A DNA stretch of 60,259 nucleotides, from positions 1-60,259 of the forward strand of contig CASFLY010000104.1 of NCBI GenBank assembly GCA_949295645.1, written 5' to 3'. Positions 1 to 60,259 of this stretch are shown one piece after another (the stretch's first letter is position 1; every line of letters begins with the position of its first letter). The DNA is from an uncultured Bacteroidales bacterium (GTDB lineage Bacteria > Bacteroidota > Bacteroidia > Bacteroidales > UBA932). Under the pieces are notes generated by a model. It saw only the letters and a program-made list of their open reading frames with translations, made no database searches and was not told the origin of the DNA. The translations under genes were made by a program, and so were the position numbers.

Positions 1-186
1 AAAGAGGTTGTCAAGACTTGGTCACGCGCGAGTATGATCTCTCCTGACTTCGTAGGCCACACTATCGCAGTTCATAATGGAAACAAGTTTATTCCCGTTT
101 ATGTTACTGAAAACATGGTAGGCCACAAGCTCGGCGAGTTCGCACCTACAAGAACATTCAGAGGCCATTCGGGCAATCGTAAATAA
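1..186 (+). CDS. rpsS: 30S ribosomal protein S19, C-terminal part (5' end outside window)
   Basis: The window opens in frame inside this gene; 61 residues precede the TAA at 184-186. The segment [17 protein letters not shown] and the ending GHSGNRK are typical of S19, a protein of the small-subunit head that binds 16S rRNA together with S13. It is followed after 19 nt by rplV, the normal S10-operon order. The N-terminal third is missing only because the window begins here. Confidence 0.96.
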
Positions 187-205
187 TTAAAATGAGATTA
201 GAATT

Positions 206-625
206 ATGGGAGCTCGCAAAAGATTGATGGCCGAGAGGCTGAAAGAAGCTAAAAAACAGACAGCTATAGCTAAACTGAATGATGTTCCTACTTCACCGCG
301 CAAGATGCGTCTCGTGGCAGATATCGTCAGGGGCGTAGAGGTGAACAAGGCACTCGATATTCTCAAATACTCCAAGAAACACGCTTCAGTGAGTCTTGAA
401 AAGCTTGTCCGCAGCGCTATCGCAAACTGGGAAGCGAAAAATCCGGACAAGAGCAATGAACTGGACAATGGCAATGTGTACATCAAGACCCTCATGGTCG
501 ACGAAGGCCGCACGCTGAAGAGAATCCGTCCTTGCCCGCAGGGAAGGGCCGGCAGGATCCGCAAGCGTTCGAATCACATCACCATCATCCTCGATGTAAA
601 GAAACCAGCAACAGTGGAGGAATAA
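206..625 (+). CDS. rplV: 50S ribosomal protein L22
   Basis: 139 residues. L22 binds 23S rRNA domains and its long beta-hairpin lines the peptide exit tunnel; the hairpin region is seen near the C-terminus ([17 protein letters not shown]). The N-terminal [21 protein letters not shown] is the family signature. Slightly longer than many L22 proteins because of a charged N-terminal extension (about 20 residues rich in K/R/E). It lies between rpsS and rpsC with gaps of 19 and 3 nt, so it is co-transcribed in the S10 operon. Confidence 0.97.
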
Positions 626-628
626 TTT

Positions 629-1381
629 ATGGGACAGAAAACAAATCCTATCAGCAACAGAATCGGTATCACCCGTGGTTGGGACTCTAACTGGTGTGGT
701 GGTGACTATGCAGCAAAGATCGCTGAAGACTACAAGATCCGCAAATATCTTGTAAGCCGCCTTGCAAAGGCCGGACTTTCAAAGATCGTCATAGAAAGGA
801 CCCTCAAGCTCATTACAGTGACCATTCATGCGGCCAGGCCGGGCGTCATCATCGGCAAAGGCGGTGCAGAAGTGGATATGCTGAAGGAAGAGCTCAAGAA
901 AGTCACTAACAAGGACGTTCAGATCAATATCTTCGAAGTAAAGAAACCTGAAGTGGACGCACACTTCGTCGCTGACAACATCGCCCGTCAGATCGAAGGC
1001 CGCGTATCCTACAGAAGGGCCATCAAAATGGCTGTAGCCACTACGATGAGACTTGGCGCAGAGGGTATCAAGGTACAGATCAGCGGACGTCTCGGCGGAG
1101 CTGAAATGGCCCGCAGCGAAATGTTCAAGGAAGGCCGTACTCCTCTCCATACATTCCGTGCCGATATCGACTACGCTTTGGCGGAAGCACATACCAAAGT
1201 AGGAGTGCTCGGTATCAAGGTATGGATCTGCAACGGGGAAGTCTACGGAAAAAGGGACCTTTCGCCTAACGCAGGCATCGCAGCCCAGGCTGCCGCACAG
1301 AATTCGTCTTCCCGTCAGGGCGGACGCGGCGACCGTCGTCGCGGAGGACGCAACCGCGGCGGTGAACGCAGCAGCAAATAG
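629..1381 (+). CDS. rpsC: 30S ribosomal protein S3
   Basis: 250 residues. S3 sits at the mRNA entry channel. The KH domain with its GxxG loop is visible ([16 protein letters not shown], about residues 70-85), followed by the C-terminal S3 domain ([20 protein letters not shown], then [10 protein letters not shown]). The tail from about residue 228 is rich in Arg and Gly, as in other Bacteroidetes S3 proteins. In almost all bacteria rplP, rpmC and rpsQ follow; here none does, and the next 11.6 kb is a fimbrial locus. Confidence 0.97.
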
Positions 1382-1410
1382 GACAAAATAAGTTTGTTTC
1401 CATACACGAC

Positions 1411-1493
1411 AGGGGGTGTGTCAAAATGATAAATTCTGGCGCACCCCCTAAGGCGTATCAGAATTGATTATGACACACCGTCCTGTTTTTTTT
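1411..1493 (+). terminator. Palindromic element with T8 tract after rpsC; terminator or IS-end remnant
   Basis: Two overlapping foldings are possible. A long imperfect inverted repeat pairs 1415-1438 with 1459-1479 (GGTGTGTCA...ATTCTG against CAGAATTGATTATGACACACC, short bulges). A shorter hairpin pairs AGGGGGTG (1411-1418) with CACCCCCT (1442-1449). A run of eight T follows at 1486-1493, so it could end S10-operon transcription. The GGTGTGTCAAAAT end also resembles terminal inverted repeats of some insertion sequences; no transposase is present. It marks the exact point where the normal S10 gene order breaks. Confidence 0.55.
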
Positions 1494-1578
1494 GCGACAT
1501 ACTGCAATACAGCGTCCGTCCCGGCTGAAGGAAAGTCAGTTTTTCTCTTAATAAATAGCTGAGAATTAAAATATTGTT

Positions 1579-1586
1579 TATCTTTG
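1579..1586 (+). promoter_or_regulatory. Bacteroidetes -7 promoter box for the fimbrial operon
   Basis: TATCTTTG matches TAnnTTTG exactly. No convincing TTTG is seen 19-21 nt upstream. Transcription would begin near 1592, about 28 nt before the preferred TTG start at 1620, and well before the first fimbrial gene; the box itself rules out the earlier TTG at 1584 as a start. Confidence 0.6.
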
Positions 1587-1619
1587 TCGGCTCAACACGC
1601 TTCTAAAGTTTCAGACAAA

Positions 1620-2660
1620 TTGAAAAAATGTGCCGTACATATCAGCCGCCTGCATAAGGCGGTGAGGCTCCTGCTTTTGGCATGGGTGCTGGCCCTCAAC
1701 CCGATGGGGGGGGGGATTTTTGCACTTGCAGCCTCTGAAAACGGCATAAATTCCACATTTTCATCCGCACCGGCCCCGGCAGACTCCCTGCCGGCCGAAT
1801 CCGGAAAGCCGCATTGGGCGGACAGCGTCCGCATCATAGACCGGCTGGCCTTCAGAACAAACGCATTCGAATGGCTCGTCACCATTCCCAACATCGGAGC
1901 TGAATTCGACATCTCCGCATCTCCATACAATAAATACACGGTCGGACTCACGGCCAAATACAACTGGGACACCTGGCACAACTATTCTCCGGCCATGGTG
2001 TTCAACCTGTTCGAAATACGTCCTGAATTCCGCAGATACTGGCGGACTGTGGAAAAGGAGCCCCGCGACCCGTCGGACACGACGAAAAGGAGTTTCATGC
2101 AGTGGCTTCGGGAAGATGTCTTCACCAATGCCAGGGTCAACGCCAACACCGGACGCGCCTACTACGTCGGAGCCTACGTGAATGCCGGCAGTTTCGCGTA
2201 CAAGTTCGGGAAAACGGGAAAACAGGGCACATTCTTCGGGCTGGGCGTCTCCCTCGGATACGGGGTTCCCCTTTACTCATACACCAAAAGCAACATAGAC
2301 GTCGAATTCGGACTTTCTCTCGGGATGCTTATAGACAGGTACGACTGCTTCGGGCACAACCCGGTAGGGAACTACTATGTCCGGTACGCGGATCAGGGGC
2401 GGGGCTGGCATGTCACGCCGTATCCGCTCCTTACCGAAGTCAAGGTGGCTTTTGTCTACAGGACCAGATCCATAAAGGACAAATACGACAAGACCGATCC
2501 CGAGAAGCTGATGCTGAAACAGAACCGGAAAGACGCCAGGGAACAGGCCCGGCTCGAAAAGGAAAAGGCTGGCAGGGAAGAAAAGACGGCTGCCCGGGAA
2601 GAAAGGGCAGCGGCCAGGGAAATGGCTGAAAAGCCCGGAACAGAAGAAACCGATCAATGA
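1620..2660 (+). CDS. DUF3575-type outer-membrane protein, first gene of fimbrial operon; contains G10 tract
   Basis: About 346 residues from a TTG start at 1620 (reading MKKCAVHISRLHKAVRLLLL); an earlier in-frame TTG at 1584 lies inside the promoter box. The first 38 residues form a signal peptide. The body has the DUF3575 pattern: RTNAFEWLVTIPNIGAEF, then IRPEFRRYW, YYVGAYVNAG and repeated glycine/aromatic beta strands, suggesting a small outer-membrane barrel. The last 50 residues are a charged, Ala/Glu/Arg-rich helix. DUF3575 proteins accompany fimbrillin genes in Bacteroidales; their exact job is unknown. A run of ten G (1706-1715) lies in the signal-peptide coding region: loss or gain of one G gives a stop codon shortly after. 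It overlaps the next gene. Confidence 0.75.
   Translation: MKKCAVHISRLHKAVRLLLLAWVLALNPMGGGIFALAASENGINSTFSSAPAPADSLPAESGKPHWADSVRIIDRLAFRTNAFEWLVTIPNIGAEFDISASPYNKYTVGLTAKYNWDTWHNYSPAMVFNLFEIRPEFRRYWRTVEKEPRDPSDTTKRSFMQWLREDVFTNARVNANTGRAYYVGAYVNAGSFAYKFGKTGKQGTFFGLGVSLGYGVPLYSYTKSNIDVEFGLSLGMLIDRYDCFGHNPVGNYYVRYADQGRGWHVTPYPLLTEVKVAFVYRTRSIKDKYDKTDPEKLMLKQNRKDAREQARLEKEKAGREEKTAAREERAAAREMAEKPGTEETDQ
1706..1715 (+). repeat. Homopolymeric G10 tract in signal-peptide coding region
   Basis: Ten consecutive G following CCGAT. The current length keeps the frame from the TTG at 1620 through GGGIFALAA. With nine G the frame reads to a TAA just downstream; with eleven it reads to a TGA within about ten codons. 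Such tracts are typical slipped-strand phase-variation sites. Confidence 0.85.
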
Positions 2661-3793
2661 TGAAAAAGACCGTCACAGCCATACTTTCGATACTTGTCAT
2701 CGCATCATCGCATTCGTCCTGCACAAGGGTGGAATACGGTGCCTCCGAAGACATGCCGGGCAGTGTGCAGGTAAGCTTCAGTTTCGACTGGCAGGGTATG
2801 GAAACTCCGGAGGAGATGTATGTACTGATGAGCAGAATCATCAATACCGTGCATTACGGCTGGGAAGTGGCCCCGGACGGAACAGTCAGGAATCCCGTCT
2901 CCGATACGCTGCAGACAGAGACCTCCGCTCCTGACAGGAATCCCGTTTCCGGAACAGAGCCGGAGGCCGGTCAGGAGCCCGACATGACCGTCCTGAACGG
3001 AGAATATTTCATAATGGCATTCAACAGCGATGAAGACGTTCTCACGGCGGAAAACGTCGGCCCGTTCGTTACCGACGAGGCCACAGCGATGTCAAGCATC
3101 ATTCTCCGCGCAAAAGGATGTACGGATGAAGAAGTCAACGAAGCGTACGGCGGAGACTGGACGGACTTCAACCAGCTCGTCGGATTCATCCACAACACGG
3201 GCCCGGTCTACCTCGATGTCAGACAGATCCGCATAGACCCCGCAAATCCTGCGGAAATTTCCCTGACGCCTTCCCCGCTCACCCAGGAAATCACCTTCAG
3301 CGTCGATATCGAGACGGAAGACGGAGTGGAAATCCAGGATATAACAGCCGAAATATCCGGCCTGGCAGGAAGCGTTGAGGCCATGTCCGGTTACATAAGC
3401 GACGAAACCACCTACAGGGCGGCATTCAAGATGTACGAAGCCGGACAGGCAGCCTCCGGGAAAAGATACGAAGGCAAGATCCACACTTTCGGGCTGTTTC
3501 CGTCCAAGGATAAAAACTACATCACCGGCCCGGGAATCCTGCAGCTTTCCATCAAGGCTTCCGACGGTACGGATACAAAGGTTTTTCATGCGGGGATAAA
3601 TATCCTCGAGACCATCGCTTCCGCAGAAATGATAGAAACGGCAGGCTACGGCCTGTACCGTATCAGTAAAGACAAGGTTTCCCTGCAGATTCCCGCCAGG
3701 CTGACGATACTGAAAGACCAGATAGCCCAGGGTGACGGGCAGGGAGTCGAAATATGGGTCGACAGCGATGAATACTTTGACACGGAGATATGA
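2660..3793 (+). CDS. DUF5119-type lipoprotein of fimbrial operon
   Basis: About 377 residues starting at the second of two adjacent ATGs (2657, 2660), overlapping the stop of the preceding gene. A short hydrophobic leader ends at Cys (SHSSC), a likely lipoprotein cleavage site. The early segment VSFSFDWQGMETPEEMYVL is characteristic of DUF5119 proteins, which lie beside fimbrillin genes in Bacteroidales and may be anchor or assembly subunits. The rest is beta-rich. A low-complexity Pro/Glu/Thr stretch lies at about residues 85-110. Stop and start of the next gene overlap, indicating translational coupling. Confidence 0.7.
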   Translation: MKKTVTAILSILVIASSHSSCTRVEYGASEDMPGSVQVSFSFDWQGMETPEEMYVLMSRIINTVHYGWEVAPDGTVRNPVSDTLQTETSAPDRNPVSGTEPEAGQEPDMTVLNGEYFIMAFNSDEDVLTAENVGPFVTDEATAMSSIILRAKGCTDEEVNEAYGGDWTDFNQLVGFIHNTGPVYLDVRQIRIDPANPAEISLTPSPLTQEITFSVDIETEDGVEIQDITAEISGLAGSVEAMSGYISDETTYRAAFKMYEAGQAASGKRYEGKIHTFGLFPSKDKNYITGPGILQLSIKASDGTDTKVFHAGINILETIASAEMIETAGYGLYRISKDKVSLQIPARLTILKDQIAQGDGQGVEIWVDSDEYFDTEI

Positions 3794-5061
3794 TGAAATA
3801 CAGGATAGAGCACATACTTGCGACGCTTCTTCCGGCAGTCCTGCTCCAGGGCTGTCTGGACGACTCGTACAACGGTGTCGCTCCTGACGGCTCATCATCA
3901 TATTATGCCCCTCAGCAGTTCCCGGTACTTTTGGTCATCGGCACTCCGGAAAACGCCTCTTCCAAAGGCTCGGGGGCCATCGATTACGACAAGGCGGACC
4001 CGTGGGCGGACAAGCCGCTCTACTTCTACGCCTTCAAGCGGGATCTGGCCACTTCATTCGCATCTCTCAGCAAAGACAACATCGACTGCCTCGTCGACGG
4101 TTCGAAAGACGACGCGGGCAGCCTTGCAGGCAAGGCCGCCAGGAAAAACACCTACGACAGGTATATTTCCTGGACAGGGGCGGAGCGCGGCGTCGTGTAC
4201 CCGACGGACTACATCCCTTACGATTTCTACGGCTACTTCATCGATGACATCGAAGTCTCCTCCGAGGATATCGACCGTACGGATGAATCCATTGCCATCC
4301 GGATCGAAATAGACGGCTCCCAGGATGTAATGTCCTCTTTCGCGGAACTCGACGAAGAACAGCTTTCGGGACAGGACATCACGGACAAGGAAAAGACGGA
4401 CATCACGAACCTTGCGTTCAGTTCGTTTACCGCGGAAAGGAACATCCACCCGACATTCATTTTCGACCACCACCTGACAAGACTGCGGTTCGACCTCTAT
4501 CCCGGCTCGGAAGAGGCGAAAGACGTCTATGTCGACTCTATCAAGGTCTATTCGAAAACGAAGGGTGTATTTACCGTAGCCCACAAATCAGTCCAGAGAA
4601 TCGGGATAGACTTCTCTGCCGACACGGAGTACAGACCGCTGGCGCTCACGGAAGAAGACGGCTCGAAGCTGAAGGAAGACACCTATCACACCTCTTACGA
4701 AGGCGATTTCGACGGTCCGGTTTACGACAGGGACAAGACCACGGTCGGGGGAAGCATACTTGCGGCACCGGACTCGCGGTACGAAGTGCACCTGTATTTC
4801 AAGAGACCCACCAGGACCGGGCACATAGACACGTACGAGCACGTCTTCACCATCACGGCCCCGGGAGGCAGCTTCTCGCCTGGAATGCAGTACACGGTAA
4901 GGATAGCCGTCTACGAACTGCAGTCCATCGATCCGACAGTGTCGGTAGAGGAATGGGAATACGGGGGAGATGCGGTATTCGATGAAGACGAGATGTGGCC
5001 GGATCCTCAGGAACTCCGGGGAAAGGGCGGAAACGGCAGAAACGGCAACGACAATATATAA
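3790..5061 (+). CDS. Fimbrillin-family lipoprotein 1
   Basis: 423 residues (MMK; the second Met at 3793 is equally likely). The leader ends in LLQGC, a good lipobox with Cys at position 22. Shared with the next two genes are a segment YDFYGYFIDDIE, the motif DGSQDVM, and ERNIHPTFIFDHHLTRLRFDL leading into the C-terminal beta domain. These are fimbrillin (Mfa1/FimA-like) features: lipidated subunits exported to the surface and assembled into type V pili after proteolytic removal of the N-terminal segment. An acidic tail ends in a Gly/Asn-rich stretch. It overlaps the preceding gene by 4 nt. Confidence 0.75.
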   Translation: MMKYRIEHILATLLPAVLLQGCLDDSYNGVAPDGSSSYYAPQQFPVLLVIGTPENASSKGSGAIDYDKADPWADKPLYFYAFKRDLATSFASLSKDNIDCLVDGSKDDAGSLAGKAARKNTYDRYISWTGAERGVVYPTDYIPYDFYGYFIDDIEVSSEDIDRTDESIAIRIEIDGSQDVMSSFAELDEEQLSGQDITDKEKTDITNLAFSSFTAERNIHPTFIFDHHLTRLRFDLYPGSEEAKDVYVDSIKVYSKTKGVFTVAHKSVQRIGIDFSADTEYRPLALTEEDGSKLKEDTYHTSYEGDFDGPVYDRDKTTVGGSILAAPDSRYEVHLYFKRPTRTGHIDTYEHVFTITAPGGSFSPGMQYTVRIAVYELQSIDPTVSVEEWEYGGDAVFDEDEMWPDPQELRGKGGNGRNGNDNI

Positions 5062-5094
5062 AACAATATTTAATAACCTTTTAACAGATTTGCG

Positions 5095-6414
5095 ATGAAA
5101 AAAATTTTTTCCCTGATTGCAATGGCTGCCATCCTGTCGGTGGCAGGCTGCAAAAAGGCCGGGGTCACGGCGACAGTCACGGCTCCGGAAGAAGGCAATG
5201 TGCCCGTCACTTTCGGACTCATGCAGTCCGGATTCGACGTATCCACCAAATCGGTAGGTCCTGTGGATGCCTGGGACGGCAATGACCTGTATATCTTCGG
5301 ATATGCAAGCACCCATACGGACTACTCCGAAGGACAGGCCTACATCTACAATGTAAAGGCGACTACCATCGCCTACGGCGAAGAAGGCTTTCAGGAGGGC
5401 AACACGCAGCAGGCTCTGAAAGTGGAGCACGACGTGACATACGACCTTCCGGAAGGAGGCACGGAAACCGTGAAGGAACCTTTCTACTATGAAGGGACAA
5501 ACATCTATGACTTCTACGGCTACTACATCGACGATGCGGCCACGAATGCCGATTTCAGCTCGCCGGTAGAAGCGGATGCCGACCCTGTGCCTGTCACGGT
5601 GACGGACGGGACTCCGGATGCGACCGTCGCCGAGGGGACGGTTCTGCCTGACGGGGTCTATATCCCGTTCCAGATCAACGGTTCGCAGGACATCATGATC
5701 GCCATGGCAGACAAGAGCGCGGATGTCGGAGAAACAGGCGTCCCGGAGAGCAGGGCCTACAGTGCTTATGCAGCACGCCGCGGAGTACATCCCAACCTGC
5801 CGTTCGAGCATCAGCTCGCCCGCTTCAAGTTCAAGATTGTTTCAGGCTCGGAGGCCGGCAACAATGTAAATGTCAACTCCGTCAGCCTGACATCGCCATC
5901 CAGGGGATACCTGTGCGTGGTAGGTGAGAACAGAGGAATCGTTGCTGCCGCAAATGACACTCCGACAGAACTTTTCCTCAAAGAAGCGCCTGCAGACGGC
6001 AAGGAACTGACAGACCTGACTCCTCAGGCTCCTGCAGCATTCACCGAGGGTAAAAGGGCCGATATCGAGACCGTGCCGACCATCGGCAAAGACATTCTCG
6101 TCATTCCGGGCCAGAATTCGTACAAACTTACCCTCACGACCAGTATGACCGACGTACACACCGAGATGGCAGACCAGACCTACACCCTGACTCCGGCGAA
6201 CATAGCCGATGCAAACGGGGATACCGGGAATGTCTCGGCATTCGAAGCCGGCAAGTACTACACCATCACCGTCATCATCTACGGCCTTGAGGAAATCAAG
6301 ATTACCGCTACACTCGGCGAATGGCAGTCCGGCGGCTCCATCACCATCGACCCTGATGAAGAGCCATGGTACGACGGTCCGGTCATCGAGCCGGACGAGC
6401 CCGAAATCCCGTAA
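5095..6414 (+). CDS. Fimbrillin-family lipoprotein 2
   Basis: 439 residues. Lipobox SVAGC with Cys19. After the leader comes PVTFGLMQSGFDVSTKSVG and W.GNDLYIFGY, the usual start of a fimbrillin mature domain, then YDFYGYYIDDA, NGSQDIM and AYAARRGVHPNLPFEHQL. The last is nearly identical in the next gene, so the two arose by duplication. The C-terminus is EPDEPEIP, acidic and proline-rich. Likely a structural or tip subunit of the pilus; which one cannot be said. Confidence 0.8.
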   Translation: MKKIFSLIAMAAILSVAGCKKAGVTATVTAPEEGNVPVTFGLMQSGFDVSTKSVGPVDAWDGNDLYIFGYASTHTDYSEGQAYIYNVKATTIAYGEEGFQEGNTQQALKVEHDVTYDLPEGGTETVKEPFYYEGTNIYDFYGYYIDDAATNADFSSPVEADADPVPVTVTDGTPDATVAEGTVLPDGVYIPFQINGSQDIMIAMADKSADVGETGVPESRAYSAYAARRGVHPNLPFEHQLARFKFKIVSGSEAGNNVNVNSVSLTSPSRGYLCVVGENRGIVAAANDTPTELFLKEAPADGKELTDLTPQAPAAFTEGKRADIETVPTIGKDILVIPGQNSYKLTLTTSMTDVHTEMADQTYTLTPANIADANGDTGNVSAFEAGKYYTITVIIYGLEEIKITATLGEWQSGGSITIDPDEEPWYDGPVIEPDEPEIP

Positions 6415-6464
6415 ACCCGAAAACTTACCTTCTAACAATACTTACCCTCTAACAATATAAGATT

Positions 6465-7739
6465 ATGAAACAGTACAGTATTTTATTGGCAGGACTGCTC
6501 ATCCTTTCCGCAGGCTGTCAGAAAGCAGACATAACGGCAACAGCCGTAAACCCTGACGAAACTTCTGGAGAACCCGTACCTGTACGGTTCGGACTCGGAC
6601 AGCCGGCATACAATATCGCCGTGAAATCCGCAGGCTCCCTCGAAACCTGGGGAGACAACGACCTCTACATCTTCGGCTACAGGACAGGAGCCGCCGAATA
6701 TTCCGAAGACTACACTCCTGCAGGAAGCCAGGAATCCACGACCCTGATATACAACGTAAAGGCCACGACGTCCTCGGTAACGGGCGGGACTTCGCAGGCG
6801 CTCGAAGTGCTGAATGAAAACGGCAATCCTTTCTACTACAGCGGCAACTATCTGTACGATTTCTACGGCTACTACGTGGATGACGCCGCCGCTACCGTGG
6901 AAGGTACTGTCTGGTCGAAAGTTCCGCCCGAGACAGATCCGTCGCCGCTTGTAATCACCACGGAATCCGCAGCCACTCCGGTCAGCGGCGTCACCCTTGC
7001 AAAAGGTGTCTACGTTCCGATCATAATAGACGGGACCCAGGACATTATGAGTGCCGAAGCCGACAAGACAGCCGATGCCGCCACCGATGACCTTGGCGCC
7101 AACGAAGTGGATGCGGCAGACTGCTACAGTGCATACGCTGCACGCCGCGGCGTTCACCCGAATCTGCCTTTCAAGCACAGGCTGAGCCGCTTCACATTCG
7201 AGATCAAGCCGGGGACCGAGTCTGCCAAGGATGTGGAAGTGACCGGAATCTCCATTATGGCCAACAGCAAGGGTTTCCTCGGCGTAGTCGGTGAAAACAA
7301 GGATGCCGTCATCGCCCTCCCTACGGACGAAGAGTCGAATCCGCTTACTGCCCTCGCCCTGAAAGAACGTGCCGCAGGAAGCCAGGAATGCACGGACCTT
7401 ACTCCTGTATCCCTGGCAGATGCCACCGTAGGTGATGCTGACGGGATAAAGGCCGGAGAAAGCATTATGGTAATTCCGGGTGAAACCTCCTATCAGGTAA
7501 TCATCGAGACCAGGATGAAAGAAGGCTCGGACATAAAGGAGAATCCGGATCCTATCGTGAAGACGCTGGAACTCTCCGACAAGTCCGCTTTCGAGGCCGG
7601 AAAGAGCTACAACATCGTGGTCACGGTCTACTCTCCTGAAGAAATCGTCATCACCGCCACCCTCACCGCCTGGGAAGACGGGGAAGAAATCTCCGTCGGA
7701 CAGGATGACGACCAGAAGCCTTCCGGAAACGGCCAGTAG
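6465..7739 (+). CDS. Fimbrillin-family lipoprotein 3
   Basis: 424 residues. Lipobox LSAGC with Cys18. Closely parallels the preceding protein along its length: PVRFGLGQPAYNIAVKSAG, GDNDLYIFGYR, YDFYGYYVDDA, DGTQDIM, AYAARRGVHPNLPFKHRLSRF and VVGENKDAV. A tandem duplicate with diverged surface loops, as expected of antigenically variable pilus subunits. Gaps of 50 nt before and 40 nt after place it within the same operon. Confidence 0.8.
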   Translation: MKQYSILLAGLLILSAGCQKADITATAVNPDETSGEPVPVRFGLGQPAYNIAVKSAGSLETWGDNDLYIFGYRTGAAEYSEDYTPAGSQESTTLIYNVKATTSSVTGGTSQALEVLNENGNPFYYSGNYLYDFYGYYVDDAAATVEGTVWSKVPPETDPSPLVITTESAATPVSGVTLAKGVYVPIIIDGTQDIMSAEADKTADAATDDLGANEVDAADCYSAYAARRGVHPNLPFKHRLSRFTFEIKPGTESAKDVEVTGISIMANSKGFLGVVGENKDAVIALPTDEESNPLTALALKERAAGSQECTDLTPVSLADATVGDADGIKAGESIMVIPGETSYQVIIETRMKEGSDIKENPDPIVKTLELSDKSAFEAGKSYNIVVTVYSPEEIVITATLTAWEDGEEISVGQDDDQKPSGNGQ

Positions 7740-7779
7740 CGAACCGACGTTACCTATAAACATTTCAAGAACAACTGTC

Positions 7780-8949
7780 ATGAAAAATATAAACAGTGTC
7801 ATTATGATGGGAGCCCTGCTGCTTATAGCGGCAGGATGCTCCAAAAGCAAGGTTGAGGTCATAAACGAGCCCCAGCCTCAGGAAGACGCGTGGGTAAACG
7901 ACCTTTCGCTCCCTGTCCCTATCGAATTTTCAGCGCCGAGCGCCCTCTCCAAAGCCACTCCGTCCGGGCCTGTAGAAGGCACTGTCATGGACGACCTTGA
8001 CATCGGGATCTACGCTCTTGCCATAACCGACGGCCAGCCGGAAACCCCTTCCCACAGCGGGCCGCACACACAGATATGGAACACTTCGAATGCAGCTTCC
8101 ATCCTGCTGCGCAACGAGCATGCCACTACCGGAACGGACGGTTCCATCACTTTGGACGAAACGAAATACTATCCTATCGACAGCGACAATTCCTATTCGT
8201 TCTTCGGGTACTACCCGTACACCGAGACCGCAGATATCCACACCGACTACGTCAGGATTCTTTTCAACATAGGCTACACCGACATCCTCTATGCTGCCGA
8301 CCATGCCCAGAAGTTTTCCGCCATTCAGGATCTCATCGGATTCAATGCGGAATATATACGCTGGCTGAAACGGACCAGCAACTACTATGAGCTGCACGGG
8401 CCGAAACTGGACTTCAAGCATATGCTTACTTCGCTCAAGATCAGCGCAGTCATCAAGAATCTTGGAGCAGAGGAGCAGGGCAATATCAGAATCGGGTCGG
8501 TAAAGTTGAAATACGCGTATAACGACGCCTACCTGTACGTAGCCGACAGCAGGAGCGAGGGGAATCTCAGCGGCCAAATAGTCGGGAACCGCATCGGAGT
8601 CATCGAATTAAAGAAAAACACGGCCGGTACCGGCGAGGCTGAAAATCTCGTGACCGACTTCTCTTCTGTCGAGCTCGGAAGCGAGAACGCCTATCTGTCC
8701 GAATTCATAGTAGTGCCCGATCAGGAATACACCTTTGAAGTGACATTCGGAATCTGGGACGGCGAAGGCTTCTCGAGCACGGTTACGAAAGAATATACCA
8801 TCTCGAAAAACGAGCCGGACACCTTCCGTGCGGGCACCAGGTACAATGTCCTGTTCGAACTCGACCAGGCCCTCAACCTTGAGCTCAGGTACACTCTGAC
8901 CAACTGGGTGGACAACGGTACGGCCATCACTCCGGTTCCTGTAGAATAA
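7780..8949 (+). CDS. Fimbrillin-family lipoprotein 4
   Basis: 389 residues from ATG 7780, chosen over an upstream in-frame ATG (7705) because it begins MKNINSVIMMGALLLIAAGC, a lipoprotein signal with Cys20; the upstream ATG would lie inside the preceding gene. It has the fimbrillin start (PVPIEFSAPSALSKATPSG), YSFFGYYPYTETA in place of YDFYGYY, and KLDFKHMLTSLKI in place of the HPNLPFKHRL block. The most diverged of the four paralogues; possibly a minor or tip subunit. Confidence 0.72.
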   Translation: MKNINSVIMMGALLLIAAGCSKSKVEVINEPQPQEDAWVNDLSLPVPIEFSAPSALSKATPSGPVEGTVMDDLDIGIYALAITDGQPETPSHSGPHTQIWNTSNAASILLRNEHATTGTDGSITLDETKYYPIDSDNSYSFFGYYPYTETADIHTDYVRILFNIGYTDILYAADHAQKFSAIQDLIGFNAEYIRWLKRTSNYYELHGPKLDFKHMLTSLKISAVIKNLGAEEQGNIRIGSVKLKYAYNDAYLYVADSRSEGNLSGQIVGNRIGVIELKKNTAGTGEAENLVTDFSSVELGSENAYLSEFIVVPDQEYTFEVTFGIWDGEGFSSTVTKEYTISKNEPDTFRAGTRYNVLFELDQALNLELRYTLTNWVDNGTAITPVPVE

Positions 8950-9020
8950 GACCCGCACATGGGCTGTTCTTTTTGAGAAAATTCAAAACGGCTGCTTAGT
9001 CTGGAATAATTAACGTGAAA

Positions 9021-9605
9021 ATGAGTCGGACCGTACGTTTCAGATATCCGAGGATCACACTGGTCATCGCGGTGTGTCTGCTGGCCCTGAGCTCTGCAAA
9101 GATGCAGGGCCAGCAGATAGCCGTAAAGACCAATGCCCTGATGTTGGGGGCACTGACGCCCAATCTCGGCTGCGAAATCGTCACCGGAGAACATTCGAGT
9201 GTGGATTTCTCGGCTTTCGGTCACAAGAACCCCTACGGCATCACCTCCACAATCATCGGGGCACAGCCTGAATTCAGGTTCTGGTTCAACGGGCGCCCGA
9301 TGACACGGGAATACATAGGCGTAGGAATGCTGCTTACGACCTACGACATCACATGGAAAAGGTCGGTGTACGACGGTGACGCCGTCGGCATAGGGATGAC
9401 CGGAGGCTATGTGTTCTCGATCGGGAGACGTTGGAACATAGAACTTTCCGGCAGTTTCGGTTTCATCGGATTCCGGCAGAAACAGTACTACGTGAATGAC
9501 AACTACGATTCTTATTTCACAGACGGAGGCAGCAGGGTGAACGGATGGGGCTACAAGATGTTTCCGGTAGAACTGGGCGTATCGGTCTGCTATATCATAA
9601 AATAA
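9021..9605 (+). CDS. DUF3575 outer-membrane protein
   Basis: 194 residues from ATG 9021 (a GTG two codons earlier is also possible). Signal peptide ends near SSAKMQGQ. The mature protein is a textbook DUF3575: IAVKTNALMLGALTPNLGCEI, then GAQPEFRFWFNGRPM, YIGVGMLLTTYDI, GGYVFSIGRRWNIELSGSFGF and a final aromatic strand VELGVSVCYIIK, consistent with an eight-strand outer-membrane barrel. It is a shorter relative of the first gene in the operon. The next gene begins 5 nt downstream. Confidence 0.82.
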   Translation: MSRTVRFRYPRITLVIAVCLLALSSAKMQGQQIAVKTNALMLGALTPNLGCEIVTGEHSSVDFSAFGHKNPYGITSTIIGAQPEFRFWFNGRPMTREYIGVGMLLTTYDITWKRSVYDGDAVGIGMTGGYVFSIGRRWNIELSGSFGFIGFRQKQYYVNDNYDSYFTDGGSRVNGWGYKMFPVELGVSVCYIIK

Positions 9606-9610
9606 CGGAA

Positions 9611-11890
9611 ATGAGGATTCTGCGCCATATCATAAAGACGGTTTTCGCGGCCGCGGGGCTCCTGTTGTCCATAGTCTGGGCATCCGGCCAGGAGATGAAA
9701 GTCGTTTCCGGAAGGATAGTGAACAAGACCACCAACATGCCTTTCGGGAACGAGGTGGCCGTGTTCATCTATAAATTCAATACTGTCGCCGAAGCCCGGG
9801 ATGCCTACCCGCAGATCAAGGACGGAGGGACCTTCTTCGCCAGCGACTACGAGACAGCGGACAACAACGGCTACTATCAGGTCCGCGTTCCGGAAACCGG
9901 AGCCCTTATCTTCAGGGCGGAGATGGCCGACGAACCGGTTCTCGAGGAGGTGAATTTCAGGATGGAAATCAATGTAGCTCTGGTCGGCGGGAACATCCTG
10001 AAATCCGCCGTAAAATCCGCCGAACTCACCACCATTGCCCCGATCCCCGAAAACCCTGAAATCGAAGGCAACAACCTCAGGGTAAAGGCCATCATTCCCG
10101 TCCCGAAAAACAACGGCAAGGCCAATGCCCGCCTCATACTCCAGCCGTTCCTGATGGACGGAGAGACGAACGACACGATAAAATGTCTGAGGCCGTACGT
10201 AGTCGACGGTAAAGAATATGCTGTGACGCAGGACAGAAGAATGGGGTTCGATGCCGGTTCCGATCCTCTGAAGCCGTATGTAAAGGACATCGAACTGACC
10301 GCCGACAGGATGAATATCCAGTGGGCGGACACCATAGAACTCAAAGACCCTCAGAAAAGCTATTTCGTAAGAGGCGTAGTCCGGTTCGAAGACTATCACA
10401 GGATATATTTCGAAAAAGACTACGAACTGGCGTCGGCCCGTGTCAGACGGCCTCTGAAATTCTTAGAATACTCGGTGGGCAACAGGGATCTGGATCCGAA
10501 CGACTATGTGGAAAGGGCGCAGAAGGAAAGGAGGAACACTTCCGACAGGATATCCCTGACATTCAAGATCGGGAAAGCGGAACTGGATGAAGCCGACTCA
10601 ATGAACAATATTTACCTGGACAGACTTAAAACGGACCTTCTGAACATAGTCCACGGGGAAGACACCCAGCTGAAGGAGTTTCACATCATCGGAGTGTCCT
10701 CCCCCGACGGGACATACGCAAAAAACCTGAGCCTGGCAAAGGAAAGGATGAAATTCGCCCTGAACCAGATAGCATCAGTCCTGCCGAGACGCGTGCGGGA
10801 AAGGGTGTATATGACGACTAAGGCCGAGGTGGCGCCGTGGAGCGATGTGGCGGACCTGATGATGCAGGACTCGTTGGTCACCGAAGCGGAAATCATCTAC
10901 GGCATCATAGACAAATACCCCGACGACCATGACAGACAGAGCAGGCAGATCAGGTCGCTGAAATTCTACAGGCCTACGGTCGTCGACTACCTGCCGAAAC
11001 TGCGATCCATCCAGTACTCCTACGTACAGGAAATAAACAGGGAGCTTACCCCAGCGGAAATCCTCGACCGGTACGAACACGACTATGACTACCGGAGCGG
11101 CAAAAAGGCCTTTGCCCTGTATGAATACTGGCATCTTTTCCAGATGGTAAAGGACAGCGACGAACTCTTCGAACTCTACAAAAGGGCGTTCGAAGACTCG
11201 AAGAAGGTATATCCGAAAGGCTGGGTGCTGGCAGCGAACAACCTGGCTTCGGAGTACATCATACGCGGCATCACAGACACGACGGTTCTGGCCCCGTTCA
11301 TCGACACGAGGGTGCATGCCGTGAACAAGAAAATCATGCACATGAACGGGGTCACGAGCGAAATCGTGAATCCGGAGGCGGTAGTAGCGAACCAGCTCTG
11401 CATGTTTCTGAAAGACAACAATTTCAAACGGGCCAGCGTCATGGCACAGCTGCTCCCGGACACTGACCGGAACAGGGAGCTGAAGGCCTTTACCATGTGT
11501 CTCGGAGGCTACTACAAGGGCGGACGGACGCAGGAGGAAAGGGAGGCAGCTAAAAGGACGTTCGACATAGTGAAGGAATCCACCCCGGTCAACAAGGTGG
11601 TAATGTACCTTGCGATGAATTCTGCAGGAGGGAATGCCCTTGCAGAGAGGGCAATGGCGGATCTGCCCCAGGACGATGCCCTGACATACTACCTGTGGGC
11701 GGTGATCTACAGCCGCAAGTTCGAGGCGGATCCCAATGACATCATGTCCCTGATGACCGCCGGGGACAATCTGACCCAGGCCTTTTTCAAGGATATGAAG
11801 TACATAGGCATAGCCGCCGGAGATGCCGACATAAACAAGGACATTTACAAGGACGCCGAAAGCAGGTACAAGAGCGGCAGCCTTTACTAA
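9611..11890 (+). CDS. OmpA-like / helical-repeat periplasmic protein of fimbrial operon
   Basis: 759 residues from ATG 9611, which follows the previous stop by 5 nt and gives a clear signal peptide ending near ASGQ; longer reading frames run into the preceding gene. Residues 25-115 resemble a carboxypeptidase-regulatory-like beta sandwich (VSGRIVNKTTNMPFG...NNGYYQVRVPETG). Around residues 312-430 is an OmpA-like segment (ISLTFKIGKAELD, then GVSSPDGTYAKNLSLAKERM). The rest is helical, TPR-like. It may bind peptidoglycan and organise pilus assembly. The order OmpA-like then helical repeats, with a shared SPDG motif, recurs in the protein at 18960-20600. Confidence 0.65.
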   Translation: MRILRHIIKTVFAAAGLLLSIVWASGQEMKVVSGRIVNKTTNMPFGNEVAVFIYKFNTVAEARDAYPQIKDGGTFFASDYETADNNGYYQVRVPETGALIFRAEMADEPVLEEVNFRMEINVALVGGNILKSAVKSAELTTIAPIPENPEIEGNNLRVKAIIPVPKNNGKANARLILQPFLMDGETNDTIKCLRPYVVDGKEYAVTQDRRMGFDAGSDPLKPYVKDIELTADRMNIQWADTIELKDPQKSYFVRGVVRFEDYHRIYFEKDYELASARVRRPLKFLEYSVGNRDLDPNDYVERAQKERRNTSDRISLTFKIGKAELDEADSMNNIYLDRLKTDLLNIVHGEDTQLKEFHIIGVSSPDGTYAKNLSLAKERMKFALNQIASVLPRRVRERVYMTTKAEVAPWSDVADLMMQDSLVTEAEIIYGIIDKYPDDHDRQSRQIRSLKFYRPTVVDYLPKLRSIQYSYVQEINRELTPAEILDRYEHDYDYRSGKKAFALYEYWHLFQMVKDSDELFELYKRAFEDSKKVYPKGWVLAANNLASEYIIRGITDTTVLAPFIDTRVHAVNKKIMHMNGVTSEIVNPEAVVANQLCMFLKDNNFKRASVMAQLLPDTDRNRELKAFTMCLGGYYKGGRTQEEREAAKRTFDIVKESTPVNKVVMYLAMNSAGGNALAERAMADLPQDDALTYYLWAVIYSRKFEADPNDIMSLMTAGDNLTQAFFKDMKYIGIAAGDADINKDIYKDAESRYKSGSLY

Positions 11891-11926
11891 AATAACGAAA
11901 TGATTTTGTCGGAGCAAGCTGATACT

Positions 11927-13255
11927 ATGAATCTGAAGAAAAAACATACGGGCCTGACGGCAATGCTGCTAACGCTTTTCTGGTGCCTGCCGGGCAATGC
12001 CGCCGGCATCCGCAACGGTGAAACTGCAGTACAGACTGACAGTACCGGGCAGTTCAACGCCCTCGATTACAGCATGCAGAAAAGGTTCAGGCCGAAAAAT
12101 GACCCGTTCATAACCGAAAGCTTCTTCGACAACACATTCATCGGGGTATCGGCCGGCATTTTCAACATGGCTCCCACTGGCGACAGCAGATTCGCGTTCG
12201 GTCCGCACGTCTCGTTTTCCGTCGGGAAATGGATAAATGAGTACAATGCCGTCCGCATAGAGCCGTCCTGGCGTAAATTCGCGAGGAAAAACGACATAGC
12301 CGAATTCGGCATAAGCAGCTTAGGCGTCAGCCACATGTTCAATGTCAGTTCCTATCTCGGAGGCTACCGCCGGAGCCGTTTTGTCGAATTTTCCACGGTA
12401 GAAGGCCTGACCTTCGGCCGGTCTTCGGAAAACGGCGGGAAAGCGAATTTCGCGTTCGGCATAAACCTCGGGCTGAATATGAGCCTGCGGCTTTCGGACA
12501 TTTTCGACCTGTACATCGAACCGGGAATAACGGTATATACAGACGGGGTCGATCATTCCGGAAAAAACAACTGGAGGCATTACGACCTCGGGTACGGAGC
12601 GGCGATCGGGATAGCCGCGAACATCGACGGAACCCCGAGAAGAAAGCCTGCAGCGCCGGAAACGGAAAAACAGGGAAGCACGTATGTCTCCCTGTTTGCA
12701 GGCCCGCAGATACAGAATTCCCAATCGGCAGTCAGGAACATCGGACTTTTCCGCAGCATCGGACCCCACGTCGGACTCACGGCCGGACACTGGATCAGGC
12801 GGTATTTTGCCCTTCAGGCTTCAGCGTTCTACTCTTCCGACAAGTGGATAAGGGACATAGACGGGACTTTCAGACAGACCCGTTATGCCGGCCTGAGAGT
12901 AGAGGGCCGGATAGATCCGCTCGCATTCATCCCCGGTTGGCAGGAAAAAAGCGGATTTTCCCTGCCTTTGCTGTTCGGGCCTGAAGCCGGATATATGTTC
13001 AAGGACGACAGGGCGATGAAAATTAACAAGGTCTATCTCGGGATTACGGCCGCACTTCAACTGAGATACAGGCTGACAGACTTCCTTTACGTCTACGCGG
13101 AGCCCCGTTTTTCCATTGTCCCCTACTGGCTGGACTTTTACTCAGGATACATCGAAGAACGCGGCGTCCGGGAAACATACTACGACGGACTCGTCAACCT
13201 GAACTTCGGAGTGGAATTGGACATCAACGCCTTCAGGCATACATCCCGGCCCTGA
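11927..13255 (+). CDS. Outer-membrane protein with two tandem beta-barrel-like domains
   Basis: 442 residues from ATG 11927, preferred over ATG 11900 because MNLKKKHTGLTAMLLTLFW begins a compact signal peptide ending at GNAAG. Two halves share a design: FIGVSAGIFNMAP...FGPHVSFSVGKWI in the first, YVSLFAGPQIQNS...IGPHVGLTAGHWI in the second, each followed by amphipathic strands, and a low-complexity spacer at about residues 235-250. The final strand ends in NFGVELDINAF. Probably an outer-membrane component closing the fimbrial operon; its precise role is unknown. Confidence 0.65.
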   Translation: MNLKKKHTGLTAMLLTLFWCLPGNAAGIRNGETAVQTDSTGQFNALDYSMQKRFRPKNDPFITESFFDNTFIGVSAGIFNMAPTGDSRFAFGPHVSFSVGKWINEYNAVRIEPSWRKFARKNDIAEFGISSLGVSHMFNVSSYLGGYRRSRFVEFSTVEGLTFGRSSENGGKANFAFGINLGLNMSLRLSDIFDLYIEPGITVYTDGVDHSGKNNWRHYDLGYGAAIGIAANIDGTPRRKPAAPETEKQGSTYVSLFAGPQIQNSQSAVRNIGLFRSIGPHVGLTAGHWIRRYFALQASAFYSSDKWIRDIDGTFRQTRYAGLRVEGRIDPLAFIPGWQEKSGFSLPLLFGPEAGYMFKDDRAMKINKVYLGITAALQLRYRLTDFLYVYAEPRFSIVPYWLDFYSGYIEERGVRETYYDGLVNLNFGVELDINAFRHTSRP

Positions 13256-13301
13256 TCCGACAATTTTCGAGCAGGCATTCCCCACTGTCATTTCGAGCAA
13301 T

Positions 13302-13405
13302 GTCATCCCGAGCGTAGTCGAGGGAGCTGCGAAGCCCGAAGTCGAGAAATCTGTCCATAGAATTGATTGTCTATGAACAGATCCCTCGACTTCGCTCGGG
13401 ATGAC
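13302..13405. repeat. Inverted pair of REP-like GTCATCCCGAGCG elements
   Basis: Arms 13302-13325 and 13382-13405 match in 23 of 24 positions as an inverted repeat. A second pair of arms, 13349-13360 and 13371-13382, is nested inside (11 of 12). It lies between the convergent fimbrial operon and clpB, and could end transcription from both sides, though there is no T tract. Same family as elements near 24.3, 35.2, 42.2, 43.9, 50.3 and 56.4 kb. Confidence 0.8.
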
Positions 13406-13461
13406 ACAGGAAAGAGCACTCGGGATGACACGGTGGCGGCTTCTGCCCCGCACAGTCCGCC

Positions 13462-15597
13462 TTACCGGATCAGGATATGCCCGTCCCTGACGTCTACGGT
13501 GATGACCGATTCCTTGTGGACGCTGCCGTCGAGGATGGCCTTGGCGATAAGGTTGACCAGTTCGCGCTGCATCAGACGCTTGATCGGACGCGCACCGTAG
13601 GCCGGGTCATACCCTTTGTCCGTCATATAGTCCTCGAAAGCTTCCGTAAAGGCTATGGAGACTCCGTTGGCCGCAAGCTTTTCCTTCAGGTCATTCATCT
13701 GCAGATGCAGGATTTCCCTTATGTCCTTTTTGGTGAGAGGCTCGAACATTATGATCTCGTCTATCCTGTTCAGGAATTCCGGCCGCACGGTATTCTTCAG
13801 GACGTCTATGACCTCTTTCCTGCATTGCGCCAGCATCCCTGACCTTTCGTTCCCGTCTTCAGGCATTTTATCCATATATCCCTGGATGATTTCCGCCCCT
13901 GCGTTGGACGTCATGATAAGGATAGTGTTCTTGAAATCGACTGTCCGTCCCTTGTTGTCGGTCAGACGCCCGTCGTCCAACACCTGAAGCAGGATATTGA
14001 ACACATCCGGATGGGCCTTTTCTATCTCGTCGAGCAGGATCACCGAGTACGGTTTCCTTCTGACCGCCTCAGTCAGCTGGCCTCCCTCGTCATAGCCTAC
14101 ATATCCCGGAGGCGCACCGACAAGCCGGCTCACGGAGTGCCGCTCCTGATACTCGCTCATATCGATTCGGGTCATCATATTCTCATCGTTGAAAAGGAAC
14201 TCAGCAAGAGCCTTGGCAAGCTCCGTCTTGCCCACACCGGTGGTTCCGAGGAAAAGGAACGAACCGATAGGCCGCTTCTCGTTCTGCAGCCCCGCCCGGC
14301 TTCTCCTCACGGCATCGGCGACGGCCTCGATGGCCTGGTCCTGGCCCACGACCCGCTTGTGAAGCTCGCTTTCCATCCTGAGCAGCTTCTCTTTTTCGCT
14401 TTCGAGCATCCTCTTGACTGGGATGCCGGTCCATTTGGCCACAACCTCCGCTATGTCTTCCGGAGTCACCGCCTCGGTAATGATCGGCTCCTTTATCGCA
14501 ACCTGCCTGGCGGTAAGCTCGTCGATTTTCTTCCTTGCTTCCGCCATTTTCCCGTAACGTATTTCCGCGACCTTTCCGTAGTCGCCTGCACGTTCTGCGC
14601 TCTGCGCCTGGATCTTATAGTCCTCTACCTGCTGACGGGCCGTCTGGAGTCCGGAAAGTATGGACTTTTCCTCATCCCATTTTTTCATCAGGACATCCCT
14701 CCGGGCATTCAGATCCTTGAGTTCTTCCTCGATTTTGTCCATCTTCAGGGAAACGCCTTCCCTCTTGATGGCGGCCTTTTCGATTTCGAGCTGGCGGATC
14801 CGGCTGTTCAGGGTGTCGATAGGCTCCGGCACGGAATTCATCTCCAGCCGCAGTTTCGAAGCGGCCTCGTCGACAAGGTCGATAGCCTTGTCCGGCAGGA
14901 ACCTGTTCGTGATATACCTGTGCGAGAGCTCCACGGCAGCTATCAGGGCGTCATCCTCGATTTTCACCTTGTGATGGTTCTCGTATTTCTCTTTCAGGCC
15001 CCTCAGTATGGAGATAGACTCAGCCGGTGTCGGCTCGTCCACCATCACCATCTGGAACCGCCTTTCGAGGGCCTTGTCCGATTCGAAGTATTTCTGGTAC
15101 TCGTCGAGGGTGGTAGACCCTATCGTCCTCAGTTCTCCCCTTGCCAAAGCCGGTTTCAGGATGTTCGAAGCATCCATCGCGCCGGAAGTACGGCCTGCAC
15201 CCACCAGGGTATGGATCTCATCTATAAAGAGGATGATCTCACCGTTGCTGTCCACGACTTCCTTCACCACGCCTTTCAGCCTTTCCTCGAATTCCCCCTG
15301 ATACTTGGCTCCGGCTATCAGGGCTCCGAGGTCGAGAGAATAGATTTTCTTCGATTTAAGGTTTTCCGGGACATTGCCGTTCACTATGTTCTGGGCTATG
15401 CCTTCGGAAATGGCGGTTTTACCCACTCCCGGCTCGCCGACGAGGATAGGATTGTTTTTCGTCCTCCGGCTCAGAATCTGGAGCACACGACGGATTTCTT
15501 CGTCACGGCCTATGACGGGATCCAGTTTCCCCTGTGCCGCCCTTTCGTTGAGGTTGACGGCAAATTTTTCAAGATATTCCAATTTATTGGTTTCCAT
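13462..15597 (-). CDS. clpB: ClpB-type AAA+ disaggregase lacking the N domain
   Basis: 711 residues; full ClpB has about 860. ClpB is a hexameric protein disaggregase acting with DnaK. The protein begins directly before the first AAA module (LNERAAQGKLDPVIGRDEEI; Walker A GEPGVGKT at residues 54-61). The coiled-coil middle domain (about 255-370) and second AAA module (Walker A GTTGVGKT; GAPPGYVGYDEGG pore loop; LLDEIEKAH) are intact. The roughly 150-residue N domain is absent, and no coding remnant is upstream. ATG 15597 has a strong AGGAGG 6 nt upstream (15604-15610), rare here. A structured repeat (15615-15737) occupies the leader. Confidence 0.93.
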   Translation of the reverse strand: METNKLEYLEKFAVNLNERAAQGKLDPVIGRDEEIRRVLQILSRRTKNNPILVGEPGVGKTAISEGIAQNIVNGNVPENLKSKKIYSLDLGALIAGAKYQGEFEERLKGVVKEVVDSNGEIILFIDEIHTLVGAGRTSGAMDASNILKPALARGELRTIGSTTLDEYQKYFESDKALERRFQMVMVDEPTPAESISILRGLKEKYENHHKVKIEDDALIAAVELSHRYITNRFLPDKAIDLVDEAASKLRLEMNSVPEPIDTLNSRIRQLEIEKAAIKREGVSLKMDKIEEELKDLNARRDVLMKKWDEEKSILSGLQTARQQVEDYKIQAQSAERAGDYGKVAEIRYGKMAEARKKIDELTARQVAIKEPIITEAVTPEDIAEVVAKWTGIPVKRMLESEKEKLLRMESELHKRVVGQDQAIEAVADAVRRSRAGLQNEKRPIGSFLFLGTTGVGKTELAKALAEFLFNDENMMTRIDMSEYQERHSVSRLVGAPPGYVGYDEGGQLTEAVRRKPYSVILLDEIEKAHPDVFNILLQVLDDGRLTDNKGRTVDFKNTILIMTSNAGAEIIQGYMDKMPEDGNERSGMLAQCRKEVIDVLKNTVRPEFLNRIDEIIMFEPLTKKDIREILHLQMNDLKEKLAANGVSIAFTEAFEDYMTDKGYDPAYGARPIKRLMQRELVNLIAKAILDGSVHKESVITVDVRDGHILIR

Positions 15598-15614
15598 ATT
15601 TTTCCCTCCTTTTT

Positions 15615-15737
15615 CCGGTGCGTCGGAACGGGCTATCTGCTGCGTTCTTTCGGGAATCGGGTTTGGTCATTTACGGAAGTAAACTCCCGGCGCCCTCTCC
15701 CTCAGGGCCTTGCATCTTACCCGTTCTGACGTACCGG
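15615..15737. repeat. Structured intergenic repeat, copy A
   Basis: An 18-bp outer stem joins 15615-15632 with 15720-15737 (two G-T pairs). Inside is a hairpin TTTAC (15670-15674), loop GGAA, GTAAA (15679-15683). Between the stems are CTGCTGCGTT and CCTTGCATCTTACCC. Copies B (34978-35096) and C (27913-28034) share this layout with different stem sequences. Lies in the leader of clpB, ending a few bases from its ribosome binding site. Confidence 0.75.
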
Positions 15738-15786
15738 CGTTATCAATAATATATACGGCCAAGCCGTCTGCATAATATATACAGCC

Positions 15787-15818
15787 ATAGCCGTCTGCCC
15801 TTGCGGACAAACGGCTAT
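15787..15818. other. 14-bp hairpin with 4-base loop between clpB and secG
   Basis: Arms 15787-15800 and 15805-15818 pair over 14 bp (two G-T), loop TTGC (GCAA read on the minus strand). The preceding 26 bases are part of a near-direct repeat, AATATATAC(G/A)GCCA(A/T)AGCCGTCTGC, at about 15747-15797. It follows secG on the minus strand and may end or stabilise its transcript; no T run follows. Confidence 0.5.
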
Positions 15819-15906
15819 CGTCAAAATATATTCCGATCAGATAATGACTGCCAAAATGTCAGTCTTCGGTAACTTGGAAAAACACGGGCTGCGCCGCAGG
15901 CCGGAA

Positions 15907-16275
15907 TTATTCAGCCTCTGCAGCAGGCGCCTCCTGGGCCGGAGCTTCCTGAGCAGGAGCCCCCTGTACAGGAGGGAACTGAGGCCGGCTTTCCTCAATG
16001 GAACGCTCTATCTGGTCCGTGACATCCATCCCGCCCTTTGTGTTTCCCGTAGTGACGAAAGAAGAAACGATGGCCACCACAAACACGAAAGCGACGAGGC
16101 CCCAGGTGATCTTTTCAAGAATATCGGCAGTCTGACGCACGCCGAAAGTCTGGTTGCCGGCAGCAAAGTTGCTGGCAAGTCCGCCTCCCTTGCTGTTCTG
16201 AAGCAGAACCACTATTGTAAGGAATACGCTTGCGATTATTATAAGTACTGCCAGAATCGTAAAAACCACATTCAT
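15907..16275 (-). CDS. secG: Preprotein translocase subunit SecG
   Basis: 122 residues. SecG is the small subunit of the SecYEG inner-membrane channel. Two transmembrane helices (about residues 3-25 and 55-77) flank the conserved LLQNSKGGGLASNFAAGNQTFG stretch. The cytoplasmic tail is extended and contains repeated PAQEAPAQEAPA, as in other Bacteroidetes SecG proteins. It sits 15 nt after the TPR-like gene in the usual Bacteroidetes order (regulator, lptE, TPR, secG). Confidence 0.95.
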   Translation of the reverse strand: MNVVFTILAVLIIIASVFLTIVVLLQNSKGGGLASNFAAGNQTFGVRQTADILEKITWGLVAFVFVVAIVSSFVTTGNTKGGMDVTDQIERSIEESRPQFPPVQGAPAQEAPAQEAPAAEAE

Positions 16276-16290
16276 AATTATCCTGAAATT

Positions 16291-16896
16291 TTAATATTCC
16301 CGTTCAAGTTTTCGTATAAGGGCTGCAAAGTAAGCATTTTTTTCCGGATATGCCAAACTTAGTTTCGAATAAATCTTCCTGGCCTGTTCCGGATAACCCT
16401 GCTCTGCATATATCTGCGCTAAAGTTTCCGTGTAGAACTCCGGCATTTCGTCGGACGGGCTGCCGCTGTCGGCACAGACGGCATCTTCATTATTATATTT
16501 GACGGATTTCCGGAAAGCCCCGTCTTCCGGACGCTTCACCGTATCGTACTGCTCCTGCGAAAAATAGTCGCCGCCGACCACGAAGACCTTTCTTCCGCCA
16601 GGCTCCCGCCCATCCTGCCGTACGGCATCCCCCGCAATATACGACTTCAGCAAAGCTTCTATATCCTTGTCAGAGCAGTCTCCGCCATTCTTTTTGCGGA
16701 CGATCCCGGAAAGCGCCTTCCGGGAAGAGACGTACATCGACGCGTCGGCAAGCGCCGCAGCAGCCGTCTCCCCGTCACCCATTGCAGCAAGCCGCACGCA
16801 AAGCTCCTTGCGGGCATTGCCGAACCAGGGATAAAGGTTCACGACCCCGACCAGTTCGTCGAGCGTGAGTGTCTTGAGATTGATGTATCCTCCCAT
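16291..16896 (-). CDS. TPR-like hypothetical protein of the lptE-secG cluster
   Basis: 201 residues, no signal peptide. N-terminal segment NLKTLTLDELVGVVNLYPWFGNARKELC and the C-terminal TPR-like helix pair (ETLAQIYAEQGYPEQARKIYSKLSLAYPEKNAYFAALI) are what is usual for the protein found between lptE and secG in Bacteroidales. Function unknown. It starts 3 nt after the lptE stop, so the two are translationally coupled. Confidence 0.75.
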   Translation of the reverse strand: MGGYINLKTLTLDELVGVVNLYPWFGNARKELCVRLAAMGDGETAAAALADASMYVSSRKALSGIVRKKNGGDCSDKDIEALLKSYIAGDAVRQDGREPGGRKVFVVGGDYFSQEQYDTVKRPEDGAFRKSVKYNNEDAVCADSGSPSDEMPEFYTETLAQIYAEQGYPEQARKIYSKLSLAYPEKNAYFAALIRKLEREY

Positions 16897-16899
16897 ATC

Positions 16900-17418
16900 C
16901 TACCATTGCGCCACCGTGGCATTGAAAATATCCTCCACGAGCTTGTCTATGATTTCCTCGCACAGACCGGCCTCTACCGCATCGAGAGCCTGGGTGGCGT
17001 CGAAATCCGCGTATGCCGAGAAAGACTGCTCGAGGTTGTCTTCCGGGTATTTGTTGTTTGTAAAATAGATTTTCACATTGACGGTAAGCCTGTTCTGCGC
17101 AGCCACCTCGTCTGCCGTAATACCCATCGCCTTGACATCGTAGCCGATGATTTCCCCGACTATGTCGAGATCTCCTTCCTCGTCGACCTGCTCAAGCCGC
17201 GTCAGCCTGCGGAACTGGTCTTTAAGGGCTTCCGTGAGTTCGTTGCTCAGAGTAGGGTTCACCCTCAGGGCCTTGTATTCGAAATAGTGGATATTTACCG
17301 TATTCACGTCCGGCTGGATGGAGGTTCCTGAAAACGAATATATTCCGCAGGAGCGGACGATGAATGCGGTTGCCGCCAGCGAAACGATGAAAACTATTGC
17401 AGATATTGTTCTTTTCAT
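16900..17418 (-). CDS. lptE: LptE-family LPS-assembly lipoprotein
   Basis: 172 residues. Leader ends at Cys24 (FIVRSCGIYSFSGTSI); the CGIYSFSG start after the cysteine is typical of Bacteroidetes LptE. LptE plugs the LptD barrel that inserts lipopolysaccharide into the outer membrane. The rest is a single alpha/beta domain with VNIHYFEYKA and VNVKIYFTNNK strands. Downstream of the sigma-54-type regulator by 30 nt. Confidence 0.88.
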   Translation of the reverse strand: MKRTISAIVFIVSLAATAFIVRSCGIYSFSGTSIQPDVNTVNIHYFEYKALRVNPTLSNELTEALKDQFRRLTRLEQVDEEGDLDIVGEIIGYDVKAMGITADEVAAQNRLTVNVKIYFTNNKYPEDNLEQSFSAYADFDATQALDAVEAGLCEEIIDKLVEDIFNATVAQW

Positions 17419-17448
17419 ATTCTGAAGGTCTCGCGACCGATAGTTTAC

Positions 17449-18753
17449 CTATTCTTCCAGTGTCTTGAGTTTCCGGTAAAGCGTCCTCTCAGAAATCCCG
17501 AGCTCTTCGGCGGCCTGCTTCCGGTTCCCGTGGTATTTGGCCAGTGCCCTCTTTATCATTTCGAACTCCTGCTTTTCCAGCGACAGCGTCTCTCCCGTCT
17601 GCTCCTCCGGCTCCGTGTTCTCCTTGACCACCTCTCCGGCCTGCTGCTCCTCCGGCTCTTCCTCCCGGCGCGTATATATTCCCGGGCCGCCCGCCGGATC
17701 CATATCCCGGGAGTCGTTTCTTCCGATGATGTGTCTCTGCATCCGGTCTTCAGCTCCCCCTATCAGCGCCGCCGCTCCGGATGCCGGCCCCGCGCCCTTG
17801 CCCGGATCAGCATTCACTATGGATTTCAGATAGTCCACATCCTGCTTCAGCTGATAAATGGTCCGCACCAGCATCTCTTTCTCAGACGGGGAAAATGCGT
17901 CGTCGTTCTGCTCGGCCTTTATCGGCAACAGGTTCGGCTCGTCTTTCGGAATGTATCTGGACAGGGTGGCGGCATCTATCACCCGCCTTTCACTTCCCGG
18001 CGTCGCCTTTACGGATTCTATTGCCGAAACCGTCTCCGCGACATTTTTCAGCTGTCTGATATTTCCCGGCCACCGGTAACTTTTCAACAAGGCCACCGCG
18101 TCATCGGCGAGGGTTATTTTCACCATATTATACTTAAGGGCGAAATCAGACGCGAATTTCCTGAACAGGAGGTGGATGTCATCCTTCCTGTCTCTCAGGG
18201 CCGGCATCAGGATCGGCACGGCATTCAGCCTGTAGTACAGGTCCTCCCGGAACTTTCCCCGCGACACGGCATACTGCAGGTTCACATTCGTGGCCGCCAC
18301 GACCCGGACATCCGTCTTCAGAACCTTCGACGACCCCACGCGGATGAACTCTCCCGACTGCAGCACCCTCAGCAGCTTGGCCTGGGACGGCAGCGGCAGC
18401 TCCCCGATCTCGTCGAGGAAAAGAGTCCCTCCGTCAGCCTCTTCGAAATAGCCGCGCCGCATCTCGTTCGCACCCGTAAAGGCGCCCTTTTCATGCCCGA
18501 AGAGTTCCGAGTCGATGGTTCCTTCCGGAATCGCGCCGCAGTTTACGGCGAAGTATTTTCCCGTTCGCCTGAGACTGTTCTGGTGTATGATCTTGGGAAT
18601 ATTTTCCTTTCCGACCCCGCTCTCGCCGCTGATAATGACGGTAAGATCGGTAGAGGCTACCGCGACGGCGATTTCCAGAGCCCTGTTCAGAGCCTGGTCA
18701 TTGCCGATTATGTCGAACTTGTTCTTTAGTGTCTGTAACTCCTGTGTCGTCAT
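17449..18753 (-). CDS. Sigma-54-type AAA+ transcriptional regulator without receiver domain
   Basis: 434 residues from ATG 18753 (an upstream TTG is less likely). The AAA+ domain begins almost at once: Walker A GESGVGKE (43-50), the GAFTGA loop that contacts sigma-54 (90-95), GGTLFLDEIGE, and RWPGNIRQLKN. There is no N-terminal sensory domain. A variable linker rich in Pro, Glu and Gly precedes the C-terminal Fis-type helix-turn-helix (GNRKQAAEELGISERTLYRKL). First gene of the cluster running to secG. No sigma-54 promoter (GG-N10-GC type) could be recognised nearby. Confidence 0.93.
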   Translation of the reverse strand: MTTQELQTLKNKFDIIGNDQALNRALEIAVAVASTDLTVIISGESGVGKENIPKIIHQNSLRRTGKYFAVNCGAIPEGTIDSELFGHEKGAFTGANEMRRGYFEEADGGTLFLDEIGELPLPSQAKLLRVLQSGEFIRVGSSKVLKTDVRVVAATNVNLQYAVSRGKFREDLYYRLNAVPILMPALRDRKDDIHLLFRKFASDFALKYNMVKITLADDAVALLKSYRWPGNIRQLKNVAETVSAIESVKATPGSERRVIDAATLSRYIPKDEPNLLPIKAEQNDDAFSPSEKEMLVRTIYQLKQDVDYLKSIVNADPGKGAGPASGAAALIGGAEDRMQRHIIGRNDSRDMDPAGGPGIYTRREEEPEEQQAGEVVKENTEPEEQTGETLSLEKQEFEMIKRALAKYHGNRKQAAEELGISERTLYRKLKTLEE

Positions 18754-18759
18754 ATCCCG

Positions 18760-18767
18760 CAAAGTTA
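18760..18767 (-). promoter_or_regulatory. -7 promoter box for the sigma-54-type regulator operon
   Basis: TAACTTTG on the minus strand (CAAAGTTA as printed). It ends 6 nt before the ATG at 18753, so transcription would start at or very near the start codon, implying a leaderless or nearly leaderless mRNA. No clear -33 element is seen. Confidence 0.45.
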
Positions 18768-18862
18768 CTAAAACCCGCGGATTTCCACGCAGGGCGGAAG
18801 TTTTTTTTGCCCATAGCGTAAAATTATCCCGATATTTGTTAGAAGTTATTTGAACAATTTCT

Positions 18863-18870
18863 TATATTTG
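18863..18870 (+). promoter_or_regulatory. -7 promoter box for the OmpA-like lipoprotein
   Basis: TATATTTG, a perfect Bacteroidetes -7 box, 90 nt before the start codon. A TTTG at 18835-18838 lies 24 nt upstream, slightly further than the usual 19-21. Confidence 0.65.
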
Positions 18871-18959
18871 TCGGAAATTGGTCAAAAAGCGGCGGGGAGA
18901 CGAACTCCGCCGGACCGATCGGTAAAACCGGCAAAACAAACCATTAAATATCGAACACG

Positions 18960-20600
18960 ATGAAAAAAAGTTTCAAAATCCTTTCTTCTGCCGTGTTGGG
19001 ATTGGCTGCCGTAGCCTGCAGCTCTCCTGAAAAAATGGCGGAAATGGCGGAAAACGTAGGTGTAACATGCGATCCTGCCGTACTTGAAGTCGTTGCCGGC
19101 AAGATAGATGCAACGGTTTCCGTGACTTATCCTGCTGACTATTTCCATCCGAAAGCCATCCTTGAGGTCACTCCTGTTCTCGTTTACGAGGGCGGCGAAG
19201 CCAAGATGGATCCATTCACATATCAGGGTGAAGACGTAAAGGACAACTACAAAGTCATTCCTTCCGAAGGCTCTACAGTTACCGAGAAAGTAAGTTTCGA
19301 CTATGCTCCGGGAATGGAGAAGAGCTACCTTGAACTCCGCGGTGTGGTGAAATACAAGAACAAGGCTGTCGAAATGCCTACCAAGAAAGTCGCTGACGGT
19401 GCCAACACCACCTACATGCTCGTGAACAAGAACGGCAAGGCAGACTACAAGGCAGACAGCTACCAGGAAATCATCAAACAGACAGCCGAAGGACAGATCC
19501 TTTACACCATAAACAGCTCGGTGGTAAGGAACAGCCAGCTTTCTTCCGAATCCATCAAGAACTTCCAGGCAGCCATCGACGAAATCAACGCAAATGAGCG
19601 CAAGGAAATCGTCAGCACCGACATCGTGGCATACGCTTCGCCTGACGGAGGAGAAGAGCTGAACACCAAGCTTTCCGGCAAACGTTCGGAAACGGCCGAG
19701 AAGGCATTCGGCAAGGTGACCAAGAAACACGAGGTCGAGGCACCTGTAAACGTGACCAGCGTAGGTCAGGACTGGGAAGGCTTCAAAGAGCTCGTTTCAG
19801 AGTCCGACATCGAAGACAAGGATCTGATCATCCGCGTTCTTTCCATGTACAGCGACCCTGCAGTCCGCGAACAGGAAATCAAGAATATGTCTGCCGTTTA
19901 CCAGGCACTCAAGAAAGAGATCCTTCCTGAGCTCCGCCGTGCAAGGTTCATCGCCAACGTCGAGTTCACGAACTACTCCAACGAAGAGCTCATCGCCCTT
20001 ATCGATGAAAACATCGACATCCTCGACGAAGAGGCTCTGCTCCGCGCGGCTTCCGTAGTGAAAGACAATGCTTCCAAGATAGAAATCTACAAGAAGGCCA
20101 TTGAGAAATACGGCAGCGCCCGCGCCCAGTACAACCTTGCAGTCGCATACATCGACTCTGACGACCTCGCAAATGCGAAGGCAGCCCTTGCAAAGGCTGA
20201 AAAGGATGCTGACTGGCAGAACGCTATGGGAGTCATCGCTCTCAGGGAAGGTGACACCGCCGCCGCTGCAAAATACTTCGCAGCTTCAGGCAATGCCACT
20301 TCCACCGAGAATGCAGCCGTTCTCGACATCCTCAACGGCAAATATGCCGATGCTGCCGCCAAACTCGCTTCCGCTGACAACAGCGCAAACAAGGTTCTGG
20401 CCTGCATCCTTGCCGGACAGCTCGACAAGGCTTCTGCAGCCGCTACCTGCGAGTGCGCCGAAGTTTCCTATCTGAAAGCCATCATCGCCGCACGCCAGGG
20501 CAATGCAGACGATGTCAAGAAGTACATCGATGCAGCAAGCAAGGACAAGGCCCTTGCGGAAAGGGCTACGAAGGATATCGAATTTGCCCAGTACAAATAG
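18960..20600 (+). CDS. OmpA-like / TPR lipoprotein
   Basis: 546 residues. Leader ends at Cys20 (AAVACSS). Residues 25-165 form a beta-rich domain; residues 175-260 resemble an OmpA-type segment (SSESIKNFQAAIDEI, AYASPDGGEELNTKLSGKRSETAEKAF); then come TPR-like helices from about 365 on (YGSARAQYNLAVAYIDSDDLANAKAALAKAEKD). Its layout parallels the fimbrial-operon protein at 9611-11890, including SPDG and a Pro-x-Leu-Arg helix (EILPELRRARF against DYLPKLRSIQY). Codon choice suggests high expression. Own promoter and a strong terminator: monocistronic. Confidence 0.75.
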   Translation: MKKSFKILSSAVLGLAAVACSSPEKMAEMAENVGVTCDPAVLEVVAGKIDATVSVTYPADYFHPKAILEVTPVLVYEGGEAKMDPFTYQGEDVKDNYKVIPSEGSTVTEKVSFDYAPGMEKSYLELRGVVKYKNKAVEMPTKKVADGANTTYMLVNKNGKADYKADSYQEIIKQTAEGQILYTINSSVVRNSQLSSESIKNFQAAIDEINANERKEIVSTDIVAYASPDGGEELNTKLSGKRSETAEKAFGKVTKKHEVEAPVNVTSVGQDWEGFKELVSESDIEDKDLIIRVLSMYSDPAVREQEIKNMSAVYQALKKEILPELRRARFIANVEFTNYSNEELIALIDENIDILDEEALLRAASVVKDNASKIEIYKKAIEKYGSARAQYNLAVAYIDSDDLANAKAALAKAEKDADWQNAMGVIALREGDTAAAAKYFAASGNATSTENAAVLDILNGKYADAAAKLASADNSANKVLACILAGQLDKASAAATCECAEVSYLKAIIAARQGNADDVKKYIDAASKDKALAERATKDIEFAQYK

Positions 20601-20618
20601 CGATATCGCGAATACTTG

Positions 20619-20657
20619 AAAAAACGGTCCTGAAACTATTTTTGGGACCGTTTTTTT
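20619..20657 (+). terminator. Rho-independent terminator of the OmpA-like/TPR gene
   Basis: AAAACGGTCC (20621-20630) pairs perfectly with GGACCGTTTT (20645-20654), loop of 14, followed by more T. Confidence 0.92.
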
Positions 20658-20722
20658 AGAACTGACAAATAGACGGACAATGATTCTCGGCGACATGAAT
20701 TCGTCGAACTGACGTTAAGACT

Positions 20723-23011
20723 ATGAGCAATATCACGAAAGAAGAGGCCCTGCTCTATCATTCACAGGGAAAACCGGGCAAAATCGAGGTCGTTCCGACC
20801 AAACCGCACAGCACCCAGAGAGATCTGTCGTTGGCTTACTCCCCCGGAGTGGCCGAACCGTGCCTCGAAATAGAAAAGAATCCCCACGACGCATACAAAT
20901 ACACGGCAAAAGGGAATCTGGTAGCCGTCATCTCCAACGGCACCGCCGTCCTCGGGCTCGGTGACATAGGAGCCCTCGGAGGAAAGCCGGTAATGGAGGG
21001 AAAGGGCCTGCTGTTCAAGATTTATGCGGGCATCGATGTCTTCGATATCGAAATAGATGAAAAGGATCCCGACAAATTCGTGGAAACGGTCAAGGCCATC
21101 GCCCCGACATTCGGAGGCATCAACCTCGAAGACATCAAGGCTCCGGAATGCTTCGAAATCGAGCGCAGGCTCAAGGCGGAACTCGACATCCCGGTCATGC
21201 ATGACGACCAGCACGGTACGGCCATCATTTCAAGCGCCGGTCTTCTGAACGCCCTGGAGGTCGCCGGAAAGAAAATCGGAGATGTCAGGATAGTGGTCAA
21301 CGGGGCAGGAGCCTCGGCCATTTCCTGCACGAGCCTTTACGTGGCCCTCGGCGCGAAAAAGGAAAACATCATCATGCTCGACAGCAAGGGCGTGATCACA
21401 TCTGACAGACCGGATCTGACCGAACAGAAAAAGATGTTCGCTACCGACAGACGCGACGTACACACTCTGGCGGAAGCCATAAAGGGAGCCGACGTATTTC
21501 TCGGACTTTCCAGGGGCAATGTCCTTACTCAGGATATGGTCCGCAGCATGGCCAAATCCCCGATCGTATTCGCCCTTGCCAACCCCGTTCCGGAAATCAG
21601 CTATGAGGATGCCATGGCCTCCCGCGACGATGTCCTGATTTCCACAGGCCGGTCCGACTATCCGAACCAGATAAACAATGTCATCGGCTTCCCGTACATT
21701 TTCCGCGGAGCATTGGACGTGAATGCCTCGGCCATAAACGAAGAGATGAAGCTTGCCGCCGTACACGCCATCGCCGACCTGGCAAAGAAGCCGGTACCCG
21801 ACATCGTGAACGAAGCCTACAAGGTCAACAACTTCACTTTCGGCCCGGACTACTTCATTCCCAAACCGGTCGACCCGCGGCTCATCACTGATGTGTCCAT
21901 CGCCGTTGCCAAGGCGGCCATGGCTTCCGGAGTGGCCCGCAAGGAAATCACCGACTGGAATGCCTACAGAGAGCATCTGAAAGAGCTGATGGGTTTCGAA
22001 TCCGAATTCATCCGCCAGCTCTACACCACGGCAAGGACCGATCCGCAGAGAGTCGTTTTCGCCGAGGGCAACCACCCGAACATGATCAAGGCTGCAGTGG
22101 AGGCACGTGCCGAGGGAATCTGCCGCCCGATTCTGCTCGGGAACGATGAAAGGATTGCAAAAATAGCCCGCAAGCTGGAGCTCAGTCTCGAAGGGGTCGA
22201 AATCGTCAACCTCAGACATGACAACGAATCGGCCCGGAGGGAAAGATATGCGCATATCCTGGCCGAGAAACGCGCCCGCGAAGGGGCTACATACGACGAG
22301 GCCTGCGACAAGATGTTCGAGCCGAACTATTTCGGCATGATGATGGTCGAGACAGGCGATGCCGATGCTTTCATCACCGGCACCTACACAAAGTACAGCA
22401 ACACCATCAAGGTGGCCAAGGAAGTCATCGGCATCCGCCCGGGGCTGAGCCATTTCGGGACCATGCACATAGTCAACTCGAAAAAAGGCACGTATTTCCT
22501 CGCAGACACCCTCATCAACAGGCATCCGGACACCAGGGCCCTGATAGACATCGCCCTGCTCGCAGACCACACCGTCAAGTTCTTCAACCACGAACCGGTA
22601 ATGGCTATGGTTTCCTATTCGAACTTCGGCGCGGACACGGCAGGCAGTCCCAAGACCGTGCATGAGGCCGTGGACTATATCCAGAGAGAACATCCTGAAA
22701 TCATGCTCGACGGCGAGATGCAGGTGAACTTCGCTCTCGACGACCAGCTCAGGGACCGCAAGTTCCCGTTCAACAAGCTGAAAGGCAAGATAGTGAACAC
22801 CCTGCTCTTCCCGAACCTCAGCTCGGCGAACTCCGCATACAAGCTGATTCAGGCGATGAGCGATGCCGAAATGATCGGGCCTATCCAGATGGGGCTGAAC
22901 AAGCCTGTCCATTTCACCGACATCGAAAGTTCGGTGCGGGACATCGTGAACATCACGGCAGTCGCCGTTCTTGACGCCATCGTCATGAAAAAATTAGAGA
23001 AAAAAGGCTGA
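20723..23011 (+). CDS. maeB: NADP-dependent malic enzyme with phosphotransacetylase-like domain
   Basis: 762 residues, the length of MaeB-type fusions. The N-terminal half (to about 430) is malic enzyme: oxidative decarboxylation of malate to pyruvate and CO2 with NADP. Seen are [36 protein letters not shown] and the nucleotide-binding [11 protein letters not shown]. The C-terminal half ([15 protein letters not shown] onward) is a phosphotransacetylase-like domain that regulates the enzyme in MaeB and probably lacks PTA activity. It converges on mdh, so two malate enzymes are neighbours. Confidence 0.95.
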
Positions 23012-23052
23012 GACAACAGTGAATCTGCCGCTTTCGCAGCCTGCGCTGCCGA

Positions 23053-23095
23053 ACAATAAAAGACCGGCCCGAAATCGGAGCCGGTCTTTTATTGT
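23053..23095. terminator. Bidirectional terminator between maeB and mdh
   Basis: A perfect 15-bp stem joins 23053-23067 with 23081-23095; the arms hold AAAAGACCGG and CCGGTCTTTT, so a T-rich tract follows on either strand. It serves both convergent genes. Confidence 0.92.
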
Positions 23096-23164
23096 CGATT
23101 ATCCGTAAGAATCCCCCTTTCCGCGCCATCTCGATGGAGACGGTGCAATCGGGGATCCTGCTTG

Positions 23165-24160
23165 TTACAGATTCGGATTCACAGTCTTCCAGTCTGCCAC
23201 AGCAGGGATGATGCCGAGGGAAATGATCTCGTCGCGCATCTTGCAGAGATGTTCGTAAGAAGCGTCGAGAGCCGCCATTTCTTCAGCCGTACCGTGCACA
23301 TCCGTGTAGTGGACGCCCGAAGCATCGATGACAGTAGGCATAGCCATCATCACGTTGTGGTACTTGGAAGTATTCACATAGCAGCCGGCAGGCCAGTTGA
23401 ACGGTTTGCCGCCCATAGCCGCCGCAATCATCTCGATAGAAACGTATGCCGGGCTCTGGAATGAAGAACGGCCCCTGAGCTCGATGATCTTCTTTCCGCC
23501 CTGGATCACGTCTCCCTTGATTTCATCCCATCTTACCAAAGGCAGCTCGTTGCCGAGAAGTTCCGTAAACGGCTTGCCGTCGATTTTGGCCTCGGATGCG
23601 AATACCGCCATCTGCTCGCCATGTCCTCCGTAGGTGTGGCAGCCCGTCACCTTGCACTGCTGCACGCCGAACTGCTGGGCGAGAGCGCTCTGGAGCCTGG
23701 TGGAATCGAGGGCCGCAAGGGTCGTGAGCTGAGACGGCTTCAAGCCTGAATGAAGCAGGGTTACAAGGCCGGTCAGGTCTGCCGGATTGAAGATGATTAC
23801 GACATGTTTCACGTCAGGGCAGTAAGCCTTGATGTCTTTTCCGAGCTGCTCTGCGATTTCGCAGTTGCCTTTCAGAAGGTCTTCGCGGGTCATTCCCTGC
23901 TTGCGTGGCGCCCCGCCGGAAGAAACCACGTATTTCGCTCCTGTCAGGGCCTCCTTTATATCGTCCGTATAAGTGATTTCGGCTCCGTCGAAAGCACAAT
24001 GATAAAGTTCTTCCGCTACGCCTTTGAGACCCTGGGCAAAAGGATCGTAAAGACAGAGATTCGGGGTAAGTTTCATCATCATGGCTGTCTGGGCCATATT
24101 CGACCCGATCATACCGGCTGCGCCGATGATGGTCAATTTATCATTTGTCAAGAAATCCAT
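23165..24160 (-). CDS. mdh: Malate dehydrogenase
   Basis: 331 residues from ATG 24160 (MDFLTNDKLTIIGAAGMIGSN); the longer frame adds 12 unlikely residues. Interconverts malate and oxaloacetate with NAD. The nucleotide-binding loop GAAGMIGSN, the substrate/catalytic segments GMTREDLLKGN, FNPADLTGLV, LAALDSTRLQ and the catalytic-His segment CHTYGGHGEQMAVF are present. This is the Bacteroidales-type enzyme, a lactate/malate dehydrogenase family member used in the reductive branch to succinate. Confidence 0.95.
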   Translation of the reverse strand: MDFLTNDKLTIIGAAGMIGSNMAQTAMMMKLTPNLCLYDPFAQGLKGVAEELYHCAFDGAEITYTDDIKEALTGAKYVVSSGGAPRKQGMTREDLLKGNCEIAEQLGKDIKAYCPDVKHVVIIFNPADLTGLVTLLHSGLKPSQLTTLAALDSTRLQSALAQQFGVQQCKVTGCHTYGGHGEQMAVFASEAKIDGKPFTELLGNELPLVRWDEIKGDVIQGGKKIIELRGRSSFQSPAYVSIEMIAAAMGGKPFNWPAGCYVNTSKYHNVMMAMPTVIDASGVHYTDVHGTAEEMAALDASYEHLCKMRDEIISLGIIPAVADWKTVNPNL

Positions 24161-24232
24161 AATACATTTGTTTATAAAATCGCTTTTTTCTTTCAATCCA
24201 TAACCTGTCCGGAAGTCTCCGGATCAATTCGA

Positions 24233-24262
24233 CAAATATAATAATTTTTACTTATCCGCAAA
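24233..24262 (-). promoter_or_regulatory. Promoter of mdh
   Basis: On the minus strand TATATTTG (24233-24240) with TTTG at 24259-24262, spacing 18 nt. Transcription would start about 65 nt before the mdh ATG at 24160. Confidence 0.7.
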
Positions 24263-24279
24263 AGGACTATTATAAGTCA

Positions 24280-24305
24280 GATCTCTCGGCTGCGCTCGAG
24301 ATGAC
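24280..24305. repeat. REP-like element (GTCATCTCGAGCG family)
   Basis: GATCTCTCGGCTGCGCTCGAGATGAC, read on the minus strand GTCATCTCGAGCGCAGCCG; same family as the pair at 13302-13405. Directly precedes the 74-bp tandem repeats. Confidence 0.75.
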
Positions 24306-24314
24306 CCTGGATGC

Positions 24315-24510
24315 GGCAATGCAAATAAATTTGCATTGCTCCGATGCTTCTGCGTAATTTGGCTGCGCCACATATACGGTAGCGCCTCGGCAATGCAAAT
24401 AAATTTGCATTGCTCCGATGCTTCTGCGTAATTTGGCTGCGCCACATATACGGTAGCGCCTCGGCAATGCAAATAAATTTGCATTGCTCTCGGCTTCTGC
24501 GTATATTTGC
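24315..24510 (+). repeat. 74-bp tandem repeats (2.6 copies) with palindrome and promoter
   Basis: Units begin at 24315, 24389 and 24463; the first two are identical over 74 bp, the third diverges after about 26. Each starts with a palindrome, GCAATGCAAAT-AA-ATTTGCATTGC (11-bp arms). In units one and two the -7 box is degenerate (TAATTTGG); in the third it is perfect (TATATTTG). A related single copy with other arms lies on the minus strand at 54591-54636. Confidence 0.88.
24478..24509 (+). promoter_or_regulatory. Consensus Bacteroidetes promoter inside third repeat unit
   Basis: TTTG (24478-24481), exactly 20 nt, then TATATTTG (24502-24509): a full match to TTTG-N19-21-TAnnTTTG. The TTTG lies in the right arm of the palindrome, so a protein bound there would block the -33 region. 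It points toward the small ORF at 24591 and the phosphopantetheinyl transferase. Confidence 0.75.
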
Positions 24511-24590
24511 AGTCCGACCGGACTGGAATGAAAGTAGAATGCAAGTGAAGTCCGGGACGAAACCTGCTGACTATAAACGAATAACGACAA

Positions 24591-24791
24591 GTGGAACCTC
24601 CCAGTCCAATACTGAAAACCTCGAAAGTCGATGCGGACGCAATGTCAGACGATCCGCTGGCGAACTGCATTTTTATGATACTCGACGATTCATCCGCTCC
24701 GGAGTACGGGGACGGATGCCGCTATGTATGTGCCTGCAGGGCTCATGCCGGGTTTCTGTATCTGGGGATAACCGGGGAAACCGTTTCGTAG
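24591..24791 (+). CDS. Small hypothetical ORF (66 residues)
   Basis: Reads from GTG 24591 (an internal ATG is at 24642) to TAG 24789. Codon composition at third positions looks like that of neighbouring genes, and it lies 82 nt after a consensus promoter and 57 nt before the next gene, which supports reality. The protein contains NCIFMILDDSS and CRYVCACRAHAGF, with four cysteines, and no signal peptide. No family was recognised. It may be a fragment. Confidence 0.4.
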   Translation: MEPPSPILKTSKVDADAMSDDPLANCIFMILDDSSAPEYGDGCRYVCACRAHAGFLYLGITGETVS

Positions 24792-24848
24792 TCGTCCGGG
24801 AGAAAGGTCCGGATGTTGGAACAATTGAAACATGCTATACGATAATAT

Positions 24849-25484
24849 ATGGGACTATATCTGAGGAAAACCCTTGAAAACAAAGCCGAGATAGGTGTCT
24901 GGCAAATTACGGAGACCGAAAAGGAGCTCATCGCGATGAGTTCCGTCCCTACCGACGAGATGGAGGAAATCTCGCTGATAAGGAATGAAAGCCTGCGCAA
25001 ACAGAAACTTGCAGTCAGGGCCCTTCTTAACGAATTGTTTGAAGAGAAGGTGTATCTGGGCCACCATGACAACGGAAAGCCATTCCTCGAGAACTGTATC
25101 ACCAATATAAGCATAACCCACTGCGAAAAATACGTGGCCGTAATCATCCACCAGGAAGACGACCTCGGCATCGACATCGAGAGTCTGGACAGGGACTTCT
25201 CCGCAGTCGAGCAGAAAGCGCTTTCCGAAGAAGAAATCGAAGATCTGGACGACGGACAGAAGAACGAGCAGCTGGCCATCTACTGGTGCGCAAAGGAGGC
25301 CATCTACAAAAGGATGTCCCAGAACAGGGTGGATTTCGCCGAGCAGATAGAAGTCGAAAAGTTCACACTGAAAGGCAAGGGAGAACTCGAAGCGACATTT
25401 ACCCACAAGGACGGCCATGAGGAAGAATTCGAACTCGGATATGTCTTTTTCGACAGGCATGTCTTAGTGTGGGTCGTAGGGTAG
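24849..25484 (+). CDS. 4'-phosphopantetheinyl transferase superfamily protein
   Basis: 211 residues. Transfers the phosphopantetheine arm of CoA to a serine of acyl or peptidyl carrier proteins. The two magnesium/CoA-binding signatures are present: LGIDIES (Asp109, Glu111) and WCAKEAIYK (146-154, Glu150, Lys154); also DNGKPFL and ISITHCEKYVAV. Length fits the Sfp-like class. It is followed by a terminator at 25541 and nrdD; no carrier-protein gene lies nearby. Confidence 0.85.
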   Translation: MGLYLRKTLENKAEIGVWQITETEKELIAMSSVPTDEMEEISLIRNESLRKQKLAVRALLNELFEEKVYLGHHDNGKPFLENCITNISITHCEKYVAVIIHQEDDLGIDIESLDRDFSAVEQKALSEEEIEDLDDGQKNEQLAIYWCAKEAIYKRMSQNRVDFAEQIEVEKFTLKGKGELEATFTHKDGHEEEFELGYVFFDRHVLVWVVG

Positions 25485-25540
25485 CAATGAAACAGACTTG
25501 TTAGCCAATTTTGAAATTTTCTAATTTAATTTTTATATAA

Positions 25541-25575
25541 GCCCCTGTTGTCTAATGACTTAACAGGGGCTTTTC
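25541..25575 (+). terminator. Rho-independent terminator after the phosphopantetheinyl transferase
   Basis: GCCCCTGTT (25541-25549) pairs perfectly with AACAGGGGC (25562-25570), loop 12, followed by TTTTC. Confidence 0.9.
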
Positions 25576-25629
25576 TTGTTGTGGAAAACTTTTTAACGGC
25601 ATTGTCCGACATTGTACCGATAATTGGAC

Positions 25630-25637
25630 TATATTTG
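25630..25637 (+). promoter_or_regulatory. -7 promoter box of nrdD
   Basis: TATATTTG, perfect consensus, 66 nt before the nrdD start. TTG trinucleotides at 25602 and 25612 are at 25 and 15 nt, so no well-spaced -33. Confidence 0.65.
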
Positions 25638-25702
25638 CCGACAGTTCGATCCGGGAACGACGCCGGGACATTTCTCTCAAATTTATTTTAACGTTTCTGA
25701 TT

Positions 25703-27910
25703 ATGGTAAAATTTGTAATAAAACGGGACGGGCGTATTGTCGACTTCGATAAAAGAAAAATCGTAGATGCCGTATTGAAGGCAATGGACGTCACGGAAGA
25801 AGGCGAAGACATCGTGCTTGCGGCGGAGATAGCTGCTGCCATAGCCAAAATCGACACGGAAAGCATGAGCGTGGAAGACATCCAGGACCATGTGGAGATG
25901 GAACTGATGAACAGCCCGCGCAAGGAAGTTGCAAAGAAGTACATCGCATACCGTAATCAGAGGAACCTGGCGAGAAAGGCAAAATCGCGCGAGATTTTCA
26001 AGGAAATCATCGAAGCCCAGGCGACTGACGTGACCCGCGAGAACGCGAACATGAATGCCGACACGCCGGCCGGAATGATGATGAAGTTCGCATCCGAATC
26101 CACCAAATCGTTCGTGGACGAATGCCTGCTGTCGGAAGACGTGAAGGAGGCCGTGCAGAACGGGTACATCCATATCCACGACAAGGACTACTACCCAACA
26201 AAGAGCCTCACCTGCGTCCAGCATCCGCTCGACAGGATTCTGAAAAACGGATTTTTCGCAGGACACGGAGAATCCCGCCCGGCCAAAAGGATAGAAACGG
26301 CCAGCATCCTCGGCTGCATCTCGATGGAGACTGTCCAGAACGAGATGCACGGCGGCCAGGCCATTCCGGCATTCGACTTTTACATGGCGCCGTTCGTAAG
26401 GCGTACCTTCCACGAAGAACTCGACAAGCTCGGCGATATCCTCGGCCAGGACTTCAGCCATCTGAAAGACATCCAACTCGATGACTACATAAAGAGAGAC
26501 CTCCTTGGAATCCAGGGTGAGGAAAGGGTCATCCAGCATGCCGTAAACATGACCGTCAGCCGCGTCCACCAGTCGATGGAGGCTTTCGTACACAATATGA
26601 ACTCCATTCACTCCCGCGGAGGGAACCAGGTGGTTTTCAGCTCCATAAACTACGGCACGGACACCTCTGCCGAAGGACGCTGCGTCATCAGGGAGATCCT
26701 GAACACGACCTACGAAGGCGTCGGGAACGGCTCCACAGCCATCTTCCCTATCCAGATATGGAAAAAGAAACGCGGAGTCAGCTACCTGCCCGAAGACAAG
26801 AACTACGACCTGTACAAGTTCGCCTGCAAGGTGTCCGCAAGACGTTTCTTCCCGAACTTCCTCAACCTCGACGCCACGTTCAACCAGCACGAGCTGTGGA
26901 GGGAGGACGATCCGGAAAGATACCAGTACGAAGTGGCCACGATGGGCTGCCGCACGAGAGTGTTCGAAAACAGGTTCGGCCCAAAGACTTCCATCGGCAG
27001 GGGCAACCTTTCCTTCACCACGATAAATATCGTAAGGTTGGCCATCGAATGTATGAAAGAGCCTGACCAGAACAAAAGGATACAGATGTTCTTCGAAAAG
27101 TTGGACTGGGCGTTGAACGTCACCGCCAAGCAGCTCTGCGAAAGATACGACTTCCAGAAGACCGCGATGAAAAAGCAGTTCCCTCTGCTGATGGGAGCCC
27201 TCTGGTTGGGAAGCGAAAATCTAAAGGAAGAGGACACTATCGAGTCCGTCATCAACCAGGGCACCCTCGGAATCGGATTTATCGGACTTGCGGAAGCCCT
27301 GATCGCCCTCATCGGGAAACATCACGGAGAGTCGGAAGAAGCCCAGGCCCTCGGACTGAGGATAGTTTCATATATGAGGGACAAGGTCAACGAGTTCTCT
27401 GAAAGGTACCAGCACAACTTCAGCGTCCTCGCCACACCGGCAGAAGGCCTCGCCGGGCGGTTCACCAAGATGGACAAGAAGAAATTCGGCATAATACCGG
27501 GAGTCACCGACAAGGAATACTACACGAACTCGAACCATGTTCCTGTCTACTACCACTGCACGCCTAAGCACAAGGCCGAAGTCGAAGGCCCTTACCACGC
27601 ACTGACGGGCGGCGGACATATTTTCTACGTGGAAATCGACGGGGACGCCACACACAATCCTGAAGCCATAATGGCAATTGTGGATCTGATGGACAAGTAC
27701 AACATGGGGTACGGTTCGGTCAACCACAACCGCAACCGCTGTATGGACTGCGGCTTCGAAAATGCCGATGCGGATCTTGAGGAATGCCCTAAGTGCCACA
27801 GCCACAACATCGACAAACTGCAGCGGATTACCGGATATTTAGTCGGGACGACGGCAAGGTGGAACAGCGCCAAGCTCGCCGAGCTTAAAGACCGCGTCGT
27901 CCACAAATAA
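25703..27910 (+). CDS. nrdD: Anaerobic ribonucleoside-triphosphate reductase
   Basis: 735 residues. Oxygen-sensitive glycyl-radical enzyme that reduces NTPs to dNTPs. An N-terminal ATP-cone (VIKRDGRIVDFDKRKIVDAV) is the allosteric site. The core carries NSIHSRGGNQVVFSS and MGCRTRV. Four cysteines near residues 680-700 (CMDC, CPKC) bind zinc, and the C-terminal glycyl-radical motif is RITGYLVG with Gly at about 711. nrdG, its activase, follows after 135 nt that hold structured repeat copy C. Confidence 0.97.
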   Translation: MVKFVIKRDGRIVDFDKRKIVDAVLKAMDVTEEGEDIVLAAEIAAAIAKIDTESMSVEDIQDHVEMELMNSPRKEVAKKYIAYRNQRNLARKAKSREIFKEIIEAQATDVTRENANMNADTPAGMMMKFASESTKSFVDECLLSEDVKEAVQNGYIHIHDKDYYPTKSLTCVQHPLDRILKNGFFAGHGESRPAKRIETASILGCISMETVQNEMHGGQAIPAFDFYMAPFVRRTFHEELDKLGDILGQDFSHLKDIQLDDYIKRDLLGIQGEERVIQHAVNMTVSRVHQSMEAFVHNMNSIHSRGGNQVVFSSINYGTDTSAEGRCVIREILNTTYEGVGNGSTAIFPIQIWKKKRGVSYLPEDKNYDLYKFACKVSARRFFPNFLNLDATFNQHELWREDDPERYQYEVATMGCRTRVFENRFGPKTSIGRGNLSFTTINIVRLAIECMKEPDQNKRIQMFFEKLDWALNVTAKQLCERYDFQKTAMKKQFPLLMGALWLGSENLKEEDTIESVINQGTLGIGFIGLAEALIALIGKHHGESEEAQALGLRIVSYMRDKVNEFSERYQHNFSVLATPAEGLAGRFTKMDKKKFGIIPGVTDKEYYTNSNHVPVYYHCTPKHKAEVEGPYHALTGGGHIFYVEIDGDATHNPEAIMAIVDLMDKYNMGYGSVNHNRNRCMDCGFENADADLEECPKCHSHNIDKLQRITGYLVGTTARWNSAKLAELKDRVVHK

Positions 27911-27912
27911 AT

Positions 27913-28034
27913 CCGGTTTGCAAGAGCAGGCAATCTGCGGCGTTACGCAAGTCTCGGAAATCCTCACATACAACAGTATGCTCCGGTGTTCCTCGACTTG
28001 TGTGCCTTGCATCTTACCCACTCTTGCAAACCGG
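27913..28034. repeat. Structured intergenic repeat, copy C
   Basis: Perfect 14-bp outer stem: CCGGTTTGCAAGAG (27913-27926) with CTCTTGCAAACCGG (28021-28034). Inner hairpin CATAC (27967-27971), loop AACA, GTATG (27976-27980). Shares the internal blocks (AATCTGC.GCGTT and GCCTTGCATCTTACCC) with copies A and B while both stems differ in sequence yet remain paired. Fills the nrdD-nrdG spacer. Confidence 0.8.
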
Positions 28035-28045
28035 CATCCCAATGA

Positions 28046-28564
28046 ATGCAAGGTATGACAAGTATAAGGATATTGGATATTCTGGAGGAGACCATGGCCG
28101 ACGGCCCCGGTCTCCGTACTGCAATATACTGTGCTGGATGCGCCCATCACTGCCCCGGTTGTCACAATCCGCAGTCCTGGGATTTCAACGGCGGGCATGA
28201 GGCCAGTGTGGACGAACTTCTGGACATCGTGAAATCCGACGAATTCAGCAACGTGACATTCACCGGCGGAGACCCGCTCTACCAGGTGGAGGCATTCACC
28301 GAACTGGCCCGCAGGATCAAGGAGGAGACCGGCAAGACCATCTGGTGCTATACCGGCTTCACATACGAGGAAATACTGGAAGACGAAAAGATGTCACGGA
28401 TCCTGCCGTACATAGACGTACTCGTGGACGGGCCTTTCGTTCAGGAACAGAGAGATCCGGAACTGCTGTTCCGCGGCAGCGCGAACCAGCGCATCATCTA
28501 TCTGCACGGGAATCCGGATGAAGATGTCATCCCCGGGACTGTGGAGACAATACGGCCGAAATAA
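28046..28564 (+). CDS. nrdG: Anaerobic ribonucleotide reductase activating protein (radical SAM)
   Basis: 172 residues (ATG 28055, three codons later, is an equally good start). Uses S-adenosylmethionine and a 4Fe-4S cluster to make the glycyl radical on NrdD. The cluster motif CxxxCxxC is C32-AHH-C36-PG-C39, and FTGGDPL is the SAM-binding GGxP segment. Its last 38 nt overlap, tail to tail, the end of the gene on the other strand. Confidence 0.95.
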   Translation: MQGMTSIRILDILEETMADGPGLRTAIYCAGCAHHCPGCHNPQSWDFNGGHEASVDELLDIVKSDEFSNVTFTGGDPLYQVEAFTELARRIKEETGKTIWCYTGFTYEEILEDEKMSRILPYIDVLVDGPFVQEQRDPELLFRGSANQRIIYLHGNPDEDVIPGTVETIRPK

Positions 28565-29984
28565 ACCTGTTCTTCGGGGATACGGAAAAATAGACCTTGT
28601 CATACCCGCATTCAGGGCACCATCCGCCACCGAGGAGTATGTATTCGAGCGATGAGCGGAACCTGTGCCCGTTTTCGCATTCCCAGTCGAAGACGGCACC
28701 TTTCTTTCCGATGCGATCCGCCGGGCCGAGGAATTTTCCTCCGCGGAATTCTGCCGCAGCCCGGATTTCATCCTCCGTCAGGGCGTATATGGACTTGCTT
28801 TCGTCATAGCCTTTCGGAAGGTCCGCCACCTGTCCTGCCGCACGGGCCTTGTCGAGATTCTTTTCCAGCGGCTCCGGTCTCATCTGGTCCCAGGACTTTA
28901 TATTGTCATATTCCTCCCGGGAGCCGTAATACGCTTTCAGTTTTTCCTCGTCATCCGCAGCCCAGGACTGCGTGCCGAGCCCCTTTTCGTATGCCAGCGG
29001 TCTGAGAAAAGCCTTTATCAGGAAAGACGGCACTATTCTGGCCAAAGAGTAATACCACGGCAGCTGCGCCTTCAGTCCGGCAAAGTATTCCTCCACCGGC
29101 ACATTGGCCCGGAAATGCAGATAACTTTCGAGGACATCCGCATCAGTGTACCACATCCCGTGGAAATTCCGCGTGGCGAACCATCTCGGCTCGAACACCT
29201 TCTCTATGTTCCTGATTCCGAGCGGAGCCATAAGCATAGTTTCGAATTCGTAGTTCACCAGACGGTACTGCTCTCCGCTGCTGATATTGTAGAACCTGTT
29301 CCAGAACTCCTCCGGGACCCAGTCTTCGACCACATTGGCCAGAAGCCTGCCGGAATCCTCTATCGTTGCCCATTCCAGGACGCCTTTTATCGGAACGTGA
29401 AACGCTGTCGGACTCAACTGCCTGAATATGCCCGGGTACAGGATTCCGCTCTGGCGGAGCGACACCCACCACTTTATCCCCGAATCGGCTATAGCCCTCT
29501 CCGCCATACATTTCGACACGGAATACCGGTCGTACCGGCTGGCATAGACCGGCTCTCCGGCACAGCCCCAGTGCAGCATCGGCATCCGGTCCCCGCACTG
29601 TGCCACAGAGCCTATGTAGACGACCTTTATATTGTCGGCATCCGGTTGGGCAAGAACCGCCTTCACGATGTTCCTGGCGGCCCCGACATTGGTTTTCAGC
29701 GTCTTTTCAGGATAATAGTCGGCTCCCGGAGAAACCATCCCGCCTACATGCAGAACGAAATCCGCCCCAGTCACACCCCGCAGGATGTCGTCATAATCCA
29801 GCAAATCGCCCCAGATTACCGTCACTGACGGAACCGAGAGGTAAGGTGCAAGTTTTTTCCTGTTCCGTCTGCTCGGACGTGCAATGACCCTTATGTCGAA
29901 CCTGTCCCTTTTCTTCAACAGTTCCTGGAATCCGGCCCAGCCCATATTCCCGGTAGCCCCTGTCAGAAAAACCGTCTTTTTCAT
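28527..29984 (-). CDS. NAD-dependent epimerase/dehydratase-family protein with zinc-binding tail
   Basis: 485 residues. Residues 1-300 are an extended short-chain dehydrogenase: FLTGATGNMGWAG nucleotide loop and a YSVSK catalytic Tyr/Lys near residue 158. Substrate unknown, probably a sugar nucleotide or steroid-like compound. After a helical region, the tail (about 430-470) has WECENGHRF followed by WCPECGY, i.e. C-x3-H and CxxC, a treble-clef-like zinc site of the DUF4379 kind. Such a fusion is unusual. The 3' end overlaps nrdG by 38 nt. Confidence 0.8.
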   Translation of the reverse strand: MKKTVFLTGATGNMGWAGFQELLKKRDRFDIRVIARPSRRNRKKLAPYLSVPSVTVIWGDLLDYDDILRGVTGADFVLHVGGMVSPGADYYPEKTLKTNVGAARNIVKAVLAQPDADNIKVVYIGSVAQCGDRMPMLHWGCAGEPVYASRYDRYSVSKCMAERAIADSGIKWWVSLRQSGILYPGIFRQLSPTAFHVPIKGVLEWATIEDSGRLLANVVEDWVPEEFWNRFYNISSGEQYRLVNYEFETMLMAPLGIRNIEKVFEPRWFATRNFHGMWYTDADVLESYLHFRANVPVEEYFAGLKAQLPWYYSLARIVPSFLIKAFLRPLAYEKGLGTQSWAADDEEKLKAYYGSREEYDNIKSWDQMRPEPLEKNLDKARAAGQVADLPKGYDESKSIYALTEDEIRAAAEFRGGKFLGPADRIGKKGAVFDWECENGHRFRSSLEYILLGGGWCPECGYDKVYFSVSPKNRFISAVLSPQSRG

Positions 29985-30019
29985 TTGTCTTTTCTTTTAA
30001 TCTTCAAGCCCTGAGGCTT

Positions 30020-31207
30020 TTACTTCCGCAGCCAGGTCTCCGGGTTCTGAGGCTTGTTCCCTTGCCAGATCTGGAAATGCAGCTGCGTCTCCCCGTTGAT
30101 AGTATCCACCGTACCTATCTTCTGCCCCGTCTTCACTTTGTCGCCGGCCTTGACCGACGTGGATTTCAGCTTGCAATAGAACGAGAAATAGTTTCCATGC
30201 TGCACCAGGACACACTGGTTGTATCCCGGCATCACCACTATCTGCTTCACCGTCCCGTCGAACACGGCATTTACTCCGGCCCCTTCCGGAAGCGCTATCG
30301 AAATCCCGTTGTTGAACGGCAGCTTTACGTTGGTAAACACCGGATGATAGTGCTGTCCGAAACGGTCCACCACAACCCCGTCCGCCGGCCACGGCAGCCT
30401 GCCTTTGTTTTTCGAGAACTCCTCCGCGAGCCTGTAGTCGATTTCCGTTTTGCCGTCTTTCCCTTTCGAGGCTTTCATCGCCGCTTCTATGATCTTCTGT
30501 ATCTCCCTGTCCAAGGCCTCCACCTGACGTTTTTTCGAAGCCAGCTCCTTCTGGTATCTGGCCTTGTTCCGCTTCAGGTCGGACACGATTTTCTCCGCTT
30601 CCGCCTCCTCTTTCTGCAAGGCAGCCAGTTCCGCCTGCCGTTCCGCCCTGACCTCTTCTGCCCCGGCCTTCAATTTCCGGAGCCTCGCTTTCTGCTCCTC
30701 CAGCTCTTCTCTGGCATCCTTTATTTTCCCGGCCTGGGCCCGGGTCTCGGCCGACAGATTCTTGAAGTAGCTGTAGCGGCGGAATGCCTGGCCGAGATCT
30801 TCGCTCGCCAGGATGTACATATACCACAGGCGGGCGTCACGGTTCTTATAGGCGTTGAGAATCAGCCTTTCATAATAGGAAGAAAGGGTGTCGAGCCTCG
30901 CGTTCAGCCTGTTTATCTGCCTTTGTGTCAGGTATATGTCATCGGAATACCTTCTGATCTGACGGTCGCTCTCCTTTATCAGGGCCCTTCTGCCCGAGAT
31001 TTTTGTACGCACGAGGGTCAGACGGGAAAGTTCGCTCCTGCTCCTGCTCGCATTTTCGGAGAGCTGCCTGTCTAAAATCCCGATTTCCTTCTCCAGCCGG
31101 GCCTTCCTTTCCTCGTATTCACGTGTGTCCTGAGCCAGGAGCGGCATGGCCGTACCGAGCACGGAAAAAAACAGAATCGCAGGAATTATGATGCGGGAAA
31201 ACTTCAT
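30020..31207 (-). CDS. EnvC-like murein-hydrolase activator (degenerate M23 domain)
   Basis: 395 residues with a signal peptide (ends near LLAQ). A long coiled coil (about 20-250) precedes a C-terminal LytM/M23 fold. Two zinc-binding positions have been lost: NNGISIAL stands where active enzymes have HxGxD, and GETQLHFQIW keeps only one of the HxH histidines. Like EnvC it probably activates amidases during cell division instead of cutting peptidoglycan itself. Start overlaps the upstream TPR gene by 4 nt (ATGA). Confidence 0.87.
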   Translation of the reverse strand: MKFSRIIIPAILFFSVLGTAMPLLAQDTREYEERKARLEKEIGILDRQLSENASRSRSELSRLTLVRTKISGRRALIKESDRQIRRYSDDIYLTQRQINRLNARLDTLSSYYERLILNAYKNRDARLWYMYILASEDLGQAFRRYSYFKNLSAETRAQAGKIKDAREELEEQKARLRKLKAGAEEVRAERQAELAALQKEEAEAEKIVSDLKRNKARYQKELASKKRQVEALDREIQKIIEAAMKASKGKDGKTEIDYRLAEEFSKNKGRLPWPADGVVVDRFGQHYHPVFTNVKLPFNNGISIALPEGAGVNAVFDGTVKQIVVMPGYNQCVLVQHGNYFSFYCKLKSTSVKAGDKVKTGQKIGTVDTINGETQLHFQIWQGNKPQNPETWLRK

Positions 31208-32925
31208 TCGGAATCCTTTTTTATACAGCTTTTGCGCTCGCTTATCTTCTTGTCCAGATCAGGAATCTCGCCGTTGTTGATGGCCTTGGCCTTGTTCCAG
31301 TACAGGAGGGCAAGATCATACTCTTTCAGGGCGAAAAGCACTTCCGCATAATGGTCCAGAATCACGGGGCTGTCTTTCCCTCCGTAAAGCATAACGGCGT
31401 TCTTGAAGAACGGCTTCGCCTCAAGAGCCTTGCCCTGCAGGAACAGTATCCAGCCGAATGTGTCGAGATATGTGGAGTTGTCCGGATCTTTTTCTACGGT
31501 CTTCTTGCTCATTGCGTAGGCCTTCTTGAGCTTCCTGTTGTCCATGCTCAGGAAATAGGCGTAGTTGTTCAGGACGGGGAGATAGTCGGGATTGATTTCC
31601 AGGGCCTTGTCATACGCCTTATAGGCTTTTTTCTTCTCCCCGAGCTTATAGTACATATCCCCCATGGTAGTATAGGAATTCAGAACGACCGCACTGTCGT
31701 CCGGAGCCATTTCGAGCAGTTCTCCGCAAATTTCTATCACACGGCCGTAATTTCCGAGATTGTACTCCCCGAGGCTGGCGTACTCCCGGAAAGCCGTCTC
31801 CGACGGGAATTTCCCTGCCGCCTTTTCCGCCTCGTCCACCAGGGCCTGCCAGTCATTGGTGTACATCAGCATTTCCACGTATGAAGCTGCGGCGGCGATG
31901 CTTTCCGGCCAGTATTCCACATTGGCCCTGAAACTGGACTTTGCCTTGGGATAATCCCCTTTGGAGTAATAATATATCCCCGACATCAGGTTTACGGAAG
32001 AATCTCTCGGGTATTTGCCGCTGCATATGTTGACCAGAGAATCCATCTGCGTCCCGAATATCCTGAAAAACTGCTTGTCCGCGGACCGTATCAGTGCGTT
32101 CAGATAGCCGCATTTCCCCTCCACGGGGATATTGTCATTGTCCACAAAACCGTACAGGACATCGAAGTAGCTGTCATAGTCGCGCGCGATTCTGTACGTC
32201 TCGGCCTTTCCGAGGATGGCCGGTGCGTATGACGGGTCGATGTCAAGGGCTTCGTCGTAAAGGCTCAGGGCAGAAGAATCGTTGTACATGGACAACTGTC
32301 TGTCCCCGAGAATGGAAAGCACCTGGACAGAGGAGTATTTCCTGTTGAAGTCCTCCAGGTACCCATAGCCTTCATCTTCCCGGCCCATTTCCCTGAGCAG
32401 GTCGAAACGGGCAAGGGCGGTCATGTCGCTGCTTCCGAACACCGTTTCTATCTGGTCGAGCGTAGAGAGGGCCTTTTCCTGCTGGCCCTGGCTCCTGTAC
32501 AGTTCGACCATCGTATAGTACAGATCGTATTTTTTCGGGAAATCCTCGACCATTTCCTCGAACATCTTCAGGGTCAGTTCTTCCTTACCCGTAGCGGAAT
32601 AGACCATCGCAAGCCTGTAACGGTACCAGAAATTGGACGGATCCAGCCTTGCGGCCTCTTCGAGTTCCGCCTCTGCCGCATCGGCATCGTTCAGACAGAA
32701 TTCGGTCAGCCCGAGGTAAAAATGGCCGGCGTCATTGTCGGGGAACTCCCTGACCACGTCTTTCAGAATGGATTCGGCTTTCGTGAATTCCCCGTTATTA
32801 TAATAGTCCGCTGCCGTTATTATCATATTCTCCGCAACCCTTGTCTTCTGATCCTCGGCCTGCAGCGCGATGACGGAACAGAGCAGACAGGAAAGCGAAA
32901 GTATGGTCGTAAAAAATCCGCGCAT
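31204..32925 (-). CDS. Secreted tetratricopeptide-repeat protein
   Basis: 573 residues with a signal peptide (ends near LQAED). At least eight TPR-like helix pairs are visible, e.g. NNGEFTKAESILKDVVREFP, AEAELEEAARLDPSNF and KAYKAYDKALEINPDYLPVLNNYAYFL. Probably a periplasmic scaffold. Placement ahead of an EnvC-like gene is common in Bacteroidetes, where a DUF4292 gene often stands between; none is here. Confidence 0.85.
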   Translation of the reverse strand: MRGFFTTILSLSCLLCSVIALQAEDQKTRVAENMIITAADYYNNGEFTKAESILKDVVREFPDNDAGHFYLGLTEFCLNDADAAEAELEEAARLDPSNFWYRYRLAMVYSATGKEELTLKMFEEMVEDFPKKYDLYYTMVELYRSQGQQEKALSTLDQIETVFGSSDMTALARFDLLREMGREDEGYGYLEDFNRKYSSVQVLSILGDRQLSMYNDSSALSLYDEALDIDPSYAPAILGKAETYRIARDYDSYFDVLYGFVDNDNIPVEGKCGYLNALIRSADKQFFRIFGTQMDSLVNICSGKYPRDSSVNLMSGIYYYSKGDYPKAKSSFRANVEYWPESIAAAASYVEMLMYTNDWQALVDEAEKAAGKFPSETAFREYASLGEYNLGNYGRVIEICGELLEMAPDDSAVVLNSYTTMGDMYYKLGEKKKAYKAYDKALEINPDYLPVLNNYAYFLSMDNRKLKKAYAMSKKTVEKDPDNSTYLDTFGWILFLQGKALEAKPFFKNAVMLYGGKDSPVILDHYAEVLFALKEYDLALLYWNKAKAINNGEIPDLDKKISERKSCIKKDSE

Positions 32926-32950
32926 TTGTCATCCTTGTATCAAATCTTTA

Positions 32951-32958
32951 CAAAAATA
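32951..32958 (-). promoter_or_regulatory. -7 promoter box for the TPR-envC-like operon
   Basis: TATTTTTG on the minus strand, 26 nt before the start at 32925. Confidence 0.55.
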
Positions 32959-32971
32959 GCATAAAAAGAAT

Positions 32972-32979
32972 TATCTTTG
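32972..32979 (+). promoter_or_regulatory. -7 promoter box for the sigma factor operon
   Basis: TATCTTTG, perfect consensus, 95 nt before the GTG start at 33074. It is back to back with the minus-strand box at 32951. Confidence 0.6.
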
Positions 32980-33073
32980 AAAAAATTGCGACACAGATGC
33001 AACATTCATTCGTGCTGGGGCATCTTTTACGCGCAGGTTGAACGAAGAATAACTGTTATTTGGAGACGACGCT

Positions 33074-33631
33074 GTGAACGAGACCTTGGAGCAAAGGACG
33101 ATCGAACTATGCAAAAAAGGGGACAGAGCTGCTCAGAAGGCCTTATTTGACCTGCTGGCACCTCGCATGTATCCTGTCTGCATCAGGTATGTCGGCGACA
33201 GGGAGACAGCGCAGGATATCCTGCAGGACGGGTTCGTGACGTTGTTTTCGAAACTCGGCTCCTATAAGGGAGAAGGGTCGTTCGACGGATGGGCGCGGCG
33301 TATCTTCATCAATACTGCCCTGATGTATCTCAGGAAAAAAGACGCGTTGAAAATGAGCGATGATCTCGAAAATGCGAGGCATCTGAGTTCCGATGTTGCC
33401 GGACAGATGGAAAATATCGGGTACAAGGAACTTATGAAATTAGTGACCTCGCTGCCTCCCGGATTCAGGACCGTTTTCAATATGTATGTCATAGAAGGGT
33501 ATTCGCACAAGGAAATCGCGGAAATCCTCGGCATCACCGAGACTACATCGAGGACGCAGCTGAGCAGAGCCCGGATATGGCTGCAGAACAGGATCAAAGC
33601 AGGAAACGATGGAAAAGGAAGACGGAAATAA
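33074..33631 (+). CDS. ECF-type RNA polymerase sigma factor
   Basis: 185 residues from a GTG start. Region 2 (RDAQDILQDGF-like segment TAQDILQDGFVTLFSKLGSY, GWARRIFINTA) and region 4 (TSLPPGFRTVFNMYVIEGYSHKEIAEILGITETTSRTQLSRAR) are both present, with a normal helix-turn-helix. The next gene overlaps its end by 23 nt and encodes a membrane-anchored protein that is likely its regulator or output. Confidence 0.92.
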   Translation: MNETLEQRTIELCKKGDRAAQKALFDLLAPRMYPVCIRYVGDRETAQDILQDGFVTLFSKLGSYKGEGSFDGWARRIFINTALMYLRKKDALKMSDDLENARHLSSDVAGQMENIGYKELMKLVTSLPPGFRTVFNMYVIEGYSHKEIAEILGITETTSRTQLSRARIWLQNRIKAGNDGKGRRK

Positions 33632-34979
33632 ATTGTTCGATTCTCAGATTCGCTCTATTTTGGGCGATGCGCGGGAAGATGTTCCCGGGCATCTCTGGTA
33701 TGGAATAGAGCGGCGTCTTTCTGCCATGGAAAGTATTGCCGGCGGATCGGAGACGACCGGACCGGCAGAGGAGAAAGACCGGAGAAGGACGGTGACGGTT
33801 CCGTTCTGGACGAAGGTGGCCGGCAGCGTGGCGGCGGCAGCGGCTGTTGCGGCCGGGATGTTCCTGTCCGGGACGTTCGACGGAGCGGTCTCAGAGAGGC
33901 AGTATGACCGGATGGCGGAAGTGTCCGGAAATATCGGCATCATACGGGAGGACGGGCTCCACGACATTCGGATGACAGACGTGCCGGCGCCGGAAATGCT
34001 GAAGGATATGCTCAGGCCTGCGGACAAGGCCGGAAATGAAGACATGAGCGGGGATACAGGCTCGGGAGGGAATGAAACCGATGCCGCCGGACCGGTATCC
34101 GCAGCGGATGGAATTCCGTCAACGGAACAGAAAGAGGCCGGGGATTCCGGCGATGGCAGCAACGGCAGCAATGACGGCAACGGCACGGCGGCTCCGGCAG
34201 AAAGACCAGTTTCCGGCGATGTTTCCGAAGATACAGGTGCGTCCGCAGATACCGGTATCTCAAAAGAGGATGCGGCGCAGTGGGAAATGCTGCTGAGGGA
34301 AGAGGAAAATCGTCAACGGCAGGGAGTGAAGACTTCGTTTACGGTGTCGGGCAATGCGATCAGCAATACGAACGCCTCGGTGTCGAACAACAGTCCTGCC
34401 ATTATGTACAGTCCGGGGCGTAACGAGCCGTCAAAGGATATGGTGACCGAATCGAGCGAATCGTCCTATGCGATTCCGGTTTCCGCCGGGCTCGGAGTCA
34501 AGGTGGATTTCACCAGGAGGTGGTCGGCCAGCATCGGAGTGAACTATTCGCTGCTCCGCAGGACATTCGACGGGACATTCTATGATGTCCGGGACGACGG
34601 CGTGCACACCAGCGATTTCTCAGGAATAGTAAACAGGCAGGACTACATAGGTATTCCGGTCAATGTCTATTTCAGCATATTGAAAAGCAATATCATAGAC
34701 TTTTACGCCTACGCGGGCGGCACTGCCGAGAAATGCGTATCCAATGTCTACAGGATGTCGTCCGACGGGGCCGACATAAACCATCGAGAGTCCGTAAAAG
34801 GTATGCAGTTCTCTGCAAATGCGGGTATCGGAATGGAATTCATCATCGCCGATCTGGTCGGCATCTATATCGATCCGAGTCTGCGCTATTATTTCCCTGA
34901 CGACAGGCAGCCGCGAAGCATAAGGACGGTGCAGCCGTTGATGTTTGGGGTGGAGTTGGGGTTCCGCTTCCATCTCTGA
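33609..34979 (+). CDS. Membrane-anchored protein with C-terminal outer-membrane beta-barrel domain; sigma partner
   Basis: 456 residues. The cytosolic N-terminus (about 1-65) is short and charged, as in anti-sigma factors (LFDSQIRSILGDAREDVPGHLW). One transmembrane helix, rich in Ala/Val, lies at about 68-88. A long Gly/Asp/Ser/Glu-rich linker (about 130-265) leads to a domain with porin-like strands (PVSAGLGVKVDFTRRWSASIGVNYSLL, then FGVELGFRFHL at the C-terminus). One chain could link the inner membrane to the outer. The stop codon lies inside repeat copy B. Confidence 0.72.
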   Translation: MEKEDGNKLFDSQIRSILGDAREDVPGHLWYGIERRLSAMESIAGGSETTGPAEEKDRRRTVTVPFWTKVAGSVAAAAAVAAGMFLSGTFDGAVSERQYDRMAEVSGNIGIIREDGLHDIRMTDVPAPEMLKDMLRPADKAGNEDMSGDTGSGGNETDAAGPVSAADGIPSTEQKEAGDSGDGSNGSNDGNGTAAPAERPVSGDVSEDTGASADTGISKEDAAQWEMLLREEENRQRQGVKTSFTVSGNAISNTNASVSNNSPAIMYSPGRNEPSKDMVTESSESSYAIPVSAGLGVKVDFTRRWSASIGVNYSLLRRTFDGTFYDVRDDGVHTSDFSGIVNRQDYIGIPVNVYFSILKSNIIDFYAYAGGTAEKCVSNVYRMSSDGADINHRESVKGMQFSANAGIGMEFIIADLVGIYIDPSLRYYFPDDRQPRSIRTVQPLMFGVELGFRFHL

Positions 34980-35096
34980 TTCGCCGGAACGGGCAGTCTG
35001 CTGCGTTGCGGGCGGATTCTGACTTGGTCATTTACGAAAGTAAACTCCCGGCGTCCTCACCCTGGCGGCCTTGCATCCTGCCCGTTCTGACGAATC
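34978..35096. repeat. Structured intergenic repeat, copy B
   Basis: Outer 19-bp stem of 34978-34996 with 35078-35096 (one mismatch, one G-T). Inner hairpin TTTAC (35031-35035), loop GAAA, GTAAA (35040-35044). The 5' arm begins in the stop codon region of the preceding gene. Closely similar to copy A inside, unlike it at both ends. Confidence 0.8.
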
Positions 35097-35100
35097 AGTC

Positions 35101-35249
35101 GTCCCGAAGTGCGGGATAAGGCAGTCTGCTGCGTTGCGGCGGGTTCGGGGAATGTCATCCCGAGCGTAGTCGAGGGATCTGACGAAAGGCTACGGAATCC
35201 GGAACGGGAAAATCTGTATGGGAAAAGGGGCTGCGTTGCGGGCGGGATG
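35101..35249. repeat. Fragments of structured repeat plus REP-like element
   Basis: A partial 5' half of the copy A/B/C family lies at about 35120-35148 (GGCAGTCTGCTGCGTTGCGG) and is cut off near a GTCATCCCGAGCG element (35154-35183). A second scrap, GGCTGCGTTGCGGGCGGGATG, is at 35229-35249, just before the next gene's stop. No gene is seen here. Confidence 0.7.
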
Positions 35250-36005
35250 TCAGAGGCGCGATTCCATAATATTCCGGGCCAGGGAGTTGGCGCAGATGAA
35301 TGTGCGGAGTTCCGTGCAGGAGGTGTCGAAAATCGAATGGCGGTCGCCCTGCCATAACATCCTGCCCTGATGGAGGAAACCGATATTGTCCCCTATTTCC
35401 AGAATGGAATTCATATCATGGGTATTGATGATGGTAGTCATCCCGAACTCCCGGGTCAGTCCGTGTATCAGCTTGTCTATCAGAATGGATGTTTCCGGAT
35501 CGAGACCGGAATTAGGCTCGTCGCAGATAAGGTATTTCGGATTCAAGGCTATGGCTCTGGCTATCCCCACCCTTTTCTGCATTCCTCCGCTCAGCTCTCC
35601 CGGATATTTTTTCTCATTGCCCTGCACGTTTACCCTTTCAAGACAGTATTTCGCCCTCTTTATCTTTTCCTTCCGCGTCCAGTCGGTGAAAAAATCCATC
35701 GGGAACATCACGTTTTCTATTACGGTCGCGAAATCGAAAAGGGCGCTGTTCTGGAACAGGACGCCTATGTGCTGGCGGAAATGCTTTTTCTCCGCATACG
35801 GAAGGGCCGAGATATCCTGCCCGTTGAACGTAACCGTGCCGCTGTCCGGCTCCATCAGCCCTATGATGGTCTTCAGAAGAACGGTTTTTCCCGAACCGCT
35901 TGCCCCGATTATCATATTGCACACGCCCTGCTTGTACTCTATCGAGATATCCTTCAGGACGTGGACGTCGCCGAAACTCTTGTAAAGATGTTCTATCTTG
36001 ATCAT
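35250..36005 (-). CDS. MlaF-like ABC transporter ATP-binding protein
   Basis: 251 residues. Complete ATPase: Walker A GASGSGKT, signature LSGGMQKRVGIARA, Walker B YLICDEPNSGLDP. The sequence around the signature is that of the MlaF family, which with MlaE moves phospholipids between inner and outer membranes. It follows the permease gene with only 7 nt between them. No MlaD-like substrate-binding gene follows here. Confidence 0.9.
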   Translation of the reverse strand: MIKIEHLYKSFGDVHVLKDISIEYKQGVCNMIIGASGSGKTVLLKTIIGLMEPDSGTVTFNGQDISALPYAEKKHFRQHIGVLFQNSALFDFATVIENVMFPMDFFTDWTRKEKIKRAKYCLERVNVQGNEKKYPGELSGGMQKRVGIARAIALNPKYLICDEPNSGLDPETSILIDKLIHGLTREFGMTTIINTHDMNSILEIGDNIGFLHQGRMLWQGDRHSIFDTSCTELRTFICANSLARNIMESRL

Positions 36006-36012
36006 GTCGGAA

Positions 36013-36759
36013 TCAGTAAAGCATCAGCTGCGTGATGATCAGGTCAAACATAAGGATGAGGATGCAGGAAACCACTATGGACTTCGTGCTGGAACGGCCT
36101 ACTCCCAAGGCTCCGCCGCAAGCATAATAGCCCTTGAAAGCGGAAATCGTGGATATCATAAACGAGAAGAAAGCCATTTTGAAGCAACTGTAGAACACAT
36201 AGTACTCCGAAAAGTAATATTTCAGGCCGGCGGCATATTTCGCTGCCGGTATGATGGCCGTGATCTCCACCACGACCCAGCCTCCGAGCAGGCCGAGAAA
36301 AAAGCTCAGCAGGACAAGAAGCGGACTTAGGACCGTGACGGACAGGACTTTGGGCAGAACGAGGAAAGACGCCGAATTCACCCCCATCATTTCTATAGCG
36401 TCGATCTGGTCGGAGATGCGCATGCTTCCCAGCTCGGAAGCGATGTTGGAGCCTATTTTCCCCGCCAGAATCAGGGCGACCATAGTGGAACAGAACTCGA
36501 GGATGAGGCTTTCCCTTACCATATAGCCGACAAGCATCCTGTCCAGGAAAGGATTGTTCATATTGGACGCCGTCTGGATCACAAGCACTCCCCCGATGAA
36601 CAGCGATATCACAGACACCAGCACCACCGAGGAAACTATCAGCTTGTCGGCCTCGAGGATGAACTGTTTCCAGAATATTTTCCATTTTTCAGGCTTCTTG
36701 AACACTATCCTGAGAAAAAGGAAATACCGGCCAGTTTCTATGAGAAAATTCTTCAGCAT
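36013..36759 (-). CDS. MlaE-like ABC transporter permease
   Basis: 248 residues from ATG 36759 (the longer frame would use a TTG). Five or so transmembrane segments; the MlaE signature is plain: SLILEFCSTMVALILAGKIGSNIASELGSMRISDQIDAIEMMGV. Partner of the ATPase just downstream. Maintains outer-membrane lipid asymmetry in relatives. Confidence 0.9.
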   Translation of the reverse strand: MLKNFLIETGRYFLFLRIVFKKPEKWKIFWKQFILEADKLIVSSVVLVSVISLFIGGVLVIQTASNMNNPFLDRMLVGYMVRESLILEFCSTMVALILAGKIGSNIASELGSMRISDQIDAIEMMGVNSASFLVLPKVLSVTVLSPLLVLLSFFLGLLGGWVVVEITAIIPAAKYAAGLKYYFSEYYVFYSCFKMAFFSFMISTISAFKGYYACGGALGVGRSSTKSIVVSCILILMFDLIITQLMLY

Positions 36760-36913
36760 CGTTCTCCATAAGAAAATCCTCTCCAAAATTAGAACTTTTG
36801 GAAGATTTCGAAAGAGTTTTCGGCTTTTATGACCGGTTTTTTCTCTTTTTTGACATCATTTTTCTTTTTTTGGCGTTTTTTTCTTTCTCTTTCGCCCAAA
36901 TTCAAGGCAAAAA

Positions 36914-38458
36914 ATGCTTACAAATGTTTCAAGTGCGAAATGTATCGGCATCAAGGCCGTGCCGGTCAACGTCGAAGTGAATATCTCCTCCGGGCTCGGG
37001 ATCCATCTGGTAGGGCTCGCCGATGCGGCCGTAAAGGAAAGCCTGCTCAGGACGATTACCGCCCTGCAGTCTGTCGGATTCAGGATTCCGGGAAAGAAAA
37101 TAGTGATAAACCTGGCTCCGGCCGATATGCACAAAAAGGGCAGCGGATACGACTTGCCGATAGCATTGGGGATAATAGCGTCTTCCGGTCAGAAAGAACT
37201 TCCCGGGATAGGGAAGTACCTGATAATGGGAGAGCTGGGCCTCGACGCTTCCGTACGGGACACTCCCGGCGCCCTGCCGGTCGTGGAACTGGCCCGCGAT
37301 GCGGGGTATGCAGGATGTATCCTCCCGGCGGGTTCGGCGATGGAGGCTGTGGAATACACTGCGGAATGCAGGATATACGGGGCGGGCTCCCTTGAAGATG
37401 TCATCAGGATACTTGAAGAGAAGGAAGACTGCTCCGGACTGCTGGCACGGAATCCGGGCAGGACTTCGTACAGTCCCGATCCCGCAGGAAACGGGATTAT
37501 GGACTTCGCGGATATTTTCGGGCAGGAAGGAGCGAAACGTGGGATGGAAATTGCAGCCGCCGGAGGACACAATGTGCTGCTTATCGGACCTCCTGGCTCC
37601 GGGAAAAGTTCATTGGCGAAGGCGTTGGCGGGGATCCTGCCTCCGATGAGCATAGAGGAAGCCGTCGAGACCAGCAAAATCTATTCTGTGGCCGGCAAAG
37701 GGGATTCAAGATGCGGGCTGATCCGCGTAAGGCCGTTCAGGGCCCCGCATTACAGTTCCTCGGTCTCGGCGATAATAGGGGGAGGCTCCGGCAATATTAT
37801 GCCCGGGGAAATTTCCCTGGCCCACAACGGAGTGCTGTTTGCCGATGAATTCTGCGAAGCTCCCAAAAAGGTCATAGAAGCACTCAGGGCTCCGATAGAA
37901 GACAGGAAAGTGACAATCTCCAGGCTGCGGAACAAGGTAGAGTACCCGGCATCGTTCATGCTGGTGGCCGCTACGAATCCATGCCCTTGCGGATACTATG
38001 GAGTCGGCCACAGGTGCACCTGCACTCCAGGAAGGCGTGCGGCGTATCTTTCCAGGCTTTCCGGACCGATTATGGACCGGATCGACATCCACCTGTGGAC
38101 AAATCCGGTGGAGGCATCGAAGCTTGTATGCAGGAAAAAGGAAGAATCCTCGGCAGAAGTGGCTGCAAGGGTGCTCCGGGCCAGGGATATCCAGGAGGAA
38201 CGTTTCAGGAATGAAAACATTCATACGAACGCCGAAATGTCCGGGAGGCTTACAGAAATGCACTGCAGGACAGACAGGGACGGAGGCGCATTCCTCGAAA
38301 AACTGATCGACAAGGAAAACCTGTCCGCGAGGGCATACAGCAGGATTCTGAAAGTGGCGCGAACGATAGCCGACCTGGCCGGAGAAAAGGAAATCGGGCT
38401 GGGGCATCTGGCGGAAGCATCCCGCTACCGTCTTCTGGACAGACGCGATCTGTTCTGA
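36914..38458 (+). CDS. YifB/ComM-family Mg-chelatase-like AAA ATPase
   Basis: 514 residues. The N-terminal domain (about 20-130) has VNISSGLGIHLVGLADAAVKESLLR; the AAA domain has Walker A GPPGSGKS (225-232) and RPFRAPHYSSS. Walker B reads HNGVLFADEFCEA, with the acidic DE kept. A cysteine pair region (CPCGYYG, CTCTPG) follows. ComM homologues drive branch migration of DNA during natural transformation; others are unstudied. Confidence 0.9.
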   Translation: MLTNVSSAKCIGIKAVPVNVEVNISSGLGIHLVGLADAAVKESLLRTITALQSVGFRIPGKKIVINLAPADMHKKGSGYDLPIALGIIASSGQKELPGIGKYLIMGELGLDASVRDTPGALPVVELARDAGYAGCILPAGSAMEAVEYTAECRIYGAGSLEDVIRILEEKEDCSGLLARNPGRTSYSPDPAGNGIMDFADIFGQEGAKRGMEIAAAGGHNVLLIGPPGSGKSSLAKALAGILPPMSIEEAVETSKIYSVAGKGDSRCGLIRVRPFRAPHYSSSVSAIIGGGSGNIMPGEISLAHNGVLFADEFCEAPKKVIEALRAPIEDRKVTISRLRNKVEYPASFMLVAATNPCPCGYYGVGHRCTCTPGRRAAYLSRLSGPIMDRIDIHLWTNPVEASKLVCRKKEESSAEVAARVLRARDIQEERFRNENIHTNAEMSGRLTEMHCRTDRDGGAFLEKLIDKENLSARAYSRILKVARTIADLAGEKEIGLGHLAEASRYRLLDRRDLF

Positions 38459-38611
38459 CACCGTGTCCTGTCCGGGCCCTGTCGGAACGGACTGCGGAGA
38501 GAGCGTTGTATATGCAAAAAGCCGGAGTCACTTAATCGACTCTGACCGATGTGGAATTTTCCAGGGCTTTTATGTATATTAGCGCCTGAAATTTTACGGG
38601 AATTGAAGGAT

Positions 38612-39031
38612 ATGAAAAACGAGATAATCATAAAGGATCTTGACGATCTGGACAGGGCCGCTGAAGAGTTCCTGCAGAAAATAGGAGACAACAGGATAAT
38701 AGCGTTCTACGCGCCGATGGGGGCGGGCAAGACGACATTCACGACGGCACTCTGCCACAGGCTCGGTGTCGGAGACGCGGTATGCTCTCCGACCTTCACC
38801 ATTGTCAATGAATATCTTTCTGCTGACGGCGAGCCTGTCTACCATTTTGATTTCTATCGCATAAACAAACTTTCCGAAGCCGTAGACATCGGATTCTACG
38901 ACTACATCGACAGCGGCTGCCTGTGCCTTATCGAATGGCCCGAAAACATAGACGGGCTGCTTCCTTCCGACACCCTGAAAGTCCATATCAGGGTCAATCC
39001 GGATTTCTCCCGCACACTGACCTGGGACTGA
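38612..39031 (+). CDS. tsaE: tRNA threonylcarbamoyladenosine biosynthesis ATPase TsaE
   Basis: 139 residues from ATG 38612 (a longer frame adds 21 residues that do not fit the family). Walker A APMGAGKTT (34-42), SPTFTIVNEY, and HFDFYRINKLSEA plus CLIEWPENI are TsaE signatures. TsaE, with TsaB and TsaD, makes the t6A modification of ANN-decoding tRNAs. Convergent with the next gene, 14 nt apart. Confidence 0.93.
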   Translation: MKNEIIIKDLDDLDRAAEEFLQKIGDNRIIAFYAPMGAGKTTFTTALCHRLGVGDAVCSPTFTIVNEYLSADGEPVYHFDFYRINKLSEAVDIGFYDYIDSGCLCLIEWPENIDGLLPSDTLKVHIRVNPDFSRTLTWD

Positions 39032-39045
39032 CGTCGGGACAGGAC

Positions 39046-40287
39046 TCATTCCTCGACGCCGATGGAAAAGAGATAGCCGTTCAATCCGGAAAGAGTGATG
39101 AGCCGGCCGTCGATGACATAGACAGGCGGCGATGCCGGAGAGACAGGAAGCAGGAAGATGCAATAGTGGCCGCCGGAAATACGTGCGTGGTCGGCAGACA
39201 GGAAAACATACCCTGCCGGAAGGTCGGTGTATTCTCCGTTCAGGTAAAAAACCGGAACAGAATCCTGACGATGACCTATGGCAAGAAGGTCTTCCCCGTC
39301 CGGATAGCAGGCGATAAAATCCACTCCCGGCTCAAACATACGGAAAACCGACCATGATTTCCAGAGGAGGGTAACGGTATTGCCGGAAGCATCCGTAACC
39401 TTCCCCATCGCATAAATCCCGGAATCTCCGGCAAAAAACCCGTCCAGCGACTTGAGGGCTGCTCCTTCAGGAATCTCCAGAGGAAGGCTTTCGCCGTCCA
39501 AGGCAAGATATGCAGTACCGGAAGCATCCCGGTACAGGAGATACAACGAACTGCGGAACAGCCGGAAATCGATGACTTCCGATTCAGGAACGGGGATATG
39601 CACCCTGAGGTCCTGACCGTTCTGCCAGATGTAATATCCGTTCCCGATTCCGAGATAGTCATCGGCATAGACCTTATAGCAGAATGTCGGAAATCCTCCG
39701 TCCGAATACAGGCCGGAGACCGGGATGCCCGTACCGGAAGATGCGGCCGGGACCCCGTCTATCCGGTAGCTCCAGCCGGTTCCGTCGCGGGGGATGCTGA
39801 GAGTATGGACATGGCCGCCGGACAGAAGGAGGCTTGTCACCATCTCGCATCCGGCAAAGCGGAACAATTCCTGGCCGTCTTCCCTGACAACGGTTTCGTC
39901 GGATGTAGAATAATCGGAATAAATATGTCCTCCCGCGCAGCGGGACATGTCACCGTCGGAAGCTATACCGTAGTCGTAGCCTGCGTTGAACTCCAGAATG
40001 CGCTCTTCTCCGTTCATCAGGAATATCCGGCAGTCGACAGTACCGTACCCGGTATCCCTGCGCCAGTCATAACCGGCAGGGAACTCCGCACCGGCCACAT
40101 AAAAGGACGGGGCCGACGGATCGTCCGGGGAAAGGTCGCCTTCATCCGTGGCTCCGGTAGCAGGGCCTGCATCTTCCGTCTCCACGTAAGTGCCGCTGCA
40201 CCAGGGACAGCTGCATAATTTCCGGCAGGAAACCGTGCCGGCTACAATGAAAACAGATGCGCAGAAAAAGAAAAACAGTCGCCTCAT
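39046..40287 (-). CDS. Hypothetical lipoprotein
   Basis: 413 residues. Leader ends at Cys21 (AGTVSC) and is followed by CSCPWC, an extra cluster of cysteines. The rest is beta-rich with irregular repeats of about 45 residues (e.g. DFRLFRSSLYLLYRDASG, GIYAMGKVTDASGN, FIACYPDGEDLLAIG), which could form a propeller-like fold. No family recognised. No gene is close enough on its strand to suggest an operon. Confidence 0.6.
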   Translation of the reverse strand: MRRLFFFFCASVFIVAGTVSCRKLCSCPWCSGTYVETEDAGPATGATDEGDLSPDDPSAPSFYVAGAEFPAGYDWRRDTGYGTVDCRIFLMNGEERILEFNAGYDYGIASDGDMSRCAGGHIYSDYSTSDETVVREDGQELFRFAGCEMVTSLLLSGGHVHTLSIPRDGTGWSYRIDGVPAASSGTGIPVSGLYSDGGFPTFCYKVYADDYLGIGNGYYIWQNGQDLRVHIPVPESEVIDFRLFRSSLYLLYRDASGTAYLALDGESLPLEIPEGAALKSLDGFFAGDSGIYAMGKVTDASGNTVTLLWKSWSVFRMFEPGVDFIACYPDGEDLLAIGHRQDSVPVFYLNGEYTDLPAGYVFLSADHARISGGHYCIFLLPVSPASPPVYVIDGRLITLSGLNGYLFSIGVEE

Positions 40288-40516
40288 ATCTTTTTTCGGG
40301 CAAAGAAAAGAAATGAAAGCCGTGCCGCGAAATATTACACCCCGTAATACGGCATTCCGCCACAGTTTTCTCTTTTTTGATGTTTTTTCTTTTTTTAGCG
40401 GTCCGGAACGGTTTACGAGAATGTCCGGCGGACATTCGAGAGTGAGCAGGGGGCGCTACAGCGACTGGGGTTTAAGACATCTGGATTTCGAAGAAATCCG
40501 TAACGACGGTTCCGGC

Positions 40517-41371
40517 CTATTTCCTGTAAACGGCGAAAAAGGCGGAACCGCTGCCCGACATGGACGCATAGACGGCCTCCGTGTCGTAAAGCGAGCGTTT
40601 CACATCGGCAAGGAGGGGGTATTTTCTGAACACCGTAGTTTCAAACGCATTGACGATGCAGTCTTTCCACTGCTCGACAGGAAGGGAAAGGCGGGAAAGG
40701 AGAGGCGTGTCCGGAACGCTCGGGACTATCCCCTTGTAGGCATCAGCCGTGGAGACCGCCACTCCTTCCGGAACGACAACCTTTATCTCGAACCTGTCAT
40801 AAAAGTCCTCCGGAAGTTCATACTCCGACAAGATCTCTCCCCTGCCCTGCCCGGACATAGGGCGGTCGTAAAGGAAAAACGCACAGTCGCTGCCGAGCCG
40901 GGCCGCATATCCGGCCAAAGCCTCCCGGTCAAGATCCAGCCCGAAAATGTCATCCAGCATCTTCAGGGCAAAGGCGGCATCGGAAGAACCGCCTCCGAGC
41001 CCGGCCCCTACCGGGGATGTCTTTTCCAGGAATATTTTCACTGGGCCAAGAGGAAAATCCTCTTCGAGAAGCCTGTAGGCCCGCACGGTCAGGTCATCCA
41101 AAGGATTCCAGTCCACGCCGTCCGCCCTGGCTATGGTCATCATCACTTTGGCATCGTCGGAAACAGCCTGGACTATCTGCCCTTCGGAAGCCCTGTATCT
41201 GGCCTGCAGGGACAGCACGGTCGAACTTCCGGCATCGGCTTCCACGATTTCGAGCGTGTCGGAAATCCCGTGATACGGGATGAATACGGTATCTATGTCA
41301 TGGAAGCCGTCGTCCCGTTTGCGCAGGACGTCCAGGCCGAGATTTATCTTTACAAAAGGATGTGCGATCAT
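40517..41371 (-). CDS. ispE: 4-diphosphocytidyl-2-C-methyl-D-erythritol kinase
   Basis: 284 residues. GHMP kinase that phosphorylates CDP-methylerythritol in the non-mevalonate isoprenoid pathway. Signatures: N-terminal FVKINLGLDVL...DGFHDIDTVF, the ATP-binding loop SPVGAGLGGGSSDAAF (about 95-120), and C-terminal MSGSGSAFFAVY. It is the last gene of the suf run, 46 nt after sufD; sufS, which often follows sufD, is absent. Confidence 0.95.
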   Translation of the reverse strand: MIAHPFVKINLGLDVLRKRDDGFHDIDTVFIPYHGISDTLEIVEADAGSSTVLSLQARYRASEGQIVQAVSDDAKVMMTIARADGVDWNPLDDLTVRAYRLLEEDFPLGPVKIFLEKTSPVGAGLGGGSSDAAFALKMLDDIFGLDLDREALAGYAARLGSDCAFFLYDRPMSGQGRGEILSEYELPEDFYDRFEIKVVVPEGVAVSTADAYKGIVPSVPDTPLLSRLSLPVEQWKDCIVNAFETTVFRKYPLLADVKRSLYDTEAVYASMSGSGSAFFAVYRK

Positions 41372-41417
41372 TTCCGAAACTAACTATCGATTGAAGCGGA
41401 TTGCCGGCTGGAAAATG

Positions 41418-42137
41418 CTACCGAGTTATGAACGAGGCTCTTATCGTATGCTCTATAAATGTTTCAAGGTTTTCCTTTTCCCCGCATTCGGGGAAAATCT
41501 CCAGAACCGGAGACACGAAAGACAGCATCTGAAGCACCCTCGCCTCCTGCTCCGGGATGCCCCTCGATCTCATATAGAACTGCTCGTTTTCGTCCAGCCT
41601 GCCTATTGTCGCACCGTGGGAGCACTTCACATCGTCGGCGTAGATTTCAAGTTGGGGACGGGTATCGACCCTCGCATCGTCTGAAAGCAGCAGGCTGTGG
41701 TTTTCCTGGCAGGCTTCGGTTTTCTGCGCATCGGGTTCGACGATGATTCTGCCGTAAAAATCAGTTTTAGAAGCCCCGGAAACTATCCCTTTGAACATCT
41801 GCCGTGAGCAGCAGTGCGGGACGCGGTGGAACACCTCGACTCCGATGCCGGTCTTTTCGGCTTCAGGGCAGAGGTACAGGCCGCTTAAACGGCAGTCCGA
41901 GCCCTCGCCGGCAAGGTCGAGCCGGAAATCGAGGCGGGAGTCGGTCCCGGGCAATATCAGAGCGACTATTTCAGCCGAAGCACCGGTTTCAAAGGTCAGG
42001 CCGAGGCTGAAATCATTGTCCGTCAGGACAGTAAAATCGGATATGCGGTCTCCGAACGGGAAGCCGGAGCTGCCGCCTGCGGACACGAGCAGGAGTTTAA
42101 GGGTACTTCCGGAGGGGATATTTATGGTTTTGGTCAT
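41418..42137 (-). CDS. sufD: Fe-S cluster assembly protein SufD, short form
   Basis: 239 residues against about 430-450 for typical SufD. Only the C-terminal beta-helix core is there: VEPDAQKTEACQENHSLLLSD, ARVDTRPQLEIYADDVKCSHGATIG and FYMRSRGIPEQEARVLQML, the family's best-conserved part. The N-terminal helical domain is missing. SufB, SufC and SufD form the scaffold complex for Fe-S assembly. A repeat-rich spacer (42138-42371) separates it from sufC and could have replaced the 5' part. Confidence 0.87.
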   Translation of the reverse strand: MTKTINIPSGSTLKLLLVSAGGSSGFPFGDRISDFTVLTDNDFSLGLTFETGASAEIVALILPGTDSRLDFRLDLAGEGSDCRLSGLYLCPEAEKTGIGVEVFHRVPHCCSRQMFKGIVSGASKTDFYGRIIVEPDAQKTEACQENHSLLLSDDARVDTRPQLEIYADDVKCSHGATIGRLDENEQFYMRSRGIPEQEARVLQMLSFVSPVLEIFPECGEKENLETFIEHTIRASFITR

Positions 42138-42151
42138 GGTTTTTTATTGTT

Positions 42152-42371
42152 TGCGGGGCTCCCGATTCGCTTGCTATTGATGCGGGGCTCCCGATTCGTC
42201 TGTTATTGGTCAGATCTCTCGACTCGCCTGCGGCTTCGCTCGAGATGACAATCGGGAAGGTCGCTCGAGATGACAATCGGGAAAGTTGCTCTGCCGGCTG
42301 CAGGGAGTGCGCTTGAATGGCTGCAGGGAGTGTTGCGTGGCTGACGGGCACGGGATTAAGGGATGCGACCG
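42152..42371. repeat. Repeat-rich spacer between sufC and sufD
   Basis: TGCGGGGCTCCCGATTCG repeats at 42152 and 42181 (29-bp period). A REP-like element (42211-42249) is followed by a partial second one (about 42262-42274), and GGCTGCAGGGAGTG occurs twice (about 42297 and 42319). No gene or coding remnant is seen. Confidence 0.7.
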
Positions 42372-43148
42372 TCAGCTAATGCTGTCGTAACCTTTCTCTT
42401 CAATCAGTGTGACGAGCTCTCTGCCTGCAGTGCGCACGATGCGACCGTCCTTAAGTACATGCACGATGTCGGGAACGATATAGTCCAAAAGCCTCTGATA
42501 ATGCGTGATGACGATGACCGCCTTTTCCGGAGTCTTCAGGGTGTTCACCCCTTCCGCCACGATTCTGAGCGCGTCCACGTCAAGCCCGCTGTCCGTCTCG
42601 TCCAAAATCGACAGTACCGGGTCGAGCATCGCCATCTGAAAGACCTCGTTGCGCTTTTTCTCGCCGCCTGAGAAGCCGACATTCACCTCTCGCTTGGAAA
42701 ATTCCGGCTTCATCTGCACCAAAGCCATCTTTTCTTTCATCAGCTTCAGGAAAGCCGCGGCAGAAAGAGGTTCTTCTCCGAGGGCCTGGCGTTTGGAATT
42801 GACGGCTGTCCTGATGAAATTCGTGATGGATACGCCCGGTATTTCCACCGGGTACTGGAAAGACAGGAAAAGTCCGGCCCAGGCGCGTTCTTCAGGACTC
42901 ATTTTCAACAGGTCGCGTCCCATGAAGATAACGGAACCGTCAGTCACCGTGTACTGGGGTTTGCCGGCAAGGACAGAGGAAAGGGTGCTTTTCCCTGCGC
43001 CGTTAGGCCCCATGACCACGTGCGTCTCGCCTTTGCGGATCGTCAGATCCACGCCTTTCAGTATCTCCTTGTCTTCTACGCGAGCCCGGAGCCCTTTTAT
43101 TTCAAGAATTATATCCGTTTGCATTGTCGTAATATTATTCGTTTTCAT
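42372..43148 (-). CDS. sufC: Fe-S cluster assembly ATPase SufC
   Basis: 258 residues (ATG 43124, eight codons later, is also possible). ABC-type ATPase that powers SufBD. Walker [11 protein letters not shown], signature [13 protein letters not shown] and Walker [17 protein letters not shown] are the SufC versions. The order on this strand is sufB, pnuC, sufC, sufD, ispE; the presence of pnuC between sufB and sufC is unusual. Confidence 0.95.
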
Positions 43149-43188
43149 TTGTTCTTTCTTCCTCTTCCGTCCGGAACGGAATCTGAAA

Positions 43189-43848
43189 TCAGGCCTTTTT
43201 CATATACAGGCGGTACCAGTTCCACAGGGAAATGATGCCGTTCAGCAGATACAGGCCGCAGACTATCGGCATAAATACGTGGCCGACAGAAATATGCAGC
43301 CACATCTGCGTGATGTTCACCAGAAGCCAGGCTACCCAGCAGTCCCATTTTTTCAGGGCGGAAAGGAACTGTGCGACAAGAATCAAAACGGTCACGCACG
43401 AGTCCAGATACGGAACCGGGTCGGCCGGAAAGACTCCTGCAAACCACCTGTTTCCCATAAGGCTGAGCAGCCAGCCCCACAGAGCGGCAAGAACCAGGAC
43501 GGAAAGTACCGCAATCCCCCTCTGCCGCCAGTCCAGCATACTGACTTTAAGGGCGGAATGGTCCTGGGAACTCTCTTCTTCCTTTTTCGGATGAGTCCAT
43601 CTGTAATGGCCGAGGATGTTGATTCCTAACGAAATGGGCTGAAGGATAAGGCTGGCGTAAAGATGCTTGTTCCAGAACATCAGGAAAAGAAGCGCAGTGT
43701 ACAGATAGCCTATCCAGAAGTTGTATTTGCTGTTCCTTCCCGCCAGAATGACGCAGGCCAGTCCGAAGACGGAGGTGACAAGGTCTATCAGCAGGACGGG
43801 GGTGTCGCCGCCGAGGGTGAAAAGGGTATGGTTCAGAATTTCATGCAT
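43189..43848 (-). CDS. pnuC: PnuC-family nicotinamide riboside/mononucleotide transporter
   Basis: 219 residues with about seven membrane helices. [30 protein letters not shown] and [21 protein letters not shown] carry the WxxW-type and Asn residues typical of PnuC, which takes up NAD precursors by facilitated diffusion. It is placed between sufB and sufC, with 40 nt to sufC and 234 nt of repeats to sufB. Confidence 0.88.
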
Positions 43849-43870
43849 AAGTTGTAATTATTTTAATAAT

Positions 43871-43898
43871 AGATCTCTCGACTTCGCTCGAGATGACC
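43871..43898. repeat. REP-like element at the head of the 25-bp array
   Basis: AGATCTCTCGACTTCGCTCGAGATGACC, same GTCATCTCGAGCGAAGTCGAG family. The tandem array begins directly after it and appears to derive from it. Confidence 0.8.
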
Positions 43899-44049
43899 GG
43901 GGAGAGACGTCGTCCGAAATACCGGGGAGAGACGTTGCTCGAAGTACCGGGGAGAGACGTCGCTCGAAGTACCGGGGAGAAGCGTTGCTCGAAGTACCAG
44001 GGAGAGACGTCGCCCGAAATACCGGGAAGAGGCGTAGCTCGGGATGGCC
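43899..44049. repeat. 25-bp tandem repeat array, six units
   Basis: Units of GGGGAGAGACGTYGYTCGAARTACC start at 43899, 43924, 43949, 43974, 43999 and 44024 (the last 26 bp and degenerate). Units follow one another without spacers. Lies between sufB and pnuC. Confidence 0.9.
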
Positions 44050-44082
44050 GGGAAAGGAGGGCGCCCGAGACGACAGGGGGAA

Positions 44083-45516
44083 TCATCCGACGGAGCCTTC
44101 GAGCGAGACCTGAAGCAGTTTGCGGGCCTCGACGGCAAACTCCATCGGCAGCTTGGACAGGACTTCCTGGGCGTAGCCGTTCACTATCAGGCCGACAGCG
44201 TCCTCCGGAGCTATCCCCCTCTGATTGCAGTAAAATAGCTGGTCTTCGCTGATTTTCGACGTGGTCGCCTCGTGTTCCACTACGGAAGTCCTGTTCGAAT
44301 TCACTATGCGTGGGAAAGTATGCGCCCCGCATTTGTCTCCGATCAGCAGGCTGTCGCACTGGGAATAGTTCCTCGAATGGTCCGCGCCGGGATTTATCCT
44401 GACCAGACCCCGGTAGCTGTTCTGGCTGCGGCCTGCGGAAATACCCTTGCTGATGATTCTGCTGCGTGTGTTCTTCCCGAGATGTATCATCTTTGTGCCT
44501 GTGTCGGCCTGCTGCATATTGTTCGTCACTGCCACGGAATAGAACTCAGACGAAGAATTGTCGCCTTTGAGAACGGTGCTCGGATATTTCCACGTAATGG
44601 CGGAGCCTGTCTCCACCTGAGTCCACGAAAGATGGCTTCCCGACCCTTTGCAGATTCCGCGCTTGGTCACGAAGTTGAAAATGCCTCCACGGCCCTGCGC
44701 ATCTCCCGGATACCAGTTCTGCACGGTGGAATATTTCACGTCCGCGTCTTTCTCCACCACGATTTCCACGACTGCGGCGTGGAGTTGGTTTTCATCGCGC
44801 ATCGGAGCCGTACATCCTTCCAGATAGCTCACATACGAGCCCTCGTCGGCTACGATAAGGGTTCTTTCGAACTGGCCTGTCCCGCTGGCGTTGATCCGGA
44901 AATAGCTGGAAAGCTCCATCGGGCAGCGGACACCTTTCGGGATGTAGCAGAACGAGCCGTCGCTGAAAACGGCAGAGTTCAGGGCTGCATAGAAATTGTC
45001 CCCGGACGGAACCACTGTCGCCAGATATTTGCGCACGAGGTCAGGATACTCCTTTACCGCCTCGGAAAACGGACAGAAAATGATGCCTTTTTCAGCCAAT
45101 GCCTGCCGGAAAGTCGTCTTTACCGAAACGGAATCGAAAACAGCGTCCACCGCCACTCCCGCCAGAGCCTCTCTTTCATGCAAGGGAATCCCGAGCTTTT
45201 CGAAAGTAGCCTCGAGTTCCGGATCGATCTTGTCCTTGTGTTCTTTTTTAGGGGCTGCAAAATAGATTATGTCCTGGAAATCTATTTCCGGGATATTCAG
45301 GTGCGCCCATCGGGGCAACGGCATCTTCTGCCATTTCCGGAACGCATCGAGACGGAAATCGAGCAGCCAGCCGGGTTCTTCCTTTTTTGCAGAAATCATC
45401 CTGATGATGTCCTCGTTCAGCCCCTTGGGGATGAATTCCTGCTCCACATCGGTCACGAATCCGTGCTCGTATTCCTGCGAAGTAATCTCTTCCAGTATAT
45501 TTTTATCTTCTGACAT
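44083..45516 (-). CDS. sufB: Fe-S cluster assembly protein SufB
   Basis: 477 residues, full length. Scaffold subunit of SufBCD. Family blocks: [74 protein letters not shown]-type segment ([29 protein letters not shown]) and [20 protein letters not shown]. Begins the suf run on this strand; a promoter box lies at 45594-45601. Confidence 0.96.
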
Positions 45517-45593
45517 AGCTTATAGCCTTGATTCCCGGAGGATTCTGCCGCGAGAGCAGACATTGCCCGCCAGGGCTTCCCCGATTTTCCCGG

Positions 45594-45611
45594 CAAAGAT
45601 ACCTATTTTTG
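45594..45611. promoter_or_regulatory. Divergent promoter boxes for sufB and the S46 peptidase
   Basis: Minus strand TATCTTTG (45594-45601) points to sufB, 78 nt away, with TTTG 18 nt further upstream (45620-45623). Plus strand TATTTTTG (45604-45611) points to the peptidase at 45702. The two boxes are two bases apart, so binding to one may exclude the other. Confidence 0.55.
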
Positions 45612-45701
45612 ACAAATTCCAAATCATTCCGGCCCGGCTGCCCGCTTGGAAAATCTTGGTAAATTTATTATTATTGCGCCCCGAATCAAACATCGTATAT
45701 A

Positions 45702-47867
45702 ATGAAAAAGACTATCGTTATAATCGCGTTGGCGGTGCTTGCCTTCCTTCCGGTGAAGGCCGACGAGGGGATGTGGCTGCTGCCTCTGCTTGAAAAAATG
45801 AACCGGAGCCAGATGCAGGCGCTCGGATGCAGGCTCGATGCCAGACAGATTTACGACATCAACAATTCGTCGCTGAAAGACGCCGTGGTGCAGTTCGGTG
45901 GAGGCTGTACCGGAGAAATCGTCTCCGACGAGGGGCTGCTGCTGACGAACCATCACTGCGGCTATGCCAGCATACAGAAGCTGAGTTCGGTCGAGCACGA
46001 CTACCTGACAGACGGCTACTGGGCCATGAACCGGGACGAGGAACTGCCTGTAGAGGGGCTGAGCGTCGTGTTTATGGAATATATGGAGGATGTGACGGAC
46101 GAGTACAATGCCGCTATGGAAAAGGCGGAGAAGATGTTCAGGGACAGCACCGATGCAGAGACTCTTACAGCCGACTACATCAACGAAAACGTCTACGACA
46201 GACTGATCGTGAAAGCGGAAAAGGAGCATCCTTTCTGCAAAGCCTATATCGTGCCGTTCTACGAACACAATGTCTATTATCTCATTGTCTATAAAGAATT
46301 CAACGACATCCGCTTCGTGGGTGCGCCGCCTTCTTCGATAGGCAAGTTCGGGGCAGACACCGACAACTGGGTGTGGCCGCGTCACACGGGGGATTTCTCG
46401 ATCTTCAGGGTCTATGCCGACAAGGACAACAATCCGGCAGCGTATTCCGAGGACAATGTGCCTTACAGGCCGAAGAAACACCTTGAAATCTCCCTCGGAG
46501 GCATTCAGGAGGGCGACTACACCATGATTATGGGCTATCCCGGGGCAACCACGAGATTCCAGACTTCCCCGGAACTCGACCTGCAGTTGAAACTCAACGA
46601 TGTGAGGATAGCGGCAAGAACCATCCGGCAGGAACTGATGATGGAGGATATGCTGGCTGACCCGCAGGTAAGGATACAGTATTCGAACAAATACGCGTCT
46701 TCTTCAAACGGCTGGAAAAAGTGGCAGGGGGAAAAGATCGCATTCGACAAACTCGATGTAATCGGAAGGGCGAAGGCTGAAGAAAAGGCTTTTGCGGAAT
46801 GGGTTGCGGCTAAAAAGAAGAGGACGGAGAAATACGGGACCGCCCTGAAGGAAATTTCGGACGGGGTCGCCGAAGGAACGCAGGCCAACATCCAGTACGT
46901 GCTCGCTCAGGAGTCGGTGTACAGAATCGAGTTGCAGCAGTTCGCTTCAAAGATGGAAAGTTCGTTCCTTTCATACATCGGGAAAGATACTGAAAAGGAC
47001 ACGGCCGCGGCTTTGGAACTGGCATACGAGGCGCTTCTGCCCCTGTACAAGGACTATTCGGCTGCTACAGACAGGAAGATAGCGGCTGCAATGCTCTGCT
47101 TCTACAGGGAAAACGCCCGGGAGGAATACCGGATGACCGGACTTTCGGAAGATTTTGCCGGAATGGACATCGGTGCGTACACTGACAGCCTTTTCGAGGA
47201 GAGCATATTCACCTCGTCGGAGAAGCTGGCTGCCGCCATAAGGGAAAGAGGCTGGGCCGCCGTCGAAGAGGATCCTGCCACAGTGCTTTCGAAACAGGTG
47301 AACAAGTCGATAACGGCTGTATACCCGGAACTTATGGAAAGCGATGCCAAATTGGCGAAGGGCAGGAAAACCTATACTGCCGGACTGCTTGAATGGAAAA
47401 AGGGCGAGCCGTCTTATCCGGATGCCAACTTCACTATGAGGCTGACTTACGGGACGGTGAAGGGGTATTCACCCAAGGATGCCGTTATCTACAGGTACTA
47501 CACGACCTTGGACGGAGTAATGGAGAAAGAGGATCCTGACAACTGGGAGTTCGTCGTGCCGGAGAAGCTGAAAGAACTGTACAGGACAAAGGATTTCGGA
47601 GCATACGCCCTCCCTGACGGCAAAATGCCGGTGGCTTTCCTTTCGAACAACGACATCACGGGAGGAAATTCCGGAAGCCCCGTATTGAATGCGGACGGAA
47701 AGCTGATAGGACTCGCGTTCGACGGGAACTGGGAGTCGATGAGCAGCGATGTGATGTTCGAACCCGAACTGCAAAGGTGCATCAATGTGGATATAAGGTA
47801 CGTACTTTTCATCGTGGAGAAGTTCGGAGGAGCGAAGTGGCTTGTGGATGAAATGGGAATAGAATAA
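45702..47867 (+). CDS. S46-family dipeptidyl-peptidase, DPP7-like
   Basis: 721 residues with a signal peptide ending near PVKA. Serine protease that removes dipeptides from the N-terminus of peptides in the periplasm; part of amino-acid feeding in Bacteroidales. Catalytic His is in LLLTNHHCG (His85) and Ser in GGNSGSPV (about Ser657). In family studies the residue in FD-x-NWE/FD-x-VWE decides specificity: Arg in DPP11 (acidic P1), Gly in DPP7 (hydrophobic P1). Here it is FDGNWE, Gly at about 675, so DPP7-like. Precedes mrp by 9 nt. Confidence 0.92.
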   Translation: MKKTIVIIALAVLAFLPVKADEGMWLLPLLEKMNRSQMQALGCRLDARQIYDINNSSLKDAVVQFGGGCTGEIVSDEGLLLTNHHCGYASIQKLSSVEHDYLTDGYWAMNRDEELPVEGLSVVFMEYMEDVTDEYNAAMEKAEKMFRDSTDAETLTADYINENVYDRLIVKAEKEHPFCKAYIVPFYEHNVYYLIVYKEFNDIRFVGAPPSSIGKFGADTDNWVWPRHTGDFSIFRVYADKDNNPAAYSEDNVPYRPKKHLEISLGGIQEGDYTMIMGYPGATTRFQTSPELDLQLKLNDVRIAARTIRQELMMEDMLADPQVRIQYSNKYASSSNGWKKWQGEKIAFDKLDVIGRAKAEEKAFAEWVAAKKKRTEKYGTALKEISDGVAEGTQANIQYVLAQESVYRIELQQFASKMESSFLSYIGKDTEKDTAAALELAYEALLPLYKDYSAATDRKIAAAMLCFYRENAREEYRMTGLSEDFAGMDIGAYTDSLFEESIFTSSEKLAAAIRERGWAAVEEDPATVLSKQVNKSITAVYPELMESDAKLAKGRKTYTAGLLEWKKGEPSYPDANFTMRLTYGTVKGYSPKDAVIYRYYTTLDGVMEKEDPDNWEFVVPEKLKELYRTKDFGAYALPDGKMPVAFLSNNDITGGNSGSPVLNADGKLIGLAFDGNWESMSSDVMFEPELQRCINVDIRYVLFIVEKFGGAKWLVDEMGIE

Positions 47868-47876
47868 ATAGAAATA

Positions 47877-48935
47877 ATGAAAGAAAACGAAATAATGAAG
47901 ATGCTCTATGATGTGCAGCATCCCGCGAAGGGGGACAGGAACATCGTGGAGCTGGGGATGGTGGATAAAATAGACATTGACGGGAACAGGGTGACCGTCA
48001 CCCTGGCCTTTTCCAAACATCGTGATCCGTTGGCGGAATACCTGATCGGCAGCACTAAAGCGGCCCTGGTAAGGCACATCCCGGGAGTCGAGGCCGAAGT
48101 AAAGACGGTAATCCGGGACGAGGCTGCGAAAAAACCGGTCGGACTGAATCTGGGATTGGAGGAACTGGCCGGCGTCAGGCATATCATCGGAGTGGCATCC
48201 GGGAAAGGCGGCGTGGGCAAATCCACTGTAGCGGTAAATTTAGCCGTGGCTTTGGCCAGACTCGGGTACAAGGTCGGGCTGGCCGATGCGGATGTGTACG
48301 GGCCTTCCGTACCTAAGATGACAGGCACCGAAGGGGCTATGCCTGAGGCCTATAAGGACGGAGACAAGGAGGTGATAATGCCCCTTGAGAAATACGGTGT
48401 GAAATGGATGTCGATAGGCTATTTCGCCCGCCCGGAGCAGGCCCTGATATGGAGAGGCCCGATGGCCTGCAACGCCTTGAAACAGATGATTCTGCAGGTC
48501 CGCTGGGGAGAACTGGACTTCCTGCTGATAGATATGCCTCCCGGCACGGGAGACATACACATCAGCCTTGTGCATGACATCCCGCTTGCCGGAGCAGTAA
48601 TAGTCAGCACGCCTCAGGCCGTAGCCCTGGCCGACGTGGAAAAGGGAGTAAGCATGTTCCGCAACGCGAATGTCAACAAGCCGATTTTCGGCCTTGTGGA
48701 AAACATGGCCTGGTTTACCCCTGCCGAACTCCCGGAAAACAAATACTACATATTCGGCAAGGACGGAGGCGCAAAAATGGCTGAAAAGTACGGCATCCCG
48801 CTTCTCGGCCAGATCCCCCTCGTACAGGACATCCGCGAATCCGGAGATGCCGGAGAACCCGTAGCCCTTTCTTCCCGCCCCGACGGCGAAGCCTTCGCCC
48901 TTCTTGCCGGCAAGCTTGCCGCTGCGGTGAAATAG
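47877..48935 (+). CDS. Mrp/NBP35-family Fe-S carrier ATPase
   Basis: 352 residues. An N-terminal MIP18/DUF59 domain (about 1-85) precedes a P-loop ATPase with the deviant Walker A GKGGVGKST (109-117) and DLLLIDMPPGTGDIH-type segment (FLLIDMPPGTGDIH). Carries Fe-S clusters to target proteins in relatives. The usual CPxC pair before the C-terminal GxGG is absent (AWFTPAELPENKYYIFG). Confidence 0.92.
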   Translation: MKENEIMKMLYDVQHPAKGDRNIVELGMVDKIDIDGNRVTVTLAFSKHRDPLAEYLIGSTKAALVRHIPGVEAEVKTVIRDEAAKKPVGLNLGLEELAGVRHIIGVASGKGGVGKSTVAVNLAVALARLGYKVGLADADVYGPSVPKMTGTEGAMPEAYKDGDKEVIMPLEKYGVKWMSIGYFARPEQALIWRGPMACNALKQMILQVRWGELDFLLIDMPPGTGDIHISLVHDIPLAGAVIVSTPQAVALADVEKGVSMFRNANVNKPIFGLVENMAWFTPAELPENKYYIFGKDGGAKMAEKYGIPLLGQIPLVQDIRESGDAGEPVALSSRPDGEAFALLAGKLAAAVK

Positions 48936-48958
48936 CTCAGATCCGCGAAATTGACGTC

Positions 48959-49068
48959 AATTTGAGAATTTTGTAAGGGAGATTTGAGAATTTCGCAGAC
49001 AAGATTTGAGAATTCTGTAAGGGAGATTTGAGAATTTCGCAGACAGGATTTGAGAATTTTGTATATAT
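48959..49068 (+). repeat. Five 22-bp tandem repeats ending in a promoter
   Basis: Units at 48959, 48981, 49003, 49025 and 49047, each beginning (G/A)ATTTGAGAATT. Two types alternate: ending TGTAAGGGA or CGCAGACA. The last unit ends in TATATAT and supplies most of the -7 box of the next gene. Direct repeats this close to a promoter suggest a regulator-binding array. Confidence 0.88.
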
Positions 49069-49071
49069 TTG
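49064..49071 (+). promoter_or_regulatory. -7 promoter box of the AAA/DUF4143 gene
   Basis: TATATTTG, perfect consensus, formed at the end of the fifth 22-bp repeat; 22 nt before the ATG at 49093. Confidence 0.7.
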
Positions 49072-49092
49072 CAGCAGATAAATCAAGGCATT

Positions 49093-50277
49093 ATGTACAG
49101 AAAACGTCAATACGGCGAGCTAAAATCCCGCATAGAAGAACCGAGGAACAAGATTCAAGTAATTTCGGGACCGAGGCAGGTCGGAAAATCGACGTTGATA
49201 AAACAGGTCCTGCAGGAAACGCATATCAGCCATATGGCTGTTTCCGCGGACAATATAGCTCCGGAGAGGACAGGCTGGATAAATGAGATATGGGAGACCG
49301 CCAGACAAAGGAAGAAACTGGCCCGGGCGGGGGAGTATCTGCTGGTGATAGACGAGGTGCACAAAATCGACAACTGGAGCGAAGCAGTCAAAAAGGAGTG
49401 GGATGCCGACACTTTCAATGACGTAAACATAAAAGCGGTTCTTCTCGGGTCATCGCGGCTTCTGCTCAAGTCCGGACTTACGGAATCCCTGGCAGGGCGC
49501 TACGAGCTGATCCGTATGCCTCACTGGAGTTTTCCGGAAATGAAGGAGGCATTCGGCACGGACATAGACCGGTACATCTTTTTCGGAGGCTATCCGGGCG
49601 GCATGACACTGACCGGTAACGAAACCCGCTGGCGGCGCTACATCAAAGACAGCATCATTGCACCGGCCATAGAGCACGATATCCTGATGACCAAAACAGT
49701 GTACAAGCCGGAACTGATGCGGAGGCTGTTCGAACTCGGATGCACTTATTCTGGAGAGGAAATATCGCTCAACAAACTTTTGGGTGAGCTGCAGGACGCC
49801 GGAAATGTGACGACTCTGGCAAACTACCTCACGACACTCGACGAATCCCGACTGTTGTGCGGACTGCACAAATACGCAAACGACAATGCCCGCAAGTACA
49901 ATTCAATCCCGAAAATGATGGTGTACAACACTGCCCTTCTCAGTGCCCTGTCAGGATATACTTTTGAAAAAGTCTTTACTGATCCGAAGCTGTGGGGCCG
50001 CTGGGTCGAAAGTGCCGTGGGTGCACATTTGCTGAATATGGCGGATGAATCCGACTATAATGTCCATTACTGGCGCGAGCGCGGTGACGAAGTGGATTTC
50101 GTCCTTGAAAACTCCCACAAATGCGTGGCGATAGAAGTAAAAAGCGGACGCCGTTCTACAAATGACGGCATTAGGATATTCAAGGAGAAATTCGCCCCGG
50201 CTCACACTTTCATCGTCGGGACGGGAGGAATACCTTTGGAAGAGTTCCTTTCTGTCAGTCCGGAAGAACTGCTGTAG
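49093..50277 (+). CDS. AAA+ ATPase with C-terminal DUF4143 nuclease-like domain
   Basis: 394 residues from ATG 49093; the in-frame TTG at 49069 overlaps the promoter and is rejected. Walker A GPRQVGKST (26-34) and Walker B LLVIDEVHKIDNW. The C-terminus has RGDEVDFVLE and AIEVKSG, the D...ExK arrangement of PD-(D/E)xK nucleases. Members of this very common family are often mobile or linked to toxin-like or defence functions, but their role is unknown. Stands alone, flanked by repeats. Confidence 0.88.
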   Translation: MYRKRQYGELKSRIEEPRNKIQVISGPRQVGKSTLIKQVLQETHISHMAVSADNIAPERTGWINEIWETARQRKKLARAGEYLLVIDEVHKIDNWSEAVKKEWDADTFNDVNIKAVLLGSSRLLLKSGLTESLAGRYELIRMPHWSFPEMKEAFGTDIDRYIFFGGYPGGMTLTGNETRWRRYIKDSIIAPAIEHDILMTKTVYKPELMRRLFELGCTYSGEEISLNKLLGELQDAGNVTTLANYLTTLDESRLLCGLHKYANDNARKYNSIPKMMVYNTALLSALSGYTFEKVFTDPKLWGRWVESAVGAHLLNMADESDYNVHYWRERGDEVDFVLENSHKCVAIEVKSGRRSTNDGIRIFKEKFAPAHTFIVGTGGIPLEEFLSVSPEELL

Positions 50278-50321
50278 CAGGGCATAGCCCGGAGTGGAGA
50301 AATCCGTATTTGAGATAACAG

Positions 50322-50345
50322 CTCCCTCGACTACGCCCGGGATGA
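50322..50345. repeat. REP-like element
   Basis: CTCCCTCGACTACGCCCGGGATGAC, the GTCATCCCGRGCG family. Lies between the converging DUF4143 ATPase and mutS; nothing else is seen there. Confidence 0.7.
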
Positions 50346-50423
50346 CATCAAGGGGTATTTTTGCGGATAGTCATAAAATTTGCTTAGAGGAAATATACGG
50401 ATTTTATATATAATTGCACATAC

Positions 50424-53063
50424 TCACGAGAGGCCGAGCTTGGCTTTCATGGAGCGAAGGAGGTCGAAAGCCTGTAGAGGGGTCATGTTGTTCAGGTCGG
50501 CGGAGTCGAGGTCTTCTTTAAGGGAGGAGAGGACCGGGTCGTCGAGTTGGAAAAACGAAAGCTGGAGGGAGCCGTCGCTTTCGATACGGCCTTCCCTGAC
50601 ATTGTGCGGGCGGATTTTGGCGACAGACATCGCGTCCTTTTTGCCATTCTCCTTTTCGAGGGCTTCCAAAGTCCTTTCGGCAGAGTCTATTACCTGTCGC
50701 GGCATCCCCGCCATCCGCGCCACGTGGATACCGAAACTGTGGGCCACTCCGCCTTCTTTCAGTTTGCGCAGGAAAATCACGCGTTTGTCCACTTCCTTGA
50801 CGGCGATATGGAAATTCCTGACCCGAGGGTAGATGTTTTCAAGGTCGTTGAGTTCGTGATAATGGGTGGCAAAGAGAGTCTTGGCCCCGTCCCCGTATTC
50901 ATGGATATATTCGACTATTGCCCTGGCTATGGACATCCCGTCATACGTGGAAGTCCCCCGGCCGATTTCGTCCAGAAGCACGAGGGAGCGGGAGGAAAGG
51001 TTGTGCAGGATCATCGAAGTCTCGAGCATTTCCACCATAAAAGTGGATTCGCCGCGGGAAATGTTGTCGGAGGCGCCGACACGGGTGAAAAGCTTGTCGC
51101 AGTACCCGATACGGGCTTCGGCGGCCGGGACGAACGAGCCGATCTGCGCCATGAGTACTATCAGGGCGGTCTGTCTCAGAAGCGCCGACTTACCGGCCAG
51201 GTTGGGACCGGTCAGGATGATGATCTGCTGGTCTTTGTTGTCGAGCCGGATGTCATTCGGAATGAATTCCTCTCCGGCAGGCATAAGCGTCTCTATCACA
51301 GGGTGCCGGCCCGCCTTTATTTCTATGGAAAAACCGTCATCCACTACGGGACGGCAGTAATTCCGGGTTACGGCAAGTTCGGCAAAGCCTGCAAGGACGT
51401 CAAGACGTGCCAGAATCCGGCAATTCGTCTGCACCGACGCGATGTTTTCCTGAATCTTTCCGACCAGTTCGGCGTACAGACGCGATTCTATCTCGTATAT
51501 CCGCTGTTCCGCGCCGAGAATCTTTTCCTCGTATTCTTTCAGTTCTTCCGTGATGTACCGTTCCGCATTCACCAAGGTCTGTTTCCGTATCCAGTCATCA
51601 GGGACCCTGTCCTTGTGCGCATTCCTGACTTCAAGGTAATACCCGAATACGGAATTATAATTGATTTTCAACGACGTGATTCCCGTCCTTTCTATTTCCC
51701 GCTGCTGGATACCGGCCAGGATGTCCTTGCCGTGCAGGGCAAGGTTCCTCAACGAGTCCAGTTCTTCATCCACGCCTGACGCTATCACGTCTCCCTTGCC
51801 TACCGCCGCAGCAGGTTCGGGGGCCATCGTTTTTGCCAGTATTCCGAGCAGGTCCGCACAGTTGTCTATCCCCGACATCATCTTGTCAAGCGCCGGGACA
51901 CCCCGGCCGCTGCATATCTCTGCTACAGGAGATGTCTGTTCCAGTCCGCGTTTCAGCTGCATTACCTCCCGCGGAGCGATTTTCCCTGCAGCAGCCCTCG
52001 ATATTATGCGTTCCAGATCGCCCATGTCCCCGAGGTGCTGCCGGACTTTTTCCAATGGCCCGGCATTGTCGGAGAAGTACTGGACTACGGAATACCTGTC
52101 CTCAAGTTCCGCGACGTCCATCACCGGCATTGCAAGCCAGCTCCTGAGCAGGCGGGCACCCATGGGCGAAGAACACTTGTCCACGACGGCGACAAGCGGC
52201 ACCCCTTCGCCTCCGGCAGCCGAGGAAAATATCTCCAGGTTTCTGAATGTAAACCGGTCCATCCAGACGAACTTTTTCTCGTCGATTCTCGATACGGAAC
52301 AGATGTTTTTCAGGCCTGAATGGTGTGTCTGTTCCAGATAGATCAGCAAGGCCCCGGCAGAGGTGATGCCGAGCGGGAACGAATCGATGGCAAAGCCTTT
52401 CAGGGAATCTACGCCGAACTGGCGTTTGAGTTTTTCCACCGAGGAATCATAGACGAAAGCCCATTCTTCGAGAGTCGAGATATAGTATTGGTCGCCGAAC
52501 CTTTCCTGAACCCCTTTGCGACAGCTTCTCGGAACCAGGAGCTCTTTCGGGGCAAAGGATGAAACCAGGGTGCAGATATAGTCGAGGCTGCCTTCCGCCA
52601 CCTGGAATCCGCCGGTGGAAACATCCAGGAAGGCCGCACCGCATCTGTCTTTCTCAAAGGTAAGGCCACAGAGGAAGTTGTTTTCCTTCTGGTCCAGAAG
52701 CTGGTCATTGAACGCGACTCCGGGGGTGACGAGTTCGGTCACGCCGCGCTTGACGATTTTCCGGGTAAGTTTCGGATCTTCAAGCTGGTCGCAGACTGCA
52801 ACCTTGTAGCCTGCCCTGACCAGTTTCGGGAGATAGGAGTCTATGGAATGATGGGGGAAGCCTGCAAGGGGAACGGAAGCCTGCGGGCCGTTAGCCCTTT
52901 TTGTAAGGACGATTCCCAAAACCTTGCTCGCTATCAAGGCATCATCGGCAAACGTTTCATAGAAGTCCCCGACACGAAAAAGAAGCACAGCTTCGGGATA
53001 CTGTGCTTTTACCTGAAAGTATTGTTTCATCAGCGGAGTTTCCGCTATCTTTTCTCCTGCCAT
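50424..53063 (-). CDS. mutS: DNA mismatch repair protein MutS
   Basis: 879 residues from ATG 53063 (an upstream GTG adds three residues). Recognises mismatches and starts repair with MutL. The mismatch-contacting Phe-x-Glu is in VGDFYETF near residue 38; Walker A GPNLAGKS and SLVLLDEIGRGTS give the ATPase; LFATHYHEL follows. C-terminus reads LRSMKAKLGLS. A -7 box on this strand lies at 53138-53145. Confidence 0.97.
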   Translation of the reverse strand: MAGEKIAETPLMKQYFQVKAQYPEAVLLFRVGDFYETFADDALIASKVLGIVLTKRANGPQASVPLAGFPHHSIDSYLPKLVRAGYKVAVCDQLEDPKLTRKIVKRGVTELVTPGVAFNDQLLDQKENNFLCGLTFEKDRCGAAFLDVSTGGFQVAEGSLDYICTLVSSFAPKELLVPRSCRKGVQERFGDQYYISTLEEWAFVYDSSVEKLKRQFGVDSLKGFAIDSFPLGITSAGALLIYLEQTHHSGLKNICSVSRIDEKKFVWMDRFTFRNLEIFSSAAGGEGVPLVAVVDKCSSPMGARLLRSWLAMPVMDVAELEDRYSVVQYFSDNAGPLEKVRQHLGDMGDLERIISRAAAGKIAPREVMQLKRGLEQTSPVAEICSGRGVPALDKMMSGIDNCADLLGILAKTMAPEPAAAVGKGDVIASGVDEELDSLRNLALHGKDILAGIQQREIERTGITSLKINYNSVFGYYLEVRNAHKDRVPDDWIRKQTLVNAERYITEELKEYEEKILGAEQRIYEIESRLYAELVGKIQENIASVQTNCRILARLDVLAGFAELAVTRNYCRPVVDDGFSIEIKAGRHPVIETLMPAGEEFIPNDIRLDNKDQQIIILTGPNLAGKSALLRQTALIVLMAQIGSFVPAAEARIGYCDKLFTRVGASDNISRGESTFMVEMLETSMILHNLSSRSLVLLDEIGRGTSTYDGMSIARAIVEYIHEYGDGAKTLFATHYHELNDLENIYPRVRNFHIAVKEVDKRVIFLRKLKEGGVAHSFGIHVARMAGMPRQVIDSAERTLEALEKENGKKDAMSVAKIRPHNVREGRIESDGSLQLSFFQLDDPVLSSLKEDLDSADLNNMTPLQAFDLLRSMKAKLGLS

Positions 53064-53137
53064 ATTTATCACAACAATGTCGGGGCACCGCCTTCTTCAG
53101 GTTTATCCTGCCTCCTGACTGAGATTTTCCGACTTGA

Positions 53138-53145
53138 CAAAGGTA
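53138..53145 (-). promoter_or_regulatory. -7 promoter box of mutS
   Basis: TACCTTTG on the minus strand (printed CAAAGGTA), 74 nt before the ATG at 53063. The rest of the 306-base spacer (53064-53369) shows no gene; only this box and that of the DUF6722 gene are recognised. Confidence 0.6.
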
Positions 53146-53332
53146 CGTTTTTTTGTTGAAATCTTGGCGACAAACATGTTTTATCTGCGACTGTCCTATC
53201 GTGATTCCGGATAAAGAGAGATTGGGTTGGACTTTCCGTTTAACCATACCGATTCCAAATCCGGACAGGAAGATTTATTTTCTGAATGCTGCGTTGTTCA
53301 TAATTTTGGTTTTTAATGATATATAGGATCGT

Positions 53333-53362
53333 TTTGCGTTTCGGATATTTTCTCTAACTTTG
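53333..53362 (+). promoter_or_regulatory. Promoter of the DUF6722-like gene
   Basis: TTTG (53333-53336), 18 nt, then TAACTTTG (53355-53362). The -7 box ends 7 nt before the ATG at 53370, so the 5' leader is nearly absent. Confidence 0.6.
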
Positions 53363-53369
53363 TCTTGTC

Positions 53370-53564
53370 ATGAAGAAAGAATTAGGAAAATGGCTGATGG
53401 ATATAGCCAAGTATTTAACGACAGCGGTAATCCTTACCTCGATTCTTGGAGACATCCAGAACAAAATCGTATTGTATTCAGTAACTCTTGCTGCTGTTAT
53501 TTGCTCTTTAGGCTGGGGATTATGGCTTGTAAGAGATAATAAGAAACAAGATAAGGAGGAATAG
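53370..53564 (+). CDS. Small membrane protein, DUF6722-like
   Basis: 64 residues: a short amphipathic start (MKKELGKWLMDIAKYL), two membrane helices and a charged tail (RDNKKQDKEE). Length and pattern match the small DUF6722 proteins of Bacteroidales, whose function is unknown. A second tiny membrane protein follows after 2 nt. Confidence 0.7.
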   Translation: MKKELGKWLMDIAKYLTTAVILTSILGDIQNKIVLYSVTLAAVICSLGWGLWLVRDNKKQDKEE

Positions 53565-53566
53565 TT

Positions 53567-53677
53567 ATGACAGGCGCAGTTATTATGATGATACTTGTTA
53601 TCATTATCGCCAATGTCGCCGGTATCTATTACTGGAGACAGGACAGGAAAGAGAAAAAGGCTCGCAAGGTACAGTAA
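53567..53677 (+). CDS. 36-residue membrane protein with strong ribosome binding site
   Basis: Starts at ATG 53567, two bases after the preceding stop, and ends at TAA 53675. An AAGGAGGA sequence (53552-53559) stands about 7 nt upstream, far stronger than most start sites here, which supports translation. The protein is one hydrophobic helix (AVIMMILVIIIANVAGIYYW) and a basic tail rich in Lys/Arg (RKEKKARK). A terminator follows. No named family recognised; probably a partner of the gene before it. Confidence 0.7.
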   Translation: MTGAVIMMILVIIIANVAGIYYWRQDRKEKKARKVQ

Positions 53678-53695
53678 TTCTATGTACCACATTAC

Positions 53696-53729
53696 AAAAA
53701 ATGGCAGGTTTCATCGCCTGCCCTTTTTG
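53696..53729 (+). terminator. Rho-independent terminator
   Basis: GGCAGG (53703-53708) pairs with CCTGCC (53717-53722), loop TTTCATCG; A-rich before and CTTTTTG after. Ends the small membrane-protein operon. Confidence 0.8.
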
Positions 53730-53855
53730 TTTACAATAAGGCACCAATATGGATTTTCCGTTGATGCGGTATATCTAAAGAATAGAATCGGCTATATACG
53801 ACAAACCCTCTCACATTGCTGCAAAAGGGTGTATCTATAAGTATGTATGCGTAAA

Positions 53856-54257
53856 TTAGTCCTTCTTTATCAGATTCCCGACTTTGGCGATAAACTCCCG
53901 TACTGGCTCAAATAGCGGCTGCATTTCTTTTGCAGTTGTCACATAGACGCAGTTATAATCACTTTCTTCCCTCATCATCTGGAGGTTTGAGTATAGTTTG
54001 GAATCATCTGCCGTGAATATGCCTGTCTTGACATAATTCTGTCCGAACATCAACATAGCCCCTTTATGCGTCCCGACTTTATACCCATCCTTTATAAGAA
54101 GTGCCGATACTGCATGGGAAACTGCATAATACAGTCTGTTCGCTACGACATCCCAAAAATCCATTGAAGCATTGCCCTCCGCCTGTTTAAGACAAGAACA
54201 AGCCCTTTCATATTCCAGACTTACCATTATCTGGCGTTCGGTATCTTGTAGTTTCAT
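53856..54257 (-). CDS. HEPN-domain protein, likely toxin of MNT/HEPN pair
   Basis: 133 residues, helical. The RNase motif R-x6-H is intact (RLYYAVSH; Arg41, His48). HEPN toxins cleave RNA, often tRNA, as dimers, and are checked by a nucleotidyltransferase antitoxin that adenylylates them. Start overlaps the upstream MNT stop by 4 nt. The region is more AT-rich than its surroundings, suggesting transfer. Confidence 0.82.
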   Translation of the reverse strand: MKLQDTERQIMVSLEYERACSCLKQAEGNASMDFWDVVANRLYYAVSHAVSALLIKDGYKVGTHKGAMLMFGQNYVKTGIFTADDSKLYSNLQMMREESDYNCVYVTTAKEMQPLFEPVREFIAKVGNLIKKD

Positions 54258-54571
54258 GCCAACACTATTCCGTCTTGTTCAACATTCTTGTAAAATGGAG
54301 TGAATGACATCTTTCTCCAACTCTCCTTTGTATAGATAATAGGGCTTATCAGTTCCCCCACATCCCAACTCAACGCACGGAATGGGTATGCAACCTCATC
54401 GCGGTCTCGCTTTTCTATTTCCGGCTTGTCCAAAAGTATCAGCAAATCCCAGTCGGAATCTTCCGTAGCTTCATTTCTCGCCCGTGACCCGTAAAGAATC
54501 AACTGCCCTCCTTTCGGGAGAACTTCTTTCGCTATCCGCTTGATTTCCTTTAATATGTCACTCGATTTCAT
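54254..54571 (-). CDS. MNT-type minimal nucleotidyltransferase, likely antitoxin
   Basis: 105 residues from ATG 54571 (a longer open frame runs upstream through a repeat but is not typical). The catalytic signature GS-x10-D-x-D is complete: GSRARN starts at Gly28, with Asp40 and Asp42. MntA-type enzymes inactivate HEPN toxins by adding AMP. A promoter inside a palindromic repeat lies 20 nt upstream. Confidence 0.85.
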   Translation of the reverse strand: MKSSDILKEIKRIAKEVLPKGGQLILYGSRARNEATEDSDWDLLILLDKPEIEKRDRDEVAYPFRALSWDVGELISPIIYTKESWRKMSFTPFYKNVEQDGIVLA

Positions 54572-54590
54572 AACTTCGTGGCTTATATGG

Positions 54591-54636
54591 CAAATATACG
54601 CTGAAGCCGAGAGTATAGCAAATTTATTTACTATAC
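54591..54636 (-). repeat. Palindrome-promoter repeat driving the MNT/HEPN pair
   Basis: On the minus strand: palindrome 54613-54636 (11-bp arms with one G-T, centre TT), TTTG at 54619-54622, exactly 20 nt, TATATTTG at 54591-54598. Same spacer CTCTCGGCTTC.GCG as the unit at 24463-24510; palindrome arms differ but stay complementary. Confidence 0.82.
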
Positions 54637-54639
54637 CCT

Positions 54640-54760
54640 CTTTTCCATTAAAGTATGATTCCGTGCTTTTGGGAAGTTCAAGCGACTGTATCTTCTGCAC
54701 ATCCTCTTTGGTTATCGCTCTCTTTCGTGTCGGTTTCCAGAAATTTTGCTGCAAAATCAA
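54640..54760 (-). pseudogene. Possible gene fragment upstream of MNT/HEPN
   Basis: An open frame in phase with the MNT gene encodes about 40 residues (TRKRAITKEDVQKIQSLELP and a few more) before running into the palindromic repeat. It looks protein-like and charged but is incomplete. The family is not recognised; it may be the remnant of an older gene cut by the repeat insertion. Confidence 0.3.
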
Positions 54761-54801
54761 GAACAGACCGGAACGGCAGCACAGTCACGACAAAACAAGG
54801 C

Positions 54802-54822
54802 GGGTCGCGAGTTCGAGTCCCC
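54802..54822 (+). other. tRNA T-arm-like fragment
   Basis: GGGTCGCGAGTTCGAGTC also occurs, on the opposite strand, in the nearby tRNA-Gly; no acceptor, D or anticodon arm surrounds it, and the T stem does not close. It may be left over from an integration or rearrangement at the tRNA gene. Confidence 0.35.
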
Positions 54823-54827
54823 TGTAT

Positions 54828-54858
54828 AAAAAAGCAGGCCAGCTATATGCTGACCTGC
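54828..54858 (-). terminator. Terminator of tRNA-Gly
   Basis: On the minus strand GCAGGTCAGC pairs with GCTGGCCTGC (54849-54858 with 54834-54843; one wobble), followed by TTTTTT (54828-54833). It begins 2 nt after the tRNA end. Confidence 0.85.
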
Positions 54859-54859
54859 C

Positions 54860-54935
54860 TGGAGCGGAAAACGAGACTCGAACTCGCGACCCCAACCTTG
54901 GCAAGGTTGTGCTCTACCAACTGAGCTATTTCCGC
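54860..54935 (-). tRNA. tRNA-Gly (anticodon GCC)
   Basis: Read on the minus strand it begins GCGGAAATAGCTCAGTTGG; the anticodon arm is CAACC-TTGCCAA-GGTTG with anticodon GCC; the T arm is GCGAG-TTCGAGT-CTCGT; the acceptor stem GCGGAAA pairs with TTTCCGC. CCA is encoded (54860-54862). Reads GGC and GGU codons. A single gene, followed by its own terminator. Confidence 0.97.
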
Positions 54936-55203
54936 AAAATCTCCGATTTTGTGCTAAATTTGGCTGCGGCTCGGTATAGAAAACAAGTTTTCCCTGCTCT
55001 CGCCTTGCACAAATTTTCCGCATTTTATTTTAGAAGAACTTGCCCCAAAAGCAAAGCTTTTCGAATCGGGATTGCAAAGATATGGATATTTTCCTTATCT
55101 CCAAAATATTTTTTGAAGATTCGGTCAAAAACACGAAAAGTGGCCGTTATAATTATATTCCGGGGCACCCCCGCAGATTGTTTACATCGACGTTCCGAAG
55201 CCG

Positions 55204-56226
55204 CTACAAAGACGTTTCGAACTCGCGGAGGAAACGCAGGTCGTTCTCGAAATAATTCCTCAGATCCCTGACCTGCCATTTCAGCATGGCAATACGCTCG
55301 ATACCCATCCCGAACGCAAAACCGCTATACTTCCTGCTGTCGATTCCGGAAGCCTCAAGGACATTCGGGTCGACCATGCCGCAGCCCATGATTTCAAGCC
55401 AGCCGGTGCCCTTGCAGATGTTGCAGCCTTTTCCGTGGCAGATGTTACAGCTGACATCTACCTCGGCCGACGGCTCCGTGAACGGGAAATAGGACGGTCT
55501 CATCCTGATCTGGCTGCCGGCACCGAACATTTCGCGTGCAAACAGAAGGATAGCCTGTTTCATATCCGCAAACGTCACATTCTCATCGATGTAAAGTCCT
55601 TCCACCTGATGGAAGATACAGTGGGCGCGTGCGGATATGGCTTCGTTTCTGAATACGCGGCCGGGACATACGATACGGATAGGCAGCGGGAGTTTCTCCA
55701 TTGCGCGCACCTGTACAGACGATGTATGCGTTCTCAGAAGGATGGAGTTGGCGCTTGAAGAGATAAAGAAAGTGTCCTGCATATCCCGAGCCGGATGTTC
55801 CGGAGGGAAATTCAGGGCTTCGAACACATGCCAGTCGTCTTCGATTTCCGGGCCTTCGGCCACGTCATAGCCGAATTTGCGGAAGATCTCCACGATTTCC
55901 TCCCGTACGATAGATACAGGGTGACGCGATCCGAGAGGGTAGGCGTCACCGGGTTTTGTCAGGTCGAAAGACGCTTTGGATGAGCCCGTTTCCTGAACGG
56001 CACTGCGCATCGCTTCGATTTTTGAAGCGGCTGCCGTCTTCAACTGGTTCAGTTTCTGTCCGAACTCCCTTTTCTGCTCGGATGGAACGGTCCTGAACTC
56101 CTCGAACAGCCTTGTTATCTCGCCTTTTTTACCGAGAAGGCGGACCCTTGCCTCCTCTATCTCATTTTCAGTCTTGCAGACAAGGGATTCTATTTCCGCA
56201 AGAAGCGATTCTATCTTTTCTTTCAT
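55204..56226 (-). CDS. pheS: Phenylalanyl-tRNA synthetase alpha subunit
   Basis: 340 residues from ATG 56226 (18 residues shorter than the longest frame). Charges tRNA-Phe with PheT, which is not in the window. N-terminal coiled coil (about 1-85), then class II motifs: PLGSRHPVSIVREEIVEIF, FRNEAISARAHCIFHQVEGLYID and FAFGMGIERIAML. A Cys-rich insertion CNICHGKGCNIC, as in other Bacteroidetes PheS, probably binds zinc. Confidence 0.96.
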   Translation of the reverse strand: MKEKIESLLAEIESLVCKTENEIEEARVRLLGKKGEITRLFEEFRTVPSEQKREFGQKLNQLKTAAASKIEAMRSAVQETGSSKASFDLTKPGDAYPLGSRHPVSIVREEIVEIFRKFGYDVAEGPEIEDDWHVFEALNFPPEHPARDMQDTFFISSSANSILLRTHTSSVQVRAMEKLPLPIRIVCPGRVFRNEAISARAHCIFHQVEGLYIDENVTFADMKQAILLFAREMFGAGSQIRMRPSYFPFTEPSAEVDVSCNICHGKGCNICKGTGWLEIMGCGMVDPNVLEASGIDSRKYSGFAFGMGIERIAMLKWQVRDLRNYFENDLRFLREFETSL

Positions 56227-56375
56227 TTTCCGTTGGTTTTGACGCCTTTGGCAATACGATATCGCCGGCAGGCGAGGCAAATTAATTTTTTCGTATAAAT
56301 CATTCTACAGAGCCCCGGACTGTTTCTCCGGTCATTTCCCGATTACACCCCCGGCAGCTTCCCGGGCCGTTCCTT

Positions 56376-56406
56376 CGACGACTCCACGGGCTGCGCTCGG
56401 GATGAC
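56376..56406. repeat. REP-like element
   Basis: CGACTCCACGGGCTGCGCTCGGGATGAC, an imperfect member of the GTCATCCCGAGCG family, in the 221-base spacer between pheS and the nitroreductase gene. Confidence 0.6.
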
Positions 56407-56447
56407 ATTGCCCGGAAAGCCCTTGAAGCAGGCGCCGTCGAAGGGCC

Positions 56448-56924
56448 TCAGTCAGCCGGATAGCCGACCGCCACCACGCACAGCACCCTCATTCCGTCCT
56501 TAAGGCCGAGCAGATTCCTGATGTATTCCTCGGCAGTTCCGGAAGCGGGATCGCCGCTGACACGCGGTCTCGCATTGACATGCACCCAACAGCTTCCCAA
56601 GCCGAGAGAAGTGGCGGCAAGCTGCAGGAAAGTCGCGGAAATGGCACAGTTGTCCACCCACAGATCGGTTTTTGTCTCATCCCCGAGCACGACAATCACG
56701 GCTGGCGCATCCTTGACGAATGCAGACCCCCTGTCCCTCATCTCCGAGATGGCGGCAATGGTATCTTTGTCCTCCACTATCAGAAACGCCGAGCTCTTGC
56801 AGTTCTTGGAAGACGGGGCAGTCTCTGCCGTTGCGATCATCCTGTCCAAAAGTTCCTTTTCCACAGGCCTGCCGGCATATTTCCTGACGCTGTGTCTTTT
56901 GGCTATTACTTCAAAAAAATCCAT
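56448..56924 (-). CDS. Nitroreductase-family protein
   Basis: 158 residues from ATG 56924 (an upstream TTG adds three). FMN-dependent oxidoreductase fold; seen are AKRHSVRKYAGRPVEKELLDRMI with the FMN-binding Arg-Ser, ETAPSSKNCKS and LGLGSCWVHV. Shorter than NfnB-type enzymes, as in the small family members. Substrate unknown. Confidence 0.88.
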   Translation of the reverse strand: MDFFEVIAKRHSVRKYAGRPVEKELLDRMIATAETAPSSKNCKSSAFLIVEDKDTIAAISEMRDRGSAFVKDAPAVIVVLGDETKTDLWVDNCAISATFLQLAATSLGLGSCWVHVNARPRVSGDPASGTAEEYIRNLLGLKDGMRVLCVVAVGYPAD

Positions 56925-57026
56925 ATCTGACAATATTATTGCACGGAACGTGCCCTTGCAAACCTTAAATCATTCGGAAACCGTTTTGATTTTTTACCGT
57001 AAACTTTAGAAAGAATTTTGAAAAAT

Positions 57027-57443
57027 TCAAAACTGCTTCTTGCCTCCTTCAGCCTGCGCCTTTCTCTTGGCCCTGGCTTTCTGCTGTTTTGCCGCACCGC
57101 TCTTCAGATAGGCTTTCCACTGTGCGTCGGTGAAAAACTTCCTGTACGTACTGTCGATTCTTTCCATCCACCTGTCCTGAACGGCTATGTACATCGCCGA
57201 ATTCGACACTTTCGCTTTCTGCAGCGCCTCCATCTCCTCTTTCATCGCCTGGAAGTCATGCTGCAGCGTCGAATCCACATAGAACACCTGCCAGTATTCC
57301 AGTTCCAAAAGGCGTTCGAGCCTTTCTGCCTCCGCAGCGGCCATTTCCGTAACCGTCGGCGGCTCCTGCTGCTCTTGCGCGAAACATTGCCCGGACACAG
57401 CCAGGGCAAAAACCGCCGTCATCGCTATACAAAACCTTTTCAT
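57027..57443 (-). CDS. Small secreted helical protein
   Basis: 138 residues with a signal peptide ending near CFAQ. The mature part is almost wholly helical and charged (AEAERLERLLELEYWQVFYVDSTL), with a C-terminal WKAYLKSG and a basic tail of Ala/Lys/Arg. It resembles small periplasmic helical proteins of Bacteroidales but no family is recognised. 27 nt after aspS, likely co-transcribed. Confidence 0.65.
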   Translation of the reverse strand: MKRFCIAMTAVFALAVSGQCFAQEQQEPPTVTEMAAAEAERLERLLELEYWQVFYVDSTLQHDFQAMKEEMEALQKAKVSNSAMYIAVQDRWMERIDSTYRKFFTDAQWKAYLKSGAAKQQKARAKRKAQAEGGKKQF

Positions 57444-57470
57444 AATCCGTACCGTTTTCCCGGGAACCTG

Positions 57471-59246
57471 TCAGGCCTCCGATTTTTTCGCAGTTGATGC
57501 CAGGAACAACTCGTCCATCTGTGTCTGATCGATATACGACGGGGAATCTATCATCACGTCGCGTCCCTGGTTGTTTTTTGGGAATGCGATATAGTCCCTG
57601 ATGGTCTCCTGGCCGCCGAACAGGGCACAGACCCTGTCGAACCCGAATGCAAGACCTCCATGAGGCGGAGCGCCGAACTTGAAGGCATTGATGATAAAGC
57701 CGAATTTGTACTGGGCATCCTCATCGGAAAAGCCGAGCACTTCGAACATCCTCTGCTGCACTTTAGCGTCATGAATCCTGATGGATCCGCCTCCGAGTTC
57801 CGTCCCGTTCAGCACGAAATCATAGGCATTGGCACAAACCTTTTCGAGGTCCTCCTTTTTATCGCTGTAGAACAGATCCAGATGCTCCGGCTTCGGCGCC
57901 GTAAACGGATGGTGCATCGCATAGAAGCGGGAAGTCTCGTCATCCCACTCGAGAAGCGGGAAATCCACGACCCAGAGCGGGGCGAAATTGTGCGGATCTC
58001 TCAGGCCGAGGCGGTTCCCCATCTCGATACGCAGCACCCCGAGCATCGTCTGGGTCTTTCTCTTAGGTCCGCAAAGCACCAGTATCAGATCCCCTTTCTT
58101 TGCCTCCATACCGTCCGCTATGCCCTGAAGCACATCCGCAGAATAGAATTTGTCCACAGACGACTTGATGCTGCCGTCTTCGTTGACCTTGACATATACC
58201 AGGCCCTTCGCCCCCACCTGGGGTCTCTTGACCCACTCGGTCAGCTCATCCAGCTGCTTGCGCGTGTAAGACGCCAGGCCGTCGGCACAGATGGCGCCGA
58301 CATACTCCGCAGAGTCGAACACGGAAAAGCCGTAACCTTTTACCTTGGCGGTGATATCATTGATTTTCATCCCGAAACGGATGTCCGGCTTGTCCGAGCC
58401 GTAGTAATCCATAGCATCGAACCAGCTCATCCTTGGAATCGGATTCGGAATCTCCACGTCCAGTACGTTCTTGAACAGGGTCCTCATCATCCCTTCGAAC
58501 ACGTCCAAAACATCGTCCCTTTCCACGAACGACATCTCGCAGTCGATCTGGGTGAACTCAGGCTGGCGGTCCGCCCGCAGGTCTTCGTCCCTGAAGCAGC
58601 GGACTATCTGGAAATACCTGTCATATCCGGCCACCATCAGCAGCTGCTTGAACGTCTGGGGCGACTGTGGAAGCGCGTAGAACTGCCCCGGATTCATCCT
58701 CGACGGCACCACGAAGTCACGCGCACCCTCCGGTGTGGACTTTATCAGATACGGTGTCTCTATCTCCAGGAATCCGTTGGCATCCAAGTAGTTGCGCACT
58801 TCATGAGCGAGACGGTGCCGCAGTTCAAGAGCCTTTTTCAGAGGATTCCTGCGCAGGTCGAGATACCTGTATTTCGCCCTCAGCTCCTCTCCCCCGTCGC
58901 AGACATCCTCTATCGTAAACGGCGGAGTCTGGGCCTTGTTCAGTATGTTTATGGCCGTAAGGCCGATCTCGATGTCTCCGGTCGGCATCTTGGGGTTCTT
59001 GCTCTGCCGCTCGAGCACCGTTCCGGTCGCCTGGATGACATATTCCCTGCCAAGAGAGCCGGCGGTCTCCACGAGCCCTTCTTCTGCAGTGGCATCCACT
59101 GTCAGCTGTGTGATTCCGTACCTGTCGCGCAGGTCGATGAATGTCATCCCGCCGAGTTTCCTGGATTTCTGCACCCACCCGGCCAGTGTCACCGTCTTGC
59201 CGACATCGGAAATGCGGAGTTCTCCGCAAGTATGTGTCCTGTACAT
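57471..59246 (-). CDS. aspS: Aspartyl-tRNA synthetase
   Basis: 591 residues, usual bacterial length. N-terminal OB-fold anticodon domain ([26 protein letters not shown]), class II motifs ([48 protein letters not shown]), a bacterial GAD insertion (about 290-400) and the C-terminal [15 protein letters not shown]. Promoter box on this strand at 59322-59329. Confidence 0.97.
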
Positions 59247-59321
59247 ATTTATAACTGTTGTTTTCTATCTATGAAGTCCGGGCAGCCGGACAATGCCGGC
59301 GTCTCCGGCCAAGCAACCTGC

Positions 59322-59329
59322 AAAAATAA
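59322..59329 (-). promoter_or_regulatory. -7 promoter box of aspS
   Basis: TATTTTTG on the minus strand, 76 nt before the start at 59246; TTTG lies 22 nt upstream (59352-59355). The rest of the 277-base spacer holds a 12-bp direct repeat GGTGCGTTTTCC (59415 and 59449) and nothing else recognised. Confidence 0.55.
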
Positions 59330-59523
59330 TAAATTATTCGCAGCATTCTGCAAAAGAAATGGATTGATATACACCGGCTGTTGAGAAATCTATACCAACA
59401 GCTCTGTTGTAGCAGGTGCGTTTTCCTATAAAATACAGGCCCAAAAAGGTGCGTTTTCCGAAAAGAAAGGCGAAATTCACGGGAAAATGCTAACTTTATG
59501 GGATTTTGCGATAAAATGACAAG

Positions 59524-60259
59524 ATGAAAAAAGATATGCAGGTAAGACCGAAAAAATCATTGGGACAACATTTTCTGACGGATATGGCGGCTGCGCGGAA
59601 AATCGCGGACAGCCTGCAGCCGGACGGGGCGATGGAAGAAAATCCGGCGGACGTGCTCGAGATAGGGCCGGGAACGGGTGTGCTGTCGCAATTCCTTCTC
59701 GAACGCAGGGACATAGCTTTGAAAATGGTGGAGATAGACAGCGAGTCGGTGGACTACCTGCTGATGAACTTTCCCGGAGCGGACGGAGCCCTGATACAGG
59801 CGGATTTTCTCAAACTCGACCTGAACCGGTTTTTCAGAAAGGATTTCTGCGTCATCGGGAATTTCCCCTACAACATCTCCTCGCAGATTTTTTTCAAGAT
59901 TTTAGACCACAAGGACCGGATTCCGCAGGTAGTGTGCATGATTCAGAAAGAAGTGGCGGAAAGAATCGCGGAAAGGCCCGGGACAAAGGTCTACGGCATA
60001 CTTTCGGTGCTGCTGCAGGCCTGGTACGACATAGAATACCTGTTTACCGTCGGGGAAGGGGCATTCAATCCGCCGCCTAAGGTAAAATCTGCCGTGATAC
60101 GCCTCAGGCGCAATGCAAGGACGGATCTCGGATGCGATGAAGGAATGTTCAAGGCCGTTGTCAAGACCGGTTTCAACCAGCGGCGAAAGACCCTGAGGAA
60201 TTCGCTCAGGCCTCTTGCCGTCGCAAAGGCGGAAAAAGAGGGCTGGAACGACGGGCAAC
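59524..60259 (+). CDS. rsmA: 16S rRNA (adenine1518/1519-N6)-dimethyltransferase, N-terminal part
   Basis: About 245 codons from ATG 59524 to the end of the window, so the C-terminus is missing. Signatures: PKKSLGQHFLTD, the SAM-binding EIGPGTGVL, NFPYNISSQIFF (the NLPY-type catalytic motif) and NPPPKVKSAVIRL. RsmA dimethylates two adenines in helix 45 of 16S rRNA late in small-subunit assembly. A near-consensus TAACTTTA lies at 59491. Confidence 0.95.
   Translation, partial: MKKDMQVRPKKSLGQHFLTDMAAARKIADSLQPDGAMEENPADVLEIGPGTGVLSQFLLERRDIALKMVEIDSESVDYLLMNFPGADGALIQADFLKLDLNRFFRKDFCVIGNFPYNISSQIFFKILDHKDRIPQVVCMIQKEVAERIAERPGTKVYGILSVLLQAWYDIEYLFTVGEGAFNPPPKVKSAVIRLRRNARTDLGCDEGMFKAVVKTGFNQRRKTLRNSLRPLAVAKAEKEGWNDGQ

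Follow-up and report, generated by a model that had tools for sequence, protein, structure and literature searches.

The three hairpins contained in the window, that is, the whole analysed stretch of 60,259 nucleotides from an uncultured Bacteroidales bacterium, belong to an order-wide repeat family that is multi-copy and patchily distributed, and whose core is conserved while the arms covary. They probably represent MITE-type elements, i.e. non-autonomous mobile DNA. The assignment of the family to MITE-type DNA, with the stem arms as the element ends, is based on terminal repeats and target duplications, on a left repeat identical to that of ISPg4 and on the failure of the RNA reading in a wobble test.

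Hairpin copies in the window

The copies A, B and C and their neighbours are arranged as follows:

13462-15597, minus strand: ClpB-type gene, its start facing copy A
15615..15737, plus strand: copy A, a full hairpin at a distance of 18 nt from the start of the ClpB-type gene, on its upstream side; an exception to the stop-codon position described below
25703..27910, plus strand: nrdD, anaerobic ribonucleotide reductase; relatives stop at the same codon
27913..28034, plus strand: copy C, full hairpin, starting 2 nt past the nrdD stop codon
28073..28564, plus strand: nrdG-type radical SAM protein, following copy C
33609..34979, plus strand: outer-membrane beta-barrel protein gene, ending within the 5' arm of copy B
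34976..35098, plus strand: copy B, full hairpin; its 5' arm includes the stop codon with which the upstream outer-membrane protein gene ends
35099..35249, plus strand: degenerate partial units 3' of copy B, with its 5' block again at 35120-35137 and a shorter piece at 35229-35249 (by eye)
35250..36005, minus strand: ABC transporter ATPase gene, flanking copy B on its far side in convergent orientation

A preliminary description had placed the copies at 15615-15737 (A), 27913-28034 (C) and 34978-35096 (B). Each of them forms one hairpin fold, and the coordinates obtained with a covariance model agree within 2 nt. The internal blocks common to all three copies were found again, and two base pairs are indeed changed on both sides between TTTAC/GTAAA (A and B) and CATAC/GTATG (C). 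The statement that the outer stem of C is built from wholly different bases than those of A and B went too far, since A and C have CCGGT/ACCGG ends in common and CGGAACGGG/CCCGTTCTGACG is common to the outer stems of A and B. Copy C is an insertion relative to genome G029, whose nrdD/nrdG site is empty. The fragments behind copy B had been taken as a sign of a mobile or decaying family. At 35120-35137 the 5' block of B is repeated exactly; tandem partial units are also present in other copies of the family.

Size and spread of the family

The proposed structured repeat family proved to be much larger than first noted, as covariance-model searches of the same genome and of other Bacteroidales yielded additional copies. 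There were at least 51 model matches, or about 50 copies, in the window's genome (G000), and nine genomes possess between at least 7 and at least 110 copies each. Scoring few candidates per genome, the family was detected in at least 97 of 393 genomes of the order. Because at most 150, 58 or 9 candidates were scored per genome, depending on the search, all copy numbers are lower bounds. Within the genus, 3 of 37 genomes were positive, and two further members were weakly positive in the order-wide search. Later tests were performed with 43 of the 51 copies of the window's genome, eight short pieces being left out; gene calls were mechanical open frames, and 35 of 149 copies overlapped such a frame.

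With a unit length of 123-176 nt across the family, the repeats are short, non-coding and multi-copy, as is characteristic of MITEs. Near-identical subfamily copies occupy different sites. Among G063, G064 and G068 no clean empty site was found, the three candidates inspected being deletions or replaced cassettes, and a subfamily copy (L258) that served as sole query had no match in plasmid and phage collections. Most matches outside the Bacteroidales as well as the 50 viral stretches obtained seem to have hit a 16-base pattern by chance; a single viral stretch (L157) passed a loose hairpin filter, and by eye the architecture was absent from it. The literature searches made here retrieved no description of this repeat class, even though it is large, with at least 50-110 copies in several genomes.

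Covariation, wobble pairs and arm turnover

Covariation is commonly regarded as the strongest indication that an RNA is functional. All 26 scored pairs showed double changes, paired cells amounted to 94.5% compared to 66.9% after shuffling, and the covariation score of 0.679 dropped to 0.172 after shuffling and did not exceed 0.102 with slid partners (114 distinct rows; the alignment was fitted to the model, and some of its rows are related or, in a few cases, from the opposite strand). The pairing itself is thus maintained, as had been proposed.

RNA stems are generally expected to tolerate G-U over A-C. Confined to the outer and inner stems with their 26 consensus pairs, a count on the mRNA-sense strand gave 62 A-C and 30 G-U cells in 78 rows, while tRNA stems, with each tRNA end trimmed for best pairing, gave 26 G-U and one A-C. 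The rows had been reduced from 118 to 80 by redundancy and gaps, whereupon two opposite-strand rows were removed. Hence, the RNA reading fails the wobble test, as G-U is not favoured over A-C, unlike in tRNA stems. In the minimum-energy folds of the copies themselves, G-U pairs were overall more numerous in mRNA sense (238) than on the opposite strand (167); the opposite strand was the better fold in 63 of 71 copies, and its outer stem was richer in G-U (61 versus 25). At the Rfam gathering threshold, tRNA alone matched in the whole window, and at E<=1 the hairpins of 15 loci gave a sole match, which was TPP-like, on the other strand and overlapping one copy. The hairpin itself has no Rfam match, in line with the earlier remark that it is no named RNA family. 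From the preliminary description, the structure, the pairing, the mobility or decay and the lack of an Rfam family can be retained, but covariation as a mark of structured RNA or of base-by-base compensation cannot.

At ortholog sites, core and arm blocks were replaced whole in 6 of 24 groups. The other 18 alignable groups displayed 23 one-sided pair changes and no two-sided one, and no stepwise double change was observed in them. In one case, an arm matches its partner perfectly in one species (L307 9685) and is mismatched in two others (L354 2097, L111 294). Altogether 44 pairs with the same core and different arms were counted, some of which are mis-cut or tandem units lacking a proper 5' arm. 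Given the near-complete covariation, the missing wobble preference in the scored stems and the behaviour of a transposable element, the family provides a natural test case for RNA selection versus maintenance of mirror images at the DNA level.

Terminal repeats and target duplications

In G391 and G237, the family is represented by an element of 174-176 bp with 12-bp terminal inverted repeats, bounded by GAGACTGTTGCA and TGCAACAGTCTC. Flush target duplications of 5-6 bp were present in 28 of the 40 copies fetched (shuffled, 1.8%), and a second duplication test gave 29 of 39 versus 2.0. The left repeat is identical to GAGACTGTTGCA as printed in Table 2 of PMC4596501 for ISPg4 (IS5 family) and for MITEPgRS and MITE464 of P. 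gingivalis. Duplications were also recognized in G325, at four of five loci by eye and at three of five versus 1.0 by script. The stem arms of the copies in the window are themselves inverted repeats. A strict duplication test was negative for all 41 copies of the window's genome and all 69 of G063, G064 and G068; since none of the five G325 loci was detected by it either, it is insensitive, and a tolerant test was run. Outside the ends, the latter detected duplications in 1 of 41 copies (0.9 expected) and 3 of 69 copies (1.6 expected), respectively. An excess in the window's genome (9 of 41) was mostly caused by the palindromic CCGG ends themselves. No autonomous element with the ends of the G391/G237 type was found in the stretches examined or among the G391 ends. 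The sole pair of G391 ends spaced by 1-3 kb belongs to two separate elements flanking a frame of 420 aa that matched no Pfam family, and a 372-bp element (L541) contains no long open frame.

Position behind stop codons

Across four genomes, the window's own included, a stop codon lies within -4 to +6 nt of the hairpin 5' end at 56 of 112 non-redundant sites, compared to 1 of 112 at the 3' end and 9 of 1120 random positions. These stop-codon-adjacent copies have one orientation and lack a duplication signal. For the G391/G237 copies, such a position is not clear (5 of 24 versus 1 of 24). The location behind stop codons is not explained by ordinary transposition and counts against the MITE reading. 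How a selfish repeat can arrive at a site fixed almost to the nucleotide, or else persist there, thereby becomes accessible to testing. A particular stop triplet can be dismissed as the target, because the stop mix near the hairpins is close to background. TGA was somewhat rare near the hairpins of G063, G064 and G068 (p 0.047). Conserved flanks were not detected, the information being at most 0.09 bits per position.

Possible origin of the hairpins

If the hairpins are MITE-type DNA, the outer stem would be the pair of terminal inverted repeats needed by a transposase, and the interior would be a conserved core hairpin whose asymmetric loops are fixed. Mobilisation would require the arms to remain mirror images, and template switching during replication could copy one arm onto the other; both together would let arm sequences turn over blockwise while pairing persists. 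The window's copies may have been spread in the past by the same kind of enzyme (IS5 family, cf. ISPg4), their arms may be kept matched by template switching, and they may by now be old insertions that no longer move and remain at the 3' ends of genes. A broader scenario, which is put forward tentatively, is an order-wide mobile chassis that keeps its core DNA hairpin and exchanges outer arms and terminal repeats to ride different transposases. In part of the order, this chassis would have a second mode of insertion, which leaves no duplication and places the element precisely after stop codons in a single orientation.

The position and single orientation behind stop codons would also suit a functional 3'-UTR RNA hairpin, kept by selection and stalling ribosomes or blocking exonucleases like the REPs of E. 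coli, which, according to a statement in PMC12306157, lower translation when located less than 16 nt from the stop. The higher overall number of G-U pairs in the mRNA-sense folds points in the same direction. Such an RNA is nevertheless unlikely in view of the excess of A-C over G-U, opposite to tRNA stems, of the better folding of the opposite strand with more G-U in its outer stem, and of the patchy occurrence among relatives. Pairing without wobble preference, the better fold of the non-mRNA strand, the fixed orientation behind genes and the absent duplication signal in G000-type genomes would all fit a folded single-strand DNA site, at which a structure-specific recombinase (attC-like or Y1-type) would act and which would settle behind stops without target duplication. 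This is quite unlikely, however: target duplications exist in the G391/G237 copies, an integron integrase scored above the family cut-off in none of 21 genomes, and 7 of the 12 family-carrying genomes searched (G000, G061-G064, G066 and G068), among them the three richest in copies, have no Y1 transposase match. Immobile host palindromes, kept perfect by template-switch mutation alone, are highly improbable. Hairpins can arise and be maintained through template switching, as outlined in PMC8794818, and the arm-rewriting case mentioned above agrees with this; yet such palindromes are already disfavoured by the target duplications, and the core common across the order, the near-identical dispersed subfamily copies and an empty site also contradict them.

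Comparison with known systems

Integron attC sites are structure-conserved DNA hairpins behind gene ends, and in both respects the hairpin family is alike; besides the missing integrase, no cassette array was seen, and an integron origin was rejected. Like the hairpin family, MITEPgRS and MITE464 are non-autonomous and multi-copy (PMC4596501). They and ISPg4 have the left repeat in common with the G391/G237 elements, each right repeat deviating at 1 of 12 positions, whereas the window copies differ from all three by other arm sequences. MITE464 carries 41-nt tandem repeats, and the text on this element in PMC4596501 does not describe a comparable core hairpin. The enterobacterial ERIC/RU-1 repeats (127 bp) are of the same size class, intergenic and MITE-like, according to the description in PMC2759123, but reside in other bacteria. 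Compared by description only, the palindromic RNA candidates HMP2_4205, HMP2_1065, HMP2_1032 and HMP2_4078 measure 80-132 bp; they are listed in PMC8040213 as mostly or wholly from Bacteroidetes, three being predicted terminators.

The REP/RAYT system shares with the hairpin family intergenic palindromes, many of them near stop codons. REPs are characterized in PMC3733652 as palindromes of 20-40 bp tagged GTAG or CGTC, the GTAG kind being tied to Y1 transposases. A hairpin of about 123 nt with ends such as CCGG, GAGAC or GCGG does not correspond to such a tagged palindrome, and the family was not assigned to this system. Reverse transcriptase matches were absent from all nine genomes G000 and G061-G068, while one was obtained in G029 and two in G054; Y1 transposase matches are present in G029, G065, G067, G045 and G054.

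Copy number and distribution

The three intergenic repeats of the preliminary description were located at the positions given in it, and each has one long hairpin fold:

15615-15737, copy A
27913-28034, copy C, after the nrdD stop codon
34978-35096, copy B

The family looked small because an exact 16-base pattern matches only A, B and C in the whole genome (G000, 2.31 Mb). When 14 hairpins were used to build a covariance model, the type of search proposed in the preliminary description, at least 51 matches were obtained (at least 48 under stricter filters), and further copies were found in other genomes. Thus, the family is real but spread far more widely than three copies. Searches of the window and of the hairpin loci against Rfam gave no family for the hairpin, which agrees with its not having been recognised as a named RNA.

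Within the genus, three of 37 genomes were positive, with at least 48 copies in G000, at least 23 in its relative G029 and at least one in G032; two further genomes of the genus, G073 and G416, gave three and one weak matches in an order-wide draw. In this even draw of the order, in which nine candidates were scored per genome, at least 97 of 393 genomes and at least 66 of 206 genera were positive. Eight other genomes revealed at least 25, 8, 110, 96, 7, 37, 30 and 100 matches; seven of these genomes were reached via records bearing the name Bacteroidales, Porphyromonadaceae or Pullibacteroides, the eighth via one called only 'bacterium'. The one-contig genome G391 carries at least 22 copies, and at least 70, 16, 19, 41 and 86 were counted in G325, G362, G400, G161 and G268, respectively.

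Architecture and covariation

In the usual copy, an outer stem is combined with a short stem next to the block CTGC.GCGTT / GCCTTGCATC, with middle stems that vary, and with an inner hairpin of the form NNTAC-4 nt-GTANN, which is flanked by TCA and CTCC. The stem letters vary between copies and, as had been proposed, the pairing is maintained: among 114 distinct rows, all 26 scored pairs had changed on both sides. Shuffling lowered the covariation score from 0.679 to 0.172, and sliding the partners lowered it to no more than 0.102. In these rows 94.5% of the cells pair, a value biased upward by the alignment, which was made against a model of the same structure.

In one G029 copy (L217), a longer perfect stem, GTTCCGGCAGATTTTAAAATCTGCCGGAAC, stands in for the inner hairpin. 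At a single ortholog site in three species (L301, L321, L342), one, two and four tandem units were present, and the hairpins are therefore prone to tandem duplication. Behind copy B, at window positions 35150-35190, lies another sequence that looks dispersed (TGTCATCCCGAGCG...); similar text, TGTCAT..CGAG, also stands after hairpins in two other loci (L235, L246).

Exchange of stems

To this extent the preliminary description holds; its base-by-base compensation was not recovered when 24 ortholog groups were lined up across the close species G063, G064 and G068. Eighteen groups were alignable over their full length and contained 47 substitutions: 23 pairs had been altered on a single side, no pair on both sides, and 24 changes fell on unpaired positions. 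In two groups the outer stem was the same and the interior different (L311/L358, L317/L324), and in four the stems differed wholly (L309/L337, L347/L320, L308/L325, L330/L359), with a left/right hybrid, L303, at the last of these sites. Within genomes, 193 pairs had cores at least 85% alike, of which 68 shared at least 80% of the 5' arm and 44 less than 60%, some of the latter being tandem units without a proper arm. In one case, an arm complements its partner perfectly in a single species but carries mismatches in the remaining two. It follows that stems are swapped as blocks or rewritten, and not compensated pair by pair. Template switching is reported to create and maintain hairpins (PMC8794818, in excerpt). 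A conserved core with exchangeable arms appears to be new.

Terminal repeats and target duplications

In G391 and G237 the family takes the form of a 174-176-bp unit with the ends GAGACTGTTGCA and TGCAACAGTCTC. Of the 40 copies examined (one 372-bp relative included), 28 are bordered by direct repeats of 5-6 bp that sit flush with the ends, versus 1.8% of shuffled flanks, and a tolerant test gave 29 of 39 versus 2.0. By eye, four of five G325 loci have such repeats, which in two cases directly border the bare hairpin. According to a passage of Table 2 in PMC4596501, both ISPg4 (IS5 family) and MITEPgRS/MITE464 of Porphyromonas gingivalis have the same left end as this unit and a right end that is one base off. 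Due to the inverted-repeat ends and the duplications, the element is of the MITE type (short, non-autonomous mobile DNA) with the arms as terminal repeats, at least in G391 and G237; the family is thus best read as a MITE by its anatomy and, in two genomes, by its target duplications. Other lineages have a similar core with different ends (AGAGGCTGTCTATAAAG; GTGTGTCATAA, whose tail ends in TTTTGACACA; GGAACGAAT), an indication, though no proof, that different transposases are used.

The 372-bp relative (L541) has the same GAGACTGTTGCA ends and an interior of repeated short palindromes without a long open frame.

Position behind stop codons

Many hairpins of G000, G063, G064 and G068 abut the stop codon of a same-strand gene with their 5' end. 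At 112 non-redundant sites, a stop lay within -4 to +6 of the 5' end in 56 cases, compared to one for the 3' end and nine of 1120 random points. For 81 loci of 42 other genomes, the corresponding numbers within -14 to +12 were 33 and three; in some of these genomes, e.g. G067, the distances to the stop are larger. Some copies supply the stop codon by their own arm. Stop-codon identity beside the hairpins is near background, and hence no single triplet is the target.

At eight of 12 sites comparable by eye between G000 and G029, the stop lies at the homologous codon. Four sites deviate: copy A precedes a gene start, a divergent copy (L257:1997-2192) starts 2 nt past a tRNA gene and not a stop codon, at L243 the stop is provided by the arm, and at L245 the two genes end about a codon apart. 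At the copy C site, nrdD and nrdG are joined by TAA-AC-ATG in G029; in the window, TAA is followed by the hairpin and a tail of 20 nt. In several relatives the two genes overlap or nearly touch. The intergenic space of the L243 site looks reused: G000 has its own hairpin there and G029 a seemingly shortened one of another subfamily (L424 near 7872, by eye).

No clear docking was detected in G391/G237 (five of 24 copies at the 5' end, one of 24 at the 3' end), where four of 24 copies lie inside a mechanical open frame. A strict, insensitive test found target duplications at none of 41 G000 and none of 69 copies of the three close species, and a tolerant test gave no signal (one of 41, 0.9 expected; three of 69, 1.6 expected). 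Docked copies may reflect either a second insertion mode or the survival of docked copies only. Such oriented docking behind stop codons appears to be new.

DNA element or RNA gene

A hairpin near a stop may influence translation in a REP-like manner; for E. coli REPs less than 16 nt from the stop, such an effect has been reported (PMC12306157, in excerpt).

Selection on an RNA fold is expected to tolerate G-U far more than A-C. In 78 non-redundant rows, the 26 consensus pairs of the outer and inner stems comprised 1859 Watson-Crick, 30 G-U, 62 A-C and 45 other cells, compared to 296, 26, one and one in 27 tRNAs of these loci, counted over their acceptor and T stems (p 1e-9 for G-U/A-C). With the opposite strand taken as functional, G-U to A-C becomes 62 to 30, and the difference from tRNA persists (p 0.002). 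Two observations weaken the contrast: much of the A-C excess falls on a small number of columns close to the outer stem's base, and when each strand is given its own minimum-energy fold, the + strand has more G-U pairs overall (238 versus 167), though fewer in the outer stem (25 versus 61). The opposite strand folded better for 63 of 71 copies and for 36 of 43 copies of G000. The lack of a wobble preference argues against RNA-fold selection, though a REP-like effect may still occur, and the family is best read as a DNA element, not an RNA gene. Mobilization by Y1 enzymes, reverse transcriptases or integron integrases is less likely, as the search found none of them in most or all of the high-copy genomes it covered.

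No published description of the family was found in one open-access library, covered mostly by listings. Some of the palindromic RNA candidates of Bacteroidetes in print (PMC8040213, in excerpt) may belong to it. At L234:2043-2233, a match resembling a TPP riboswitch (49.5 bits, below the family cut-off) overlaps a hairpin end on the other strand.
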